A stretch of DNA of 54,327 nt, taken from Pseudomonadota bacterium. Lineage in GTDB: Bacteria > Desulfobacterota > WTBG01 > JAPLJA01. The stretch is taken from the NCBI GenBank assembly GCA_026388815.1, contig JAPLJA010000077.1, positions 1 through 54,327 on the forward strand, given 5' to 3'. The translations under genes and the position numbers were made by a program. Below, piece after piece: positions 1-54,327 of the stretch (the stretch's first letter is position 1; every line of letters begins with the position of its first letter). The notes under the pieces were generated by a model that saw only the letters and a program-made list of their open reading frames with translations, did not search any database and had not been told where the DNA came from.

Positions 1-349
1 CTCTCGGCGGATAGGTGGTGGGAAGGTTTAATACTAAGCTGACGCCACCTTCATCCCCGATGATTTCCCAGATCGCCTGGTCTTTTCGGGTATGTGAGTT
101 GATAGGGTGGGGCTTGAAGTTGGCATCCCGATAGAAAAAGTCATAGATCCCATGCTTTCCCGGGTTTTTTCCGGTGATGAAAGAATTCCACGCAGGAGCC
201 GTAACAGGAGGAATAACGGATTCCAGTTCACCGCTGATACCCTCACCCATCATTTTTTTCAAAAAAGGCAGCTCACCCTGGTCTATCCAGGGTTTGAGCA
301 GGTCGAAGCCTCCACCATCTAAACCGACTACAAGTACTTTACGTTTCAT
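1..349 (-). CDS. alkaline-phosphatase-superfamily (type I) phosphodiesterase, N-terminal part only
   Basis: The gene runs off the left edge; about 116 N-terminal residues are visible. Translation from the ATG at 349 gives the metal-binding VVGLDGGGFDLLKPW segment, then the VTAPAWNSFITGKNPGKHGI segment that carries the nucleophile Thr, and stops at LNLPTTYPPR. It is a close paralogue of the complete protein at 3278-4990, matching it almost residue for residue at these motifs. The family hydrolyses or transfers phosphodiester/phosphate groups using two metal ions; the substrate is unknown. The start overlaps the stop of the upstream acyltransferase gene as ATGA, the same junction seen at 4987-4990, so the acyltransferase-phosphodiesterase pair exists twice. 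Everything after residue 116, including the second metal site, is outside the window. Confidence 0.85.
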   Translation of the reverse strand, partial: MKRKVLVVGLDGGGFDLLKPWIDQGELPFLKKMMGEGISGELESVIPPVTAPAWNSFITGKNPGKHGIYDFFYRDANFKPHPINSHTRKDQAIWEIIGDEGGVSLVLNLPTTYPPR

Positions 350-1002
350 GATTTGCCTTTCAAGACACACAGTTCGTCGATTATCCTTTGGTTGCATTTT
401 TGAATCAACGCATCGTCGAGACCGTCTCTTTCCTTTGGGGGATCTATAGAAAAGGGTTTGCCGATGACAATATCTATCCTGCCATTCAGTCGGGGATACT
501 TGGCCCATCGTGGCCATATATCATAAACACCCCGGACAAGTGTTGGACAAATGGGCGCACCTGATTTCAAGGCAAGCCAGGCTGCACCAGGTTTAAGCTC
601 CTGCAATTCCCCATCCCAGGTCATCTCACCTTCAGGGCCGAGACAGACCGATTCCCCCTTTTTCAGGCATCTCAGGGCAGTAAGAAAGGAAGGGATAGAA
701 AGGTCTTTCGTCTTATAAATAGGTATTCCTCCACCCCGGATAAAGAGTTTGGCAACGAAGGGGTTTGACATAATTGCATCGGCCACAAGGGGATGAAGAT
801 CCGGCCGCTTTATTCGCCAGACACACACTGACAGGAAATCGAGGCCAGATGTGTGGTTACTTACCAGGATGACAGGACCCTGTGATGGTATATTTTCTTT
901 CCCTTCAATCCTGACGTGATAGGGAATTTTTGCTAACCATATGATGAAACGAGCAAACAATTGTCTTATCGTCTTAGCCAAGGAGCCTCTCTTTTTTTCC
1001 AT
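346..1002 (-). CDS. PlsC-like 1-acyl-glycerophosphate-type acyltransferase
   Basis: This 218-residue protein has the PlsC/LPLAT signature: NHTSGLDF near residue 50 is the HX4D catalytic motif, and GPEGEMTWDG near residue 125 corresponds to the EGTRS substrate-binding motif in a divergent form. A hydrophobic N-terminal stretch (LFARFIIWLAKI) suggests membrane association at the inner face of the cytoplasmic membrane. The family moves an acyl chain from acyl-ACP or acyl-CoA to a hydroxyl of a glycerol-phosphate-like acceptor. It aligns end to end with the paralogue at 4987-5643. It is followed with an ATGA overlap by a phosphodiesterase gene. In this cluster it probably loads the cluster's own acyl product on a polar acceptor (inference); the acceptor need not be lysophosphatidate. 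Confidence 0.85.
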   Translation of the reverse strand: MEKKRGSLAKTIRQLFARFIIWLAKIPYHVRIEGKENIPSQGPVILVSNHTSGLDFLSVCVWRIKRPDLHPLVADAIMSNPFVAKLFIRGGGIPIYKTKDLSIPSFLTALRCLKKGESVCLGPEGEMTWDGELQELKPGAAWLALKSGAPICPTLVRGVYDIWPRWAKYPRLNGRIDIVIGKPFSIDPPKERDGLDDALIQKCNQRIIDELCVLKGKS

Positions 1003-1033
1003 TCATCAAAAGGCGAGTGCTTATAAAAATATT

Positions 1034-2446
1034 TTATGTCTTTTGTCCATCCTGTCCTTGGCGTTTTAAAAGCCTATTCATGACAGGAGCAAACTCCCAC
1101 GAAGGTCCCTTAAATCCCATTCGCCTCATCATTTTTAGTATTTCTTTGGAGGTTTTTTTATGAACTCCCTCAAAGATAAATTCAGGGTATTTTTTGGCAA
1201 AATTCTGAATAGTTTCTTCAACGTTTTCTCCCAACTCTTTGGAGATATAAAATTGGGGTATCAAAAGATTTTGTAGATTGTACCCGTCTTCAAGCGCTAT
1301 CTTCTCTATGGGAGTCCCGGGATAGATTCGTATCCCCGTGGCGACAATTACGGCAGTGGGGTTCAGTTCCCTCATTACTTGAAGGGTTTCTTCTGCCGTC
1401 TCAATGGTTTCACCCGGCCCTCCCAACAATAAATAATGACACGTCTTTAATCCAGCTTCTGCGCATAGTTTGTGAGAGCTAATCAAGGTATTCAGATTAA
1501 AACTTTTCCCTAAATTTTTAAGCATCTTATCACATGCAGCCTCAGTTCCAAGTTCCACCCCTGAGCAGCCTGACTCCTTTAGCAGGGAAACCGATTCTTC
1601 TGTCATAAATGTCGGATTAAAAAAACCGGTCCACTGTATCTCTATTTTACGGTCAATAATTTCCTGGCAAATAGCAATCGCATGGTTCATTGGGTAGTTA
1701 AAGACATTATCGATAAAGAAGACATAGTCAATCCCATAATCCCTTTTCAATTTCTCAATCTCATCAACAACCATTTTGGGATCGCGTACCCTGACCATTT
1801 TCCCTTCAATTAACGGATAGGTACAATAAATACAATCAAACTCACAGCCCCTCTTGGATTGAATGGGGGCAACACTCCCCTCTTCAAAATATCTCTCGAG
1901 ATCAAGAAGAAATCTGTCAGGCTCTAATCCATCACATCCATACGAAGTATAGGTGACGGGATTCTTGATATACGCCCCATTTTTCTTATAAACAATTCCA
2001 TCAATCCTCTCAATATCTGTGCCTTCTTCCATCCTGGAAACTACAGCGCATATTACCTCCTCACCATTTCCCGTTATGCCCAAATCCAAATCAAAGTATT
2101 CCAAAATCTCTTGCGGCATTACCGAAAAACCGGAGCCACCGACAACCAATCTGGCAGGAGTATATGCCTTACAACAATTCACAATCTCCTTTATCCTGGG
2201 GAGATAGAACTCCATATTGGGATACATGGTGTTATCGATGTTTCGAATGGAAATACCAACCAGGCCGGGTTTAAATCCATTCAGTACAAGAGGAATCTCT
2301 TTTCTAAAATCATCCACAAAATTAAGGTCTAAGAGCTTAACATGATGGCCCTTTTCTCTTAATGCGGCTGCGATATACGTTGCACCGATAGGTTGCACAG
2401 GATATGGATGCTTTTCCTGATTGACCGCAATTAAAAGAACCTGCAA
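1034..2446 (-). CDS. B12-binding-domain radical SAM protein
   Basis: A 470-residue protein with an N-terminal Rossmann-like cobalamin-binding-type domain (residues 1-140; PIGATYIAAALREKGHHV, VVGGSGFSVMPQEIL) followed by a radical SAM core. The [4Fe-4S] ligands are Cys201, Cys205 and Cys208 in RGCEFDCIYCTYPLIEG. Further SAM-domain signs are VFFIDNVFNYP, SGVELGTEAACDKML and LLLGGPGETIETAEE. The classical DxHxxG cobalamin ligand motif is not visible in the N-terminal domain, as in many members of this group. The family does methylations, ring closures and C-C bond rearrangements on unactivated carbons. Its place between the two acyltransferase-phosphodiesterase cassettes suggests it modifies the lipid product, for example by methylation or cyclisation (inference). 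About 180 bases without a gene separate it from the preceding gene. Confidence 0.85.
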   Translation of the reverse strand: MQVLLIAVNQEKHPYPVQPIGATYIAAALREKGHHVKLLDLNFVDDFRKEIPLVLNGFKPGLVGISIRNIDNTMYPNMEFYLPRIKEIVNCCKAYTPARLVVGGSGFSVMPQEILEYFDLDLGITGNGEEVICAVVSRMEEGTDIERIDGIVYKKNGAYIKNPVTYTSYGCDGLEPDRFLLDLERYFEEGSVAPIQSKRGCEFDCIYCTYPLIEGKMVRVRDPKMVVDEIEKLKRDYGIDYVFFIDNVFNYPMNHAIAICQEIIDRKIEIQWTGFFNPTFMTEESVSLLKESGCSGVELGTEAACDKMLKNLGKSFNLNTLISSHKLCAEAGLKTCHYLLLGGPGETIETAEETLQVMRELNPTAVIVATGIRIYPGTPIEKIALEDGYNLQNLLIPQFYISKELGENVEETIQNFAKKYPEFIFEGVHKKTSKEILKMMRRMGFKGPSWEFAPVMNRLLKRQGQDGQKT

Positions 2447-2624
2447 ACTTTACTCCCTTTTTTTCTCATGGCTTTGACCACTGAAGAGTTTCGGGCTCAG
2501 GTCTTGTTTTTTCATGTTATCTCTTTTATTTAACCACATGATTAATCAAATAGAGCGTTTAAAAATAAGTTACAGTTCCTTTTTTCTTCTATCAATACTA
2601 TGTCAATTCCCGTCGAATGAGAAA

Positions 2625-3269
2625 TCAATAATTAGAAAAGAAAATCTTGTTTCCAGCCTTCTGGGAGGCCAGATGGGCAAGGTGGGTCAGCCACTTGAGA
2701 TAGCTGTCATTGAGCTTAAATTTATAAATCCGTGCACCGGATGCAAGGCCGAGGTAGTGGGTGGCCTCGATATAGACAGAATCGAGGTCGGAAAACCAGA
2801 AAGAAAAAATCTTATCCTTCTGCCAGATCAGTCTCTGGTCGGTTAAGAGCAACGCCCCTTTCCCCACCTTCCGCATAAAGGGATAGACCAGTTTCTGTAT
2901 CTCTTTCCTTTTTTTAACCTTGGGGAAAAATTCAGGGTTATCCTCCTGGACAACCAGCGACGCTGATTTCGCTTGCAGGAATATGTGTTCATCTGGTTTG
3001 AGGACTGGGGGACGGTCAGGCCGGGGCTGGGGCGTGAAGCTCTCTTTCATCCTTTCATACCACGCCCACAGGGGAAGCTCTTTTTCACCAAGAGCTGGTT
3101 CTGGTGAGAGTAACCTGAGGTAGTAGTCATCCCCCTTTCTTCGGATAACTGACCATTGTGCATGACAATAGACACACCGAAGCAGGTCTTCCGTAAACCA
3201 CCTTCTCTGCTGGTGAAGTGCATCGATGGTAAAGCAGAGAGGGCAGCGCCACAATAAGTTGGGTATCAT
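2625..3269 (-). CDS. zinc-ribbon plus PH/GRAM-like domain protein of unknown function
   Basis: I do not recognise a named family for this 214-residue protein. The N-terminus carries a four-Cys zinc ribbon (Cys9, Cys12, Cys32, Cys35; WRCPLC and LRCVYC). The middle holds a proline-rich linker (PQPRPDRPPVLKP). The C-terminal half reads like a bacterial PH or GRAM-type domain: GALLLTDQRLIWQKD, then FSDLDSVYIEATHYLGLASG, then a short helix. Such domains often bind lipid head groups or membrane proteins. It starts 8 bases after the phosphodiesterase stop, so it is surely in the same operon. A membrane-surface adaptor for lipid assembly is possible but is only inferred from the domain guess and the neighbours. 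Confidence 0.7.
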   Translation of the reverse strand: MIPNLLWRCPLCFTIDALHQQRRWFTEDLLRCVYCHAQWSVIRRKGDDYYLRLLSPEPALGEKELPLWAWYERMKESFTPQPRPDRPPVLKPDEHIFLQAKSASLVVQEDNPEFFPKVKKRKEIQKLVYPFMRKVGKGALLLTDQRLIWQKDKIFSFWFSDLDSVYIEATHYLGLASGARIYKFKLNDSYLKWLTHLAHLASQKAGNKIFFSNY

Positions 3270-3277
3270 AGGGATCG

Positions 3278-4990
3278 TCAGCCTTCCCAGTCAATATAGC
3301 CGAGCCGCTTAAGTTTCTTGAGATAGTCCTTCTCCTCCTCTGGGGTCGTGGTAGGGGATGAAGCCTGAGGAGGGGGAGCAGCGCTCGTGAATTCTACAGG
3401 GTTTGTTGCAAGGAAATCAGATGAGATGACCTCCTCCAATACCCTGCCGTCACTGTCCTGAGGTATTTTGATCCCCATGAGGTAGAGGATGGTTGGGAAG
3501 AGATCGAGAATCTTTGCCTGCTCTACGGTGATACCGGAACGTAAGGGAGTGCCTATGCCGAAGAGGATACCTTTCCTTTTATGGTGGCCGCTCATGCCCC
3601 AGGTCCTGGTGATGGACTGGTTCGAGGTAAAGCCGAAAATGCTCACCGCCAAATAACTGTTGTTCATGGGAAGGAAGGTGATGTCAGGTGCGGTTTCTAC
3701 CTGGTCTCCCGAATAAACCTCATCCCGGGTAAAGATCTCGCCTTTGATCTCCTGGCCGTTTTCAGGGTCTCTCAATGCTTTCAGCCTGGAGATGAGATCT
3801 GCTCGTAATGTTTCATATTCCTTACCGGGGTCTACCATACCATAAGGGAACTTACCCTTTACGTTGATGATGATCTGGCCGCTGCCAGCCACACCGACGT
3901 TACTGAATGCCCTGGTCCTGGACCAATCCACATCGTGGATGGTAAGGAGGGCGGCTTTCTGAGTGAAGAATTTATTGAACGTCACCAGGAGCGATTCATC
4001 ACTCTTATAACGTATGCCCATCCTGATGAGACGGGTATAGAGAGTGTGGTAGAGGGATTCGTGGGTAAGTCCATGCTGCCAGAGGAAATACTTCAGCCTG
4101 GTAGGTAAATCCCTTTTTAAAGCGATATAGCCTTCTTTCAGGAGCCAGACATTGAGATCAACAATTTTTTTCAGGGGACCAAATCCATGGTCGGAGATGA
4201 TGAAAAGGGGAGTGCTGTTCCCGCCCATCGCCTCCCAGAGTCTTCGGACTTCCTGATCGAACTGCCTGAAATAGTCAAGGATGTTTTCTCCATGTTTTTG
4301 AAAGAGCGCCTCTTCAAAGAGGGGGTGGGTTCGGTCAATGACATGCCAGAGGGAGTGGCAGATGGGATCGCTCTCCCAGATATGGAGCATGAGGAAATGG
4401 GGATCAAGCTTTTCCTTCAGGTAGTGGGCAACCTCAAACTTATACTTGAGCGCGTGCTTACACTCGTTGAGAAAGGTCTCAATGAGCGAATCAGTAACGC
4501 TGATGGCCAGACTGGGTGTCTTGAAGAAGAGGGGATACTTCCCAAACTTTCCTTCGATCTCCTGAACCAACTCTCCGGGATACATGAAGTCGTCTCTGCC
4601 AGAGGGGGTTAAGAAATCGCTGATCAGTGCCCCTCTCAGTTCCCGCGGAGGGTAGGTGGTAGGAACATTTAGAATAACACTCACCCCTCCCTGATCTCCG
4701 ATAATCTCCCAGATTGCCCGGTCTTTTCGGGTGTAAGAACTGATGGGGTGGGGCTTGAAGTCCTTATCCCGGTAGAAGAAGTCATAGATCCCGTGCTTGC
4801 CGGGATTCTTTCCGGTGATGAAGGAGTTCCAGGCAGGGGCAGTGACCGGGGGAACAACAGATTCGAGTTCCCCGCTTATCCCTTTGTCCATCGTGCCCTT
4901 CAGGAAGGGTAACTCACCCTGCTCAATCCAGGGCTTGAGGAGCTCGAAACTCCCGCCATCCAGGCCAATCACCAGGATCTTACTCTTCAT
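3278..4990 (-). CDS. alkaline-phosphatase-superfamily (type I) phosphodiesterase/phosphotransferase
   Basis: A 570-residue enzyme of the nucleotide pyrophosphatase/phosphodiesterase branch. Visible motifs: VIGLDGGSFELLKPW with metal ligand Asp11; VTAPAWNSFITGKNPGKHGI with likely nucleophile Thr50; ESDPICHSLWH around 207-216; ISDHGFGPL with Asp267 and His268; and SGHHKRKGILFG, which supplies the last metal-binding His. There is no clear signal peptide, so it is probably cytoplasmic. The C-terminal tail LKKLKRLGYIDWEG resembles the tail of the paralogue at 40524-42140. The start codon overlaps the upstream acyltransferase stop as ATGA. The family cleaves or transfers phosphate esters; in a lipid cluster the substrate may be a phospho-lipid or phospho-sugar (inference). 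The paralogue cut by the left window edge has the same N-terminal motifs. Confidence 0.87.
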   Translation of the reverse strand: MKSKILVIGLDGGSFELLKPWIEQGELPFLKGTMDKGISGELESVVPPVTAPAWNSFITGKNPGKHGIYDFFYRDKDFKPHPISSYTRKDRAIWEIIGDQGGVSVILNVPTTYPPRELRGALISDFLTPSGRDDFMYPGELVQEIEGKFGKYPLFFKTPSLAISVTDSLIETFLNECKHALKYKFEVAHYLKEKLDPHFLMLHIWESDPICHSLWHVIDRTHPLFEEALFQKHGENILDYFRQFDQEVRRLWEAMGGNSTPLFIISDHGFGPLKKIVDLNVWLLKEGYIALKRDLPTRLKYFLWQHGLTHESLYHTLYTRLIRMGIRYKSDESLLVTFNKFFTQKAALLTIHDVDWSRTRAFSNVGVAGSGQIIINVKGKFPYGMVDPGKEYETLRADLISRLKALRDPENGQEIKGEIFTRDEVYSGDQVETAPDITFLPMNNSYLAVSIFGFTSNQSITRTWGMSGHHKRKGILFGIGTPLRSGITVEQAKILDLFPTILYLMGIKIPQDSDGRVLEEVISSDFLATNPVEFTSAAPPPQASSPTTTPEEEKDYLKKLKRLGYIDWEG

Positions 4991-5643
4991 GGTTTACCTT
5001 TCAGGGCACAAATCTCATCCCGTATCCTCCGGGTGCATTCCAAGAGAAGGGCATCGTCCAGTTTTTTCTTCTCTCCCGGCAGAGCAACAAAAAAGGGTTT
5101 TCCAATTCTGATCTCTATGGTGCCAGTCAGATTCGGGTACTTTGCCCAGCGGGGGCAGGCATCATAGGCACCACGTACGTAGGAAGGGCAGACCGGCGCA
5201 CCTGATTTCAGGGCCAGCCAGGCGGTACTCGTTTTAAATTCCTGCAGCCTCCCGTCCCAGCTCATCTCGCCCTCAGGGGCAAAAGCCACTGGTTCGCCTT
5301 CCTTGAGGTACCGGAGTGCCATAAGAAAGGATGACATGGAAAGCCCCTTTGCCTTAGAGACCGCTATCCCTCCCATCCGCATGAATAATTTTGCCTTTAA
5401 AGGACTCGATATCACCGCATCGGCTACAATGAGGTGGATATCCGGCCTCCTCCTGCGCCAGGTAGAGGTTACAAAGATATCCAGAGCAGATGTATGGTTA
5501 CAGATCAGGATGAGTGGCCCCTGCGCAGGTATATTTTCATCACCTTCAATCCTGAGCTGGTAAGACAATTTTCCCAGGCTTAAGATGAGATGAGCAAAAA
5601 ACCTTCTTACTGCTTTCTCCATACGTCCTCTTCTTTGATCCAC
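4987..5643 (-). CDS. PlsC-like acyltransferase (second copy)
   Basis: Second member of the duplicated cassette, 218 residues, the same length as the copy at 346-1002. NHTSALDIF gives the HX4D catalytic motif near residue 50 and FAPEGEMSWDGRLQEF gives the divergent EGTRS-like block. SYQLRIEGDENIPAQGPLIL is typical of the strand before HX4D. The gene start lies 37 bases inside the end of the epimerase gene upstream; an internal ATG at 5622 is possible, but alignment with the first copy favours 5643. Its stop overlaps the following phosphodiesterase start (ATGA). It probably transfers an acyl chain from ACP to a polar acceptor at the membrane. Having two diverged copies suggests two acylation steps (inference). 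Confidence 0.85.
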   Translation of the reverse strand: MDQRRGRMEKAVRRFFAHLILSLGKLSYQLRIEGDENIPAQGPLILICNHTSALDIFVTSTWRRRRPDIHLIVADAVISSPLKAKLFMRMGGIAVSKAKGLSMSSFLMALRYLKEGEPVAFAPEGEMSWDGRLQEFKTSTAWLALKSGAPVCPSYVRGAYDACPRWAKYPNLTGTIEIRIGKPFFVALPGEKKKLDDALLLECTRRIRDEICALKGKP

Positions 5644-6605
5644 GCTTCCATCCTTTTTATCCCCTCTTTAAATGTTATCTTCGGCTGGTAGCCCAGCTCT
5701 GTCCGGGCGCGGCTTAAATTCACCTCGAGATCATGGGTTAACAGATAAAGGCCATAGAGTGTGAACAAGGGTGGGTCTTCTCGCCTTGTTAACCGGGCCT
5801 GTATCCCCATCAGGAAGACAACGAGCAAGGCTAAGGAAAATGGAACAGGGACCTTTGGCGGCGGAAGCTGAAACAGTCTTGCTAAGGCAGAGAAATATTC
5901 TTTCGCCGTTATTTTTTCTCCATCCGTTATGTGGTAGACCCTGCCTGATTTTCCCGATTTGCCGGCGAGGATGAGTCCATCAACTACATTTGAACAGTAG
6001 GAGAGAGTGAGATGGTTCTTGCCCCCGTCTATCAGAAATAGTCTTTTATTTTTCAAATGACTCACAAGACGTGGAAGTGTTTTTGTATCTCTTGGTCCCC
6101 AGATTAAGCCGGGGCGCACAATAGTGACCGGTAACCCTTTAAGCTGGGCGTATTCAAGGGCGATCATCTCTCCCTTTCTTTTTGTCTCGGTGTAGAGATC
6201 CAAAACTTTTCGAGAATAAGGAAATGTTTCATCGATGGGCTGAGGAGACTTATGTACTGCTAAAACGGTGAGGGAGCTGGTATGGACCACCTTACATCCG
6301 TTCTTGAGCGCTACCTCAAGGAGATTCTTCGTCCCCGCTACATTTGCTTCATAAAATGTTTCTTCCCCCCCCCACTCATCAACCATCCCGGCACAATGGT
6401 AGATGATTTCAACACCTTGTGCGGCTGAAAAGAGTGATGCTGGGTCACGCAAGTCACCGGAGCAGAGTTCCACTCCCAATTCCTCGAGCCGCTGTGCCTT
6501 GGTCCTGTCCCTGACCAGGACCCGAACTTCTTCGCCCTGTTTGACCAGGGTCTCTGTAAGGTGTCCCCCCAGGAAGCCAGTTGCACCGGTTACCAGCACT
6601 TTCAT
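5607..6605 (-). CDS. NAD(P)-dependent epimerase / 3-beta-HSD-like extended SDR
   Basis: A 332-residue extended short-chain dehydrogenase. The N-terminal VTGATGFLGGHL is the nucleotide-binding GxxGxxG loop, LCSGDLRDPASL and HCAGMVDEWG follow as expected, the catalytic Tyr/Lys pair lies in YTETKRKGE, and IVRPGLIWGPRD is the family substrate-loop motif. A hydrophobic segment (PFSLALLVVFLMGI) near residue 260 resembles 3-beta-hydroxysteroid dehydrogenase and OleD-like members that act on lipids. It has a good ribosome site (AAGGAAGG) before the ATG. It sits 12 bases after the ketosynthase gene, so it is probably a reductase or epimerase acting on the lipid made by the cluster, or a nucleotide-sugar enzyme for its head group. 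The sequence alone does not decide between these. Confidence 0.82.
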   Translation of the reverse strand: MKVLVTGATGFLGGHLTETLVKQGEEVRVLVRDRTKAQRLEELGVELCSGDLRDPASLFSAAQGVEIIYHCAGMVDEWGGEETFYEANVAGTKNLLEVALKNGCKVVHTSSLTVLAVHKSPQPIDETFPYSRKVLDLYTETKRKGEMIALEYAQLKGLPVTIVRPGLIWGPRDTKTLPRLVSHLKNKRLFLIDGGKNHLTLSYCSNVVDGLILAGKSGKSGRVYHITDGEKITAKEYFSALARLFQLPPPKVPVPFSLALLVVFLMGIQARLTRREDPPLFTLYGLYLLTHDLEVNLSRARTELGYQPKITFKEGIKRMEAWIKEEDVWRKQ

Positions 6606-6617
6606 TGTAGACCTTCC

Positions 6618-7922
6618 TTAATTTCTCCCTGGTGTTCTCTTAACGATCAGGGTGGAATTCTGGCCACCAAAGCCGAAGGAATTGGAGAGGGCGATCTCTA
6701 TCTCTTTTTCCCGGGAGTTATTGGGGATGTAGTCGAGGTCACAGGCCGGGTCAGGGACCTCATAGTTGATGGTGGGAGGAAGGAAGTGATGATACATGCC
6801 AGTAACGGTAGTGATCAATTCTACCGCGCCTGCAGCTCCCATAAGGTGCCCAAAGAGAGATTTGCTGCTGCTCACCGGGATATTCTTTGCGTGAGGACCA
6901 AAGACCGTTTTTATTGCCTTTGTCTCAATCCGGTCATTTTTCAGCGTGGCCGTACCGTGGGCGTTGATGTATTCTATCTCCTCCGGGGCAATCCCGGCAT
7001 CCCGGATAGCCCTCTCCATGGCGAGGATTGCGCCGGCACCCTCAGGGTGAGGGTCTGCCACACTATAGGCGTCTACTGATGTACCATAACCGATAACCTC
7101 CCCGTAAATCGTAGCCCCCCTTTGTATCGCATGATTCAATTCCTCAAGGACGAGGATGCCAGATCCTTCACCCAGTACAAAACCGTCCCTGGTTAGATCG
7201 AAAGGCCGTACCGCCCTTTCAGGCTCATCATTTCTCGTGCTCATGGTGCCAAGCAGACAGAAGCCTGCCACACCGAAAGGAAAGATCATGGAATCATAAC
7301 CACCGGTGATCATCAGATCGCAGTCACCTCTCCGGATCATCCGGTAAGCCTCGCCGATTGCCTGGGAAGAGGCGGCACAGGCGGAGATAACGGTATAACA
7401 GGGGCCTTTTATCCCGTATTGATGGGCAATCGTTATGGTTCCCAGATTTACAGGCACCCATTTGGCTTCATCCCCTCTCAGGATATTGTCGATCCATCGC
7501 GCTTTGAACTCATCCCAGTCGCAGTAATCTTCTGGTTTTATTTTCTCAAGCCCCCAGGCCATGATGGGGTTATTGTCAGAGATAATGGGGTGAATTCCTG
7601 CCCCCAGGACAACCCCACATCGGGTTTTCCCTATCGCTTCCGTATCCACATCTGCATCATTCAATGCCAGTTTGCAGGCTGAGTGCGCGAGAAGAGTTCG
7701 CCGGTCATTGGTGAAGTTAAGGATTCCCATGCCGGATAACAGTTCATGGGGATTAAACCCCTTCACCTCTGCAGCGATCCGGGTCGGAAGGGCTGCAGCA
7801 TTGAAGAGGGTAATAGGACCAACCCCTGACTTTCCTGCTGACAGGTTCTTTTTGAACATTTCATTCCCGATTCCCAGGGGAGAAACAATCCCTAAACCGG
7901 TGATGGCTGCCTGTTTATTCAT
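6618..7922 (-). CDS. beta-ketoacyl-ACP synthase (FabF-like), catalytically intact
   Basis: A 434-residue condensing enzyme with a complete catalytic triad: Cys182 in VISACAASSQAIG, His322 in INAHGTATLKND and His359 in SSKSLFGHLMGAAGA, with the conserved Lys354. It performs decarboxylative Claisen condensation of malonyl-ACP with an acyl chain in the cytoplasm. The C-terminal PTINYEVPDPACDLDYIPN and NSFGFGGQNSTLI blocks are typical of KAS II. It overlaps the upstream dehydratase gene by 8 bases. It is one of four ketosynthase-fold genes in this operon and one of two with an intact active site (the other is at 16001-17320). It may extend the chain after the first dehydration rounds or act on a different chain length (inference). 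Confidence 0.93.
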   Translation of the reverse strand: MNKQAAITGLGIVSPLGIGNEMFKKNLSAGKSGVGPITLFNAAALPTRIAAEVKGFNPHELLSGMGILNFTNDRRTLLAHSACKLALNDADVDTEAIGKTRCGVVLGAGIHPIISDNNPIMAWGLEKIKPEDYCDWDEFKARWIDNILRGDEAKWVPVNLGTITIAHQYGIKGPCYTVISACAASSQAIGEAYRMIRRGDCDLMITGGYDSMIFPFGVAGFCLLGTMSTRNDEPERAVRPFDLTRDGFVLGEGSGILVLEELNHAIQRGATIYGEVIGYGTSVDAYSVADPHPEGAGAILAMERAIRDAGIAPEEIEYINAHGTATLKNDRIETKAIKTVFGPHAKNIPVSSSKSLFGHLMGAAGAVELITTVTGMYHHFLPPTINYEVPDPACDLDYIPNNSREKEIEIALSNSFGFGGQNSTLIVKRTPGRN

Positions 7923-8379
7923 CAGATGTCTCGGCCAAAAATTTTCCGCTGGAAAAGATATAGGCGCTCTTTATCTTCTCCCGGTGTGTCTTCGGGACCT
8001 CAAAGAGGGTATAGTAGATCCTCTCAACGCGGGCTACGGGTTCCCCTTTTACCAAGGCAGTACCCCGGATCCCTGCACCGTATTCGTTCATCTCTGTTAT
8101 TTCTACCTTCAGGTGCAGTTGATCGCCGGGGTAAACGAACTTAAAGAACCGTGCTTCGTCAATCATCACCATGATGGCGAGATAGCGATAGTGCGCAGTG
8201 GTGCTGATAGCCCATCCTCCCACCTGTGCGAGCGCCTCGATGATGAGTGGTTCAGGGAAGACCGGAAGGCGGGCGTAGTGATTGAGAAAAAACTCCTCGC
8301 CGCCAGAGATATTTTTTATCCCGACAGCCTCCTTCCCTTTTTCAAACTGCTCTATCCGGTCAAAGAAGAGAAATCTCAC
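7915..8379 (-). CDS. FabZ/FabA-like hotdog-fold 3-hydroxyacyl-ACP dehydratase
   Basis: A 154-residue single-hotdog protein starting at a GTG. The active-site helix region reads FFLNHYARLPVFPEPLIIEALAQ, abbreviated here as NHYARLPVFP and IIEALAQ; it keeps the catalytic His and the Glu of the FabZ HFPxxPxxPG...E pattern, but the Gly before the His is Asn and the MPG turn is changed to FPEP. The N-terminus MRFLFFDRIEQFEKGKEAV is the one shared by dehydratases linked to secondary lipid clusters. It probably dehydrates 3-hydroxyacyl-ACP to enoyl-ACP. The changed loop may alter chain preference or turn it into a thioesterase-like or non-dehydrating partner of the next hotdog protein at 8474-8941. 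It overlaps the ketosynthase downstream. Confidence 0.83.
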   Translation of the reverse strand: MRFLFFDRIEQFEKGKEAVGIKNISGGEEFFLNHYARLPVFPEPLIIEALAQVGGWAISTTAHYRYLAIMVMIDEARFFKFVYPGDQLHLKVEITEMNEYGAGIRGTALVKGEPVARVERIYYTLFEVPKTHREKIKSAYIFSSGKFLAETSDE

Positions 8380-8473
8380 GTTTGCTCACATGTTCCTGTG
8401 CATGACGGTGTTAGAAAATGAACGCCGGGCAAGGTATTCAGTACCTTCAGATGGCGGGTGATGATGGTGCTCC

Positions 8474-8941
8474 TCAGGGCGAGAAGATTCCCCGTGGCTT
8501 CTCCCTGGTGAGGATAGAAAAGTGTTCTCTCGCCTCTGCCGGGTCTTCCAGCTTTTCAACCTCGATAAAGTTCATCCTCCCCGAGTCAAGAACGGTTTTT
8601 ACTCTCCCGTTAGCCTTCGTTTCGCCACGAAAAGTGACCCCTTCTTCATCCCAGGAGATGATCTGGACTTCAACGGTCAGTTGATCTCCCGGCTTTACCG
8701 GATCCTTGAATTTTACCTTCTCTATGCCGGCAATTGTACCCCTGACTTTGAAGTCCTTGGTGACGTAAATCAGCCATGAAGCGAGTTGAGAGATGGCTTC
8801 CACCTGAAGGACACCCGGCATGATGGGAAAACTGGGGAAGTGGTCAGCGAGAAAGTCCTCGCTCATCGTAACACTCTTGGTTCCTACTGCTGACTTCCCC
8901 TTTTCGTAGGAGAGGATGTGGTCAAGAAAGAGAAACCGCAT
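8474..8941 (-). CDS. FabZ-like 3-hydroxyacyl-ACP dehydratase
   Basis: A 155-residue hotdog protein with the canonical FabZ active site: ADHFPSFPIMPGVLQVEAIS carries the catalytic His and Glu. The start MRFLFLDHILSYEKGKSAV matches its neighbour at 7915-8379, so the two arose by duplication, but this copy keeps the standard HFPxxPxMPG loop. It dehydrates 3-hydroxyacyl-ACP during chain elongation. The ATG lies 6 bases after the AcpS stop, and 94 bases without a gene separate it from the second dehydratase. Because this copy is canonical, it is the better candidate for routine dehydration in the pathway (inference). Confidence 0.9.
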   Translation of the reverse strand: MRFLFLDHILSYEKGKSAVGTKSVTMSEDFLADHFPSFPIMPGVLQVEAISQLASWLIYVTKDFKVRGTIAGIEKVKFKDPVKPGDQLTVEVQIISWDEEGVTFRGETKANGRVKTVLDSGRMNFIEVEKLEDPAEAREHFSILTREKPRGIFSP

Positions 8942-8947
8942 GGTTGT

Positions 8948-9325
8948 TCATCCTCTTTCTGTTATGACCTGGGCGCATGCAACAGCATAATCCCGACAAT
9001 GGGAGAGAGAGACCAGTATCTTTTTAATCCTTCTTTCCTGAACGATTTCCTTAACCCGCCCATAGGTGTTCACCTCGGGTTTACCCCACCGGTCATTCAC
9101 AACTTCTACATCTGTCCAGCCAATGCGTCCGCTCCAGCCGGTTCCCAGTGCCTTCAGCACGCTCTCCTTTGCTGCAAAACGGGCTGCGAGGTGCTGGTAC
9201 TTGTTTCTCTTTTTTGTGCAGAACTCGATCTCGCGAGGTGTATACACCCGGGTGAGGAATTCTTTGTGCCGGAGAGAGAGCTCTTCAATCCTCTTTACTT
9301 CAGTAATGTCAATCCCGATACCCAT
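8948..9325 (-). CDS. acpS: holo-[acyl-carrier-protein] synthase
   Basis: A 125-residue AcpS-type phosphopantetheinyl transferase. GIGIDITEVKRIEEL at the N-terminus holds the metal-binding Asp, and ARFAAKESVLKALGTG is the second signature with the metal-binding Glu and Lys. It activates ACP by moving 4-phosphopantetheine from CoA to the ACP Ser. I chose the ATG at 9325 because it forms a TGATG overlap with the ACP stop; a TTG one codon upstream is also possible. Being coupled translationally to the ACP gene at 9325-9738, it most likely serves that unusual ACP. It may also be the only AcpS in the genome, which this window cannot show. Confidence 0.93.
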   Translation of the reverse strand: MGIGIDITEVKRIEELSLRHKEFLTRVYTPREIEFCTKKRNKYQHLAARFAAKESVLKALGTGWSGRIGWTDVEVVNDRWGKPEVNTYGRVKEIVQERRIKKILVSLSHCRDYAVACAQVITERG

Positions 9326-9738
9326 CAAGCCCCTTTCTTCTCTTTTTCAGCAAGACACTTTTGGGTCAGGTTGATAAAGGTCTGGACGGTAAAGAGGGTA
9401 GGAATGTCTTCTGCCCTGAAACCTTCAGGCATGCGGTCAGGATTAATCTCCGGCATTTCCTTGAGCAATCTCGCTATTCCCAGCGGGGTCAGCACCCCGT
9501 CTTTTAGCAGGTCCTCTTCCTTCACGCCCTCGCTGCCAAGGACATTGCTCTGAATTCCGCCTCGAGGTATTTGAATCCCGAAGGCTTTCTCCAGCCGAAA
9601 GACGATATCGAGTAAATCAAGGGACTCTGCTCCCAGATCGTCAAAGAGCATAGCATCCGGCACAACCTCTTCTGCATCAATGCCCAGGGCCTGAGCAATG
9701 CACATTCTCACCTTTTCTGTGATCTCTTTCTCATCCAT
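9325..9738 (-). CDS. acyl carrier protein with an extended insertion
   Basis: A 137-residue ACP, against about 80 for FabD/AcpP-type ACPs. LGAESLDLLDIVFRLEKAFG holds the phosphopantetheine-accepting Ser39 (ESLD instead of the usual DSLD). After helix II there is an insertion of about 50 residues rich in turns (IPRGGIQSN through MPEGFRAED) before the terminal helix (LFTVQTFINLTQKCL). ACPs of this insertion type are known beside ketosynthase/dehydratase clusters in several phyla, so this one is probably dedicated to the cluster. The ATG at 9738 has AAAGGAG 8 bases upstream; a GTG 9 bases earlier sits too close to that site. The downstream acpS overlaps its stop. Confidence 0.9.
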   Translation of the reverse strand: MDEKEITEKVRMCIAQALGIDAEEVVPDAMLFDDLGAESLDLLDIVFRLEKAFGIQIPRGGIQSNVLGSEGVKEEDLLKDGVLTPLGIARLLKEMPEINPDRMPEGFRAEDIPTLFTVQTFINLTQKCLAEKEKKGA

Positions 9739-9762
9739 AGATATCACTCCTTTGCATTAGCA

Positions 9763-11526
9763 TTAAGCGTGACCGCTATTCTTTTCTTTTGACACACTGA
9801 AGCCTTCATGGATAGCCTCTTTAAGACCGCGGGGTTCTTTTACATCGCCGATATACTCCACTTTCTTACCCATGCTCTCGAGTGCTTTCCATCCATATAT
9901 TCCATTGCTCACCTTGCGGATAGCTACCACAAGAGTATCGTAACTATCAACGGTACGCAATTCCTTTTTCTGTTCTATTACCACAAATCCCCTGCCCACC
10001 TCAACTACCTTTGACCTGAGCAGGACCTCTACCTGAGGGTTCTCCATGAGGCGGTGGGACAGGTGAAATCTCACGGAGGGGGGGAGTCCATATCCAATAA
10101 GCCTTTTCATTTCAATGAGGGTAACCTTTTTCCCTTTCTGGGCAAGAAAGTCAGCGAGCTCAGCCCCTTCTGGTCCACCGCCGATAATGGCAACGTTCTC
10201 CCCGACGGACTCAGGATTCAGAAAGGCCTGTTCCACGGTCAGGCAATCCCCATTTTCAACCCCTGTAATTTCCGGGAGGGTATGATGAGCGCCAGTGGCA
10301 ACAACGATCCTGTCTGGTTTAAACCCGGCTAAAAACTTTGGAGTTACCTCATCCTTTAGACGGATACTCACGGTACTCTTCCTGACTTCCTTGAGAAGAT
10401 ACTCCAGGAACTCCCTTAAGGGATACTTCCCAGGAGCAAGACATGCTATCCTTAACTGGCCTCCGAGGGTTTCTTCTCTTTCAATCAGGGTTACCTCGCT
10501 CCCTCTTTTTGACAGTTCGAGGGCGGCCTGCATCCCGGCAGGCCCTCCCCCGATTACCAGAACTTTTTCACCGTTTTTGTGAACGGTATGTTCTTCCCCT
10601 TCCTTCCCCAGGTACGGGTTAACAACACACGCCATCTTCCCGTAAAAGATGCTTTCAATACACCGGTTACAGGATATGCAGGGCCGGATCTCTTCTGTCT
10701 TCCCCTGTGAGGTTTTTAAGGGAAGATAGGGATCAGCAATTAATGCCCTGCCCATGCAGACCAGGTCTGCCTTCCCTTCCTGTATAATCCCTTCAGCCAT
10801 TTCAGGCTTCCGTATCCTCCCTACAGCCATAACGGGGATAGGGACAACTTCTTTTATCCCCTGGGCGAGGTGAACAAAACACCCTTCTTCCAGATAGTAA
10901 GAGGGCATATTGAGGTGAGCCGATTCATAATTACAGGCAGAAACATTCAGCGCCGATGCTCCGGCATCAGTTAGGATGTTTGCTATCGTTTTACTCTCCT
11001 CGAGGTCAAGCCCTCCCTCAACATACTCATCAGCACTGATTCTGCAGATGATCGGGATATGATCGCCAATCGTGCGCTTGATCTCCAGGATGATCTCTCG
11101 GGCAATACGCGTCCGGTTCCCCGTGCTCCCGCCGTACTGATCAGTGCGGATATTAGAATAGGGGGAAAGAAACTGACAGAGGAGGTACCCGTGTGCCATA
11201 TGGAGTTCAATGGCATCCACTCCAGCCTCAACACCCCTCTGAGCAGCTTCGGCAAAGGACCTCACGATGTTACCCGCGATATACGAGTCATCGTGAATGC
11301 AGAGCATCCCCTGGTTCACCCTTCCTTCAGGGTGGACAGCAGTATTTTCTATAATGATCAGTCCTACCCCCCCCTTTGCCCTCTCCTGATAGTATGAGAT
11401 CATCTGGTCGGTCACATAGCCATGTGAATTAGCCATATGTGTCTCCATAGCCGGGAGAACGAACCGATTCTTGAGCTTCAGAGTACCGAGTTGAAGGGGA
11501 GTAAAAAGGTTTTTAAACTCTATCAC
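9763..11526 (-). CDS. NADH:flavin oxidoreductase / 2,4-dienoyl-CoA-reductase-like enoate reductase
   Basis: A 587-residue flavoprotein of the FadH/BaiCD group. The N-terminal TIM barrel (old yellow enzyme; FTPLQLGTLKLKNRFVLPAM, HMAHGYLLCQFLSPYSN) binds FMN; next come four Cys for a [4Fe-4S] cluster (CISCNRCIESIFYGKMACVV, roughly residues 281-300); the C-terminal half is an FAD/NAD(P) domain (VLVIGGGPAGMQAALEL, and a second GGGPEGAELADFLA). It reduces activated C=C bonds with NAD(P)H. The start is a GTG at 11526, 5 bases after the fabG stop. The cluster has no FabI, FabK or FabL homologue in this window, so this enzyme is the likely enoyl reducer, either in each cycle or for a selected double bond (inference). 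Confidence 0.88.
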   Translation of the reverse strand: MIEFKNLFTPLQLGTLKLKNRFVLPAMETHMANSHGYVTDQMISYYQERAKGGVGLIIIENTAVHPEGRVNQGMLCIHDDSYIAGNIVRSFAEAAQRGVEAGVDAIELHMAHGYLLCQFLSPYSNIRTDQYGGSTGNRTRIAREIILEIKRTIGDHIPIICRISADEYVEGGLDLEESKTIANILTDAGASALNVSACNYESAHLNMPSYYLEEGCFVHLAQGIKEVVPIPVMAVGRIRKPEMAEGIIQEGKADLVCMGRALIADPYLPLKTSQGKTEEIRPCISCNRCIESIFYGKMACVVNPYLGKEGEEHTVHKNGEKVLVIGGGPAGMQAALELSKRGSEVTLIEREETLGGQLRIACLAPGKYPLREFLEYLLKEVRKSTVSIRLKDEVTPKFLAGFKPDRIVVATGAHHTLPEITGVENGDCLTVEQAFLNPESVGENVAIIGGGPEGAELADFLAQKGKKVTLIEMKRLIGYGLPPSVRFHLSHRLMENPQVEVLLRSKVVEVGRGFVVIEQKKELRTVDSYDTLVVAIRKVSNGIYGWKALESMGKKVEYIGDVKEPRGLKEAIHEGFSVSKEKNSGHA

Positions 11527-11531
11527 AGTCT

Positions 11532-12275
11532 TTACGCCCTGAATCCTCCGTCCACGTGGACAATCTCTCCGGTAATGTAGGAGGACTCATCTGAGGCCAT
11601 AAAGACGACTACGTGGGCTATTTCCTCTGCTTTTCCCATCCGCCTCAGGGCAATAGAATCTACGATGACATCCCGTGCCCTGCGGATTACCTGACTGCTC
11701 ATATCAGTCTCTATTACTCCCGGCGCAATGGCGTTTACGGTGATCCCCTTCGGGGCAAGTTCCATGGCGACTGCCCTGGTAAAAGCGTTAATTCCACCTT
11801 TTGAGGCAGCATAATTAGACTGTCCCCTCCCCCCCCTTTCTCCGGCAACCGACGATATATTGATTATCCTTCCGCTCTTCTGGGTGATCATATACTTGGC
11901 CACTGCTTTCGTGCAATTGAAAACACCGCCCAGGTTGGTATTGATCACCAGATCCCAGTCTTTCTTTGCCATGGATAGCAGGAGTTCATCCCGGGTGACG
12001 CCGGCATTGTTTACCAGGACATCAATCCTCTCCCACTTCCGGTATATTTCATCCACCATCCTCTCGACTTCCTCAAGGTTGGCAACATCTGTCTGGATAC
12101 TGAATATCCTCTCCCCCCTGCTTTCTCCCTCTCGTACCAGGCTTTCTGCCTCTTCTTTACTCTTCAGGAAATTGCAATAAACGATAGCCCCTTCCCGTGC
12201 AAGGTGTGTGACTATGGACTTCCCTAAGCCTCTCGTCCCGCCGGTAACCACTATGACCTTGTTCTTAAGCCTCAT
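11532..12275 (-). CDS. fabG: 3-oxoacyl-ACP reductase (FabG-like SDR)
   Basis: A 247-residue classical short-chain dehydrogenase. VTGGTRGLGKSIV is the NADP-binding TGxxxGxG loop, NNAGVTRDELL follows at the expected place, the catalytic Ser lies in INISSVAGERGGRGQSN and the Tyr/Lys pair in NYAASKGG. ITVNAIAPGVIETDM and the C-terminal YITGEIVHVDGG are standard. It reduces 3-oxoacyl-ACP to 3-hydroxyacyl-ACP. Length and motifs match FabG closely. It lies between the acyl-ACP-reductase-like gene and the enoate reductase, so in this operon it supplies the ketoreduction step of the elongation cycle. Whether it also serves primary fatty-acid synthesis cannot be told from the window. Confidence 0.93.
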   Translation of the reverse strand: MRLKNKVIVVTGGTRGLGKSIVTHLAREGAIVYCNFLKSKEEAESLVREGESRGERIFSIQTDVANLEEVERMVDEIYRKWERIDVLVNNAGVTRDELLLSMAKKDWDLVINTNLGGVFNCTKAVAKYMITQKSGRIINISSVAGERGGRGQSNYAASKGGINAFTRAVAMELAPKGITVNAIAPGVIETDMSSQVIRRARDVIVDSIALRRMGKAEEIAHVVVFMASDESSYITGEIVHVDGGFRA

Positions 12276-12282
12276 GTTGTCC

Positions 12283-13407
12283 TCACGCTACCCGCCGGTC
12301 CCTCTTGAATGCCTCTCTGGTCATCTGAAGGTTTGCTTCATCTACAGGTCTTCGGAAGCTTCGCAGGGTATTGGCGATAAATCCATGGATTTCGCTCTTT
12401 CTTCCTATCTCTTCAATCTTCTCCAGCGGCAATTCCCTGCCCAGGGAGAAGGATTCAGATGCACCTTCCAGGGTGAGAATCATGGTCTCAGCCAGACACG
12501 CAGGTACATCATTGGGCTCCCAGTTCGAAAATTTAGCCCGATGGGGAGTGCTCCCAGGCAGGGTAACAACTCCTCCGTCAAGAATCAAGACATCTTTTCG
12601 TTTTTCCCTGTTTTCAATCACATCCCGCGGCTGGGCTATATCCAGAACAATGCTCCCGCTCAGGAGGATATCCGGGTCAATGATCTGACCTGTTGACGTG
12701 GCAGTAACAATGATTCTTCCCCGGGTAAGGGAATGAGAAAGGTCTTCTGTGATTTCAATCCCCCCGGTGCATGACCCCTTCAATTCCGACACGAAGCGGT
12801 CCAGGAACGGAGTTTTTCTCCTGCTCACCAGGATGAGATTGAAGCCCCGTCTGGCTAAGATACGGGCGATGGCTAAGGAAATACTGCCCGGGAATCCTAC
12901 GATCACGATTTTCTCGGAAGAGAAATCGAGGTCAATCTCCTTCTGTAGCCTTGCAAAGGTAGCCAGAGTTGAATAAACGGTAAGGCAATTGCCGGAGGTG
13001 ACCGGCACGGTTATCTTCTCTGCAATTTCTTTGCCTCGCGAGCCAACAGCCCCTGTTAATCCTCCCAGTCCGATGACCCGAGAACCCCAGTGCTGGGCCT
13101 GGTGGCAGGCAAGCTCCACAAGATTCACGGCGGTAGATTGAAGATTGAGAATCTGATCCGGCATGAGGAAGATACAGTATACCCTTCCTTTACATGATAT
13201 GTTCTGATGGGAGATGATAGGGGGAAAGGTGTAGATTGATTTCACTGCTTTCCTGTTAAGACATTGAGATTTTATGAAATTTTCCGTGCCGAAGGGGAGG
13301 ATTGGCAGGGCATGGCGGAATACCAGTTGTCTCAACTCAGATATACTGCGAGGGTGGACGATGAAGCCGAATCGTAGTTCGTCATGTGTACGGGTGAATT
13401 CAAGCAT
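12283..13407 (-). CDS. long-chain acyl-ACP reductase (aldehyde-forming, cyanobacterial AAR-like)
   Basis: The 374-residue protein resembles cyanobacterial AAR over most of its length. Shared blocks are VIGLGGLTGAVGSRGKEIAE, then VPVTSGNCLTVYSTLAT, a Rossmann strand IVIVGFPGSISLAIARIL, ILDGGVVTLPGS, and ACLAETMILTLEG followed by LEKIEEIGRKSEIHGF. Cys304 in ACLAETM lines up with the Cys of AAR (Cys294 in Synechococcus, as I recall) that carries the acyl group. AAR reduces acyl-ACP with NADPH to a fatty aldehyde. I start at the ATG at 13407, 14 bases beyond the ketosynthase stop; reading farther upstream would overlap that gene and adds nothing conserved. Its N-terminal 60 residues differ from AAR. 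A related glutamyl-tRNA-reductase-fold enzyme with another acyl substrate is the alternative. Confidence 0.8.
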   Translation of the reverse strand: MLEFTRTHDELRFGFIVHPRSISELRQLVFRHALPILPFGTENFIKSQCLNRKAVKSIYTFPPIISHQNISCKGRVYCIFLMPDQILNLQSTAVNLVELACHQAQHWGSRVIGLGGLTGAVGSRGKEIAEKITVPVTSGNCLTVYSTLATFARLQKEIDLDFSSEKIVIVGFPGSISLAIARILARRGFNLILVSRRKTPFLDRFVSELKGSCTGGIEITEDLSHSLTRGRIIVTATSTGQIIDPDILLSGSIVLDIAQPRDVIENREKRKDVLILDGGVVTLPGSTPHRAKFSNWEPNDVPACLAETMILTLEGASESFSLGRELPLEKIEEIGRKSEIHGFIANTLRSFRRPVDEANLQMTREAFKRDRRVA

Positions 13408-13421
13408 ACGTTCGGGGCTTC

Positions 13422-14729
13422 TCAGGGGCGCTGAATAATGAGCGCAGTGGTCTGCCCGGACAATCCCTGGTTGACGGAGAGAGCGATGTTTACTTCTTTC
13501 GCTCGGGCCTGATTGGGCACATAGTCCAGGTCGCACTCAGGATCAACGGTTTGGTAGTTTATGGTGGGAGGGATCATGCCGTGCTCCATGCTGAGTATGC
13601 AGTAGATCAGTTCTACAGCACCGGAAGCTGCACCCAGATGGCCGGTCATTGATTTTGTAGAGCTCAGGGGAATACGGCGGGCATCATCACCCAGCACTGC
13701 TTTGTACGCTTTGGTTTCTGCCCGGTCACTCTCTACCGTAGCGATACCGTCGGCATTAATATAGTCTATGTCATGGGCATGGATACCGGCCTCTTGCAAT
13801 GCGCTTTCCACTGCTGTGATGATCCCGCTCCCGTGAGGACATGGTTGATAGAGGTGGTAAGCGGTGGTGGTATTCCGATACCCTGTCACCTCTGCATAGA
13901 TCCGGGCATTCCTCTTGACAGCATGTGAGTATTCTTCAATGATCACCATCCCGGCACCTTCGCCCAGGAGAAACCCATCCCTCTTGAGGTCAAAGGGCGA
14001 AAATATACCCTGAGCACCTCCGCGGGTAGAGAGAAGGTTGAGGCTGTGATAGCTGAAGATGGTACCGGGGAAGATGAGCGTGTCATATCCCCCTGCCATC
14101 ATGACTTCTGCATCTCCCCGCTGAATGCTTCTCGCTGCGTCACCGATCGCCTGAGAACCTCCCGTAAAGGGAGATATGAGGTTATTATTTTCTCCTTGGA
14201 TTTTGTAGAGAGAGGAGATGTAAAAAAAGGCATTATTCGGCAAGGTCTTAATGAGAAAGAGGGGATAAATTCCACCTTCCAAGAAATCTCCAAAACGGTG
14301 GACATCGAATTTTTCATGATTCTCATTCCACGATTTCTTTAAGATTTCCACGGAATCTTCGAATCCAGGCCCATCTTCAAATCCGCCGTTGCCTGAGCCT
14401 ATAACAGCGCCAAAGCGAGGAGGATCGACCATGCCGATCGTAAGGCCCGCGTCGGTGAATGCCATCTTGGCTGCTGCGAGGGCAAGGTGAACATTTCTGA
14501 ACGTCAGTTTTAATATCCTCCGGTCGATGCCGTACTGCGAGAGGTCAAAATTCCTGACCTCTCCAGCGCTTTTAACAGGAAAAGGGGCAGGATCAAAAAG
14601 GGTAATGTTACTCAGACCGGATTTTCCAGCCTTCAGGGCTTCCCAGTTCTCTTCTTTTCCAAAACCCAGAGGGGATACCACTCCCACACCAGTAATGACT
14701 GCTCTTTTCGTTTTCTTTTCTTTCATCAT
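13422..14729 (-). CDS. ketosynthase-like protein without catalytic Cys (chain-length-factor-like)
   Basis: A 435-residue KAS II-fold protein. Where active enzymes have the nucleophile, the sequence is NLISPFTGGSQAIG, so the Cys is Phe188. The first catalytic His is Asp327 (INADGIATVESD), while the second His (His364, STKSMTGHLGAASGA) and Lys remain. GEGAGMVIIEEYSHA and the C-terminal TINYQTVDPECDLDYVPN are conserved, so the fold is intact and the gene is not simply decaying. In type II polyketide systems a Cys-less KS beta subunit (chain length factor) pairs with an active KS and sets chain length. By analogy this protein probably forms a heterodimer with the active KS at 16001-17320 or 6618-7922. 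It starts 9 bases after the preceding gene. Confidence 0.88.
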   Translation of the reverse strand: MMKEKKTKRAVITGVGVVSPLGFGKEENWEALKAGKSGLSNITLFDPAPFPVKSAGEVRNFDLSQYGIDRRILKLTFRNVHLALAAAKMAFTDAGLTIGMVDPPRFGAVIGSGNGGFEDGPGFEDSVEILKKSWNENHEKFDVHRFGDFLEGGIYPLFLIKTLPNNAFFYISSLYKIQGENNNLISPFTGGSQAIGDAARSIQRGDAEVMMAGGYDTLIFPGTIFSYHSLNLLSTRGGAQGIFSPFDLKRDGFLLGEGAGMVIIEEYSHAVKRNARIYAEVTGYRNTTTAYHLYQPCPHGSGIITAVESALQEAGIHAHDIDYINADGIATVESDRAETKAYKAVLGDDARRIPLSSTKSMTGHLGAASGAVELIYCILSMEHGMIPPTINYQTVDPECDLDYVPNQARAKEVNIALSVNQGLSGQTTALIIQRP

Positions 14730-14738
14730 CTCCGCTTC

Positions 14739-16016
14739 TTACGAAAACTTTTTTATGATTAAGCTCGTATAATCCCCCTCCGGACCAAAGGTGTTGGACA
14801 GAACGGTATCAATCTTTTTCTCTCTCGCCTCATTGGGCACATAATCCAGATCACACCGTGGATCAGGGTAGTCATAGTTTATGGTAGGGGGGATGATATT
14901 CTCATTGATGCTCATGATGGAAAAAATCGCTTCAACAGGCCCTGATGCACAGAGTAAGTGTCCCGTCATAGACTTATTTGAGCTTACCGGTACCGTATAA
15001 GCGTACTCTCCGAATACCTTTTTTATGGCCTCAGTTTCAGCCCAATCGGATATCTCACAGGATCGTCCATCGGCATTGATATAATCAACCCCTTCGGGAG
15101 CAATACCCGCTTGTTTCAGGGCCCCCCGCATGGCAATTTCAGCACCGTTCATATCACGTGCAAGCGATTCTCTGCAGGGCATCTCTCCCAGTCCATAGAC
15201 ACAGGAGGTGTAGCCTGTAATTTCAGCGTAAATCTTTGCACCTCTCTTCCGTGCATGGTTCAACTCCTCTATAACCAGGAGAGCAGCCCCTTCACCCAGA
15301 ATCACACCATCTCTCTTGAGGTCAAAGGGGCGGCAGATTGCTTCAGGATGGTCGGACGAGGGAGAGAGAAGATCTTTCAAAAAAAAGGACGTTAAGCAAA
15401 TGGGGTTGATAGTATCACATCCGCCGGCAAGCAAAGCAGGGATTTCCCCCTCACGCACCTTTTTCATTGCTTCTCCAATGGCCTGAGCACCGGCCGATGC
15501 TATAGAACTGAAAATAACATTTGGTCCCTGGATATGGTAGAGAATTGAGACATGACACAAAGCCATGTTTGGTAAGAGGGTAAAAGGCCAGATGGGATTG
15601 AGTGATTGTAAGCCTTCTCTTCCAAACCTCTGATGATCTACGGTCATATCCTCACTCAGAGATGCATAGATAGCGGTTACAGCATCTTCAATCGCATACT
15701 GAGTACCGCCGATCCCGAGAACAAGTCCGGTTTCACTTGGGTTGATGCCCGAATCAGCAAGCGCCATGTTGGCTGCAGCAGCGACTAATTGACTCCCTCT
15801 GTTCATTAATTTGATGGATTTACGTTTTGGAATGAATTGTGCGGGATCGAAGTCTTTGATCTCGCCTGCAATGGAATAGGGAAGGTTTTCAGAGATGGAA
15901 GAGCGTACTCTTCGTATTCCCGATTTCCCTTGAATCAGGGATTGCCAACTTTCTTTCAGATTGTTTCCTAAGGGGGAGATCAGGCCAAGCCCCGTAACCA
16001 CTACCCTTCTATCCAT
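14739..16016 (-). CDS. ketosynthase-like protein without catalytic Cys (second chain-length-factor-like copy)
   Basis: A 425-residue KAS II-fold protein. The nucleophile position is Ala173 (FSSIASAGAQAIG) and the first His is Asp316 (INADGRSCEISD); the second His is kept (His353 in NKSMTGHLLCASG). The same His-to-Asp change as in the gene downstream, but a different replacement of the Cys, suggests a common non-condensing ancestor followed by divergence. It overlaps the active ketosynthase at 16001-17320 by 16 bases, the arrangement expected of a KS alpha/KS beta pair. It probably forms the chain-length-setting partner of that enzyme. Alternatively it could act as a decarboxylase-like priming subunit, as proposed for KSQ domains, although those have Gln at this position. 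Confidence 0.88.
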   Translation of the reverse strand: MDRRVVVTGLGLISPLGNNLKESWQSLIQGKSGIRRVRSSISENLPYSIAGEIKDFDPAQFIPKRKSIKLMNRGSQLVAAAANMALADSGINPSETGLVLGIGGTQYAIEDAVTAIYASLSEDMTVDHQRFGREGLQSLNPIWPFTLLPNMALCHVSILYHIQGPNVIFSSIASAGAQAIGEAMKKVREGEIPALLAGGCDTINPICLTSFFLKDLLSPSSDHPEAICRPFDLKRDGVILGEGAALLVIEELNHARKRGAKIYAEITGYTSCVYGLGEMPCRESLARDMNGAEIAMRGALKQAGIAPEGVDYINADGRSCEISDWAETEAIKKVFGEYAYTVPVSSNKSMTGHLLCASGPVEAIFSIMSINENIIPPTINYDYPDPRCDLDYVPNEAREKKIDTVLSNTFGPEGDYTSLIIKKFS

Positions 16017-17320
16017 CTCTTTTTGTTATTCCTATCTTCGATAAATTTCTCGACGATCAGGCTGACATTCTGACCGCCAAAGGCAAAAGAGTTGGATAGA
16101 ACTGCATTTACCTCTTTTCCCCTGGAAATGTTGGGTACATAATCCAGGTCACACTCCGGATCAGGGTGGGTCAGATTGACCGTAGGAGGGATGATGTTGT
16201 GCTGGATGGTGAGGATGCTGATGATCAACTCCACTGCTGAAGAACTGGCAATCAGATGGCCGAGCATGGATTTATTAGAACTGATGGGAATCTCGTAAGC
16301 TCTTCTCCCGAATACTTTTTTTACAGCTCGGGTTTCACTCCGATCGTTTGATAAGGTAGAGGTACCATGGGCGTTGATGTAATCGATATCATCAGGAGAG
16401 AGGTGTGCATCCTTCAGTGCTGCCATCATACAAATATCCGCCCCGCTCCCATCAGGAGTAGAGTCAGTTATTCGGTAGGCATTCGAGGAACTTCCATATC
16501 CCGTTAATTCAGCCAGAATGTTGGCTTTCCGCGCTCGAGCATGAGACAATTCTTCGAGGACGAGGATACCTGATCCTTCACCCAACACAAAACCGTCTCT
16601 CTTTCCGTCAAAGGGTCTGCTGGCTTTGTGCGGTTCGTCGTTGTTCCTCGACAAGGCACCCAGCAATCCGAAACCTGCGATAGCGAACTCGCTGATCATT
16701 GACTCACAGCCGCCGGCAATCATGATATCCGCTTCTCCAGATTCAATGGTACGAAGAGCCCTTCCAATCGCATGCCCACTGGATGCGCAGGCAGTAGCTG
16801 AGGTGTTCGTAGGCCCCCGGGCATTGAGGATAAGAGAGAGGAGAAACGTAGTAATACTGGCTGTCCTGCGTATAGGCCAGATCTTTCCCAGGGGTTTAGA
16901 ACTGTCAAAGTAATAATTACTCCCTGAAGCCAGGGCTTGATAGGTGAGAAACTCGCCATAGACCTCATCAATTTGATCGAGATGTACATGCTCTTCATTG
17001 GTCCCGAGCGAAATACCAAATCGGGTTGGATTGATAGTCTTGAGATTTAATTTGGCATCCTCGATAGCCATCCGGGTTGCTTCAAAACAGAATTTGGTAG
17101 CGCGACTCATAAAATCAACGAGGTGAGGATCATATCCAAATCCATTTAAATGAAAATTCTTAACTTCTCCGGCTATCCGGACAGGGAAGGTAGAGGCATC
17201 AAAGAGAGTAATGCGATTTACCCCTGACCTGCCCTCTGTCAAACCTTCCCAGGTACTCTTAACATTTAATCCCAAGGGGGTAACTGTCCCCAGGCCAGTT
17301 ACGACAACTCTTTTTCCCAA
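16001..17320 (-). CDS. beta-ketoacyl-ACP synthase (FabF-like), catalytically intact, first gene of the operon
   Basis: A 439-residue condensing enzyme with all catalytic residues: Cys178 in SATACASSGHAIG, His318 in INAHGTSTLSND, His355 in SNKSMLGHLIASS, and Lys350. NSFAFGGQNVSLIVE closes the fold. The start is a TTG at 17320 with AGGAG nine bases upstream, and the product begins MGKRVVVTGLGTVTPLG as KAS II enzymes do. It is the promoter-proximal gene of the minus-strand cluster, about 107 bases downstream of a predicted transcription start. The following Cys-less ketosynthase overlaps it by 16 bases, so the two are translated in step and probably form a heterodimer. It condenses malonyl-ACP with the growing chain. 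Confidence 0.93.
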   Translation of the reverse strand: MGKRVVVTGLGTVTPLGLNVKSTWEGLTEGRSGVNRITLFDASTFPVRIAGEVKNFHLNGFGYDPHLVDFMSRATKFCFEATRMAIEDAKLNLKTINPTRFGISLGTNEEHVHLDQIDEVYGEFLTYQALASGSNYYFDSSKPLGKIWPIRRTASITTFLLSLILNARGPTNTSATACASSGHAIGRALRTIESGEADIMIAGGCESMISEFAIAGFGLLGALSRNNDEPHKASRPFDGKRDGFVLGEGSGILVLEELSHARARKANILAELTGYGSSSNAYRITDSTPDGSGADICMMAALKDAHLSPDDIDYINAHGTSTLSNDRSETRAVKKVFGRRAYEIPISSNKSMLGHLIASSSAVELIISILTIQHNIIPPTVNLTHPDPECDLDYVPNISRGKEVNAVLSNSFAFGGQNVSLIVEKFIEDRNNKKRWIEG

Positions 17321-17401
17321 ACTTTAATCTCCTGGATTCAGATAAACGGTTACATGAAATACATGAAAATTTTGAAACAACATGCAAGAATAAAGTTGTT
17401 A

Positions 17402-17419
17402 GCCCCCTTTTTAGGGGGC
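17402..17419 (-). promoter_or_regulatory. GC-rich hairpin in the 5' leader of the lipid operon
   Basis: A perfect 7-bp stem (GCCCCCT / AGGGGGC) with a 4-base loop. It begins about 8 bases after the predicted transcription start of the minus-strand operon. No T-run follows on either strand, so it does not look like an intrinsic terminator. It may stabilise the 5' end of the mRNA or be a binding site. Confidence 0.4.
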
Positions 17420-17433
17420 GAAATCAAATAACT

Positions 17434-17462
17434 ATAGTAATAAAAATCTCTTTTCTTGTCAA
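17434..17462 (-). promoter_or_regulatory. predicted sigma-70 promoter of the lipid operon
   Basis: On the minus strand a perfect TTGACA (17462-17457) is followed after 17 bases by TACTAT (17439-17434). Transcription would start near 17427, giving a leader of about 107 bases before the TTG start of the first ketosynthase. The -35 box overlaps the -35 box of a predicted promoter for the divergent regulator gene. Confidence 0.55.
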
Positions 17463-17484
17463 GGATAGATGTATATGGTATTTT
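17456..17484 (+). promoter_or_regulatory. possible sigma-70 promoter of the response-regulator gene
   Basis: TTGTCA (17456-17461), 17 bases, then TATTTT (17479-17484). The match is weaker than that of the opposite-strand promoter with which it shares the TTGTCAA core. The regulator's ATG is at 17556. Confidence 0.35.
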
Positions 17485-17555
17485 TTATCATCTTTTTTTT
17501 AATTAGTATTCATCCAATTCATGAGAGAGTGTATACATCACAAGGTGAGGAGCAT

Positions 17556-18935
17556 ATGGATTACCATAAGGTCTTAGTAGTGGATGATGATAAAGACAGT
17601 CGTGATACCTTGGTGGAACTCCTTAAGGGAGAAGATTTTGAGGTGTGCGGGGTCGATAATGGAGAAGCGGCTTTACAGCTCTATAAAGAAAAAGATTTTG
17701 GTATCGTTTTAACTGATCTTAAGATGCCCAAGATCGATGGCCTCCAATTATTGGAACAGGTTAAGAGTATCAGTCCACAGTCCATAGTAATTGTATTCAC
17801 CGGTTATGCCTCTATCGAGACTGCAGTAAAGGCGATGAAACTCGGAGCATACGATTATATTGTTAAACCCTTTATATTTGAAGAAATAAAGATCATATTG
17901 CAAAGGGCTATTGAGTACCAGAAATTACAGAATGAAAATATTTTTCTGAAGCAAAACCTCAAGGCTAAATACCGTTTTCAAAATATCATCGGTGACAGTA
18001 AAGAGATGGAGGAGATCTTCCATTTTGTTGAAAAAATAGCCAATACCGATAGTACTATCCTGATCTTTGGTGAGAGCGGCACAGGGAAAGAACTCGTTGC
18101 AAGGGCTATTCATTTCAATAGTGACCGGAGAAATAAACCTCTTATATCGGTAAATTGTGGAGCTATTCCTGAAGACCTGCTGGAAAGTGAGATGTTCGGC
18201 CATGAAAAAGGTGCTTTTACCGGTGCAATAAAGACCCGTATCGGTAGATTTGAAATGGCAAATGGAGGGACCATCTTTTTAGACGAAATTTCAGATATGA
18301 GCCCGAGTCTGCAGGCTAAACTGTTACGGGTGCTTCAGGAACACGAGTTTGAAAGAGTCGGTGGAATAAAAACAATTAAGGTAGATATACGGGTGATTAC
18401 TGCTACCAACCAGGATCTGGAGAAGGCAGTTGAACAGGGTAGGTTCAGAGAGGATCTTTTTTACCGCCTCAATGTGATCCCGATAAAACTTCCACCCCTG
18501 CGTGAGAGGAAGTCTGATATCCCACTCCTGGTAAGTCATTTTATTAGCCGGTTCAATCAAGAAAAGAACTGTACGGTAAAGGGCCTTTCAAGGGAATGTC
18601 TGGAGTATTTCATGAAGTATCCTTGGCCAGGGAACGTGAGGGAATTGGAGAATATGCTCGAGCGTTTAGTAATTCTGAAAGGAGATGGAACCATTGAAGT
18701 TTCAGATCTTCCTGAAAAGGTGGTTGATGCCGAGGTTGAACCGTTCCCAATCATTATCCCGGATTCAGGCATATCTTTTGACATGGCTGTGAGTGAGTTT
18801 GAGAAAAGGCTCATTCTCCAGGCCCTGGAAAAGACCAATTGGGTAAAGAATCGTGCTGCAAAATTATTACACTTAAACCGTACGACCCTCGTAGAAAAGA
18901 TGAAAAGGATTAACCTTAATAAAGAATCAGATTAA
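17556..18935 (+). CDS. sigma-54-dependent response regulator (NtrC/FlrC-type)
   Basis: A 459-residue protein in three domains: receiver (residues 1-120; phospho-acceptor Asp54 in TDLKMPKIDG, Lys in YIVKPF), AAA+ sigma-54 activator (Walker A GESGTGKE near residue 172, GAFTGA loop near 219, GTIFLDEI Walker B) and a Fis-type helix-turn-helix at the end (NRAAKLLHLNRTTLVEKMKR). It activates sigma-54 RNA polymerase when phosphorylated. I start at the ATG at 17556, where the MDYHKVLVVDDD sequence begins behind AGGTGAGG; 29 upstream codons would add a hydrophobic stretch with no family match. No histidine kinase is adjacent. A sigma-54 promoter lies just downstream, before flhG, so it probably drives flhG-fliA, like FleR/FlrC in polar flagellar cascades (inference). 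Confidence 0.92.
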   Translation: MDYHKVLVVDDDKDSRDTLVELLKGEDFEVCGVDNGEAALQLYKEKDFGIVLTDLKMPKIDGLQLLEQVKSISPQSIVIVFTGYASIETAVKAMKLGAYDYIVKPFIFEEIKIILQRAIEYQKLQNENIFLKQNLKAKYRFQNIIGDSKEMEEIFHFVEKIANTDSTILIFGESGTGKELVARAIHFNSDRRNKPLISVNCGAIPEDLLESEMFGHEKGAFTGAIKTRIGRFEMANGGTIFLDEISDMSPSLQAKLLRVLQEHEFERVGGIKTIKVDIRVITATNQDLEKAVEQGRFREDLFYRLNVIPIKLPPLRERKSDIPLLVSHFISRFNQEKNCTVKGLSRECLEYFMKYPWPGNVRELENMLERLVILKGDGTIEVSDLPEKVVDAEVEPFPIIIPDSGISFDMAVSEFEKRLILQALEKTNWVKNRAAKLLHLNRTTLVEKMKRINLNKESD

Positions 18936-19093
18936 GTACTCCCCCCCTTATTCAATCCCTTTTATCAGAATAGCGCCAAAATCCTGACATATTTGTTTGG
19001 AAGATTGACATCTTTGACATCTCCCTGAGACGAAGAAAAGCTCACCTCTTAATATTCTCTTTATATTTCAATTAGTTATTAAAAATATATTTC

Positions 19094-19108
19094 TGGTATG
19101 GTTATTGC
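19094..19108 (+). promoter_or_regulatory. sigma-54 promoter upstream of flhG-fliA
   Basis: TGGTATGGTTATTGC fits the -24/-12 consensus TGGYAYRNNNNTTGC, with GG and GC separated by exactly 10 bases. Transcription would start near 19120, about 40 bases before the flhG ATG. The gene just upstream encodes a sigma-54 activator, which supports the call. Confidence 0.7.
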
Positions 19109-19158
19109 CCTCTTATTGTGCGGATGTTTAAGTAAGGAGATTTCAGAAGGAAACAGCA

Positions 19159-20076
19159 ATGATAAAGATAAGGGAAGAATTAAATGTAAATAAAGACGTA
19201 AGGAAGCATCATGACCCACAGAGAGAGAGTCGCGTGATCGCGGTTACCAGTGGTAAGGGGGGTGTAGGAACGACGAATGTGGTAACAAATTTAGCCCTCT
19301 CTTTAACTTTGCTGGGGAAAAAGGTGTTAGTGTTGGATGCGAATGTCGGCTTGGCTAATATTGATATACTCCTGGGGTTGTCTCCCCAATATAACCTCAA
19401 TCATGTCCTCAAGGGTGAAAAGAAGATTTCTGATGTGGTTGTCAGAGGGCCGGGGGGGATGAAAATCATTCCTGCAAGCTTAGGTGTCCAGGAACTTACC
19501 AACTTATCTACCGAACAGAGAATCGTCCTCCTCTCTGAGCTTGCATCGTTAAGTGAGGAGGTCGACTTCTTCTTGATCGATACAGGAGCAGGTATCTCCT
19601 CAAATGTTATCTACTTCAATCTGGCTGCTCAGGAAAATGTAGTCGTTACCTCTCCAGAACCAACTTCTATAACGGATGCTTATGCATTAATGAAAATACT
19701 TTCTGTGGGATACGCCAAGGATCATTTTAAATTGCTTATTAATTCCGTCAAGGATCCATTAGAGGCACGGGAGGTATATCAGAACCTGAGTTCGATCACA
19801 GATAAATTTCTCCGGCTTTCTTTAGATTATTGGGGGTATATCTTCTACGATCGGAACGTCGCCAGAGCCGTAAGACAGCAGAGGATAGCGGTTGAACAGT
19901 ATCCTCATTCTCGCGCCTCCCAATGTTTTTTTTCACTGGCACAAAAGGTTTGTAGCAATCAACCAGTTTTTCAGTCTGAAGGAGGAATCAACTTCTTTTG
20001 GAATAGGCTTTTCAGGGGGGATGAGGCATTTTCTTGCCGTTCGCTCGATGAAAAAGGTATCTCTTTTATATCGTGA
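19159..20076 (+). CDS. flhG: FlhG/FleN-type MinD-like ATPase
   Basis: A 305-residue member of the MinD/ParA superfamily. The N-terminal loop is VTSGKGGVGTTNVVTNLALS, followed by VLVLDANVGLANIDILLGLS (Walker A' and switch I) and DFFLIDTGAGISSNVI (Walker B). FlhG controls flagellar number and sequesters FleQ/FlrA-type activators. The gene order FlhG-FliA is typical of polar flagellar systems. Oddly, the second Lys of the deviant Walker A motif (KGGVGKT) is Thr here (KGGVGTT), which should weaken nucleotide binding or hydrolysis. The C-terminal 40 residues are poorly conserved. It starts at an ATG with AGAAGGA upstream and is followed 9 bases later by fliA. Confidence 0.88.
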   Translation: MIKIREELNVNKDVRKHHDPQRESRVIAVTSGKGGVGTTNVVTNLALSLTLLGKKVLVLDANVGLANIDILLGLSPQYNLNHVLKGEKKISDVVVRGPGGMKIIPASLGVQELTNLSTEQRIVLLSELASLSEEVDFFLIDTGAGISSNVIYFNLAAQENVVVTSPEPTSITDAYALMKILSVGYAKDHFKLLINSVKDPLEAREVYQNLSSITDKFLRLSLDYWGYIFYDRNVARAVRQQRIAVEQYPHSRASQCFFSLAQKVCSNQPVFQSEGGINFFWNRLFRGDEAFSCRSLDEKGISFIS

Positions 20077-20085
20077 GGTGACGAC

Positions 20086-20859
20086 ATGAAGAAAGCAAAT
20101 AAAATGATGCAAAAGAGGGTAGCAGGCCCAAAGAAATTATCGCGAGAACAATTGATTTTAGAGCACGCCCCACTGATAAAATATATAGCTCATCGTATTG
20201 CCCTGAGAGTCCCTCCCCATATTGAAGTGCAGGATCTCATAGATGCTGGTGTGGTAGGACTAATAGATGCGATTGAAAAATATGACCCTTCCAAAGATGT
20301 AAAATTCAAAACCTACGCTGAATTCAGGATACGGGGAGCTATCTTTGATGAGCTGAGATCTTTAGATTGGGTTCCACGATCGGTTCGAAAGATGATTAAT
20401 AAGTTGGAAGAGGCCTATATTACTTTAGAACAGCAATTAGGCAGACCGGCAACCGATGAAGAGGTTGCAGAAGAAATGGATTTAGGGATGGAGGACTTCT
20501 ACCAAGTGTTAAGACAGGCAAGCGGTGTTTGTCTGATGAGTATTGACCAGACATTGAATACAGATGATTCCAAGAAGACAATCTTAGAGTTTACAGAAGA
20601 TGTTCATGAGCAAAACCCATGTGAACAGTTTGCCGCAAGTGAAATGAAAGAACTTGTAGCAAAAGCAATTAATAACCTGCCTGAGAAAGAACGAATGGTT
20701 ATCTCTCTCTACTACTATGAAGAATTGACAATGAAAGAAATCGGAAAAGTATTGCACCTCACAGAATCGAGAGTTTCTCAAATCCATACCAAAGCCATTC
20801 TCCGTTTACGGGGAAGGTTGAAGGGACTAAAAGGTGAGGAAGTAACCTGCGCCTGTTAA
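20086..20859 (+). CDS. fliA: RNA polymerase sigma-28 factor (FliA/WhiG family)
   Basis: A 257-residue sigma factor. Region 2 reads HAPLIKYIAHRIALRVPPHI then DLIDAGVVGLIDAIEKYDP and FKTYAEFRIRGAIFDELRSL, the standard FliA core. Region 3 follows (VRKMINKLEEAYITLEQQLG, PATDEEVAEEM), and region 4 carries the helix-turn-helix (LTMKEIGKVLHLTESRVSQI). It directs RNA polymerase to class 3 flagellar and chemotaxis promoters. The start ATG has GAGGTGACGAC just upstream and lies 9 bases after flhG, so both share the sigma-54 promoter. Its antagonist FlgM is encoded 1 kb away on the other strand. No flagellar structural genes are in the window, so targets here may include other surface genes. Confidence 0.93.
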   Translation: MKKANKMMQKRVAGPKKLSREQLILEHAPLIKYIAHRIALRVPPHIEVQDLIDAGVVGLIDAIEKYDPSKDVKFKTYAEFRIRGAIFDELRSLDWVPRSVRKMINKLEEAYITLEQQLGRPATDEEVAEEMDLGMEDFYQVLRQASGVCLMSIDQTLNTDDSKKTILEFTEDVHEQNPCEQFAASEMKELVAKAINNLPEKERMVISLYYYEELTMKEIGKVLHLTESRVSQIHTKAILRLRGRLKGLKGEEVTCAC

Positions 20860-20922
20860 TATCTTTTGACCTTTCCATCCTCATTGTGATATACGTTTCG
20901 CCAGTTAAGAGCGGGACAATCT

Positions 20923-21822
20923 ATGGAAAAAGAAAAAATCCTGGTCACCGATGATGACCAGAGTATCCGAGAAATGCTGTTCGATATGATTCAGCTTTTC
21001 GGATATGAATGTAGGGTTGCCTCCGGTGCTGAAGAGACCCTGAAAATCCTTCGCGAAGACGCATTTTCACTTGTTATCAGTGACATCAAGATGCCTGAAA
21101 TAGATGGGATTTCCTTAACTAAAATGATTAAGGAAAGTCACCCAGAGATTGATGTTATGATTATTACCGGTTATGATACTGAATACTCTTTTAAAGATGT
21201 AATCAAGGCTGGGGCAAGTGACTTCGTTACTAAACCTTTTAGCATTGATGAAATTGAGGCGAAGCTTAATCGAATAATCCGGGAAAGGAACCTTAAGAAA
21301 GAGCTAAAAGAAAAGAATGAAGAATTAAAAAGGCTTTCCATCAGAGATAGCCTCACTGGATTGTTTAACCAAAGACATTTCTATGCAGAACTGGAAAGGG
21401 AAGCAGAAAGAGCCAGGAGGCAGAAACATCCCCTTTCTCTTATTCTTTTTGATGTAGATAAGTTTAAAAATTATAACGATACCTATGGCCATCTCGAAGG
21501 GGATAAAGTATTAAGGAAAATAGGAGAAATTGTACAGACGTCCATAAGAAAAGACGTTGATTCAGGATACCGGTATGGAGGGGATGAATTTGCAGTGATC
21601 ACCCCTGAAACTAATCAACAGCAATCGGCTAAAATTGGCGAGCGAATCTTAAAGGATTTTAATGCATTAAGCTTCTCCATGGTAACTCTCAGCATGGGAA
21701 TAGCTGAATTTGATTATACCCTTGAGACTGAGAAAGTAGTAAAAAGTGCTGATGAGGCTTTATATCGAGCTAAAAATACAGGGGGAAATCAAATATACTT
21801 CGCAGAGAAAAAGGTTATTTAA
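20923..21822 (+). CDS. response regulator with GGDEF domain (diguanylate cyclase)
   Basis: A 299-residue protein: a receiver domain (residues 1-120) with Asp54 in ISDIKMPEIDG and Lys in FVTKPF, a short coiled linker (KKELKEKNEELKRL), and a GGDEF domain (RDSLTGLFNQRHF start; GYRYGGDEFAV near residue 218-228). The intact GGDEF motif predicts synthesis of c-di-GMP from two GTP. Upstream of it, the inhibitory RxxD site seems changed to KDVD. It starts 63 bases after fliA and probably belongs to the same transcript. Phosphorylation of the receiver would drive dimerisation and activity. In this setting c-di-GMP would switch between motility and polysaccharide production (inference). Confidence 0.92.
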   Translation: MEKEKILVTDDDQSIREMLFDMIQLFGYECRVASGAEETLKILREDAFSLVISDIKMPEIDGISLTKMIKESHPEIDVMIITGYDTEYSFKDVIKAGASDFVTKPFSIDEIEAKLNRIIRERNLKKELKEKNEELKRLSIRDSLTGLFNQRHFYAELEREAERARRQKHPLSLILFDVDKFKNYNDTYGHLEGDKVLRKIGEIVQTSIRKDVDSGYRYGGDEFAVITPETNQQQSAKIGERILKDFNALSFSMVTLSMGIAEFDYTLETEKVVKSADEALYRAKNTGGNQIYFAEKKVI

Positions 21823-21852
21823 TAGTGATTCGTTTAAACTTTATATGAATTA

Positions 21853-22107
21853 TTAGAGAATAAGATCAAGGATGGACTCTTGTATCAACTTGTCAGCGAT
21901 CTTCTCACTCTCTACCCAGTAAGTACCCGCCCATATTGCCTTCTTTAGCATCGCCACTTTTTCTGCACGAATGTCCGGTGTCTGTTGTAACACTCTTTCA
22001 ATTTCTCTTTTATAGTTTAATGGAGATTTTACAACTTTCCTTTTTAAAGGAAATTGCAAGAGAGAGAAATGGGGGGAAGGTGTCCTCTTTTTTTGATGGT
22101 ATTTCAT
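21853..22107 (-). CDS. flgM: anti-sigma-28 factor FlgM
   Basis: An 84-residue protein whose second half is the conserved FlgM region: PDIRAEKVAMLKKAIWAGTY, then VESEKIADKLIQES. This part binds FliA and keeps it inactive until FlgM is exported through the flagellar hook. The N-terminal part is basic and variable, as usual for this family. It is convergent with the GGDEF gene (30 bases apart) and lies 1 kb from fliA. The ATG at 22107 has no strong ribosome site, so a slightly different start is possible. A sigma-28-like promoter lies 70 bases upstream, which would give the classical negative feedback on FliA. Confidence 0.88.
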   Translation of the reverse strand: MKYHQKKRTPSPHFSLLQFPLKRKVVKSPLNYKREIERVLQQTPDIRAEKVAMLKKAIWAGTYWVESEKIADKLIQESILDLIL

Positions 22108-22175
22108 ATGTTATTAAGTATCACAATATATCATAAGGTTAATGTCACCATTATTTATATATCCTGGTAGAATAT

Positions 22176-22203
22176 ACATCGGAAAGGAACAATGAAAACT
22201 TTA
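22176..22203 (-). promoter_or_regulatory. sigma-28-like promoter upstream of flgM
   Basis: On the minus strand TAAAGTTT (22203-22196) is a perfect match to the FliA -35 box. A TCCGATGT -10 follows (22183-22176; consensus GCCGATAA, five core matches CCGAT) with a spacer one base longer than usual. It lies about 70 bases before the flgM start. Confidence 0.5.
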
Positions 22204-22331
22204 TACTGTCTGTTATTATTAAAAGCCATATAAGAACAATAATTGTATCGCTTGATCAGATCAGCCTTATCCTTTGATACAGCCAAGAAGGAATGTAATG
22301 ATCAGGTGTAGCCTGCATAGAAAATTTTACT

Positions 22332-22988
22332 TCACCCACATGAAGTAACTCTTATGAGAAGCTCCTGGGAGTTTTGCATCAGAGACAGAAATTCTGTTTC
22401 CGATAGGCCAGCACCAAGAGCAATTTTCTGAGCGAATGAGAGATCAATAAGATCTGAAGGAGAATGTGAATCTGTATTTAAAATAAGCCGCGCTCCCTAC
22501 TTGATTGCACATCGAGCTACATGACCATTGGTAAGCGAATGGCCTTTCCGGGTGGTAAGCTCTAAAAAAACCCCCTTTTCTTTAGCCAATTTAATCTCAT
22601 CTTCCGTGATTAAACCAGGGTGAGCCAAGATATTAATTTCAGATTCTAATGCCCTGAGATTCGTCCCTGGCATGACCGGTTCAACGATAGTTTCACCGTG
22701 AACCACAACGATCTGAGCACCTAACAGCCTGGCCTCTTTGGCTGCTTGGGCAATATCTCCTGGTGGGAGGTGTGTCAACTCAATCCCTGGTATTATTTGA
22801 ATATTCAGAGAGCCTCTCAGTTTTTGACAGACATTGCATATGCGGGGGATAAGGATTTCAAGATTAGAAAAGTCTGCGTGATCAGTGATAGCTAAAGCCT
22901 TGTACCCCAAATACTCGGCTCTCCTTGCCAGTTCAGTAGGGAGCAGTTCCCCATCGCTCCATAAGGTATGTGTATGAAAATCGATCAT
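22332..22988 (-). pseudogene. PHP-domain phosphoesterase interrupted by one in-frame TAG
   Basis: From the ATG at 22988 the frame encodes MIDFHTHTLWSDGELLP and ITDHADFSN (metal-binding His/Asp of the PHP domain), then IPGIELTHLPPGDIA and LEINILAHPGLITEDEI. At codon 164 (22499-22497) a TAG interrupts it. The same frame then goes on for 54 more codons with family-typical sequence (GARLILNTDSHSPSDLIDLS) to a TGA at 22332. The total of 218 codons is the normal length for this histidinol-phosphatase-like PHP family, so only one base change separates it from an intact gene. It is either a fresh pseudogene, a sequencing error, or read through. The start makes a TAATG overlap with the VanZ gene stop. 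The substrate is unknown. Confidence 0.8.
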
Positions 22989-23356
22989 TATTCCCTCTTC
23001 TTTGTGAAATAACCATAGAGAAATACACCGAGACAAGAGCCTATTCCATCTGCCAATACGTCGAAAAGATTTGCATCTCTGAACGGAACAAAATATTGAT
23101 GAAATTCATCGCTCATGCCATAAAGAGTGGATAGAAAACCAGCGAAGATCTGTAATCGCTTATTCCCCTGTTCAGGATAGTATTGCTTCAGTACATTGAT
23201 GACCAGTATCCCCAGGATGACATACTCTACAATATGCAAGACTTTATCAGCTGAAGAAAAGGTAAAAGGTTGAGGAGGGTTAGGAAGGGAAGATAAGTAG
23301 AATATCAAACCAGCGTAAACTAAAAGAGGTAACCAAGAGAAGGTGAACGATCTCAC
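22988..23356 (-). CDS. VanZ-like family membrane protein
   Basis: A 122-residue protein with three to four hydrophobic segments (LPLLVYAGLIFYLSS, VEYVILGILVINVL, IFAGFLSTLYGM, IGSCLGVFLYG). The conserved loop SDEFHQYFVPFRDANLFD followed by VLADGIGSCLG is the signature of VanZ-like proteins. The molecular function of the family is not settled; VanZ itself gives low-level teicoplanin resistance. The start codon overlaps the stop of the DUF151 gene by 4 bases, and the PHP gene start overlaps its own stop. This MiaB-DUF151-VanZ-PHP string is therefore one operon. Confidence 0.85.
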   Translation of the reverse strand: MRSFTFSWLPLLVYAGLIFYLSSLPNPPQPFTFSSADKVLHIVEYVILGILVINVLKQYYPEQGNKRLQIFAGFLSTLYGMSDEFHQYFVPFRDANLFDVLADGIGSCLGVFLYGYFTKKRE

Positions 23357-23853
23357 ATCTTATACTTTCCGAAATCTTCAGGAGACATGGTTTCTAAAAT
23401 TTCCTTCAATTTATCTACATCAGTCTTCTCTTCTTTGATTTTAAATTCATCTAAATGGATCTCGCGGGATTTTTCAATAACCTTTTCATTGACAAATATG
23501 GGAGCCTTGGTTCGCAAAGCGATAGCAATAGCATCACTGGGACGTGCGTCGATTATAATAGTCTTGCGGGGTATCGTCAGATACAGGTTGGCAAAAAAGG
23601 TGTTGTCCTTAAGTTCAGCCACCTCTACCTTTTTTACTTCCACCTTAAGCTTATCGAGGATATCTCCCAGCAGGTCGTGGGTCATTGGCCGAGGGAGACG
23701 TATATTCTTAAGTTCTGTGGCTATTGCACTTGCTTCCAGTAAACCAATCCAGATCGGGAGCACACATTTGCCCTCAAGATCCTTGAGGATGATGATAGGG
23801 GTATTTGTGAAAGGATCTATTGTCAATCCTGAAACTTTCATTTCTCTGAACAT
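23353..23853 (-). CDS. bifunctional nuclease family protein (DUF151)
   Basis: A 166-residue DUF151 protein. Family blocks seen: VSGLTIDPFTNTPIIILKD, LPIWIGLLEASAIATEL, PRPMTHDLLGDIL, and IDARPSDAIAIALRTKAPIF with the conserved DARPSDAIALA motif. Members are described as bifunctional nucleases in plants and are widespread in bacteria, where the role is not clear. The C-terminal part is acidic and charged (KIKEEKTDVDKLKEIL). It follows miaB after 17 bases and precedes the VanZ-like gene with a 4-base overlap. Confidence 0.9.
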   Translation of the reverse strand: MFREMKVSGLTIDPFTNTPIIILKDLEGKCVLPIWIGLLEASAIATELKNIRLPRPMTHDLLGDILDKLKVEVKKVEVAELKDNTFFANLYLTIPRKTIIIDARPSDAIAIALRTKAPIFVNEKVIEKSREIHLDEFKIKEEKTDVDKLKEILETMSPEDFGKYKM

Positions 23854-23870
23854 CTGTTACCCGTACAGAA

Positions 23871-25199
23871 TTAATGTAGAGTGCTTATCAATTCCCCTTC
23901 TAAGGAATGCAGGAAGGCCCTTTTAATCAGCACGGAAACGAGACAGCCTCGCAGTTCGATGTTGCCTGCGAAATTCACTACCTTGTTGTTTCTCGTGCGA
24001 CCGGTAAGTCTTTGGGGATCTTTTTCACTTAAGCCTTCTGCTAGGATCTCAACTGTTTTCCCCTCAAGTTTTGTGTTTTTCATCAGGGTATATTTCTTTT
24101 GAAAATTCTGGAGACGCCATAATCGTTCGGCCTTCACTCTCTCATCCACTTTGTCAGGGAGGGTGGTGGCCTTAACCCCGGGTCGGTCAGAATATTTAAA
24201 AGAGAAAAGGTCATCAAACTCTACCTTTTCAAGCACGCTTAACGTTTCGAGAAACTCTTCTTCTGTTTCTCCGGGGAATCCCACAATGATATCCGATGTT
24301 ATGCTCATCTCAGGCGATACCTCTCGTAACTTGTCAATTTTATCAAGGTATTCCTCGCGGGTATACTGTCGGTTCATTCTTTTTAAGACTGAGGAGGATC
24401 CCGATTGAATCGGAAGGTGAATGTGCTCACAGAGTTTGTTGAGTTCCCGGAAGGAATATATCAATTGAGGCGAAAGATCTTTTGGGTGAGAGGTGATAAA
24501 ACGAATCCTCTCAATACCCTTAATCTCGTTAATCGAGGAAAGCAAAGAGGGAAAATCAACGCGCCCGTTGCAATCCTTACCGTAAGAATTTACATTCTGC
24601 CCTAAGAGAGTTACTTCTTTAACTCCTCTCTCTGCTAACGACGTTATCTCTTGAAGAATTTCCTCTTTACATCGGCTCCTCTCTTCACCACGCACAGAGG
24701 GAACTACACAATAGGAGCAGTGGTTATTACACCCTTGCATGATGCTCACATACGCTTTCACCTGCTGGGGCAGTTTCGGGATGAGTGTGAGCGAATGAAA
24801 ACCATTGAAGGAAATATCTACCACCTTATTGTTTTTCTCTTCAACAGTTTTTACAAGCTCAGACAGCTTGTTAATACTCTGGGTGCCAAACACGATATTG
24901 ATAAAAGGAACCTTCTGAAATAACTTTTCACCCTCCTGTTGGGCCATGCACCCCCCTACTCCTATGATGAGAGAAGGGTTCTTTTTCTTCAATCCTTTCA
25001 GTCTTCCTAAGGTACTATAAACTTTTTGTTCGACCTTTTCTCGAATACTACAGGTATTTAAGAGGATAAGATCTGCCTGAAGAAGATTATCAGTAGGGTA
25101 ATAGTCGCTTGATTTAAGCACCTCCAGCATCTTTTCGCTATCATGTTCATTCATCTGACAGCCAAAGGTTTTGATGTAGCAGAATTTTTGCTCAGCCAT
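23871..25199 (-). CDS. miaB: tRNA-2-methylthio-N6-dimethylallyladenosine synthase MiaB
   Basis: A 442-residue methylthiotransferase. The N-terminal UPF0004 domain has its three cluster ligands in IKTFGCQMNEHDSE, LLNTCSIREKVEQK and GVGGCMAQQ. The radical SAM domain has the CNNHCSYCVVP cluster loop, IRFITSHPKDLSP and IIVGFPGETEEEF, and a C-terminal TRAM-like domain ends the protein. It adds the methylthio group at C2 of i6A37 in tRNA. I prefer the ATG at 25199, since MAEQKFCYIKTFGCQMN is the usual start; an ATG 33 bases upstream would add WKWLP-like residues with no match. Confidence 0.95.
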   Translation of the reverse strand: MAEQKFCYIKTFGCQMNEHDSEKMLEVLKSSDYYPTDNLLQADLILLNTCSIREKVEQKVYSTLGRLKGLKKKNPSLIIGVGGCMAQQEGEKLFQKVPFINIVFGTQSINKLSELVKTVEEKNNKVVDISFNGFHSLTLIPKLPQQVKAYVSIMQGCNNHCSYCVVPSVRGEERSRCKEEILQEITSLAERGVKEVTLLGQNVNSYGKDCNGRVDFPSLLSSINEIKGIERIRFITSHPKDLSPQLIYSFRELNKLCEHIHLPIQSGSSSVLKRMNRQYTREEYLDKIDKLREVSPEMSITSDIIVGFPGETEEEFLETLSVLEKVEFDDLFSFKYSDRPGVKATTLPDKVDERVKAERLWRLQNFQKKYTLMKNTKLEGKTVEILAEGLSEKDPQRLTGRTRNNKVVNFAGNIELRGCLVSVLIKRAFLHSLEGELISTLH

Positions 25200-25306
25200 A
25201 CACGGAAGCCATTTCCATAGAAAAATGGACACTTTTTCTTTAAACAGTGATTATTAAAATGATAAGGCATTTAGGTTATATTCTCAAGAAGATTTATAAA
25301 AAAACA

Positions 25307-25336
25307 TTGACAATATGTTAGAATTTTAATTAATTA
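25307..25336 (+). promoter_or_regulatory. possible sigma-70 promoter of panBC
   Basis: TTGACA (25307-25312), 18 bases, then TAATTA (25331-25336) within a short TTAA tandem repeat. It would give a leader of about 125 bases before the GTG start of panB. Confidence 0.4.
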
Positions 25337-25468
25337 ATTAATTGATAATCAGTTAACTCCCGTCATATGAATATGATTTATAGGAGCAGTAGATGTTATT
25401 GATACATAAGAAAACATAAAGGTGCTCTGCTATGAACCTTGGAATTTTCCAATCTGAAAGGAGTAACA

Positions 25469-26269
25469 GTGGATAAGATAACTATTTTAAGCCTGCAGCA
25501 GATGAAAGAAGAGAAAAAAAAGATTACGATGCTTACAGCCTATGATTTTCCCACAGCACAGATCTTGGACCATTGCGGTGTTGATATGCTTTTGGTTGGA
25601 GACTCCGTAGGCAATACAATGTTGGGTTATGAAAATACTCTGCCAGTAACCATGGAAGAGATGGTTCACCATACGAAAGCCGTGGTGAAGGGGAGAAAAC
25701 GAGCATTGGTAGTAGCAGACATGCCGTTCATGTCCTATCAGGTAAGTGTTGAAGAGGCTAAGAAAAATGCGGGTAGGTTAATCAAAGAAGGAGGAGCTGA
25801 GACCGTAAAAGTGGAAGGCGGGGAGAATATAGAGACGGTAATTAGGGCGATCTGTGAGATTGACATCCCTGTGATGGGACATATTGGGCTTACCCCCCAA
25901 TCCATTCATAGAATGGGGGGTTATCATGTTCAGGGAAAGGAGGAAAAACAAAGAGAAAAACTCTTGGCCGATGCTCTTGCCGTTGAAAGGGCTGGAGCAT
26001 TTGCCTTAGTCTTGGAAGTTATCCCAGTTAGTTTAGCCCAAGAGATTACCACGTTATTAAAAATTCCTACCATCGGAATCGGGGCAGGTCTCCACTGTGA
26101 TGGTCAGGTTTTGGTGATCAACGATCTCCTGGGTATTTCCGCTGAATTCAGACCGAAGTTTATAAAAAGATATGTGAACTTGCAGGACATTATCGGCAAG
26201 GCAGTCAAAGATTTCATTTCCGAGGTTAAGGAGGGTAAATTCCCTGAAGAAAAGCACAGTTTTAAGTGA
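25469..26269 (+). CDS. panB: 3-methyl-2-oxobutanoate hydroxymethyltransferase
   Basis: A 266-residue PanB. MLTAYDFPTAQILDHCGVDM and LLVGDSVGNTMLGYENTLPV, then VVADMPFMSYQVS and HIGLTPQSIHRMGGYHVQGK are the family blocks, with the metal-binding Asp residues and the catalytic Glu in ALVLEVIP. It converts 2-oxoisovalerate and methylene-THF to ketopantoate, the first committed step of pantothenate and CoA synthesis. I choose the GTG at 25469 because AAAGGAG lies 5 bases upstream; a TTG 30 bases earlier is in frame but has no ribosome site. It overlaps panC by 4 bases (GTGA). Confidence 0.95.
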   Translation: MDKITILSLQQMKEEKKKITMLTAYDFPTAQILDHCGVDMLLVGDSVGNTMLGYENTLPVTMEEMVHHTKAVVKGRKRALVVADMPFMSYQVSVEEAKKNAGRLIKEGGAETVKVEGGENIETVIRAICEIDIPVMGHIGLTPQSIHRMGGYHVQGKEEKQREKLLADALAVERAGAFALVLEVIPVSLAQEITTLLKIPTIGIGAGLHCDGQVLVINDLLGISAEFRPKFIKRYVNLQDIIGKAVKDFISEVKEGKFPEEKHSFK

Positions 26270-27126
26270 AAAAAATGAGGGTCATCACTTCGATTACTGA
26301 GGTTCAGGTATTAATAGAAAAGTTGAGAAGGGAAGGTAAGATCATTTCCTTGGTCCCCACCATGGGTTATCTCCATCAGGGCCATGTAAGTTTGATGAAG
26401 GAGGGAAAAAGGCGGGGAGATGTACTGGTGATAAGTATCTTCGTAAATCCCACCCAGTTTGGGACAGGCGAAGATTACGATGTATATCCACGCGATCTCG
26501 AAAGGGATAAGAAACTGGCTGAACGTGCAGGGGTAGATATTATCTTCTCACCAAACGCACTCGAGATATATCCTCGGGCTTACCAGACATATGTTCAGGT
26601 AGAAGAAGTAACCAAAAACCTGTGTGGCTTATCCCGCCCTACTCATTTCAGAGGGGTTACCACAGTAGTAGCTAAATTATTCAACATTGTAAAACCTCAT
26701 ATAGCAATCTTTGGTGAGAAAGATTTTCAGCAACTGGTGACCATCCGCCAGATGGTGAGGGATCTTAATTACGATATCGAGATAGTGGGTATGCCTACTC
26801 ACCGGGAGGAAGATGGACTTGCCATGAGTTCCCGCAACGCCTATTTGAATCCACCAGAGAGAAAGGCTGCGAGAAGTCTTTATCGTTCTTTACTAAGAGC
26901 ATCAGAACTGTTTACCTCAGGGGAACAACAGGTAGAAAAGATTATCGGAGAAGTGAAGAAAATCATTGCATCAGAGGGGATTATCACTGTAGATTACATC
27001 AAGATCTGCGATACAGAGAATCTCCAAGATTTAATCGTGGTTGATCGTGAAGCTGTGTTAGCACTTGCAGTAAAAGTCGGGAAGGCTCGCTTAATTGATA
27101 ATCTTGTACTGAAACCACTTCATTGA
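26266..27126 (+). CDS. panC: pantothenate synthetase
   Basis: A 286-residue PanC of normal length. VPTMGYLHQGHVSLMKEG carries the HxGH adenylate-binding motif, SIFVNPTQFGTGEDYDVYPR, FGEKDFQQLVTIRQMV and MSSRNAYLNPPER are the other signatures. It joins pantoate and beta-alanine using ATP. The GTG at 26266 overlaps the panB stop; an ATG three codons later is possible. Its last 7 bases overlap the convergent glycosylase gene. panD (aspartate decarboxylase) is not in the window. PanB, PanC and the nearby CoaBC all feed CoA and thus the phosphopantetheine needed by the ACP cluster. Confidence 0.95.
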   Translation: MKKMRVITSITEVQVLIEKLRREGKIISLVPTMGYLHQGHVSLMKEGKRRGDVLVISIFVNPTQFGTGEDYDVYPRDLERDKKLAERAGVDIIFSPNALEIYPRAYQTYVQVEEVTKNLCGLSRPTHFRGVTTVVAKLFNIVKPHIAIFGEKDFQQLVTIRQMVRDLNYDIEIVGMPTHREEDGLAMSSRNAYLNPPERKAARSLYRSLLRASELFTSGEQQVEKIIGEVKKIIASEGIITVDYIKICDTENLQDLIVVDREAVLALAVKVGKARLIDNLVLKPLH

Positions 27127-27863
27127 TCTCTCGGATACTCCTTCTGAATCATCTGCATATCCTCCCAAACCTCCCGCTTCATATTAGGGTTTCTCAGGAG
27201 GAAGGCTGGGTGATAGGTGGGCATCAGTTTTATTCCTTTAAAATTGTGAAATCTGCCTCTCAACTTGGTAATCTTCTCGCCGGTCATCAATAAGGTTTGG
27301 GCTGCAAAATTTCCTAACGCGCAGATTATCTTGGGCTGTATGATATCGAGCTGTTTGAAGAGAAATGGTTCACAGGCTTTGATCTCATCGGGTTGAGGAT
27401 TTCGATTTTCTGGTGGTCGACACTTAACGATATTGGCAATATACACTTCTTCCCTTTTCAGCCCAATTGCCAGAATAATTCTGGTAAGGAGTTGGCCTGC
27501 TTTACCCACAAAAGGTTCTCCTTGAATGTCTTCATCTCTCCCAGGGCCTTCACCGACGAATACCAAACGGGCATCAGGATTTCCTACCCCGAAGACTATG
27601 TTTTTTCTCTGAGCATGGAGTTTACATCGTGTGCAATTCCCTATCCTCTTTCTCAACTCTTCTAACAGTCTCATCTTCATTGAAGGAGAGATGGAAGATA
27701 TCACCACAGGAATTGAATTTTGTGACCACAGAGAGGTTGTTTCAAAGGTAGAAGGTAAAGGAGTGCCTTCAAGAAATCCCAGCTCATCGCGGTATGATAG
27801 ATCTTCCCGTAAGGCCCTGATAAGATTGCCTATGTCTCCGGCCATGCTCGGGTACGGCCCCAT
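27120..27863 (-). CDS. family 4 uracil-DNA glycosylase
   Basis: A 247-residue thermostable-type (family 4) uracil-DNA glycosylase. LVFVGEGPGRDEDIQGEPFV and GKAGQLLTRI are motif 1 and its flank; NIVKCRPPENRNPQPDEIKA has the conserved Cys and Asn-rich loop; MPTYHPAFLLRNP is motif 2. Cys residues in GNCTRCKLH, CRPP and CEPF are the expected [4Fe-4S] ligands. It removes uracil from DNA. The first 60 residues are not conserved and may have a different start; the ATG six codons in is an option. The gene begins directly at the coaBC stop. Confidence 0.92.
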   Translation of the reverse strand: MGPYPSMAGDIGNLIRALREDLSYRDELGFLEGTPLPSTFETTSLWSQNSIPVVISSISPSMKMRLLEELRKRIGNCTRCKLHAQRKNIVFGVGNPDARLVFVGEGPGRDEDIQGEPFVGKAGQLLTRIILAIGLKREEVYIANIVKCRPPENRNPQPDEIKACEPFLFKQLDIIQPKIICALGNFAAQTLLMTGEKITKLRGRFHNFKGIKLMPTYHPAFLLRNPNMKREVWEDMQMIQKEYPRDQ

Positions 27864-29069
27864 TTATCCTTTCCTTTTTCTCATTTCTTTAAGCCGATTC
27901 AGTATCAATTCTGCGACTTCTCCTTTAGGCAGAAGAGGCAAATCTTCTATGGTCCCTTCTTGGTCAATAATCTTGACCTGATTGGTATCGGACGAGAACC
28001 CGGAGTTTTCCTGCGAGACATCATTCGCTATGATAAGATCCAGATTTTTGGCTTTAAGCTTGTCCTGAGCGTTCTTGATCAATCTCTCAGTTTCAGCAGC
28101 AAAACCGATGAGGATCCTGCTGCCCTTATTTTTCCCTAGTTCTTCGAGGATGTCAGGATTTTTCTCCAAGGCGAGGGTTATGGAGGAATCACTTTTTTTC
28201 AGTTTTCGCTCTTCCTTTACGGTGGGGCGATAATCGGCTACTGCTGCTGACTTGATGACAACGGTTGCCTCCTGAAACTCCCTCAGGGTGGCTTCCCTCA
28301 TTTCAAGGGCAGTTCCCACCTTGATAAACTTTACCTTCCGCGGAGGGATAAGAGAGGTTGGACCACTGATCAGGATTACCTCAGCCCCTCTCTTTTGTGC
28401 CACATGAGCCAGGGCATAACCCATTTTGCCTGAAGATCGATTCGAGATGAACCTTACCGGGTCTAAAGGTTCCTGCGTAGGTCCGGCAGTGATTAAGATT
28501 CTTTCCCCCTGAAGATCCTTTCCCGTAAGTACTTCTTCCATCTCTTCGAGAATTTCTTCTACCTCAGCCATCCTCCCCTTCCCTTCCTCGCCGCAAGCTA
28601 AGTCCCCAAATCCCGGTTCGATAAGATGGTATCCATCCTGCTTAAGATGTTTCACATTTCTTTGAACAGCCGGGTTTGCCCACATCCGATAGTTCATCGC
28701 TGGAGCGAGTAAAACAGGGCATTTTGCTGCCATAACCAGAGTAGAAAGCATGTCATCGCCAATGCCATTAGCAATCTTACCCAGAATATTAGCTGTGGTC
28801 GGAGCAATCACTATCATATCTGCTCTCTCAGCCAATGCTACATGACTGATCTTGGACTCAGGAAGGAGATGAAACAGTTGAGTGATCACAAGATTTCCTG
28901 AGAGCGTCTGAAAGGTCAGAGGTGTGATGAATTCTTGGGCATGCTTTGTCATTACCACCTGAACCTTTGCTCCACATTTCACCATCTCTCTTAAGAGTTC
29001 CGGTGACTTGCAAATGGCAATACCTCCCGTAACGCCTATGACGATTTCTTTCCCTTTCAAGATGCACAT
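27864..29069 (-). CDS. coaBC: bifunctional phosphopantothenoylcysteine decarboxylase / phosphopantothenate-cysteine ligase
   Basis: A 401-residue CoaBC. The N-terminal flavin (CoaC) half shows VIGVTGGIAICKSPELLREM, IVIAPTTANILGKIANGIGD, LLAPAMNYRMW (PxMNxxMW) and FGDLACGEEGKGRM. The C-terminal CoaB half shows ILITAGPTQEPLDPVRFISN and RSSGKMGYALA. It makes 4-phosphopantetheine from phosphopantothenate and Cys in the cytoplasm. The ATG at 29069 has AGGGAG six bases before it and begins MCILKGKEIVIG; an ATG 15 bases upstream is less likely. It continues into the glycosylase gene without a gap. Confidence 0.95.
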   Translation of the reverse strand: MCILKGKEIVIGVTGGIAICKSPELLREMVKCGAKVQVVMTKHAQEFITPLTFQTLSGNLVITQLFHLLPESKISHVALAERADMIVIAPTTANILGKIANGIGDDMLSTLVMAAKCPVLLAPAMNYRMWANPAVQRNVKHLKQDGYHLIEPGFGDLACGEEGKGRMAEVEEILEEMEEVLTGKDLQGERILITAGPTQEPLDPVRFISNRSSGKMGYALAHVAQKRGAEVILISGPTSLIPPRKVKFIKVGTALEMREATLREFQEATVVIKSAAVADYRPTVKEERKLKKSDSSITLALEKNPDILEELGKNKGSRILIGFAAETERLIKNAQDKLKAKNLDLIIANDVSQENSGFSSDTNQVKIIDQEGTIEDLPLLPKGEVAELILNRLKEMRKRKG

Positions 29070-29190
29070 TCTTTCTCCCTTCATGATAAGTGTAAAAAGG
29101 GATTATACATCTTCTCCCTTCCGATTGTGGTTTCTGGGCCATGACCCGGATAGACTTTTACACCATTTAAGTATCAATATATATTGCCTC

Positions 29191-29724
29191 CTATGCATCT
29201 GAATTAATGATTTTTATCCCGCGATAGAGGTAATGCAATCCAGATGCAATGGTTAATGTTGCGGTTATGGCATACTGAATCTGAAGATAAGTAAGTTTCA
29301 ATCCGAGGTGATTGTAAGATAAACTTAAGAAGAGGGTCAAGAGTTGAAACAGGGTAGTAAGTTTGCTTATACCACTTGGTTTTATCTCCAGAGGATATGC
29401 GTTTATCAACAAAATGAGTACCCCGAGGGAGATGATTACATCCCTGCTGATAACAATGATTGTGAGCCAGTCAGGGATGATGTTCAGGATCGAAAGGGTG
29501 ATATATGATGTGACCAAGAGGAGTTTGTCAGCAATGGGATCAAGGTAAGCACCCAAAGTGGTTTTTTGATGAAAAAACCTGGCAATAAAACCATCCAGGG
29601 CATCACTGATGGCTGACAGGACAAGGACTATTAAACTCAGGTCGTAGTATTCATAGATGAGAAGGATAACTAAGAGCGGTATGAAGAGGATACGGATAAG
29701 GCTTAAAAAATTAGGAAGGTTCAT
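29191..29724 (-). CDS. pgsA: CDP-diacylglycerol-glycerol-3-phosphate 3-phosphatidyltransferase
   Basis: A 177-residue CDP-alcohol phosphatidyltransferase with five or six membrane segments. SDALDGFIARFFHQKTTLGA followed by YLDPIADKLL is the catalytic DGx2ARx8Gx3Dx3D-type motif. It makes phosphatidylglycerophosphate, the precursor of phosphatidylglycerol and cardiolipin, in the inner membrane. A primary role is more likely than a special one, but the family also handles other CDP-alcohols. The ATG at 29724 overlaps the stop of the FlgT-like gene by 4 bases, so both share a transcript. Confidence 0.92.
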   Translation of the reverse strand: MNLPNFLSLIRILFIPLLVILLIYEYYDLSLIVLVLSAISDALDGFIARFFHQKTTLGAYLDPIADKLLLVTSYITLSILNIIPDWLTIIVISRDVIISLGVLILLINAYPLEIKPSGISKLTTLFQLLTLFLSLSYNHLGLKLTYLQIQYAITATLTIASGLHYLYRGIKIINSDA

Positions 29725-30962
29725 GGGTTTGATTTCGGGCGTGGGGTAAGGCTCTTGGGAGATACGGTAAGTTCAATAAGAGCTTGTGAGCTACTGAGCA
29801 CATGGAAATTGAAGCTTTCAAGATCTCTGGAGGTAAGGAGCTGAATAAGCGCTGGAGCATCAAGTTTTGTTTCCACATCGATCTGACTGTTTTCCAAGGA
29901 AATGCCCCTCTGATAGATTCCTTTAATCTCAGGGATTCTGCGTTTTATTTCTTCTCGCAACGTGAGAAATTCTGAGAATCCTTGAAGGCCTGCCACTTTT
30001 AAGAGGATTACGTTACCGTCTGCCTTTCCTTTCCTCTGTCTGCTGATCAGGTCGCTCATCTGGTCTGACAGCATTCCAAGAGCCTTTCTTAATGCCTCTC
30101 CTTTTGCAGTCACTTCATCGGTACTTGATGCAGGGGCATGGAATGAAGTCACCATAAGAATTTTCCCATCCTCAACCTGTAAAGCTTTTGCTGCAATATT
30201 CGCCTGAACTGACTTCATACCACTGTCACCCTCAGACTTTACCATCTCTATTTCAACATTACCGTTGATTACAATATCACCATCAAAAAGTCTTCCATAC
30301 TCTTTTACGGTTTCTTCCGCAAGGTTAACATCCCTGCTATATTTTTTTTGAGATATCTCTTTTAACAGGGATATATGGTCGACGACATACATCCCACGCT
30401 CTTGGAACTTACTCTTAAGGATCGATTCAGAGAGGGTCGGACGAGAACCTGGGTTTTCAGAGGACCACCAGAACACAAACTGTCTCTGCCCTAAATCCCG
30501 TTCGGCTATCATCAGGAGAAGACGGAGCGGGCGTTGGGATTGCCTGGTGACTCCAATCTTTTTCAACTCATTTTTAATATCAGGTTGAGACAGAGCAAAT
30601 CGGATAGTTATTTTATAGAAATTCCCCTGCGGGACTTCTGAAAGAACTTTAAAACTCTGAATAAACCTTTGCCCCTGCTGATAGAGTTTCTCATTGAGAA
30701 TCCGATGGTTATCCTCCATCATTTTTGATGGGATTTCACTTGCCACCGCTTGAACCATTGCTTTCTTCTGAGCATCTTCTATTGCCCTTTCCCGGGCACC
30801 AACTAAATCATTCTCTATAACCTCGCTCATGCCTACAGAGATGATACCCTCATCAGGGGAGTACAGTTCTTCAGAAAAGAGGAGAGATGGAACAGAAAAG
30901 AGGAGAAATAAAAATACACAAATAAAAAATTCTGCTTGTGAAGGGAGACGATGTTTTTTCAT
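29721..30962 (-). CDS. secreted FlgT-like protein
   Basis: A 413-residue protein with an N-terminal signal peptide (FFICVFLFLLFSVPSLLFS). The N-terminal domain after it (VGARERAIEDAQKKAMVQAV, then EKLYQQGQRFIQSFKVLSEV and GNFYKITIRFAL) resembles the N-terminal domain of the flagellar assembly protein FlgT. The middle and C-terminal parts (VVDHISLLKEISQ, DIVINGNVEIEMV) resemble lipoprotein-type ligand folds of the FlgT C-terminus. FlgT builds the H-ring around the basal body of polar flagella. I start at the ATG at 30962, with AAGGA upstream, which begins MKKHRLPSQAEFF. It could instead be a general periplasmic protein; the flagellar link is moderate. Confidence 0.65.
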   Translation of the reverse strand: MKKHRLPSQAEFFICVFLFLLFSVPSLLFSEELYSPDEGIISVGMSEVIENDLVGARERAIEDAQKKAMVQAVASEIPSKMMEDNHRILNEKLYQQGQRFIQSFKVLSEVPQGNFYKITIRFALSQPDIKNELKKIGVTRQSQRPLRLLLMIAERDLGQRQFVFWWSSENPGSRPTLSESILKSKFQERGMYVVDHISLLKEISQKKYSRDVNLAEETVKEYGRLFDGDIVINGNVEIEMVKSEGDSGMKSVQANIAAKALQVEDGKILMVTSFHAPASSTDEVTAKGEALRKALGMLSDQMSDLISRQRKGKADGNVILLKVAGLQGFSEFLTLREEIKRRIPEIKGIYQRGISLENSQIDVETKLDAPALIQLLTSRDLESFNFHVLSSSQALIELTVSPKSLTPRPKSNP

Positions 30963-31028
30963 TTTTTTCCTTACCAGGTTGTAACTACTAAAACAGAGCA
31001 AAACAGTCAAGAAGAATCAGCTAAGGAT

Positions 31029-31325
31029 TTAACTGCTTTCTTTGAGTAATTTAGTCATCATCAGGGCGTTTTTAGCTGCCGACCCTCCATGACAGTTGTT
31101 AAAAAAAATCAGTACCTTTTGAGTCTTAGAGGCAATCATTTTGATGGAAGGTAAGAAACTTTTAAGCTCTTCCTCAGAATAAAGATAATTGTATCATATT
31201 GCAGAGGGTGAGTTGAACCAATGAGTATTCCGGCCATGGAAACGAAAATAACCCACTTCAGAGGTGGCAGAGGGGTGGAAGGGCATAAGCTTGGATAGTT
31301 TCGGTTCATAAGGTAATTTGCTAAA
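31029..31325 (-). pseudogene. DUF72 (YecE-like) protein, 3' remnant
   Basis: The minus frame from the insertion element to the TAA at 31029 reads about 98 codons typical of the DUF72 C-terminus: YEPKLSKLMPFHPSATSEVG, YFRFHGRNTHWFNSPSAI, a TGA at 31196-31194, then YNYLYSEEELKSFLPSIKM and VLIFFNNCHGGSAAKNALMM. The conserved FRFHGRN and NNCHGGSAAKNAL blocks make the identification firm. The TGA replaces the Arg (CGA) normally found before YxYLY. The 5' half is missing: the sequence beyond the insertion element does not continue the protein. It is therefore dead by truncation, whatever the fate of the stop codon. Confidence 0.8.
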
Positions 31326-32265
31326 ATGGGGTATGCACTTGACGGCACCTACCCCAAGATGTTGTATTTACGAGATCTGCCTTCCCGAACGCCTTTGACC
31401 AAACATGCATAAGGAATTGGCTCCACCGCCACGGCCTGCTGCGCCAAACGTAGAAAAAGCTTGCCGCGGTGGGCTGAGGTCCGCCGGTTAAACCGAAAGA
31501 CAAACTCGTTGAGGTAGCTGCTCATATGTTCGTGACTGATCGCCCCTTGATGAGTCCCCAGTAACCAGCGTTTAAAAAGTGACATTACCTTATGCACTCG
31601 TGGCAAGAGCTCATGCGCGGGCTTCCCGCTCTTCTTGATCGGTGTGACCACATGCCGATAGCCCTTGGCCTCCAATCCCCGATAGCCTGTCCAGTCATCC
31701 GTGTGAATCGTGCTGCCTGGTTCAACCGATGTTTCCACAAAACCGTGCAAGCTGGCTGCAGAAGCATCTACAACTTGAGCCATCCGAATCCGACCGATGC
31801 CCTGTCTATCCTCTTGTGCTGCAACCACAATCACTGTTTTCTTTTCTGCACCGCGACCTCTGATACCCTCTTCCAAGCCTCCAACGTATGTCTCATCAAC
31901 TTCTATGATTCCTGTCAACCGATCCCGCCCTGGCCTGACCATCGCACTGCGCAGTTTATGCAACATCATCCATGCCGTCCGGTAACTTCCCAAGCCCAGC
32001 AACCGCTGCAATCCCAGCCCGCTGATCCCCGTTTTCTGATTGGTCATCCACCACATCGCGCGGAACCAAACGGTCAGCGGTTGGTGACTATCCTGGAAGA
32101 TTGTTCCTGCTGTAACGGTAGTCCCCAGCCTGCACCCGCTGCAGATTATCCGTCCGCTCTTTGCCATCCATCCCCCATGCTTTCCGCATTGTGGACAGAC
32201 AAAGCCGCCAGGCCACCGTAACCGGAACAGAAACTCATGGCATGACCGTCAAGTGCATACCCCAT
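31326..32265 (+). mobile_element. IS1595-family (ISXO2-like) insertion element
   Basis: The 940-bp element is bounded by perfect 20-bp inverted repeats (31326-31345 and 32246-32265; ATGGGGTATGCACTTGACGG on the left). Directly outside lie 9-bp direct repeats TTTGCTAAA (31317-31325 and 32266-32274), the footprint of insertion; IS1595 elements usually make 8 bp, so the exact border is uncertain by one or two bases. Inside is one transposase frame on the minus strand. It sits at the truncated end of a DUF72 gene and upstream of the polysaccharide locus. Confidence 0.85.
31349..32167 (-). CDS. IS1595-family transposase, 5' end missing
   Basis: The 272 residues from the first ATG match ISXO2-type transposases: GLGLQRLLGLGSYRTAWMML, IEVDETYVGGLEEG (first catalytic Asp), STIHTDDWTGYRGLE (second Asp), and SSYLNEFVFRFNRRTS (the Asn of the DDN-type site). 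The open frame in fact continues upstream to 32248 and encodes CHEFLFRLRWPGGFVCPQCG, the normal zinc-ribbon N-terminus, but a TGA just beyond, inside the inverted repeat, leaves no usual start codon. About 20 N-terminal residues are lacking. The transposase is probably inactive or starts at an unusual codon such as CTG at 32230. The second zinc-ribbon pair (CSGC) is present. Confidence 0.85.
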   Translation of the reverse strand: MAKSGRIICSGCRLGTTVTAGTIFQDSHQPLTVWFRAMWWMTNQKTGISGLGLQRLLGLGSYRTAWMMLHKLRSAMVRPGRDRLTGIIEVDETYVGGLEEGIRGRGAEKKTVIVVAAQEDRQGIGRIRMAQVVDASAASLHGFVETSVEPGSTIHTDDWTGYRGLEAKGYRHVVTPIKKSGKPAHELLPRVHKVMSLFKRWLLGTHQGAISHEHMSSYLNEFVFRFNRRTSAHRGKLFLRLAQQAVAVEPIPYACLVKGVREGRSRKYNILG

Positions 32266-32331
32266 TTTGCTAAAATAGATAATATATGGTAGCATATTAA
32301 TATATTTAGGTTTTTTAAGCCAAAAATTCTT

Positions 32332-32358
32332 TATAAAGTATTGATCTTTTGCCGATAA
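32332..32358 (+). promoter_or_regulatory. sigma-28-like promoter upstream of the polysaccharide locus
   Basis: GCCGATAA at 32351-32358 is a perfect match to the FliA -10 consensus. Fifteen bases upstream lies TATA (32332-32335; consensus TAAA); a TAAAG two bases further right is an alternative -35 with shorter spacing. Transcription would begin near 32366, about 70 bases before the first gene's ATG. One exact 8-mer can occur by chance in a window of this size, so the position is the main support. Confidence 0.45.
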
Positions 32359-32436
32359 AATTTTTGATTATTATGCATTATGTTGTTATCTTTTTTACAC
32401 ATACGATAAAATGGATAATGCGGTGAAAAGGTTCTT

Positions 32437-33720
32437 ATGGGCAGTAGATTTCTCGATCATCTCTTTAAACCTTTTTTTATACCCGGAGTAGTTATTTTCC
32501 TCTCATTTTTTACAGAAGAAAGTATGGCTGCAGGAAATATTCACATAGAGTCTCTTAAGATCATGCCTTCATTTACCGTCAATAGAGAATACACTGATAA
32601 CTATTTCCCAAGAGATGTTAAAACAGTCGTAGACCAGAATGGGAATGAAAAATTAGTCAAGGTCAAAAAAGCAGCTTCTGTTATAACATTCAATCCTACT
32701 CTTGGGCTTTCATTACCTTTCAGAGAGAATTTATTTAATTTATTTTATCATATGAGATCTGTTAGATTTCAAGAGCAAGACATGCAACGATATGATAACG
32801 ATTCCCATACTATCTCTTCAAAATTGCAGTGGCATTTTTTCTCCGGTCTCACTACGGAGATTGTAGATAATTTAAACTATGCTCAGTATCCTCCCGCTCA
32901 CAGCGATGGAATAAATAGAAATCTTTATAGGAATAGTGTATCCGTACTAACCTCATATGAACTTGGTCGAAGGTATAAGTCAGAACTTGAGGTTACAAGA
33001 TCCTACAGAAGATTTAAAGAGGACCAGTTTAAGCCAGATAACAGCGATAACATTGCAATAAGGAGCAGTACCCTTTATCAGGTTATGCCAAAAACCTTTA
33101 TCGGGGTTGAGTATACCCATGACAGATATAACAGAAAGGATGTGCCTGTTCAGGACACAGATAATACCTCTCAAAACTATTGGTTTGTGATAAATTTTGA
33201 TGACCCTGATGGCAGGTTGAATGGAAAATTGAGCGGAGGGACCACGAAAATAAAATATGATGATAAAACCCTTAATACTGGAAATAGCTTTTTTGGTTTT
33301 AACGGAGGTCTAACTTTTAAAAAATCGAAGTATACAACCATAGAGTTCTCAGGAATGCGTTCTCAATCTACTACCGGTGTCACGACCGAGGATGCCCAAT
33401 ATGGGGCGAGTTTTAAAAACACCACACTTACCTTAGAACTAATCCATAAGTTTACCTATAAGATTTCGGGCACGGTAAGCTTTTCGTATGGTAAGATGGA
33501 GTTCAATTCAGAAGGAGCTACAACCCAAGGGGGTGTAGGGCAGACGGTTTCTATAGCGCGTAAGGATGATGTAAAAAGTTGGGGTGGGGGGTTAGAGTAT
33601 AAGATGAGAGACTGGCTTGGTTTTAAGGTGAATTACAGCTATACTGACCACAATTCAAATTATCTTGAAGAGAGTTATACAAAAAGCTTGTTTACTACAG
33701 GAATCTCTCTTAAATTCTAA
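32437..33720 (+). CDS. outer-membrane beta-barrel protein of a polysaccharide export locus
   Basis: A 427-residue protein with an N-terminal signal peptide (PFFIPGVVIFLSFFTEESMAA) and a remainder made of alternating hydrophobic and polar residues with many aromatic ends, as in large outer-membrane barrels (for example YELGRRYKSELEVTRSY, TYKISGTVSFSYGKMEF, and the last strand ending LFTTGISLKF with a terminal Phe). The terminal Phe fits the BAM recognition signal. Such barrels often precede Wza-like genes in exopolysaccharide loci and may help export or anchor the glycan. It lies 14 bases before the export lipoprotein gene. I cannot assign a named family. Confidence 0.75.
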   Translation: MGSRFLDHLFKPFFIPGVVIFLSFFTEESMAAGNIHIESLKIMPSFTVNREYTDNYFPRDVKTVVDQNGNEKLVKVKKAASVITFNPTLGLSLPFRENLFNLFYHMRSVRFQEQDMQRYDNDSHTISSKLQWHFFSGLTTEIVDNLNYAQYPPAHSDGINRNLYRNSVSVLTSYELGRRYKSELEVTRSYRRFKEDQFKPDNSDNIAIRSSTLYQVMPKTFIGVEYTHDRYNRKDVPVQDTDNTSQNYWFVINFDDPDGRLNGKLSGGTTKIKYDDKTLNTGNSFFGFNGGLTFKKSKYTTIEFSGMRSQSTTGVTTEDAQYGASFKNTTLTLELIHKFTYKISGTVSFSYGKMEFNSEGATTQGGVGQTVSIARKDDVKSWGGGLEYKMRDWLGFKVNYSYTDHNSNYLEESYTKSLFTTGISLKF

Positions 33721-33733
33721 CAGAGGATCTCAT

Positions 33734-34687
33734 ATGAAATTGATAAAAACTTTTCTTATCTTATTTCTTCTTTTGACAGCAGGAGGATGCGGTTATATTT
33801 GGGGGGGAAAGGATTCAACTCTTTCATCACAGGATAAATCATTTACTCCTTCTCCTGTACCTCCTCAGTCTGGGGAAGCTGGGCAACAAAAACTTTTAAC
33901 AGAACAGACAGAAAACCGGACAGTCCCTACTGATAAGGATTACCTAATCGGTCCTGAAGATGTATTGAAGATCCAGGTGTGGGATAACACTGATTTAGAC
34001 AGGACGGTACAAGTTTCAAGAGAAGGAATCTTTTATTTCCCCCTCATAGGTTCAGTGAAGGCTGATGGATTGAGTGTGGCTCAACTCGAAAAAGAGTTGA
34101 GTAGACGACTGGCTGATGAGTATTTAATTAATCCACACGTTACCATAACAATTGAGGAGTATAAGAATAAAAAGGTTTTTGTTTTAGGTGAGGTCGACAA
34201 ACCGGGAACATATTACCTTACTGGAAGAACCGACCTCCTCGATGTTATTTCACAGGCTGGTGGCCAGACAGAGAATGCGGGAGATGAAATAATTATCATC
34301 AGGCCTCAGAATAATCTAAAGAAAGAGGCCCCAACCATGCCAAATGAAGTCGGAGATAGGGAGATTATTACGGTAAACCTCTACAGGCTTATGAGAGGGG
34401 ATGTTACTACTAATATAGACTTGCAAAAGGGAGATACCGTTTTTGTGCCCAAGATGAGTTACTTTTATGTATACGGTGAGGTGAAAACACAGGGAAGATA
34501 TACCTTGGAAAAAGGAACCACCGTGCTGAAAGGTATCACAATGGCAGGTGGTCTCACCGAAAAGGCGTCCAGGTGGAGGATAAAGATAATCAGGGAAAAG
34601 GATGGAGCGAGAATTGAAATAAAGGCAAAGATGGATCAATTGCTTGAACCTGAAGATATTATCTCCGTTCCGGAGAGTTTCTTTTAA
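33734..34687 (+). CDS. polysaccharide export outer-membrane lipoprotein (Wza/BexD family)
   Basis: A 317-residue protein. The signal peptide ends in a lipobox-like LLLTAGGC, so Cys19 is probably acylated. The Poly_export domain follows (DYLIGPEDVLKIQVWDN, VSREGIFYFPLIGSVKADGL, DEYLINPHVTITIEEYKNKK), then two SLBB-type beta-grasp segments (KVFVLGEVDKPGTYYLTG and YFYVYGEVKTQGRYTLEKG). It forms the outer-membrane channel for the polysaccharide. I choose the ATG at 33734, 14 bases after the barrel gene, since a start at 33665 would overlap that gene and hide the signal peptide. It lacks the extra C-terminal helix of E. coli Wza. Confidence 0.92.
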   Translation: MKLIKTFLILFLLLTAGGCGYIWGGKDSTLSSQDKSFTPSPVPPQSGEAGQQKLLTEQTENRTVPTDKDYLIGPEDVLKIQVWDNTDLDRTVQVSREGIFYFPLIGSVKADGLSVAQLEKELSRRLADEYLINPHVTITIEEYKNKKVFVLGEVDKPGTYYLTGRTDLLDVISQAGGQTENAGDEIIIIRPQNNLKKEAPTMPNEVGDREIITVNLYRLMRGDVTTNIDLQKGDTVFVPKMSYFYVYGEVKTQGRYTLEKGTTVLKGITMAGGLTEKASRWRIKIIREKDGARIEIKAKMDQLLEPEDIISVPESFF

Positions 34688-34704
34688 ACAAGAGGAGGGT
34701 TACT

Positions 34705-36993
34705 TTGGAAGAAGGGTTATTGAGGGTTATTCACCTGAAAGATTTTCTTAGAATAATTCAAAAGCGAAAGTGGCTCGCTATTGTGTTCTTTTCTCTTTTA
34801 ACCATCGCCGGCACTGTTCGTACCATTATGATGGAACCGGTATATAGAGCAACGATAAAGATTCTCATCGAAAGAGAAAATCCTAAAGTTGCTGATATAG
34901 AAGAAGTATATTTGTCCGAAACGAGAGCTTACGACTACTTTGCTACCCAATATCAGATCATGCAGAGCCGTTCGGTGATCCGGGAAGTAATTAATACATT
35001 AAAACTGTGGGATAACCCCGAGTTTAAAGGAGTACTTAATACCCCGAACATCATTCAAAGGACAAGAGGTAAAATTTATGGCTTTATTAATAACATTAAG
35101 GAGGTACTGAAGACGGTGGCAAAAAAGGTTTTAGGCCGGGAAGAAGAAGTTAGGTTTCCTGTACAAACAGGTGGAAAGAACGATAGTGAACAAGGAAGCG
35201 GTATCGATCCATTTGCTATGACAGGATTGATCGATGCATATTGGGGTAAATTTTTTGTTGAGCCTATCGAGGAGACCCGCCTGGTAAATATAAGTTTTGA
35301 AGGCCAAAATCCCATGTTAATCACAGAGATTGTTAATACCCATGCCAAGGTGTATATGGAGCATAACCTCAAAATGAGATATGAGGCAAATAAGATTGCG
35401 GGAGAATGGCTGAAAAAGGGGTTAGATGAACTCAGAATACAGGGTGAGAAGGCACAACTTGTCTTGCAAAAATTCAAAGAAAAAGAGGATATAGTAATGC
35501 TGGATAGCGCCCTGAGCAAGTATTGGGAAGGCGAAAATATCATTTTCCAGAAACTTGCTCAGCTCAATAATGAGCTTACTCAAGCAAAAATGAAACGGAT
35601 ACAACTGGAGACAGTCTATGATCAGTTGAAAAAGATTATTGACAAGCCAGAAGAGATTAACGCCTTTCCAGAGATAATCCAAGACTCCACCATCCGGTCG
35701 TTAAAAAACGACTATACAGCTTTGATGAGAGACTATTCAGAACTCTCCGAGAAATATGGCCCTAAACATCCTAAAATAGTAAGTCTGAAATCAGAAATTG
35801 AAGAACAGAAAAAAAGGTTGAGGATGGAAACCGAGCAATTAGGAAAGACCATAGAGACTCAGTATGTAACGGCAAAAGCGAATGAGGAAAAACTGGAGAA
35901 GACTCTTAATGGATACAAGCAGGAAGTCATGGACGTGAATAAGAAGGCAGCTGTCTATGGAATCCTGAAGAAAGATGTAGAGTATAACCGGGACCTGTAT
36001 GAGATGTTCCAGAAGAGGCTGGGGGAAACCAGTATTGTCAGTGACATTGAGGCCTCCAATATCTTTATTCTTGACAGCGCTGAGGTTCCTTCGATGCCAG
36101 TACGTCCCAACAGGACAGGACAGGTTCTTTTTTCTGCTTTTTTAGGCCTTCTCGGTGGGATCGGATTAACCTTCATTTTTGAGTACTTTGATAATACCAT
36201 CAAAGGACAGTACGATATTGATATGTATCTTCGGCGTTTACCTTTCCTTGGCCCAATCGGTTCGTTCTCAACCTTAGAGGGTGAATTGATAACCCTTATC
36301 AAGCCAGAATCGAATTTTTCTGAGTCCTTCAGGAACGTAAGGACCAACCTCTTCTTAAACGCTCCAGACAAGGGGTACAAGACGTACTTGATTACGAGTC
36401 CAGGCCGAGGGGAAGGGAAGACATTAGTCTCTGCAAACCTTGCAATTGCTATGACCCAGAACAGCAAAAAGGTGCTCTTGATCGATACAAATATGAGGAT
36501 GCCTCGGCTCTATAGCCTGCTCGGAGTAGAAAATTCACCTGGTTTAAGCGACTTTCTTAAGGGGAAAGTTAACTTGGATACTATTCTCAAGCCTACTGGC
36601 GTTGAAAGTGTAACAATCATTACAGCCGGCACAATTCCCCTTGATCCTTTGGAACTCCTGAGCTCTGAAAGTATGCACAGAATGATGGAAGAAGTGAAAA
36701 AACGATTCGATTTTATCATCATTGATTCACCAGGAATGTTGGTTGGACCTGATGCCACCGTCACCTCTCGTTTGTCAGACGGAGTGGTATTTCTGACTCA
36801 GTTTGCAAAGACCCCCAGGACCCTTGCAAAACAGGCAATTGATCAACTCTCCAACCTCCAGGCCAAGCTCTTAGGGGTGGTAATAAATAATATTGATTAT
36901 AAGAGGGGACAGTACCATTTCCCCTATTATAAGTGGCTTCTCAAGGCTGATTCTCGCATTGATATGTATATGGTAGAAAGGATCACCTCCTGA
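34705..36993 (+). CDS. polysaccharide co-polymerase with tyrosine autokinase domain (Wzc-like)
   Basis: A 762-residue fusion. The N-terminal Wzz domain starts at a first membrane helix (WLAIVFFSLLTIAGTVRTI) and carries a long periplasmic coiled-coil region (roughly 190-460). The second helix follows (VLFSAFLGLLGGIGLTFIFE). The cytoplasmic BY-kinase domain has Walker A SPGRGEGKTLVSANLA near residue 566, Walker A' LLIDTNMRMPRL and Walker B FDFIIIDSPGM. The C-terminus has several Tyr (YKRGQYHFPYYKW) that could be autophosphorylated. It controls chain length and export with the Wza-like protein. The start is a TTG with AGGAGGG upstream. Its usual phosphatase partner survives only as a fragment downstream. 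Confidence 0.92.
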   Translation: MEEGLLRVIHLKDFLRIIQKRKWLAIVFFSLLTIAGTVRTIMMEPVYRATIKILIERENPKVADIEEVYLSETRAYDYFATQYQIMQSRSVIREVINTLKLWDNPEFKGVLNTPNIIQRTRGKIYGFINNIKEVLKTVAKKVLGREEEVRFPVQTGGKNDSEQGSGIDPFAMTGLIDAYWGKFFVEPIEETRLVNISFEGQNPMLITEIVNTHAKVYMEHNLKMRYEANKIAGEWLKKGLDELRIQGEKAQLVLQKFKEKEDIVMLDSALSKYWEGENIIFQKLAQLNNELTQAKMKRIQLETVYDQLKKIIDKPEEINAFPEIIQDSTIRSLKNDYTALMRDYSELSEKYGPKHPKIVSLKSEIEEQKKRLRMETEQLGKTIETQYVTAKANEEKLEKTLNGYKQEVMDVNKKAAVYGILKKDVEYNRDLYEMFQKRLGETSIVSDIEASNIFILDSAEVPSMPVRPNRTGQVLFSAFLGLLGGIGLTFIFEYFDNTIKGQYDIDMYLRRLPFLGPIGSFSTLEGELITLIKPESNFSESFRNVRTNLFLNAPDKGYKTYLITSPGRGEGKTLVSANLAIAMTQNSKKVLLIDTNMRMPRLYSLLGVENSPGLSDFLKGKVNLDTILKPTGVESVTIITAGTIPLDPLELLSSESMHRMMEEVKKRFDFIIIDSPGMLVGPDATVTSRLSDGVVFLTQFAKTPRTLAKQAIDQLSNLQAKLLGVVINNIDYKRGQYHFPYYKWLLKADSRIDMYMVERITS

Positions 36994-37077
36994 TTGAGAG
37001 AACTCTCATTGATTTCTTACCCATACCATCGCTATCCCTTTCTTCACAGTAACAAGGAATTCCGAAAGCTATGATCC

Positions 37078-37218
37078 ATGATTGACCTGTATACCCATAT
37101 CCTTCCCGACTTTGAGGATGGAGCAGCGACTATAGAAGAATCTTTGAAAATGTGTCAGATTGCCCGAAACGATGGGAAAAGAGTAGAAAATTTCTCCCCT
37201 GTATTGAGAGGGAACTAA
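37078..37218 (+). pseudogene. CpsB/YwqE-type tyrosine phosphatase, N-terminal remnant
   Basis: An ATG at 37078 begins MIDLYTHILPDFEDGAATIE followed by ESLKMCQIARNDG, which matches the start of PHP-type tyrosine phosphatases (usual MIDIHCHILPGIDDGA). After about 33 codons the match ends, and a TAA comes at 37216. The first metal-binding His is Tyr5 (CAT to TAT). Such phosphatases dephosphorylate Wzc-like kinases and are normally encoded next to them, as here. The rest of the gene, about 600 bases, is deleted. It is too short and too damaged to work. Confidence 0.7.
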
Positions 37219-37219
37219 G

Positions 37220-38953
37220 GTGAATGAATCTCCATTCAAGACTCTCCATCTGACTCTTTGGCAAACATTCACAAAGAAGTCATTTATCATTCAGTTCATC
37301 GTTGTCATTTATCTGGTCAGTTATTGCAGGAATATTATTGCAATTCCTCCTCTCTTCTTCCTCATGAGATTAGGTGCAATAATTGGACTTTCTTTTCTGT
37401 TGCTTAGGCCTATCTATGGGCTATTTGTGATAATCTTTTTTATTGCAGGTTTTCTCGATCCAGGAATGTTGCCTCTCATCCCATTCTTTAGGCTTGGTAG
37501 TGTGCACATTACCGATGCGATTTTGGGAGGACTGTTTTTCTTCATCATTGTCCGAAAGCTTTATTATAGGTTCTTTTACCGTCATCATTATCCCATTATC
37601 CGAACCCCAATAGATATACCTCTTATATTGTTTTTTATCGCATGTGTAATTGCTCTCATCAATGGTATCGCTATACAGAAAGCCGATTTCAATGTCGCCT
37701 TCAGAACTTTTCGCTACACTTCTTATTATCTCCTCTTCTTCCTTATAACCAATCTGATAAGAAATAAAAGAGATTTAACTCTGTTTATTAGGGGTGTTTT
37801 CTTCATTGCCCTTATTACCTCTATAGTCACTATCCTTCAGTCGATATTGGGAACTTCCCTACCAATTCCATTTATTGGGAGAGTAGAGACTTTGGTGACG
37901 GCGCGGATAAGCTATGAAGGAGTAACTCGCTCTATCTCTTCAGGTCTTTTTCTAATCTATCTTTCCTTTATATCTCTTGGATGCATAGTTGTTACAAGAA
38001 GGCTCGAAGGCAAAACAATTCTATGGGGGATATCAGTTATTATATTCGGGTTGGGGCTTCTCTTCACCTTTTATCGGGTTATATGGATAACTTCTTCCCT
38101 TGCTCTCCTTCTCTTTATCTTTTTAGCGCCAATTCAACACAAGGGGAGATTCATCAGCTACTTTCTTGTAGCGATTTGTATGGTAATTGTTATCTTCCTC
38201 TTCTCTTTAAGTTCTTCGGGCAAATTAAACAAGATACTCAATGCCACTCAAGAGAGGATAACCTCGATTTTTAAAGTGAGAGGGCTTAAAGGTAAAGAAG
38301 CTGATACCTTAAGCGGGAGGACGAAGGAGATTGAATATGCTCTCTTAAAAATTAAGGACCATCCCATATTGGGAATAGGGTTGGGAACTTATTATAAGCC
38401 AATAAAAATCGCGTGGTATTTTTTCAGGTCTTCAAAAACAAAAGATCAAAAGAGTTCTGAGGAAACTTCTCCTCTCGATGAGCGTCTGGTTAGATCTCGT
38501 CTTTTGGGTGGAGCTAAAGATTTATTCGCAACCCCTCTTAGAGTTGGCGAAACAAAATTATTGACCAAGCCTGAAGCTCAAGAGGGTAAAAAGAAGCCAG
38601 TAAAGGGGTGGGGTTTCCGTATTGGCTCACCTTATGATATAAGGAAAATTAAGAACCCCGTCTTTCATAACTCAATTCTCGATGTAGTCATGCGTCTTGG
38701 TTTAGTTGGATTAATTCCTTTCATCTGGTTATTTGCTTTACCTCTTATAAGAGGCTTTCGCTACTGGAAAATTGTTCAGGACCCATTTTTAAGGATATTA
38801 TCTATTGGTTTAACAGCAAGCTTTGTGGGGATTTTCATGACTGCTCTTTTGAGCCCCATTCTCCTTACTACGTCGGGGTCAATTCCAATCCCGATTATAT
38901 GGGGCATCAACGAGGTGATCTACAGATTAGAAGGAATTGAAGAGAAAAGATAA
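37220..38953 (+). CDS. O-antigen ligase/polymerase-like membrane protein (Wzy family)
   Basis: A 577-residue protein with about eleven predicted membrane segments (for example ITDAILGGLFFFIIVRKLYY, IVTILQSILGTSLPI, VIIFGLGLLFTFYRVIW, LLLFIFLAPI). The RxxW-type segment TFYRVIWITSSLALLLF and the large soluble loop near residues 340-480, with ILGIGLGTYY, fit the Wzy_C / O-antigen ligase domain. It polymerises lipid-linked repeat units or ligates them to an acceptor at the periplasmic face of the inner membrane. The soluble loop is longer than usual and Lys/Glu-rich. The start is a GTG at 37220 just after the CpsB remnant; an alternative is unclear. Confidence 0.85.
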   Translation: MNESPFKTLHLTLWQTFTKKSFIIQFIVVIYLVSYCRNIIAIPPLFFLMRLGAIIGLSFLLLRPIYGLFVIIFFIAGFLDPGMLPLIPFFRLGSVHITDAILGGLFFFIIVRKLYYRFFYRHHYPIIRTPIDIPLILFFIACVIALINGIAIQKADFNVAFRTFRYTSYYLLFFLITNLIRNKRDLTLFIRGVFFIALITSIVTILQSILGTSLPIPFIGRVETLVTARISYEGVTRSISSGLFLIYLSFISLGCIVVTRRLEGKTILWGISVIIFGLGLLFTFYRVIWITSSLALLLFIFLAPIQHKGRFISYFLVAICMVIVIFLFSLSSSGKLNKILNATQERITSIFKVRGLKGKEADTLSGRTKEIEYALLKIKDHPILGIGLGTYYKPIKIAWYFFRSSKTKDQKSSEETSPLDERLVRSRLLGGAKDLFATPLRVGETKLLTKPEAQEGKKKPVKGWGFRIGSPYDIRKIKNPVFHNSILDVVMRLGLVGLIPFIWLFALPLIRGFRYWKIVQDPFLRILSIGLTASFVGIFMTALLSPILLTTSGSIPIPIIWGINEVIYRLEGIEEKR

Positions 38954-40523
38954 GGACTTGGAAAATAAAAAAGAGCTTATAAAAGATTTCTATAAGGATG
39001 ACATTTCTAAAATAGCTAAGAATGCCGGGATTAGTGGACTCGGAGAAATCCTGGGTAATATTATCGGTTATGCAAGCAATGTCTTGGTGACCCGACGGAT
39101 TGGTCCAAGCTCCTTCGGGATCTATGTATTAGCATCTACCATCCTTAGGGTAGTGAGCATATTCTCTGTCGCTGGCCTAGATAATGGACTTATAAGATTT
39201 ATTGCCCTTTACCATGGAAAGGGTGATAGAGCAAGGTTAAAGGGGGTAATCCTCTTTGGCACCCAGGTGGTAGGATTAATCAGTCTGATCTTCTTTCTTT
39301 TACTCTTTTTCACCTCAAATTTCATCTCAACCCGGATATTTCACAATCCCGATCTCTCCTTTGCCTTAATGATTCTCTTGATTTCTCTTCCCTTTACTAA
39401 CTTAATGACCATTTGGTTGGGCGGTATACAGGGTTTTCAATTGATCAAGTATCGAGTCTACGTGGAGAAGTTATTTCAGCCCATCTCTCGACTGTTCTTT
39501 CTGATTCTCTTCTTCCTCTTGGGGATGAAGCTATTCGGTGTTCTCCTCGCTTCTGTCCTGTCAATCATAATCGGTTTCATTATTGCCTTTAACTACCTGA
39601 ACAACATCTCCCCTTTCCATAAGAATTCACTAACCCCAATATACGAAAATAAGACCGTAGTAGCATTCTCCCTTCCTCTCGTCTTTGTTACCTTCTTCAG
39701 TTTCCTCATTAGGTGGACTGATATTCTGATGCTGGGGTATTTTAAGACCTCCTTAGATGTAGGGATATTCGGTGCAGCAGACAGAGTCATCCCCTTGGTA
39801 AGCCTCCCGCTCCAGTCTCTTAATGTAATTTTTTCTCCCATGATATCTGAACTCTCTGGGGAAAGAGATTTTTCTAAGTTGGAAGGCCTATTCAAAGTGG
39901 AAACTAAGTGGGCTATCTCCTTAAGTTTCCCCATCTTTCTCGCTTTAAGCATTTTTGCCCATCCCGTAATGAATATTTTTGGAGATGCATTTACCGTAGG
40001 CGCTACTGTACTCATTATCTTGAGCGCCGCTCAAATGATCAGGGTGAGCGTGGGATCGACTGGACCGATGTTAATGATGACTGGGCACCAGAATATTAGC
40101 TTAGCCAATACCACCATCTTTGCCATAGCTAATATCATATTGAATTATCTTTTAATACCCCGATACGGAATCATCGGGGCAGCCATTGCCAGTACCATCT
40201 CACTAATCGCCATAAACATAGTAGAAGTAATCCAAATTTACTATTTATTGAAAATCCATCCCTTTCGCTCGGACCTTATGAAGCCTCTCGTTGCCGGGGT
40301 CTTTTCCTCACTTGTCACCCTCTTTATTCTCCGGGTTGAGGTGATAAGAATTAATCAGTACAATATCTTCTGCTTAGGAGCACTAATATTATCCTTTTTT
40401 GCCCTTTACCTCATGTCGATGATAGCCTTACGACTTTCCGACGAGGATAGGTGGATAATTGACGCGATTATAAGAAGGATACGTCTTGCAACAGAGAAAA
40501 ATACTGACAATAAAAGCACATAA
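38937..40523 (+). CDS. polysaccharide flippase (Wzx, PST/MOP superfamily)
   Basis: A 528-residue protein with twelve to fourteen membrane segments. The N-terminal GEILGNIIGYASNVLVTRRI and IGPSSFGIYVLASTILRVVS pattern, and the internal IFGAADRVIPLVSLPLQSL, are typical of oligosaccharide flippases of the PST family. It moves undecaprenyl-linked units across the inner membrane. The start is uncertain: a TTG at 38937 overlaps the polymerase gene by 17 bases, and the ribosome site AAGGA lies too close to it; another in-frame TTG at 38958 has the same problem. The gene ends exactly one base before the phosphodiesterase ATG. Confidence 0.88.
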   Translation: MKRKDKDLENKKELIKDFYKDDISKIAKNAGISGLGEILGNIIGYASNVLVTRRIGPSSFGIYVLASTILRVVSIFSVAGLDNGLIRFIALYHGKGDRARLKGVILFGTQVVGLISLIFFLLLFFTSNFISTRIFHNPDLSFALMILLISLPFTNLMTIWLGGIQGFQLIKYRVYVEKLFQPISRLFFLILFFLLGMKLFGVLLASVLSIIIGFIIAFNYLNNISPFHKNSLTPIYENKTVVAFSLPLVFVTFFSFLIRWTDILMLGYFKTSLDVGIFGAADRVIPLVSLPLQSLNVIFSPMISELSGERDFSKLEGLFKVETKWAISLSFPIFLALSIFAHPVMNIFGDAFTVGATVLIILSAAQMIRVSVGSTGPMLMMTGHQNISLANTTIFAIANIILNYLLIPRYGIIGAAIASTISLIAINIVEVIQIYYLLKIHPFRSDLMKPLVAGVFSSLVTLFILRVEVIRINQYNIFCLGALILSFFALYLMSMIALRLSDEDRWIIDAIIRRIRLATEKNTDNKST

Positions 40524-42140
40524 ATGAATAATCATAGAGAATCTAACAAAGTTATAGTAATAGGTCTGGATGGAGCCACCTTCGATCTGCTTCTCCCCTG
40601 GATAAACGAAGGAATTCTCCCTGTTATGGCAAATCTCCTTAAGCAAGGAGCCTGGGGTGGATTAGAGTCTACCATTCCTCCTCTCACGCCCCCTGCCTGG
40701 GCCTCATTCATCACTGGCAAGAATCCAGGGAAACACGGGATATTCGATTTCAGGGGGCCAGTTAATGACAATTTGGAAAGGCTTTTGATTAGCTCCCGGT
40801 CAATAAGATCTCGCAAACTATGGGAGATCGTAAACGCCCATAAAAGAAGGGTTGGCATCATTAATATCCCAGTCACCTACCCTCCAGAGGAGGTTGATGG
40901 TTTTATGATTTCCGGAATGCTTACTCCAAATAACAAGGTCTGCTTCACCCATCCACCTGATCTTAAGGATAGATTAATCGCCAAGATAGGCGATTATGTG
41001 ATTGATGTAGACTCTGGTCTCTATGACCCCGAAAGAACCAGTGAAGTAAAAAGGTTCTTTAATGACTTAAAATACGCCTTCATTAAAAGGAAAGAGGCCC
41101 TCTTCTTTCTTATGGAGGATGAACCATGGGATTTTCTTGCTGTTAACTTTATCGAACATGATCGAATCCAGCACCTCTTCTGGAAATATTTAGATAAAAG
41201 GAGTGCGCTTTATTATCTCGATAAGGCAAAAAATATCAGAAGCACTGCCATAGAGCTTTATCAAATGGTTGACGAGATGATTGGCACTATTATTGGGAAA
41301 ATGGATAAAAAAACCAGCCTCTTTATAATGTCCGACCATGGCTTTGGTCCTCACCACTATTCATTGAACATAAACGGTTGGCTCGCCAATCTTGGTCTCT
41401 TACATACAAAGAATGAGGGTAGTAAAATGCGGCAATGGGTTAAGGCATTGATGCCTGTTGGGATTCGGAGAAGATTAAGAAAGATGGTAATCAAGCGAGT
41501 ACCAATTGGTGAACGTAAAGAAGGTGAGGATATAGACTTTAGGAGTTCTAAGGCTTATTTTGGCGGTGCTTCGGTCCAGGGAATTTACCTGAGGGTAGAA
41601 GGAGACGAGTATCTCAAGATTCGTGAGCTCATAAAGGATGGACTCCTTAAATTTAAAGACCCTCACACTGGAGAAAAACTCGTTGACCAGGTCTTCTTCA
41701 AAGAAGAAGTTTATTGGGGAAGTAACCTTTCTTCTGCCCCTGATATATTATTTATTGCAAAAGGGTATAGTATTCCTGGCAGTTCATCAACGTACAGGGA
41801 AAACTTGATATCCTCTCGCGAAAATAGCCCTTTGGGGTTCCACCATAGGAATGGTATCCTCATTGCCTCAGGGAAAAATTTCAAAAAGGGATATCGTTTG
41901 GAGGAAGCTGCTATTATCGATCTTGCACCCACCATTCTCTATCGTATGGAGATTCCTGTTCCATCTGACATGGATGGAAAAGTCTTAAAAGAAATATTTG
42001 ACGATGATTATATTCATGACCATCCGGTAGCATATTCTCAGGCAAGCAATGAGATTGACCAAGGAGCAGAAAAGGTCTATTCACAAGATGAACAACTGGC
42101 TGTTGAAAAAAGGTTACGAGGGTTAGGTTATATCGATTGA
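40524..42140 (+). CDS. alkaline-phosphatase-superfamily (type I) phosphodiesterase/phosphotransferase
   Basis: A 538-residue paralogue of the enzymes at 1-349 and 3278-4990. VIGLDGATFDLLLPW has metal ligand Asp16; LTPPAWASFITGKNPGKHGI has likely nucleophile Thr55; NFIEHDRIQHLFWKY, MSDHGFGPHHYSLNINGWL and GFHHRNGILIASGK give the remaining metal ligands. The C-terminus ends RLRGLGYID, like the tail of the paralogue. There is no signal peptide. It starts one base after the flippase stop, so it belongs to the polysaccharide operon. It may add or remove a phosphate-linked substituent on a lipid-linked or nucleotide-linked precursor (inference). Confidence 0.87.
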   Translation: MNNHRESNKVIVIGLDGATFDLLLPWINEGILPVMANLLKQGAWGGLESTIPPLTPPAWASFITGKNPGKHGIFDFRGPVNDNLERLLISSRSIRSRKLWEIVNAHKRRVGIINIPVTYPPEEVDGFMISGMLTPNNKVCFTHPPDLKDRLIAKIGDYVIDVDSGLYDPERTSEVKRFFNDLKYAFIKRKEALFFLMEDEPWDFLAVNFIEHDRIQHLFWKYLDKRSALYYLDKAKNIRSTAIELYQMVDEMIGTIIGKMDKKTSLFIMSDHGFGPHHYSLNINGWLANLGLLHTKNEGSKMRQWVKALMPVGIRRRLRKMVIKRVPIGERKEGEDIDFRSSKAYFGGASVQGIYLRVEGDEYLKIRELIKDGLLKFKDPHTGEKLVDQVFFKEEVYWGSNLSSAPDILFIAKGYSIPGSSSTYRENLISSRENSPLGFHHRNGILIASGKNFKKGYRLEEAAIIDLAPTILYRMEIPVPSDMDGKVLKEIFDDDYIHDHPVAYSQASNEIDQGAEKVYSQDEQLAVEKRLRGLGYID

Positions 42141-42155
42141 TTACAGGAGTTCACG

Positions 42156-43217
42156 TTGAAAATTAAGGTTGACTGTAGATTTTTTAAAGGTGATAGGCCC
42201 TGTCATTTCCATAAAGAGGAAGGGGTACACTGTGAAGATTGCTCCTATTATCAGAAGATGGCAAAAAGAATTTTATTTATAAAATTGGGGGCCATCGGTG
42301 ATGTCATTCGAACTACCCCGCTTCTTTTGAAACTCAAAGAGCAATATCCAGATGCAGAAATTACCTGGGTTACCTATACACCAGAGGTAATTCCCTCGAT
42401 AGTAGACAATGCATTAAATTTTGATTTGAAAAATATTCTCCTCCTTAAATCTACTCACTTTGATCTTCTCTATAACTTGGATAAGGATTTAGAGGCATGT
42501 GCCCTTGCCAATCAGCTATCGGCTGATGTCAAAAAAGGATTTAGATTAGAAATGGGCCGCTGTGTTCCAATAGACGAAGATTCGGAAGCTAAATGGTTGA
42601 CTGGCCTTTTTGATGATGTAAATCGGGCGAGCCAGAAAAGTTATCCCCAAGAAATCTTTGAGATCTGCGGACTACAATTTAATGGGGAAAGATACATCTT
42701 AGATGTGACAGAAGAGAAATGGGATATTCCGGAAAATCATCCTTTAATCGGTTTGAATACGGGGTGCGGGGAGAGGTGGTCTACGAGGTTATGGCCGATT
42801 GAAAATTGGATTGAACTTACTCAGACACTTAAGAAAGAAGGTTTTGGGGTACTCCTCCTTGGTGGAGAGAGTGAAGATGAGAAGAATCGAATTATAGCAA
42901 AAGAGAGTGGTGCTACCTATGTAGGCCACTTCCCTTTAAAGAGGTTTTTTACGTTGATGGATCAGTGTGACCTGATTGTAACTGCAGTGTCAATGGCCCT
43001 GCATATCGCAATTGCCCTCGAAAAAAAGGTGGTGTTATTCAACAATATCTTCAACCGAAATGAGTTTGAACTTTATGGGTTGGGAGAGATCATCGAACCG
43101 GATGTTGAATGTATGGGGTGTTTTAAAAGAGAATGCCCTAAAAAATGCATGGATCTCATAAAACCTGCTCAAGTTTTTAAGGCATGCCAGAGGGTACTAA
43201 ACAAATCTCTTGCTTAG
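42156..43217 (+). CDS. glycosyltransferase family 9 (heptosyltransferase-like)
   Basis: A 353-residue GT-B enzyme. ILFIKLGAIGDVIRTTPLLL is the GT9 N-terminal motif, and LIGLNTGCGERWSTRLWPIE and VTAVSMALHIAIALEKKVV are the nucleotide-sugar side. It transfers ADP-heptose or a related sugar to a lipid or polysaccharide acceptor. Before the motif are about 35 extra residues with four Cys (Cys7, Cys16, Cys26, Cys29), and the C-terminus has a second Cys cluster (Cys319, Cys322, Cys327, Cys331; CMGCFKRECPKKC), which could bind metal together. The start is a TTG at 42156 with AGGAG upstream. The next 460 bases contain only gene remnants. Confidence 0.88.
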   Translation: MKIKVDCRFFKGDRPCHFHKEEGVHCEDCSYYQKMAKRILFIKLGAIGDVIRTTPLLLKLKEQYPDAEITWVTYTPEVIPSIVDNALNFDLKNILLLKSTHFDLLYNLDKDLEACALANQLSADVKKGFRLEMGRCVPIDEDSEAKWLTGLFDDVNRASQKSYPQEIFEICGLQFNGERYILDVTEEKWDIPENHPLIGLNTGCGERWSTRLWPIENWIELTQTLKKEGFGVLLLGGESEDEKNRIIAKESGATYVGHFPLKRFFTLMDQCDLIVTAVSMALHIAIALEKKVVLFNNIFNRNEFELYGLGEIIEPDVECMGCFKRECPKKCMDLIKPAQVFKACQRVLNKSLA

Positions 43218-43236
43218 GAAAATATCACCCTAAGAT

Positions 43237-43476
43237 ATGTTTCTAAAAAACACTCTTTTTTCCTTTCTCGCGGTGGCTCTGTTCTTCTTCCATTAAGGTA
43301 TTTATATAACTTCACTGTGGATGGTTCCTATATCTCTTTTCGATACGCAGACAATCTGGCCCAGGGGAGAGGATTGGTCTTTAATGTCGGCGAAAGAAAG
43401 GAGGAGTATTCCAATTTTTTGGATTGTCTTCCTTAAGATATTAGCCTGGGAAGGCATATCGCCAGTGATTGTTTAA
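43237..43476 (+). pseudogene. remnant of an AftB-like membrane glycosyltransferase
   Basis: An ATG at 43237 starts a hydrophobic N-terminus ([18 protein letters not shown]) that soon hits a stop. In another frame the sequence then reads [20 protein letters not shown] and [20 protein letters not shown], the hallmark of AftB-like GT-C enzymes (DDAYISFRYA...GLVFNPGERVEGYTNFLW). A further shift at the T-run near 43415 restores [15 protein letters not shown] in a third frame. At least two frameshifts and the loss of the remaining protein make it a dead gene. Confidence 0.65.
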
Positions 43477-43515
43477 ATTCTCTCTTATCATTCCCATCCT
43501 TAAGTTATGCACAAT

Positions 43516-43702
43516 CAATCTCCCTATTCAAAGATTGAACATCGGGAATATCTCAGACAAAGCAAATGTGATTTGCAAAAACTGATAAACTGGGGTTTCA
43601 GCCCGGGTATGGACTCGGATACTCAAGGTTGCACGAACGATTGCTGATTTGGAATGGATAGAAAAGATCCTGACGCCTTACATCTCTGAGGCCATCCGGT
43701 AG
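43516..43702 (+). pseudogene. remnant of a YifB/ComM-type Mg-chelatase-like ATPase C-terminus
   Basis: From 43598 the plus strand encodes SARVWTRILKVARTIADLEW and IEKILTPYISEAIR up to a TAG at 43702. This is the conserved last segment of YifB/ComM proteins (SARAYxRILKVARTIADLEG). The preceding codons, in a shifted frame from 43516, read KCDLQKLINWGFS, matching the helix just before it. Only this tail remains and it carries a frameshift. Its end overlaps the 3' end of the minus-strand membrane gene. Confidence 0.65.
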
Positions 43703-45294
43703 ATGAGCTTGACAGGAAACTGATGTGAAAGAAAATGGGGAAGCGTCCATCTTTTTATCTCTTTTTCTGAAGTAACAAATAGAATTAAAGATTTTTTGTC
43801 AATTTTGCTACACTCAAAATCGCGAAGCGAAATAACATTATACGGCATAAGAGCCGTGGGTCGTTTACAGGATGGAAAATCCACAACATAATGAACGTCA
43901 TAGCGGGTTGTTCCGGTAATGATATGAATCAATGATTCTAGCGGCGATGCATTCCGATATCCTTTCCCATCGGGGTTGGATGTGACCATAGCGGGATCTA
44001 AAAATTGGTAAAAATAAACATGATCAATCTGCTCAAACAAATGAGCCATGGTTTTCAATTCAGTATAAAGCTGTTGATAGTGTCGGCTCATATGAGGATT
44101 GTAATAACTACCCGAGGCCAAAAGGCCAAACCTTTTTAATTGGTTTGAGGTTGCGCCAATTGCCACCACAAAAACGAGGAGTATCACCGCTGTATGTCTT
44201 ACCTTGAATATTTTATTGATCCATTCATAAAACACAGCAATAATAAGTGATGTCCCAAGGAGCGGAATTGACAGATAATACATATTCACACGATCACGAC
44301 CTCTTTGCAAACATAAAAAACAAACCGGAATTAACCATAGTAGCAGCCCTGTGATCAGAGCAATTGCCAGATCTCTTCTTTTTTTTATTATCACTAAAAA
44401 GAAAAATATCAGAAAAAAAACCCCGAATAAAAAGCCAGCTGCTAACGACATATAGTATAAATGGTATAAATGGCTTCCCCTAAAATCGATGCCGAAAAAA
44501 CCCCAGAATGTGTACAAAACAAAATTTATTGGCGTTCCAAGAAAAATACCAATAGGATATTTGGTCATATTTGCTCCCACAAGTAAAAGCCGGATAGCTA
44601 TAAAACCGATTAGAATCAACCACGACCATAGTAGAAACTCTATTTTCTTATATATCTCAATTTGAGGTCGGTTATCTGTTTTGAAGCGAATAATGAGTAT
44701 TGCATTGATAATTATAGGAAGAACTATTGCAATTTCTTTAGAAAGCAAAGCCAATATCATAGTGCTATTCATCAGAATTAACAATTTCCAACCCCTCTCA
44801 TCATAATATCGCAATGCGGCCCAGAGGCAAACTGCCGAGAAAAATGCAGCCAACCCATCTTGAATCCCGGAGATCCATTCCACAGATCCAAAAAGTGCAT
44901 CACGAGTAACATAAAAAACCATTGCAAGAAGAACTGCATTCTGCCTCACTCCGAGTCGTTTTGCAATGGCCCCTATAAACACTGCCGTTAATAGATGAAT
45001 TGTAACAGAGATGAAATGGAAAGGAAAAGCGTTAAAACCAAAAAACGACCGCATGGTACAAAAGTATATATGGGTCGAAAGTGGTCGGTAATTGAAATCT
45101 ATGATACCGGGTTCAAATAAAATTGTATGTAACCATTCAGGAAGGGATTGTGCATTATGCCAAATCCTCCAGCACCCTTCATAAAGAATCAAATCGTCCT
45201 GACTGAAAAAATAAAAAAGTCCCGGCCCCCAGCATAGTGCTGCAGCAAGAATCAAAATGGAATAATCCCGAGTGGTACGTTGTATAATCTCCAC
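43678..45294 (-). CDS. polytopic membrane protein, probably GT-C-type glycosyltransferase
   Basis: A 538-residue protein with about eleven predicted membrane segments and a soluble C-terminal part of about 130 residues. FSQDDLILYEGCWRIWH in the first outer loop carries the acidic pair typical of GT-C enzymes that use polyprenyl-phosphate sugars; NYRPLSTHIYFCTMRSFFGF and WISGIQDGLAAFFSAVCLW recall PMT/ArnT-like and tetratricopeptide-linked membrane proteins. The start is a GTG at 45294 with AGAGGA upstream. It is AT-rich, points against the surrounding operon, and is flanked by gene remnants, so it was probably acquired or rearranged late. Exact substrate is unknown. Confidence 0.6.
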   Translation of the reverse strand: MEIIQRTTRDYSILILAAALCWGPGLFYFFSQDDLILYEGCWRIWHNAQSLPEWLHTILFEPGIIDFNYRPLSTHIYFCTMRSFFGFNAFPFHFISVTIHLLTAVFIGAIAKRLGVRQNAVLLAMVFYVTRDALFGSVEWISGIQDGLAAFFSAVCLWAALRYYDERGWKLLILMNSTMILALLSKEIAIVLPIIINAILIIRFKTDNRPQIEIYKKIEFLLWSWLILIGFIAIRLLLVGANMTKYPIGIFLGTPINFVLYTFWGFFGIDFRGSHLYHLYYMSLAAGFLFGVFFLIFFFLVIIKKRRDLAIALITGLLLWLIPVCFLCLQRGRDRVNMYYLSIPLLGTSLIIAVFYEWINKIFKVRHTAVILLVFVVAIGATSNQLKRFGLLASGSYYNPHMSRHYQQLYTELKTMAHLFEQIDHVYFYQFLDPAMVTSNPDGKGYRNASPLESLIHIITGTTRYDVHYVVDFPSCKRPTALMPYNVISLRDFECSKIDKKSLILFVTSEKEIKRWTLPHFLSHQFPVKLIYRMASEM

Positions 45295-45763
45295 GATCCG
45301 TCCTCTGCCAATTACCTTTTTAACTATTTTTAACTGTCACTAATCATATACTATTACTTAAAGTAGTATAATAAAAGTGTAGAAAAAGTAAAAAAAGTCG
45401 GCGTATCCTTTCATAGGAAAAAACCAAAAACAAGAAAGGAGTACGCCAGTATGAGATAAAGTACCACTGAAACAGAGAAGTAGTCAAGAGCCATCTATGA
45501 GGTATTGGAGGAGATCGTACGGAAGAAGGTAGTCCTCTCGATTACCTCATCTCAAAAAGAGGTATGTCGAAAATGTTTGCAACTTTCACACTACCTTGCC
45601 CCTGGAAGAGTTTGAGGCTATAATACAATCAGAGCAGAGAAAACAATCATTCGGACAACTCATCCTAAAACTGCCGGATTAAGTCTACAGTCCATGGGGT
45701 GAAGTCCAGGATTGACCTAAAAAAAGAGGAGATTTATTTGAAAAGGAGAATCTATTAAGAGGG
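45295..45763 (+). other. 470-base intergenic region with hairpin and decayed coding sequence
   Basis: It has no intact gene. An imperfect palindrome (about 10-bp arms) lies at 45346-45370. A near-perfect inverted repeat with 13-14 bp arms (GGCGTATCCTTTC at 45400-45412, GAAAGGAGTACGCC at 45434-45447) follows. From an ATG at 45451 a frame with several stops encodes AIYEVLEEIVRKKVV, which weakly recalls the N-terminus of IS256-type transposases, and another frame encodes LPLEEFEAIIQSEQRKQSF to 45682. It may be a degraded insertion element; the match is weak. Confidence 0.4.
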
Positions 45764-46996
45764 ATGGAAGAATTTAAAAAAAGGCTCCTCTTTGTAAATA
45801 ATCGCTTTCCCTATCCGGTTGAAATGGGCATTGATATGCGGGTTACGAATTTGTTAGAGGCCCTTTCTCGGAAATTTGATATTGATTTTGTATGCATTGT
45901 AGGGTCAAAAGAAAAATTTAACTATATCCCTGAGTTAAAAAAATACTGCCATCATGTGGAAGCATTCCTTGTTCCCAATCGAAAGTCACAACTGCATCGT
46001 CTTATCTATAAAATCTCTTTTGCCTTCTCCTATTTGTTTAAAGGAACGCCTTCTCACTTTTTCTATACGAACCTCTCAGAGATAAAGAAAAGAATACTGA
46101 ATCTCATCCAAAATAATCACTATGATATCATCTTTTTCGAATACTGGTTTTGGGATAAAAGACTCATCAACGCTTGCAAAGGACTCAAAGTGATAGACGC
46201 AAACGATATACAGTTTGAAAGGATTTTTCAATTCAGAAGAGGAAAATTTCAAGCCTTCTCAAATGTATGGATAAGATTTCAAAGGGACCGGTATATGAAA
46301 AGAGAATGCGAGCATCTGAATCTTTTTGATCTCATTATTGTTACTACGGATAAGGATAAGAAGACTTTACAAAACTGCCTCAGTTCTCAAAAAGAGATCG
46401 TTATATCGCCGACGGGTGTAGATACCGACTACTTTAGCCCTCGTGTGGTACCCAACGAAGAAAGTCTTGTCTTCTATGGAGACATGTCTCATTCTATTAA
46501 TATTGATGGCGGGCTATATCTCTACAAAGAGATCATGCCCCTCATCTGGAATAAGAAAAAAAATGTTAAATTGTCCATCGTGGGCAACAGCCCCCCTGCA
46601 GAAATCAAGGCACTGGATTCTGATCACCGTGTCACAGTTACCGGGTATGTTAAGGATGTAAGGGACTGGCTGGCAATGGCAAAGGTCGTGGTATTGCCAC
46701 TAAGATTTGAGTTTGGTCACCGAGGTAGAATCTATGAGGTTATGGCCATGGGGATCCCCCTTGTGGTTACTCCGCAGGCGATCAAGGGGATGGGATTACA
46801 AAACGGAGAAGGATTGCTGATTGCAGATTCGCCTGTCTCAATCACCGAGGCAGTACTCAAGATTTTGAATAATACCGAGTATGCAACGGAATTGGGAATG
46901 AAGGGAAGGAAGACTGTGTGCGAAAGGTTCAGCAAAGCTGCTACATACGATCGATTGACGGGGTTTCTATATGAATATTCAAAAAGAAGAGAGTGA
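45764..46996 (+). CDS. glycosyltransferase family 4 protein (paralogue of 48335-49576)
   Basis: A 410-residue GT-B enzyme. The N-terminal acceptor domain starts RLLFVNNRFPYPVEMGIDMR and the donor domain has ISPTGVDTDYFSP, LVFYGDMSHSINIDGGLYLY, VTVTGYVKDVRDWLAMAKVV and the E-x7-E-like region GRIYEVMAMGIPLVVTPQA. It transfers a sugar from a nucleotide donor on the cytoplasmic face. It shares long identical stretches with the protein at 48335-49576 (for example RLIYKISFAFSYLFKGTPS against RLLYKIYFAFSHLFKGTPS), so the two are a recent duplication separated by a methyltransferase gene. The ATG at 45764 has AAGAGGG just upstream. Confidence 0.88.
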   Translation: MEEFKKRLLFVNNRFPYPVEMGIDMRVTNLLEALSRKFDIDFVCIVGSKEKFNYIPELKKYCHHVEAFLVPNRKSQLHRLIYKISFAFSYLFKGTPSHFFYTNLSEIKKRILNLIQNNHYDIIFFEYWFWDKRLINACKGLKVIDANDIQFERIFQFRRGKFQAFSNVWIRFQRDRYMKRECEHLNLFDLIIVTTDKDKKTLQNCLSSQKEIVISPTGVDTDYFSPRVVPNEESLVFYGDMSHSINIDGGLYLYKEIMPLIWNKKKNVKLSIVGNSPPAEIKALDSDHRVTVTGYVKDVRDWLAMAKVVVLPLRFEFGHRGRIYEVMAMGIPLVVTPQAIKGMGLQNGEGLLIADSPVSITEAVLKILNNTEYATELGMKGRKTVCERFSKAATYDRLTGFLYEYSKRRE

Positions 46997-47106
46997 GATC
47001 AGATGAAGCCCCTCTGTAAGGAAAAAATTGATGAGTAAGGTAGAAAATTATCAGGCATTGGACAGAGAATCCCTGTTCGCTTAATAATGGTAGAGGGGAT
47101 TGAACC

Positions 47107-48117
47107 ATGTTAACCCTCCTCAGGCAACTTGCTCGAAAATCAAAGATTATGATCATTGCCTATCATGTTTACGATAACTGGCAGACTAAGAGACGATTTC
47201 TATCAGGTAATAACGAATCATGCTCTGGTTCTACGCATTCTGGCAAATCTCTGCCAGAAAGTCTGGCTTACATTAACCAGGTATTTGATGATTATCTTAA
47301 CTATTCCGGTATCTCTCCTTTTATGCTTAGAGAGAAGAGAATTCTTGAGATCGGTCCAGGAGACAATTTTGGGGTTGCCTTAAAGTTTTTAATTGCGGGT
47401 GTGAAACAGGTGGTTTGCCTCGATAAATTCCACTCTAAACGTGATACCGAGCAACAGTGCCAGATTTACCGCGAAATAAGAACGCGCTTAAATGATAATG
47501 AAAGATGCATTTATGACAATATCATTAACCTTAATGGTGGCATTAATATTCATACAGAAAAGTTGAAATATTTATACGGGATCGGGATAGAGGAAGCAGA
47601 TAAGATTTTAGAGCCGGGGTCGTTTGATCTCATTATTTCAAGAGCTGTTATTGAGCACTTGTATGATCCCGATGCAGCATTATCCGTAATGAACAGTTTA
47701 TTAAGATCCGGTGGCTCCATGATTCACAAAATCGATTTTCGTGATCATGGTCTGTTCAGCGGCAAGGGTTTTCATCCCCTTACATACCTCTCAATACCTG
47801 ATCCAGTATACAAGTTGATGACATATGATTCTGACAAACCTAATCGTCGGTTACTCACCTACTATACGAAAATAATGACCGAGTTAGGATATGACAGCAA
47901 GGTGTTGATAACAAATATTGTCGGATCTGCTCTCGAGATAGTCCCTCATAAAGAAACTGTTTTGCAAGGTGTTGATTATTCTGATTCAACAATCTCTCTT
48001 ATAAAGAACATTCGTCCATCTCTCCAAAAGAGATTTAAAAATATGTCAGACGAAGAACTCATAGCACAAGGTATATTTTTAATAGCAAAAAAACCGGCAC
48101 ATAAATTAAACAGATAA
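47107..48117 (+). CDS. SAM-dependent methyltransferase
   Basis: A 336-residue class I methyltransferase. KRILEIGPGDNFGVALKFLI is motif I with the SAM-binding Gly-rich loop, VVCLDKFHS the following acidic strand, and SFDLIISRAVIEHLYDPDAA with SLLRSGGSMIHKID the motif II/III region. It probably methylates a sugar or lipid-linked intermediate of the polysaccharide; the substrate is unknown. About 110 bases without a gene lie between the preceding glycosyltransferase and its ATG, and 217 bases lie between its stop and the next glycosyltransferase. The C-terminal 80 residues are not recognised. Confidence 0.82.
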   Translation: MLTLLRQLARKSKIMIIAYHVYDNWQTKRRFLSGNNESCSGSTHSGKSLPESLAYINQVFDDYLNYSGISPFMLREKRILEIGPGDNFGVALKFLIAGVKQVVCLDKFHSKRDTEQQCQIYREIRTRLNDNERCIYDNIINLNGGINIHTEKLKYLYGIGIEEADKILEPGSFDLIISRAVIEHLYDPDAALSVMNSLLRSGGSMIHKIDFRDHGLFSGKGFHPLTYLSIPDPVYKLMTYDSDKPNRRLLTYYTKIMTELGYDSKVLITNIVGSALEIVPHKETVLQGVDYSDSTISLIKNIRPSLQKRFKNMSDEELIAQGIFLIAKKPAHKLNR

Positions 48118-48334
48118 TGAAAGGGCTTCTTATAAATTTTTATATCTCAGATGTCCAAGCAGCTGATAGCAGGTTGTAAATCAGTTTTTTAATTTTTTTG
48201 AGCCAGAGGTCAACTGTAATGACGTGATTTCGTGATAATTTCATGATATATAATTATTTAAGGATCTCAAATTTGCGAAGGGATTGGTGTTTACAGAGTA
48301 GATACTGAAAGAGTGGACTACTCAAAGAATAAAG

Positions 48335-49576
48335 ATGAAAGGAACTAAGAAAAAACTTCTCTTTATAAATTCTCACCTCCCTTACCCTATTGATCAGGGC
48401 ATTGCTGCACGGGTTACTAATCTATTAATGAGTTTCTCACAAAGATTTGAGGTCCATCTAATCTGCAGGTTAAGATTCAAAGAACGTGCAGTGTACATTC
48501 CTCAGGTAAAGATGTACTGCAGTCATCTTGAAACATTTCTTGCACCTAATCGCAGGACACAGCTACACCGTTTGCTCTATAAAATATACTTTGCCTTTTC
48601 CCATCTATTCAAGGGGACCCCTTCTGACTTTTTTTACAACAACCTTCCAGCAATAAAAAAGAAGCTGTTGAATCGCATCAGAAATAACTCCTATGATATC
48701 ATCTTCTTTGAATACTGGTATTGGGACAGAGATCTCATTCAAGCAGGAAATGCTATAAAGGTTGTTGATACAAATGATTTTCAATTCTTGCGAGAAAGCA
48801 GAATCAGGGAGAATAGACCTAACCCCCCCTGGAGGCCTCTTACGTCATTTCTGATGAATCGCTACCTGCAAATGGAGCTGGAGTCCCTGAAGCTCTTCAA
48901 TCTCATTGTTGCCACAAATAAAGAGGATGAGAAAAGCTTTCAGAAATACTTAGGCGCTAATAAAAAGATTATTATATCTCCTACAGGTGTTGATACAGAG
49001 TATTTTTCACCCCGAGAGACAAGGGCAGAGGAAGACAGCCTAATTTTCTATGGGGCTATGGCCAACCCCATTAACATTGATGGTGCACTGTATCTATACA
49101 AGGAGATCATGCCACTCATCTGGGAGAAAAAAAAGGATGCTACCTTGATGATAGTGGGTAATAACCCTCCTCCCGAGATCAAGGCATTGGCCTCTGATCC
49201 CCGGATCACAGTGACAGGCTTTGTCGAGGATGTGAGAGATTATCTGGCGAAGGGAAAGTTGGTGGTATTGCCTTTTACCTATGGGTTTGGTCATCGGGGA
49301 AGGGTCTTCGAAGTTATGGCTATGGGAATTCCTATTGTGGTGACCCCTCAAGCAATTTTGGGGATGGGATTGGAAAATGGGAAGGGATTGCTTATAGAAG
49401 AGTCTCCTCTTTACTTTGCCCAGAGGGTTCTCAATATATTAGATAATCCAGAGTATGCAAGGGAATTAGGGAGGGAGGCGAGGAGGTTAGTTCTCGAACG
49501 GTTTTCCAGGCAGGCTACCTATGATCGATTAACTGATTTTCTGTTCGAATATGTCAATGAACGGAGGCAGATATGA
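48335..49576 (+). CDS. glycosyltransferase family 4 protein (paralogue of 45764-46996)
   Basis: A 413-residue GT-B enzyme, closely related to the one at 45764-46996. LLFINSHLPYPIDQGIAARV starts the acceptor domain; IISPTGVDTEYFSPRETR, LIFYGAMANPINIDGALYLY, ITVTGFVEDVRDYLAKGKLV and GRVFEVMAMGIPIVVTPQAI mark the donor domain. The insertion RENRPNPPWRPLTSFLMN differs from its paralogue, which may reflect another acceptor. It is followed, with an ATGA overlap, by another GT4 gene. The ATG at 48335 has a weak ribosome site (GAATAAAG). Donor and linkage cannot be told from sequence alone. Confidence 0.88.
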   Translation: MKGTKKKLLFINSHLPYPIDQGIAARVTNLLMSFSQRFEVHLICRLRFKERAVYIPQVKMYCSHLETFLAPNRRTQLHRLLYKIYFAFSHLFKGTPSDFFYNNLPAIKKKLLNRIRNNSYDIIFFEYWYWDRDLIQAGNAIKVVDTNDFQFLRESRIRENRPNPPWRPLTSFLMNRYLQMELESLKLFNLIVATNKEDEKSFQKYLGANKKIIISPTGVDTEYFSPRETRAEEDSLIFYGAMANPINIDGALYLYKEIMPLIWEKKKDATLMIVGNNPPPEIKALASDPRITVTGFVEDVRDYLAKGKLVVLPFTYGFGHRGRVFEVMAMGIPIVVTPQAILGMGLENGKGLLIEESPLYFAQRVLNILDNPEYARELGREARRLVLERFSRQATYDRLTDFLFEYVNERRQI

Positions 49577-50736
49577 AAAACGGATCAAAGATGAAGATCG
49601 CCGTCGTGGGTGACTACCCTCTCGATGAAGAAAAGATAGAGGGCGGTGTGCAGTCCGCTATGGTAAATCTCGTACACGGTCTTGCCAAGACTGGGAAATT
49701 GGATATTCACGTTGTTGCCCCTAAGAAAGGGATAAGCGGCAATATCTCTTTTACAAAGGATTCAATAAACTATCACTTCTTCCCCAAATTCACCCCTTTT
49801 GAACTCTCCTTAATTTTGGGAGTGAATAAGAGGAGGATATTTGAGAGGCTTTTGCAGATCAAACCTGCAATAGTCCATGCCCACAGTACTGGATATTCAT
49901 ACCTCTGCAGGAACTCTTCCTACCCCATTATCATCACCCCCCATGGTATTCCCCAAAGAGAGGCAAAATACCGGATGAGAAAACTTAAAGTGTTGAGAAC
50001 CTGGCTGCATGGGACCATATTGGGATTACTCCTATCACGATATACCAGATACCTAATCCTGATCAGCGAGTACAGTAGAAAAGTATTAAAGTTATCTCCC
50101 CAGGCAAGGTATTTTTTTATTCCCAATCCAGTAAGATCAAACTTCTTTGCCCTCAAGAATAGAGAGGTTAAGGATCGACTACTCTTCGTTGCTGCTGATA
50201 TATCTCCCCTTAAAAATCCACTGCTCTTACTCAAGGCCTTACCTGCCCTCAGAAAGCGTTTTCATGAGATATCCCTCCATATGGTTGGAGATTTCAATAA
50301 CAGCGATTTTTTTGATCTCCTTAAGGAGTTCATCTCACAGAATCAAATAGAACAGAATGTCCGTTTTACCGGACTACTCACCGAAGATGAAGTGGTAAGA
50401 GAATATGAAGAATGTTCAGTATTCGTCTTGACTTCGGATCAGGAAAATCTTCCGATGGTCGTTCAACAGGCTATGGCTGCAGGTAAAGCGGTGATCGCTA
50501 CCCGCGTCGGAGGCGTACCAGAATTGATCCGGGATGGGGCAACTGGATTACTGGTGGAACCGGGAGATCTGGAAGCAGTAACAAAGGGAATAGCCTTACT
50601 CCTCCGCGATGACCGGATAAGAGAGGGTGTGGGCAGGGCTGCGAAAGAGGAAGCCTTGAGAAGATTTACCGGCGAAGCGGTTGCAAAGAGTACCTATGAA
50701 GCGTACCAGGAGGTACTGAAAGACTTTTCCCGGTAG
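49573..50736 (+). CDS. glycosyltransferase family 4 protein
   Basis: A 387-residue GT-B enzyme of a different subgroup from the paralogous pair. IAVVGDYPLDEEKIEGGVQS is the N-terminal Gly-rich loop, PAIVHAHSTGYSYLC the next conserved strand, FIPNPVRSNFF the hinge, and FVLTSDQENLPMVVQQAMAA followed by GKAVIATRVGGVPELI the E-x7-E nucleotide-sugar site (GLLVEPGDLEAV after it). It adds a sugar in the cytoplasm. Its ATG overlaps the stop of the preceding glycosyltransferase by 4 bases and its stop lies 6 bases before the kinase gene, so the three are co-transcribed. Confidence 0.92.
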   Translation: MKNGSKMKIAVVGDYPLDEEKIEGGVQSAMVNLVHGLAKTGKLDIHVVAPKKGISGNISFTKDSINYHFFPKFTPFELSLILGVNKRRIFERLLQIKPAIVHAHSTGYSYLCRNSSYPIIITPHGIPQREAKYRMRKLKVLRTWLHGTILGLLLSRYTRYLILISEYSRKVLKLSPQARYFFIPNPVRSNFFALKNREVKDRLLFVAADISPLKNPLLLLKALPALRKRFHEISLHMVGDFNNSDFFDLLKEFISQNQIEQNVRFTGLLTEDEVVREYEECSVFVLTSDQENLPMVVQQAMAAGKAVIATRVGGVPELIRDGATGLLVEPGDLEAVTKGIALLLRDDRIREGVGRAAKEEALRRFTGEAVAKSTYEAYQEVLKDFSR

Positions 50737-50742
50737 AGGACG

Positions 50743-51375
50743 ATGACGAAGGGAGAGATAAGGCCATACATTATTGGTCTTTGTGGAGGGAGTGGTTCAG
50801 GAAAAACGACGATCGCCCAGAGGATAAGAGATCAACTGGGTGAAAAAGAAGTACTCATCTTTGATCATGACCCCTACTACCGCGACCTAAGTCATTTAAG
50901 GGATGAAGAAAGAGAAAAGGTAAATTTTGACTGTCCTGAAGCCTTAGATCTTGATTTTTTCATCTACCACCTCCGGGAATTAAAATCCGGGAGAAGTATA
51001 AAGAAGCCAGTCTATGATTTTGTCCACCACATTCGGAAAGAAGAGGTGGTGGAAGTGTTTCCAAAAAATGTAATCCTGGTAGAGGGAATCCTTGTATTTG
51101 TTGACCAGCGGTTAAGGGATTTAATGGATCTCAAAGTCTTCATTGAAGTTGATGCGGACATTCGTTTAATCCGTCGATTAACAAGGGATCTCTTTGAAAG
51201 GGGAAGGAGTTTTGAAGGGGTCATTTCTCAATACCTGACCAATGTGTACCCCATGTACAAGAAATTTGTAGAACCACTTCGCGAATATGCTGAACTGATC
51301 CTAAACAATAACGAAGAGGATGAAAAGGAGACGAAAAAGTTGCTCGACAGAATCAACACCCTGGTTTCTTATTAA
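50743..51375 (+). CDS. udk: uridine-kinase-like P-loop kinase
   Basis: A 210-residue protein of the uridine kinase/phosphoribulokinase family. IGLCGGSGSGKTTIAQRI is the P-loop, IFDHDPYYRDLSHL the nucleoside-binding region, NFDCPEALDLDFFIYHLREL and KKPVYDFVHHIRKEE the next signatures, and RLIRRLTRDLFERGRSFE the lid. It phosphorylates uridine or cytidine to the monophosphate with ATP or GTP; other members use different substrates. It lies inside the polysaccharide operon, 6 bases after a glycosyltransferase, so it may supply or recycle UMP for nucleotide sugars (inference). A repeat element begins right at its stop codon. Confidence 0.87.
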   Translation: MTKGEIRPYIIGLCGGSGSGKTTIAQRIRDQLGEKEVLIFDHDPYYRDLSHLRDEEREKVNFDCPEALDLDFFIYHLRELKSGRSIKKPVYDFVHHIRKEEVVEVFPKNVILVEGILVFVDQRLRDLMDLKVFIEVDADIRLIRRLTRDLFERGRSFEGVISQYLTNVYPMYKKFVEPLREYAELILNNNEEDEKETKKLLDRINTLVSY

Positions 51376-51550
51376 TACGAACGCATTAAGTAAAGCGTCA
51401 TTGCGAGGAGTGAAACGACGAAGCAATCTTTTGTTTATGTGGTGAGATTGCCACGCTCCCGTTGGTCGCTCGCAATGACAATGTAATAGCATTTAATGCG
51501 TTTGTATTAGTCAATGACAATGTAATAGCATTTAATGCGTTTGTATTAGT
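51374..51550 (+). repeat. REP/MITE-like inverted repeat element with a tandem 39-bp duplication
   Basis: Arms TAATACGAACGCATTAA (51374-51390) and TTAATGCGTTTGTATTA (51494-51510) are inverted copies with one mismatch. Between them is the imperfect palindrome GTCATTGCGAGGAG ... TCGCTCGCAATGAC, a type of dispersed repeat common in many bacterial genomes. The right arm with CAATGACAATG is duplicated exactly: 51473-51511 and 51512-51550 (39 bp each). The element begins in the stop codon of the kinase gene and ends 30 bases before the next gene. Confidence 0.8.
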
Positions 51551-51580
51551 ATTAAAAAATAGAAAGGAGAAGATTTTTTC

Positions 51581-52768
51581 TTGAAACCCATTTTAACCAT
51601 CTTCTTTGACGGATTGAAACCGGAGAGCCTCGAATCAATGCCCTTTCTCAACTCTTTCAAAGATAAGAGGAGGATGAGGACCATCCTGGGTTACTCAGTT
51701 GCCTGTCATGCTTCTATGTATACCGGTATCTATCCAGATAAACATCTCCTCTGGTTTGTCTGGAGATATTCCCCGGAGACCTCCCCTTTTAAATGGGTAA
51801 GGTATTTAAGGAATATCCCCTTGATGAACACCCTTCCTGGCAAATACTTTTTTACCAAGACTGCCCGGCTTTTTGAGAGGAACACCTCCTACTTTGGTAT
51901 CCCTATGGTAGTCAATCTTCCCCTTAAATACTGGCATTATTTTGATGTATCAGAGAAGAAATTCTGGGACGAGCCAGGATACCTACCTGGTTATCCTACC
52001 ATTTTTGAAATTCTCAGGTCTAAAGGCATCGGGATTGATATAGTTGGCATGGATAAGGGTGTATCGGATGTTTCTGAGATCGAGCGCTATCAATTCACTG
52101 AAGTCAAACCCTTTACCTATCTCTTTGTGGGATCTGTGGACCTATTCTCCCACAGACTTGGGCAGGATTCCCCGGAGGCAAGAAAAAGGCTAAAAAAAAT
52201 AGATCAGTTGATAGAGAAGAAATATGAGGAACTGAGGAAAAGGGAAGGATCATTTAACTTTGTTGCCTTTTCTGACCATGGACATATCAAGGTGGCAAAG
52301 AGGATTGACCTCTACGCCGTCTTTAAAGAAAAAGGGCAGGACTTAAACCGATACCTCCATGTGATCGATGCCAATTATGCCCGTTTCTGGTTTAGAGACG
52401 ATAGAGAAAGGACGAACATAGAAAAAATCCTCACGGAGATCCCTTGTGGTTTTATTCTTACTGAAGATCTCCTTAAGAAGTATCATGTAATGATGCCTGA
52501 CAACCGTTATGGAGACCTTATCTTTTATCTCGATGCCCCCCATGTCTTTTCCAAGACCATCTGGGGATTCAGCAGGTCGATTAACTCCATGCATGGTTAT
52601 TCTCCTGACTATCCTGATTCAGATGGGGTCTTCATCAGCAATCAAGAGATAAAAAATGATACCCCTGTTGAATTGGTTGATATCCTTCCCACTTTCCTCT
52701 CCCTCTTAGGGATTGAGATACCACCATACGTGGATGGTAGAAACATCTGGAATAAGAGAGATGGGTAA
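51581..52768 (+). CDS. alkaline-phosphatase-superfamily phosphodiesterase, divergent
   Basis: A 395-residue protein. ILTIFFDGLKPESLESMPFL has the first metal Asp; YSVACHASMYTGIYPDKHLL corresponds to the nucleophile region with a Ser/Thr and His; VGSVDLFSHRLG and VAFSDHGHIKVAKRIDL give the other metal ligands, and NSMHGYSPDYPDSDGVF holds the last His. VELVDILPTFLSLLGIEIPP closes the fold as in type I phosphodiesterases. It is more distant from the three other family members in the window and lacks their tail. The start is a TTG at 51581; the ribosome site AAAGGAGAAG lies rather far upstream. It overlaps the nucleotidyltransferase gene by 8 bases. Confidence 0.8.
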   Translation: MKPILTIFFDGLKPESLESMPFLNSFKDKRRMRTILGYSVACHASMYTGIYPDKHLLWFVWRYSPETSPFKWVRYLRNIPLMNTLPGKYFFTKTARLFERNTSYFGIPMVVNLPLKYWHYFDVSEKKFWDEPGYLPGYPTIFEILRSKGIGIDIVGMDKGVSDVSEIERYQFTEVKPFTYLFVGSVDLFSHRLGQDSPEARKRLKKIDQLIEKKYEELRKREGSFNFVAFSDHGHIKVAKRIDLYAVFKEKGQDLNRYLHVIDANYARFWFRDDRERTNIEKILTEIPCGFILTEDLLKKYHVMMPDNRYGDLIFYLDAPHVFSKTIWGFSRSINSMHGYSPDYPDSDGVFISNQEIKNDTPVELVDILPTFLSLLGIEIPPYVDGRNIWNKRDG

Positions 52769-54005
52769 ATATACCTTTTTTGATGATCCTTCAGTGGATA
52801 AGCTTATCGATACCCACCTCAATCACATCACCTCAGAGGTAATAGATAACCTGACCCCCCTCTCAATTATCCTGAGCGGGAGTTTTGGGAGGAGAGAGGG
52901 GAGCGTCTTGCGGAAGGGCTCAGAGGTAAATATCTTAAGTGACTATGAGATTGGGGTGGTGACGAAAAAATTCTGGAAGAGAAAAATGATAGATCAACTC
53001 TCCCCTGAATTATCCTTTCGCTTAAAGACAGATGTTTCGCTCTTCTGGATAACACCCTCCCGATTGAAGTACAACAGGGTAAAGAACTTATCCTTTGGCC
53101 CTTCTTTACCAAGCATCTTCATGTACGAACTAAAAACAGGATCAAAACTCCTGTCCGGTGATGATTGTCTCACTTTGAACCCTATCGATCCTGCTTCACT
53201 ACCTCTCTGGGAAGGTATCCGGCTCATGTTCAATCGGATGGCTGAAATGCTTGCCCCCCTTCCTTTTTTCTTACAGGAAGATAGGAAACCTCAGGAGTTA
53301 GAAGAAATTCAGGCTTTACGGGGGATAGATAAGTTTGTATTAGCCTGTGCTGATGCCCTTCTCCTCTCGATCAAAAGGTACCATTATTCCTGCCGGGAGC
53401 GGTTTAATAGGTTTAAAGAGGAGTGTCCGCAGCGGTTAGGAGAAATCTTTGTGGAATTTCCCGAGTTTCCCTCACTGGTCGCCGAGGCGGTAAAGGCTAA
53501 ACTTGATTCCTACCTCCCCGGAGAAAGAGATCCTTGCGAACTCTGGTATAAGATCAGGCCCATTGGTGATCGGGTATTCCGATACCTCATTAAAAAAGAA
53601 TTGGAGATCGACTTCGGTTCATATCAGGATTTTTCTGAGCGATACCTTCACCATCCTTCTCTGAAAAAGGGTAGATACAATGCCTACCATTTGAATTTCT
53701 GGCCCATTCCAGATACCTATTATGAAAACCTGATCAACACCCTCAAGCTCTGGCGGGCAGAAGTGCCGATCCATCCCAGGGCAATATCTATCTATAATAT
53801 CCCCTGGGGTCAGGTGGTATATTCTCTCCTGCCCTTAATCTTCTTCACCCTTTCACAAGAGGGAATTATTAGTAGTGATACCCTTCAGACCGTAAGGCAA
53901 GGGTTAAGCAAAATCACTTATCTTGAACCTCCTAAAGATGACTCGTTACAGGAACTGTGTTTTTTGACCCGGAAGAGCCTTGCACTCTGGAAGGTTCTTT
54001 GTTAG
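52761..54005 (+). CDS. nucleotidyltransferase-fold protein of unknown function
   Basis: A 414-residue protein. The N-terminal part contains IILSGSFGRREGSVLRKGSE followed by VNILSDYEIGVV, the GSxxGR...SDxE pattern of the DNA polymerase beta-like (MNT) nucleotidyltransferase fold with its metal-binding acidic pair. The remaining 300 residues are mostly helical and match nothing I know. Such enzymes add nucleotides to proteins, RNA or small molecules. I start at the ATG at 52761 (MGKYTFFDDPSVDKLID), overlapping the phosphodiesterase stop by 8 bases. A phosphodiesterase and a nucleotidyltransferase translated together could add and remove the same kind of phospho-group (inference). Confidence 0.65.
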   Translation: MGKYTFFDDPSVDKLIDTHLNHITSEVIDNLTPLSIILSGSFGRREGSVLRKGSEVNILSDYEIGVVTKKFWKRKMIDQLSPELSFRLKTDVSLFWITPSRLKYNRVKNLSFGPSLPSIFMYELKTGSKLLSGDDCLTLNPIDPASLPLWEGIRLMFNRMAEMLAPLPFFLQEDRKPQELEEIQALRGIDKFVLACADALLLSIKRYHYSCRERFNRFKEECPQRLGEIFVEFPEFPSLVAEAVKAKLDSYLPGERDPCELWYKIRPIGDRVFRYLIKKELEIDFGSYQDFSERYLHHPSLKKGRYNAYHLNFWPIPDTYYENLINTLKLWRAEVPIHPRAISIYNIPWGQVVYSLLPLIFFTLSQEGIISSDTLQTVRQGLSKITYLEPPKDDSLQELCFLTRKSLALWKVLC

Positions 54006-54327
54006 TGATTTATTATTCAAATGCCGGATTTGTTCCCACACAGGCTGTCCATCTAAAAGGAGAGGCAATTACCACCCGAACTGAGAACAGTATTGCAAAG
54101 AGAGCTTGAAGTAAAGAATAAGAAGGGGATGGCTGCGTAATGGGGGGAATGGGCCGCTACAAAATTTCAACTAAAAATGGGATTGACTCAATACTGTTCG
54201 GCATACTTCTTGATTTTGAGTATGTTATATAACTAATTGATATTACTTACGAATAAATATTTCTAGACATCCTCTCTTCGTTGTGGCATTATGCGTCCAT
54301 GAGCCATAAGCCACGCTCCCGGAAGAA
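54006..54327 (+). other. 322-base region after the last gene
   Basis: I see no gene here. A perfect 11-bp inverted repeat (GAACAGTATTG at 54085-54095 and CAATACTGTTC at 54189-54199) encloses about 93 bases. A short frame (PELRTVLQRELEVKNKKGMA, ending at a TAA before 54140) is too small to call. Confidence 0.5.

Follow-up and report, generated by a model that had tools for sequence, protein, structure and literature searches.

A densely packed minus-strand operon

The window, i.e. the whole stretch of 54,327 nucleotides that was analysed, carries at positions 346-17320 a densely packed run of minus-strand genes, as delineated from its open reading frames and their family annotation. All the families named in a preliminary description of this DNA are found in this interval and on this strand. 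Neighbouring gene ends overlap or lie at most ~30 nt apart, except for 94 nt between DH1 and DH2 and 178 nt between ZnPH and the radical SAM gene. The features are:

17469..18935, plus strand: sigma-54 response regulator, divergent from KS1
16001..17320, minus strand: KS1, beta-ketoacyl-ACP synthase with the catalytic Cys and both His (Pfam/NCBIfam and motif check)
14739..16016, minus strand: KS2, Cys-less ketosynthase, candidate chain-length-factor (CLF) partner (Ala at the Cys position, Asp at the first His)
13422..14729, minus strand: KS3, Cys-less ketosynthase, candidate chain-length-factor partner (Phe at the Cys position, Asp at the first His)
12283..13407, minus strand: AAR, stand-alone PigE-type acyl-thioester reductase (catalytic Cys at C305 of the 375-aa reading)
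11532..12275, minus strand: FabG-type 3-oxoacyl-ACP reductase (56-67% identity in relatives)
9763..11526, minus strand: BaiCD/2,4-dienoyl-reductase-like flavoprotein (enoate reductase), with an in-frame gap of ~60 aa in the TIM barrel
9325..9747, minus strand: ACP of 140 aa, ~60 residues above the usual ACP length
8948..9328, minus strand: AcpS, 4'-phosphopantetheinyl transferase
8474..8941, minus strand: DH1, FabZ-like dehydratase, His and Glu retained
7915..8379, minus strand: DH2, second FabZ-like dehydratase, His and Glu retained
6618..7922, minus strand: KS4, beta-ketoacyl-ACP synthase with the catalytic Cys and both His
5607..6605, minus strand: extended SDR (HpnA/OleD-like), candidate keto or aldehyde reductase
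4987..5643, minus strand: AT2, PlsC-like acyltransferase
3278..4990, minus strand: PDE2, type I phosphodiesterase/nucleotide pyrophosphatase family
2625..3269, minus strand: ZnPH, zinc-ribbon-like protein with two CxxC pairs, matching no known family (structure prediction unusable at pLDDT 40.6; paralogue on contig C74)
1034..2446, minus strand: B12-binding radical SAM protein, TIGR04072 (rSAM_ladder_B12)
346..1002, minus strand: AT1, PlsC-like acyltransferase, duplicate of AT2
1..351, minus strand: PDE1, start of a duplicate phosphodiesterase, cut by the contig end

Terminator-like matches on the minus strand of the operon occur solely within coding sequence. Contig C74 of the same genome carries the operon onward from window position 1, with a 4-nt overlap and the PDE frame kept; the G+C of the other contigs of this genome ranges from 0.44 to 0.50. 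The unit AT1-PDE1-ZnPH2 is a duplicate of AT2-PDE2-ZnPH (58% aa identity between AT1 and AT2, 62-63% for ZnPH2). Because the continuation of PDE1 on C74 has two in-frame stops, PDE1 is a decayed copy, so that of the two phosphodiesterases first described PDE2 stands and a second working enzyme is ruled out.

The residue check divides the four ketosynthases as initially proposed into two active and two Cys-less ones, with Cys-His-Lys-His in KS1 and KS4, Phe-Asp-Lys-His in KS3 and Ala-Asp-Lys-His in KS2. The combination that defines a type II KS-CLF synthase, an active KS and a Cys-less KS homologue with a discrete ACP, is thus present. The solved structure 9s5h contains, by sequence, a KS together with a Cys-less KS of the Kuenenia-type cluster, therefore such pairs do occur.

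The reductase was assigned with more nuance than in the preliminary description, which called it AAR-like. The family is present: the protein has a Shikimate_DH domain, so that both the catalytic Cys and the NAD(P)-binding domain of the PigE/AAR family are found, and the Cys, which aligns with that of AAR and PigE, is invariant in 8 sequences. Its best NCBIfam and PDB match is PigE; it scores 288 bits against NF053554, over the reductase part only, below the 850-bit cut-off of an equivalog that describes the reductase fused to an aminotransferase. Against TIGR04058, the cyanobacterial AAR model, it scores only 70 bits for an equivalog cut-off of 449.7. The nearest relative is thus the PigE reductase domain, and a cyanobacterial-type AAR is ruled out. 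Distant homologues (Fuchsiella, Bdellovibrionales and others) have housekeeping neighbours or belong to a longer protein, and their gene contexts are uninformative.

Conservation and regulation of the core

The core recurs in 5 of the 16 other genomes of the class (G034, G209, G071, G463 and G470/L047) and in two Candidatus Anammoxibacter genomes, so that its conservation spans two phyla. Since the core is kept in such distant genomes, the gene arrangement is far beyond chance. AAR and KS2 are carried by the identical 6 of 17 class genomes, and this perfect co-occurrence makes the combination of AAR with a double CLF, singled out from the start, the coherent part of the set. KS1 orthologues are found in every cluster-bearing relative and KS4 in AAR-bearing clusters only.

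Three more genomes (G274, G185 and G294) carry a reduced cluster with the same KS1, KS3 and ACP as the operon; two of the three also share FabG, a second KS1-like KS, a double-hot-dog dehydratase and the divergent regulators. DH1 is not in the reduced clusters. AAR, KS2 and KS4 are all missing from these reduced clusters, and AAR therefore travels with the second KS pair. The SDR reaches 41% identity in G274 and 49% in G209, the latter over a contig-end fragment.

None of the relatives' core clusters contains the enoate reductase, the radical SAM protein, the zinc-ribbon protein, or any of the phosphodiesterases and acyltransferases; these genes look lineage-specific. Attachment of the chain to a phospho-head group, which the preliminary description had put forward, consequently falls as a core feature and would be a trait of this one genome. 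The enoate reductase is present as a family, as described; however, ~60 TIM-barrel residues are missing from it and it lies outside the conserved core, and both points make it doubtful as the enoyl reductase of the system.

Exact sigma-54 promoters lie directly upstream of KS1 in three relatives; the exact site occurs 3 times in 402 kb, each time just upstream of KS1 and nowhere else. The promoter region of the window itself shows no good sigma-54 site. Among the proteins of its genome, the regulator at 17469..18935 best matches the NtrC-type regulator that occupies this place in the relatives, at only 47% identity. A sensor/TonB-receptor unit is divergent from KS1 in five relatives.

Predicted chain assembly and release

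We conclude that the operon probably encodes a regulated type II synthase dedicated to an acyl chain. We infer the following enzyme activities. The AcpS of the operon would activate the special ACP, and condensations would be carried out by KS1 and KS4, with the Cys-less KS2 and KS3 as chain-length-factor-like partners in putative heterodimers. FabG and the FabZ-type dehydratases would process the beta-carbon. The PigE-type reductase would then take the chain from the ACP onto its own Cys and set it free as an aldehyde; conversion to an alcohol may follow, by the SDR or another enzyme. In the source genome, the acyltransferases, the phosphodiesterase and the B12 radical SAM protein would incorporate the chain into a lipid. 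The sequence evidence supports this part of the initial proposal: a type II acyl system that is dedicated and has an ACP of its own, together with a reductase that retains its Cys and is a candidate for aldehyde formation.

No enoyl reductase is present in the core of the relatives, which makes a chain with polyene character or partial unsaturation the likelier product. Note that a FabI encoded outside the core could serve as enoyl reductase, and that, were the AAR a side branch, the system could mainly yield a fatty acid in place of an aldehyde.

The most far-reaching reading, to which we give a probability of roughly 0.35, is a two-pair KS-CLF type II synthase shared by Candidatus Anammoxibacter and a Thermodesulfobacteriota class without cultured members, making a polyunsaturated or polyene chain that leaves as an aldehyde via the stand-alone PigE-type reductase and represents an undescribed class of bacterial lipid or hydrocarbon. 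If true, type II KS-CLF systems would gain thioester reduction to an aldehyde as a release route, and the predicted product would be a so far undescribed lipid, aldehyde or alcohol. Given the perfect coupling of AAR and KS2 and the existence of the reduced clusters, comparison of near relatives can test what the second KS pair does. Literature searches on KS-CLF systems of anammox bacteria, on AAR combined with type II polyketides and on aryl polyenes of Desulfobacterota returned no published cluster of this gene set.

Comparison with known systems

On the tests made, the operon is a variant type II fatty-acid/polyketide synthase that we class as neither ladderane nor aryl polyene. An aryl-polyene-like pigment or glycolipid would start from a chorismate-derived aryl unit, be extended by KS/CLF, FabG and dehydratases with no enoyl reduction, and be glycosylated and exported. 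The lack of an enoyl reductase in the relatives' core fits this scheme, as does a convergent block on C74 with an AMP-ligase, a Rv2949c-like chorismate lyase, a CAT-like acyltransferase, two phosphodiesterases and a glycosyltransferase; in G185, the reduced cluster is adjoined by two glycosyltransferases, a PDE and a relative of this CAT-like enzyme. However, the C74 block is on the opposite strand and no counterpart was seen beside the AAR-bearing relatives, except for a weak CAT match in G209, and the KS2 and KS3 profiles find their best structural matches in FabF structures. We know of no aldehyde release as an aryl-polyene step. Aryl polyene clusters share with the operon several KS including Cys-less ones, FabG, two FabZ-type dehydratases and an acyltransferase, but the operon has no starter ligase, its DH1 reaches 23.9 bits for a 28.5 cut-off of the ApeI-like Pfam model, and it contains an AAR. 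We consider this alternative unlikely.

Less probable still is a pathway of the ladderane/polyunsaturated-hydrocarbon (PUHC) type put forward for Kuenenia and Desulfotalea, here with an AAR added. These FASII clusters (PMC2649909, PMC4790861) share with the operon a KS adjoining a Cys-less KS, an ACP, FabG, FabZ and a TIGR04072-type radical SAM; the operon protein scores 408 bits, above the 360-bit cut-off, and is 42% identical to the copy in the Kuenenia-type ladderane cluster. For this one gene the link is thus closer than in the preliminary description, which held that ladderane clusters share parts but not the AAR/double-CLF mix; the AAR is not one of the 34 candidate ladderane genes (PMC2649909, PMC4790861). 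Although two Anammoxibacter genomes carry the core, it lies there on different contigs from the ladderane-type KS pairs, and a search of 73 further genomes of the class Brocadiia found no AAR. The Cys-less KSs have Asp298/His333 and not the ladderane/PUHC signature Asn298 and Glu333 (PMC2649909), and for this reason, together with the distribution of the AAR, we do not class the operon as a ladderane cluster. They also fall elsewhere in the tree than the ladderane ones, yet the AU test did not reject a single clade (p 0.157) and we dropped an independent origin. Furthermore, the operon has no amine-oxidase/phytoene-desaturase-like gene, and the radical SAM gene lies outside the clusters of the AAR-bearing relatives in the class. 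Because two anammox genomes have this core at a distance from their ladderane-type genes, searches for ladderane genes must distinguish it from those.

The AcpXL very-long-chain fatty acid cluster of rhizobia has a specialised ACP, two KS, a dehydratase and an acyltransferase, as does the operon. To our knowledge, neither an AAR nor a Cys-less KS occurs in that system. The AAR as a side activity of an AcpXL-type system is as improbable as the ladderane reading: the modelled ACP does match the specialised ACP RPA2022 best and the source genome has PlsC-like acyltransferases, but NF005079 (PRK06508) matches the ACP at 47.6 bits, far below the 83-bit cut-off, and acyltransferases are not kept in the relatives' core. 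Relative to the AcpXL cluster (see PMC11901934), the operon differs in its ACP and in its accessory genes.

For the release step, the closest known enzyme is PigE, for which there is evidence of thioester reduction to an aldehyde, although purified PigE alone gave no reaction (PMC8341465). The operon AAR shares its protein family and catalytic Cys with the N-terminal thioester reductase of PigE (prodigiosin) and with cyanobacterial AAR; it differs from PigE in having no aminotransferase domain, in standing alone and in its location within a KS/CLF operon.

Gene content and layout of the operon

Profile searches recovered every gene family named in the preliminary description, all within 346-17320 of the minus strand, including four ketosynthases (KS1 to KS4), two of which lack the active-site Cys.

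16001-17320, minus strand: KS1, Cys-His-Lys-His set kept
14739-16016, minus strand: KS2, Ala replaces Cys and Asp replaces the first His
13422-14729, minus strand: KS3, Phe replaces Cys and Asp replaces the first His
6618-7922, minus strand: KS4, Cys-His-Lys-His set kept

Neighbouring gene ends overlap or lie at most ~30 nt apart, with two exceptions (the dehydratases are 94 nt apart, and a 178-nt gap precedes the radical SAM gene). Terminator-like sites on the minus strand all fall within coding sequence and are no commoner than in shuffled sequences, nor are sigma-70-like sites, one of which (TTGACA-17-TACTAT) lies upstream of KS1. The G+C content is ~0.50 over 3300-17320 and 0.41 over 17469-54327, a step that is weak evidence of transfer since the genome's other contigs span 0.44 to 0.50.

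Two members of the set are imperfect. The enoate reductase gene is present (9763-11526), but ~60 barrel residues are missing in frame relative to an Anammoxibacter homologue, owing either to a genuine deletion or to a fault in the assembly. Both phosphodiesterases were likewise found, but the second is decayed. The window begins at a contig end, which shares AGAG with contig C74 of the same genome; the joint, based on these four bases together with frame, length and gene order, runs in frame inside the second phosphodiesterase (window 1-351 continuing into C74:1-1365), and the peptide across it, PPRALKGAL, corresponds to PPRELRGAL in the intact copy. The part of this gene on C74 contains two in-frame stops, and another copy of the zinc-ribbon gene comes after it; the acyltransferase, phosphodiesterase and zinc-ribbon genes AT1-PDE1-ZnPH2 are therefore a decayed duplicate of AT2-PDE2-ZnPH. 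A further phosphodiesterase homologue lies on the plus strand at 40524-42137 (32% identical to PDE2 and 35% identical to a C74 phosphodiesterase). A convergent block on C74 (2058-10016, L177) encodes an AMP-ligase, a chorismate-lyase-like protein, a CAT-like acyltransferase, two phosphodiesterases and a glycosyltransferase, and might be the source of an aryl starter.

Conservation of the gene set and its reductase

The gene set is real and conserved: its core recurs in the uncultured Thermodesulfobacteriota class of the window's genome and in two Candidatus Anammoxibacter genomes. Among 297 genomes of the phylum, close relatives of the reductase (AAR) occur in three others, all of this class. 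A scan of 84,980 species genomes, whose two exact peptide patterns can miss relatives, returned AAR at 44-51% identity in two Candidatus Anammoxibacter, an uncultured delta proteobacterium, an uncultured bacterium and three Thermodesulfobacteriota, all other matches being at most 34% identical; its loci overlap the class genomes (L048 = G209, L049 = G071, L050 = G034, L046 = G463, L047 = G470). The order in the class is KS1-KS2-KS3-AAR-FabG-ACP-(AcpS)-DH1-KS4, often followed by a second KS1-like ketosynthase, the dehydratase DH2 and a double-hot-dog dehydratase (DHd); the L047 cluster stops after ACP. The Anammoxibacter order is KS1-KS2-DH2-KS3-FabG-ACP-DH1-DH2-KS4-DHd-AAR, and one of the two genomes carries a methyltransferase gene ahead of DHd. 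Sulfotransferase genes lie beside or near the cluster at L040:9026-10237 (G071), L061:12408-14807 (Anammoxibacter) and L186:6737-7879 (G294), so the product could conceivably be sulfated.

AAR occurs together with the second ketosynthase pair. It is present in six of the 17 class genomes and KS2 in the same six. For independent genomes the chance probability of such a match would be 1 in 12,376, but these genomes are related and hence not independent. KS1, KS3 and ACP are present in G274, G185 and G294; AAR, KS2 and KS4 were not found there at the thresholds used, nor DH1 in their clusters, nor FabG at the G185 locus, absences to be read with caution because these assemblies are draft. In G470 the contig ends within the cluster, which leaves KS4 outside the comparison for that genome.

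Against the PigE model the AAR-like protein reaches 288 bits, with only the reductase portion matched, compared with 70 bits for the cyanobacterial AAR model; its best PDB match is 4ppm, a PigE-like aminotransferase entry, with AAR next. Its catalytic Cys, invariant in eight sequences, aligns with those of AAR and PigE. Lysate containing PigE converted a thioester to the transaminated product of its aldehyde, and purified PigE alone gave no reaction (PMC8341465). The 140-aa ACP shares 56-66% identity with its counterparts in ten relatives, and its structure model (mean pLDDT 86.6) matches ACPs in the PDB, RPA2022 best and the anammox ACP 7auf included. The system is best read as a dedicated type II chain synthase that releases its chain as an aldehyde, a reading to which we assign a probability of about 0.6.

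Regulatory genes divergent from KS1

In G071, G209, G294, G274 and L047, the unit divergent from KS1 encodes an ABC-type binding protein, a sensor kinase, an NtrC-type sigma-54 regulator and a TonB-dependent receptor.

L037, L039, L150, L148/L187 and L047: divergent regulatory unit, adjoining KS1, conserved

Across 402 kb of relatives' loci, both strands counted, there are three exact matches to the -24/-12 consensus, each just upstream of KS1, and G209 and G071 carry versions with two mismatches. At this position the window carries just a response regulator, 47% identical to the relatives' regulator and the best match in its genome by a small margin; no good sigma-54 site was found upstream of the window's KS1. 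A perfect inverted repeat, GCCCCC-TTTTTA-GGGGGC (17402-17419), lies between KS1 and the divergent regulator.

Comparison with ladderane and other known clusters

No published cluster with this gene set was found in the open-licence literature searched. The radical SAM protein scores 408 bits against TIGR04072 (cut-off 360) and is 42% identical to the copy in a Kuenenia-type cluster (G328). We take G328 as Kuenenia-like because the residue sets of its Cys-less ketosynthases, Val/Asn/Glu and Phe/Asn/Glu, equal those printed for Kuste3606 and Kuste2805 (PMC2649909); one of them scores 753 bits against PDB 9s5h chain C, chain B being a second ketosynthase. TIGR04072 exceeds its cut-off in 63 of the 297 genomes of the phylum and, being this common, is alone no ladderane marker. 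AAR was not found in the other 73 Brocadiia genomes searched. A single clade of all Cys-less ketosynthases was not rejected (AU test, p 0.157), and the tree places the window's ketosynthases apart from the ladderane ones.

Follow-up and report, generated by a model that had tools for sequence, protein, structure and literature searches.

Gene organisation of the locus

The window, by which we mean the whole stretch of 54,327 nucleotides analysed here, is the entire contig C113 of the source genome, which is 98% complete. A run of 17 genes is located on its minus strand between positions 17320 and 346 (Table 1). Gaps between these genes are mostly −37 to +15 bases, with three wider ones of 31, 94 and 178 bases, and the reductase gene is separated from its neighbours by −16 to +15 bases. 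It starts with the ATG at 13407, ends with a stop codon at 12283–12285 and encodes 374 amino acids; an alternative GTG start at 13536 would run into the upstream gene. The source genome has a single copy of the reductase gene. The original prediction described this gene as an acyl-ACP reductase (AAR) of the cyanobacterial type situated among ketosynthases. The open reading frame is real, and the quoted AAR blocks GLGGLTGAVG, DGGVV and ACLAETMILTLEG are all present in its translation, with Cys304 inside ACLAETMILTLEG. Ketosynthase (KS) genes lie on its flanks, as was claimed.

Table 1. Genes of the operon and the divergent regulator, in the order of transcription from KS4
Feature	Position in the window	Strand	Remarks
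KS4, catalytic ketosynthase (Cys-His-Lys-His), first gene of the operon	16001–17320	−	profile, active-site residues
KS3, CLF-like; active Cys replaced by Ala, His by Asp	14739–16016	−	in 8/8 reductase loci, absent from 2/2 reductase-less loci
KS2, CLF-like; Phe/Tyr at the Cys position in all loci	13422–14729	−	
Stand-alone PigE-type thioester reductase (AAR superfamily), 374 aa	12283–13407	−	Cys304, GFPGSI, Arg196, Arg324
FabG-type ketoreductase	11532–12275	−	
OYE/FadH/BaiCD-like flavin enoyl reductase	9763–11526	−	window locus only; ~53 aa short of family
Cluster-specific ACP, long conserved C-terminal extension (FTVQTF)	9325–9747	−	
AcpS-type phosphopantetheinyl transferase	8948–9328	−	
FabZ-type dehydratase 2	8474–8941	−	
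FabZ-type dehydratase 1	7915–8379	−	
KS1, catalytic ketosynthase (Cys-His-Lys-His)	6618–7922	−	
Extended SDR (HpnA/OleD-like), candidate aldehyde-to-alcohol reductase	5607–6605	−	also in G011, G012
PlsC-type acyltransferase 2	4987–5643	−	
Type I phosphodiesterase/nucleotide pyrophosphatase-like	3278–4990	−	42% relative in reductase-less cluster of G010
Protein without family match	2625–3269	−	
B12-binding radical SAM, TIGR04072 (lipid biosynthesis, ladderane type)	1034–2446	−	408 bits, cut-off 360
PlsC-type acyltransferase 1	346–1002	−	last gene before contig end
Sigma-54 response regulator, divergent from the operon	17469–18935	+	

The operon may continue past the contig end at PlsC-type acyltransferase 1. 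In the OYE/BaiCD-like gene, which is absent from the other loci, about 53 residues of the barrel are missing compared with the family: residue 86 falls on position 139 of the profile. Degeneration, divergence or an assembly error may account for this. The spot of the sigma-54 response regulator is occupied by two-component regulators in several relatives. No sigma-54 promoter was found ahead of KS4 in the window. In relatives, good matches to the sigma-54 (−24/−12) consensus precede the operon, with 10–11 consensus letters at loci L009, L017 and L108; as background, 2000 pieces of 260 bases taken at random from the window reached 9 letters at most. Further along the contig, positions 32437–54005 form an exopolysaccharide-type region with polymerase/flippase-like and glycosyltransferase genes, in which there are two more phosphodiesterase-family genes (40524–42140 and 51581–52768).

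Family, fold and active-site residues of the reductase

The protein belongs to the AAR superfamily, as had been predicted (PigE N-terminal profile, E 1e-85; AAR profile, E 1.6e-19). The best curated profile is that of PigE from prodigiosin synthesis (NF053554) with 288.7 bits, a match that covers only positions 1–360 of 837 and stays below the full-length cut-off of 850. A sequence search of the PDB likewise returned PigE with E 2e-54 and S. elongatus AAR with E 7e-14. The PigE reductase domain aligns with the window protein over its full length, placing Cys304 at the conserved Cys296 of PigE (numbering as in PMC8341465), and the window protein stops after this domain, i.e. there is no fused aminotransferase.

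The cyanobacterial label has to be given up. The protein is not a cyanobacterial AAR, because it misses the cut-off of the corresponding model TIGR04058 (70.4 against 449.7 bits), the thioester reductase domain of PigE is closest to it, and Tyr247 of the cyanobacterial enzyme is replaced by Gln259. Similarity to cyanobacterial AAR (TIGR04058; 6jzy) is found in the fold and the acyl-carrying Cys, and in the alignment arginines stand at two of the three NADPH-site Arg positions, but identity is 24–29% and the window enzyme has no ADO partner. A search against hemA and shikimate dehydrogenase families had been suggested together with the prediction. Matches to these families are weak and restricted to the Rossmann part (22 bits against a cut-off of 209.55 for the glutamyl-tRNA reductase profile), and identity as a glutamyl-tRNA reductase or shikimate dehydrogenase was rejected. 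The profile searches thus agree with the superfamily part of the prediction and replace the cyanobacterial AAR by a PigE-type enzyme.

An AF2 model built from seven sequences was too weak (pLDDT 63), and an 18-sequence alignment was used instead (pLDDT 90, pTM 0.91). The seven top PDB folds for this model are all AAR chains with TMq 0.70–0.74 and TMt 0.75–0.81 (6jzy and 6jzz: TMq 0.74, TMt 0.80–0.81), so that the fold matches AAR. Sequence alignment puts Cys304 at the position of AAR Cys294, of the PigE Cys and of the Cys in every full-length close relative. In AAR it is Cys294 that carries the acyl group, while Arg189 and Arg314 bind the 2'-phosphate of NADPH (PMC7089970). Arg196 and Arg324 of the window protein fall at the latter two positions in the alignment, and the Arg193 position is taken by Pro200. 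The GFPGSI nucleotide loop is present.

Among characterised proteins PigE is the most similar, with 33–35% identity across the whole reductase, a common Cys and a common nucleotide loop. However, PigE carries a fused class III aminotransferase and acts in pyrrole synthesis, while the window reductase stands alone in a KS/CLF operon. TamH of the tambjamine pathway is also an AAR-superfamily reductase acting on ACP-bound chains with a putative catalytic Cys (PMC9594044), but there the reductase is the C-terminal domain of a fusion, and a TamH-type sequence from Haematobacter is only ~26% identical. Next to the AAR chains in the fold ranking are chains of the carmabin TAD domain (PDB 9e50). This domain has an AAR-like fold (TMq up to 0.75), its Cys2238 binds dephospho-CoA and NAD(H) is bound as well; it differs in being a member of the carmabin pathway with ~15% identity. 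We found no paper on the carmabin TAD domain and none on stand-alone members of the PigE-type reductase clade in the literature searched.

Phylogeny and distribution

In a maximum likelihood tree of 25 sequences the window protein groups with reductases of Ca. Anammoxibacter and Thermodesulfobacteriota (support 100/99), and the PigE reductase domains are the neighbours of this clade (98/97). Outside the group formed by the window clade and PigE lie AAR (a 271-aa fragment), the TamH-type sequence and further distant reductases; several of these outside sequences are long-branched and their own branching order is unsure. Close relatives are 44–51% identical to the window reductase, the closest being a Ca. 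Anammoxibacter protein. In a pattern scan of 84,980 species (one genome each), the only close relatives of full length came from two MAGs of Ca. Anammoxibacter and from five other bacterial MAGs, Thermodesulfobacteriota among them, although diverged members may escape a scan that demands short exact motifs. Six of the 17 genomes in the window's class carry the reductase. Among 395 genomes drawn from the phylum, close copies were confined to this class, and the reductases that the survey gave beyond it were all distant (E 1e-26 to 1e-45).

Conserved KS/CLF gene set

Close relatives of the reductase are always accompanied by two catalytic KS, two CLF-like KS without Cys, FabG, FabZ and the distinctive ACP, which was found at every locus. 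The order KS4-KS3-KS2-reductase-FabG-ACP is the same in six Thermodesulfobacteriota genomes, the window alone having the OYE gene inserted between FabG and ACP. In the two Anammoxibacter genomes the set is complete but rearranged, with the reductase at the end. Across the window and seven related loci, KS1 and KS4 have kept Cys-His-Lys-His throughout; the Cys position is Phe or Tyr in KS2 and Ala, Asp or Thr in KS3, and in both of these KS the first His is replaced by Asp or Glu. Going by these residues, the pattern is that of catalytic KS with chain-length-factor-like (CLF-like) partners. Discrete KS, CLF, FabG, FabZ and ACP are also found in aryl polyene and other KS/CLF type II systems, but the window operon has two KS, two CLF-like genes and a release reductase.

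Two genomes of the window's class, G010 and G012, retain KS4, KS2 and other cluster genes, and at the syntenic place both KS3 and the reductase are missing. The reductase and the second CLF (KS3) therefore co-occur in 8/8 loci and are both absent in 2/2. All six reductase-bearing genomes of the class are among the eight that have KS2; the chance of this is ~0.002 assuming independent genomes, though relatives are not independent. The core cluster can do without the reductase, since G010 and G012 keep the KS2 cluster and have none, and clusters with and without it offer a ready comparison. The reductase-less variants (L108 and L109) have features of their own: the cluster of G010 has 2-oxoacid-dehydrogenase-type acyltransferases and two glycosyltransferase-like genes in addition to its relative of the window phosphodiesterase.

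Relation to ladderane biosynthesis

Anammox ladderane candidate loci share with the window operon a B12 radical SAM gene, AcpS and divergent FabF paralogues without Cys (PMC2649909). It could be argued that the reductase belongs to a pathway for ladderanes (or anaerobic polyunsaturated fatty acids) and provides the ladderane aldehydes or alcohols from which anammox bacteria make their ether-linked lipids. The radical SAM protein of the operon is indeed over the TIGR04072 cut-off, Phe is found at the Cys position of a CLF-like KS as in Kuste2805 (PMC2649909), and Ca. Anammoxibacter has the nearest relative of the reductase. However, the reductase occurs in only 2 of 62 Brocadiales genomes, both of them Anammoxibacter, KS2 is 51–52% identical in Anammoxibacter and at most 44% in 27 other Brocadiales tested, and neither Anammoxibacter genome has a TIGR04072 protein above the cut-off. 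No phytoene-desaturase-like gene was recognised among the scanned operon proteins. We consider a ladderane function unlikely.

The operon resembles ladderane loci in style and can nevertheless be told apart from them, because other anammox bacteria lack the reductase, the close KS2 orthologue is limited to Anammoxibacter, and Anammoxibacter has no over-cut-off TIGR04072 protein. No desaturase-like genes were found among the operon proteins scanned. The reductase is not a general ladderane gene, being missing from 60/62 Brocadiales. A link between TIGR04072 and the reductase was not borne out: over-cut-off matches are found in G000, G011 and G016, which all bear the reductase, but the copies of G011 and G016 are on contigs without cluster genes.

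Proposed role in reductive chain release

We propose that the stand-alone PigE-type reductase is most likely the release enzyme of a rare type II lipid system, of fatty-acid/polyketide kind, with two KS and two CLF-like proteins. Among the functions originally suggested was the release of a specialised lipid in the setting of the adjoining KS, and the syntenic gene set in eight genomes ties the reductase to these KS. On the computed side stand the fold, the catalytic Cys, the family position, the synteny and the missing ADO; catalysis, substrate, product, chain length, unsaturation and the fate of the alcohol we infer. Chain extension would take place on the cluster's own ACP and involve both catalytic KS, the CLF-like proteins paired with them, FabG and FabZ. 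By analogy, the chain would then be transferred from the ACP to Cys304, and NAD(P)H in the middle of the domain would reduce the Cys304 thioester to a free aldehyde. NADPH is more likely than NADH because of Arg196 and Arg324. Reductase domains of PigE and TamH reduce NAC- or ACP-bound thioesters to aldehydes (PMC8341465, PMC9594044); it is important to note that purified PigE alone gave no reduction and activity was seen only in lysate (PMC8341465).

Neither an aminotransferase in the operon nor an ADO in the genome would be at hand to take over the aldehyde. The lack of ADO, originally noted for the window, extends to the whole genome (98% complete), where PF11266 had no match while the S. 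elongatus positive control scored, and a cyanobacterial alkane route was rejected. An ADO-free hydrocarbon route by anaerobic decarbonylation, or an aldehyde that is a mere overflow product, seems very improbable to us. Desulfotalea does make C31 polyunsaturated hydrocarbons, and its cluster has some features of anammox FASII clusters (PMC2649909), but outside the window's class the phylum survey gave only distant reductases, so nothing yet connects the Desulfotalea hydrocarbon with this enzyme, and no oxygen-independent aldehyde decarbonylase was recognised here.

The aldehyde could also be passed to an aminotransferase encoded elsewhere in the genome and become a long-chain amine, as happens within PigE and TamH proteins. 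The closest characterised relatives and nearly all annotated plasmid-borne matches are fused to class III aminotransferases, which speaks for such a product. Its probability is nevertheless low in our view: no aminotransferase is present among the scanned window proteins or was recognised in the neighbourhoods of relatives, and the genes downstream in relatives, variable as they are, belong to acyltransferase, sulfotransferase or SDR types.

In the release scheme that we favour, the aldehyde is probably a substrate of the clustered extended SDR, and the alcohol so formed would then be built into a lipid by PlsC acyltransferases in the window or by sulfotransferases in two relatives (L019 and L021). 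Extended SDRs adjoin the cluster in the window and in G005, G011 and G012; the SDR varies among loci, and conservation therefore does not extend to the alcohol step. These SDRs, taken with the downstream PlsC proteins of the window, the sulfotransferases or, in L015, an unassigned protein with an HxxxDG-like motif, suggest that an alcohol is formed and later capped. The reductase is a specific enzyme that could set the end group of a lipid as aldehyde or alcohol, not acid, in uncultured Thermodesulfobacteriota and one anammox genus. Tentatively, these bacteria may have a distinct anaerobic lipid pathway in common. Two KS/CLF pairs, working with a specialised ACP, would build a polyunsaturated chain; its reductive release would yield an aldehyde, and reduction to the alcohol followed by acylation or sulfation would give an undescribed class of membrane lipid. 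We regard this wider proposal as possible rather than probable for the one anammox genus and the one Thermodesulfobacteriota class.

Other gene arrangements

The sulfotransferase-family genes are located 3' of the cluster in one Anammoxibacter and one Thermodesulfobacteriota genome (L021, 11120–14810; L019, 19954–21065), and those of Anammoxibacter are preceded by another B12 radical SAM gene. Proteins of ~700 aa whose C-terminal half contains a complete reductase are encoded in G400 (three copies) and G154 (L069, L075, L076 and L073). In L069, L073 and L075 the N-terminal half also shows weak similarity to the reductase, and the Cys is replaced by Ser in L075 and by Ala in L073. An Omnitrophota contig (L022, 8455–11008) has two tandem reductases, the first one with an extra N-terminal domain of ~160 aa, adjoining an acyltransferase-like gene and a gene for an 835-aa SDR-containing protein.
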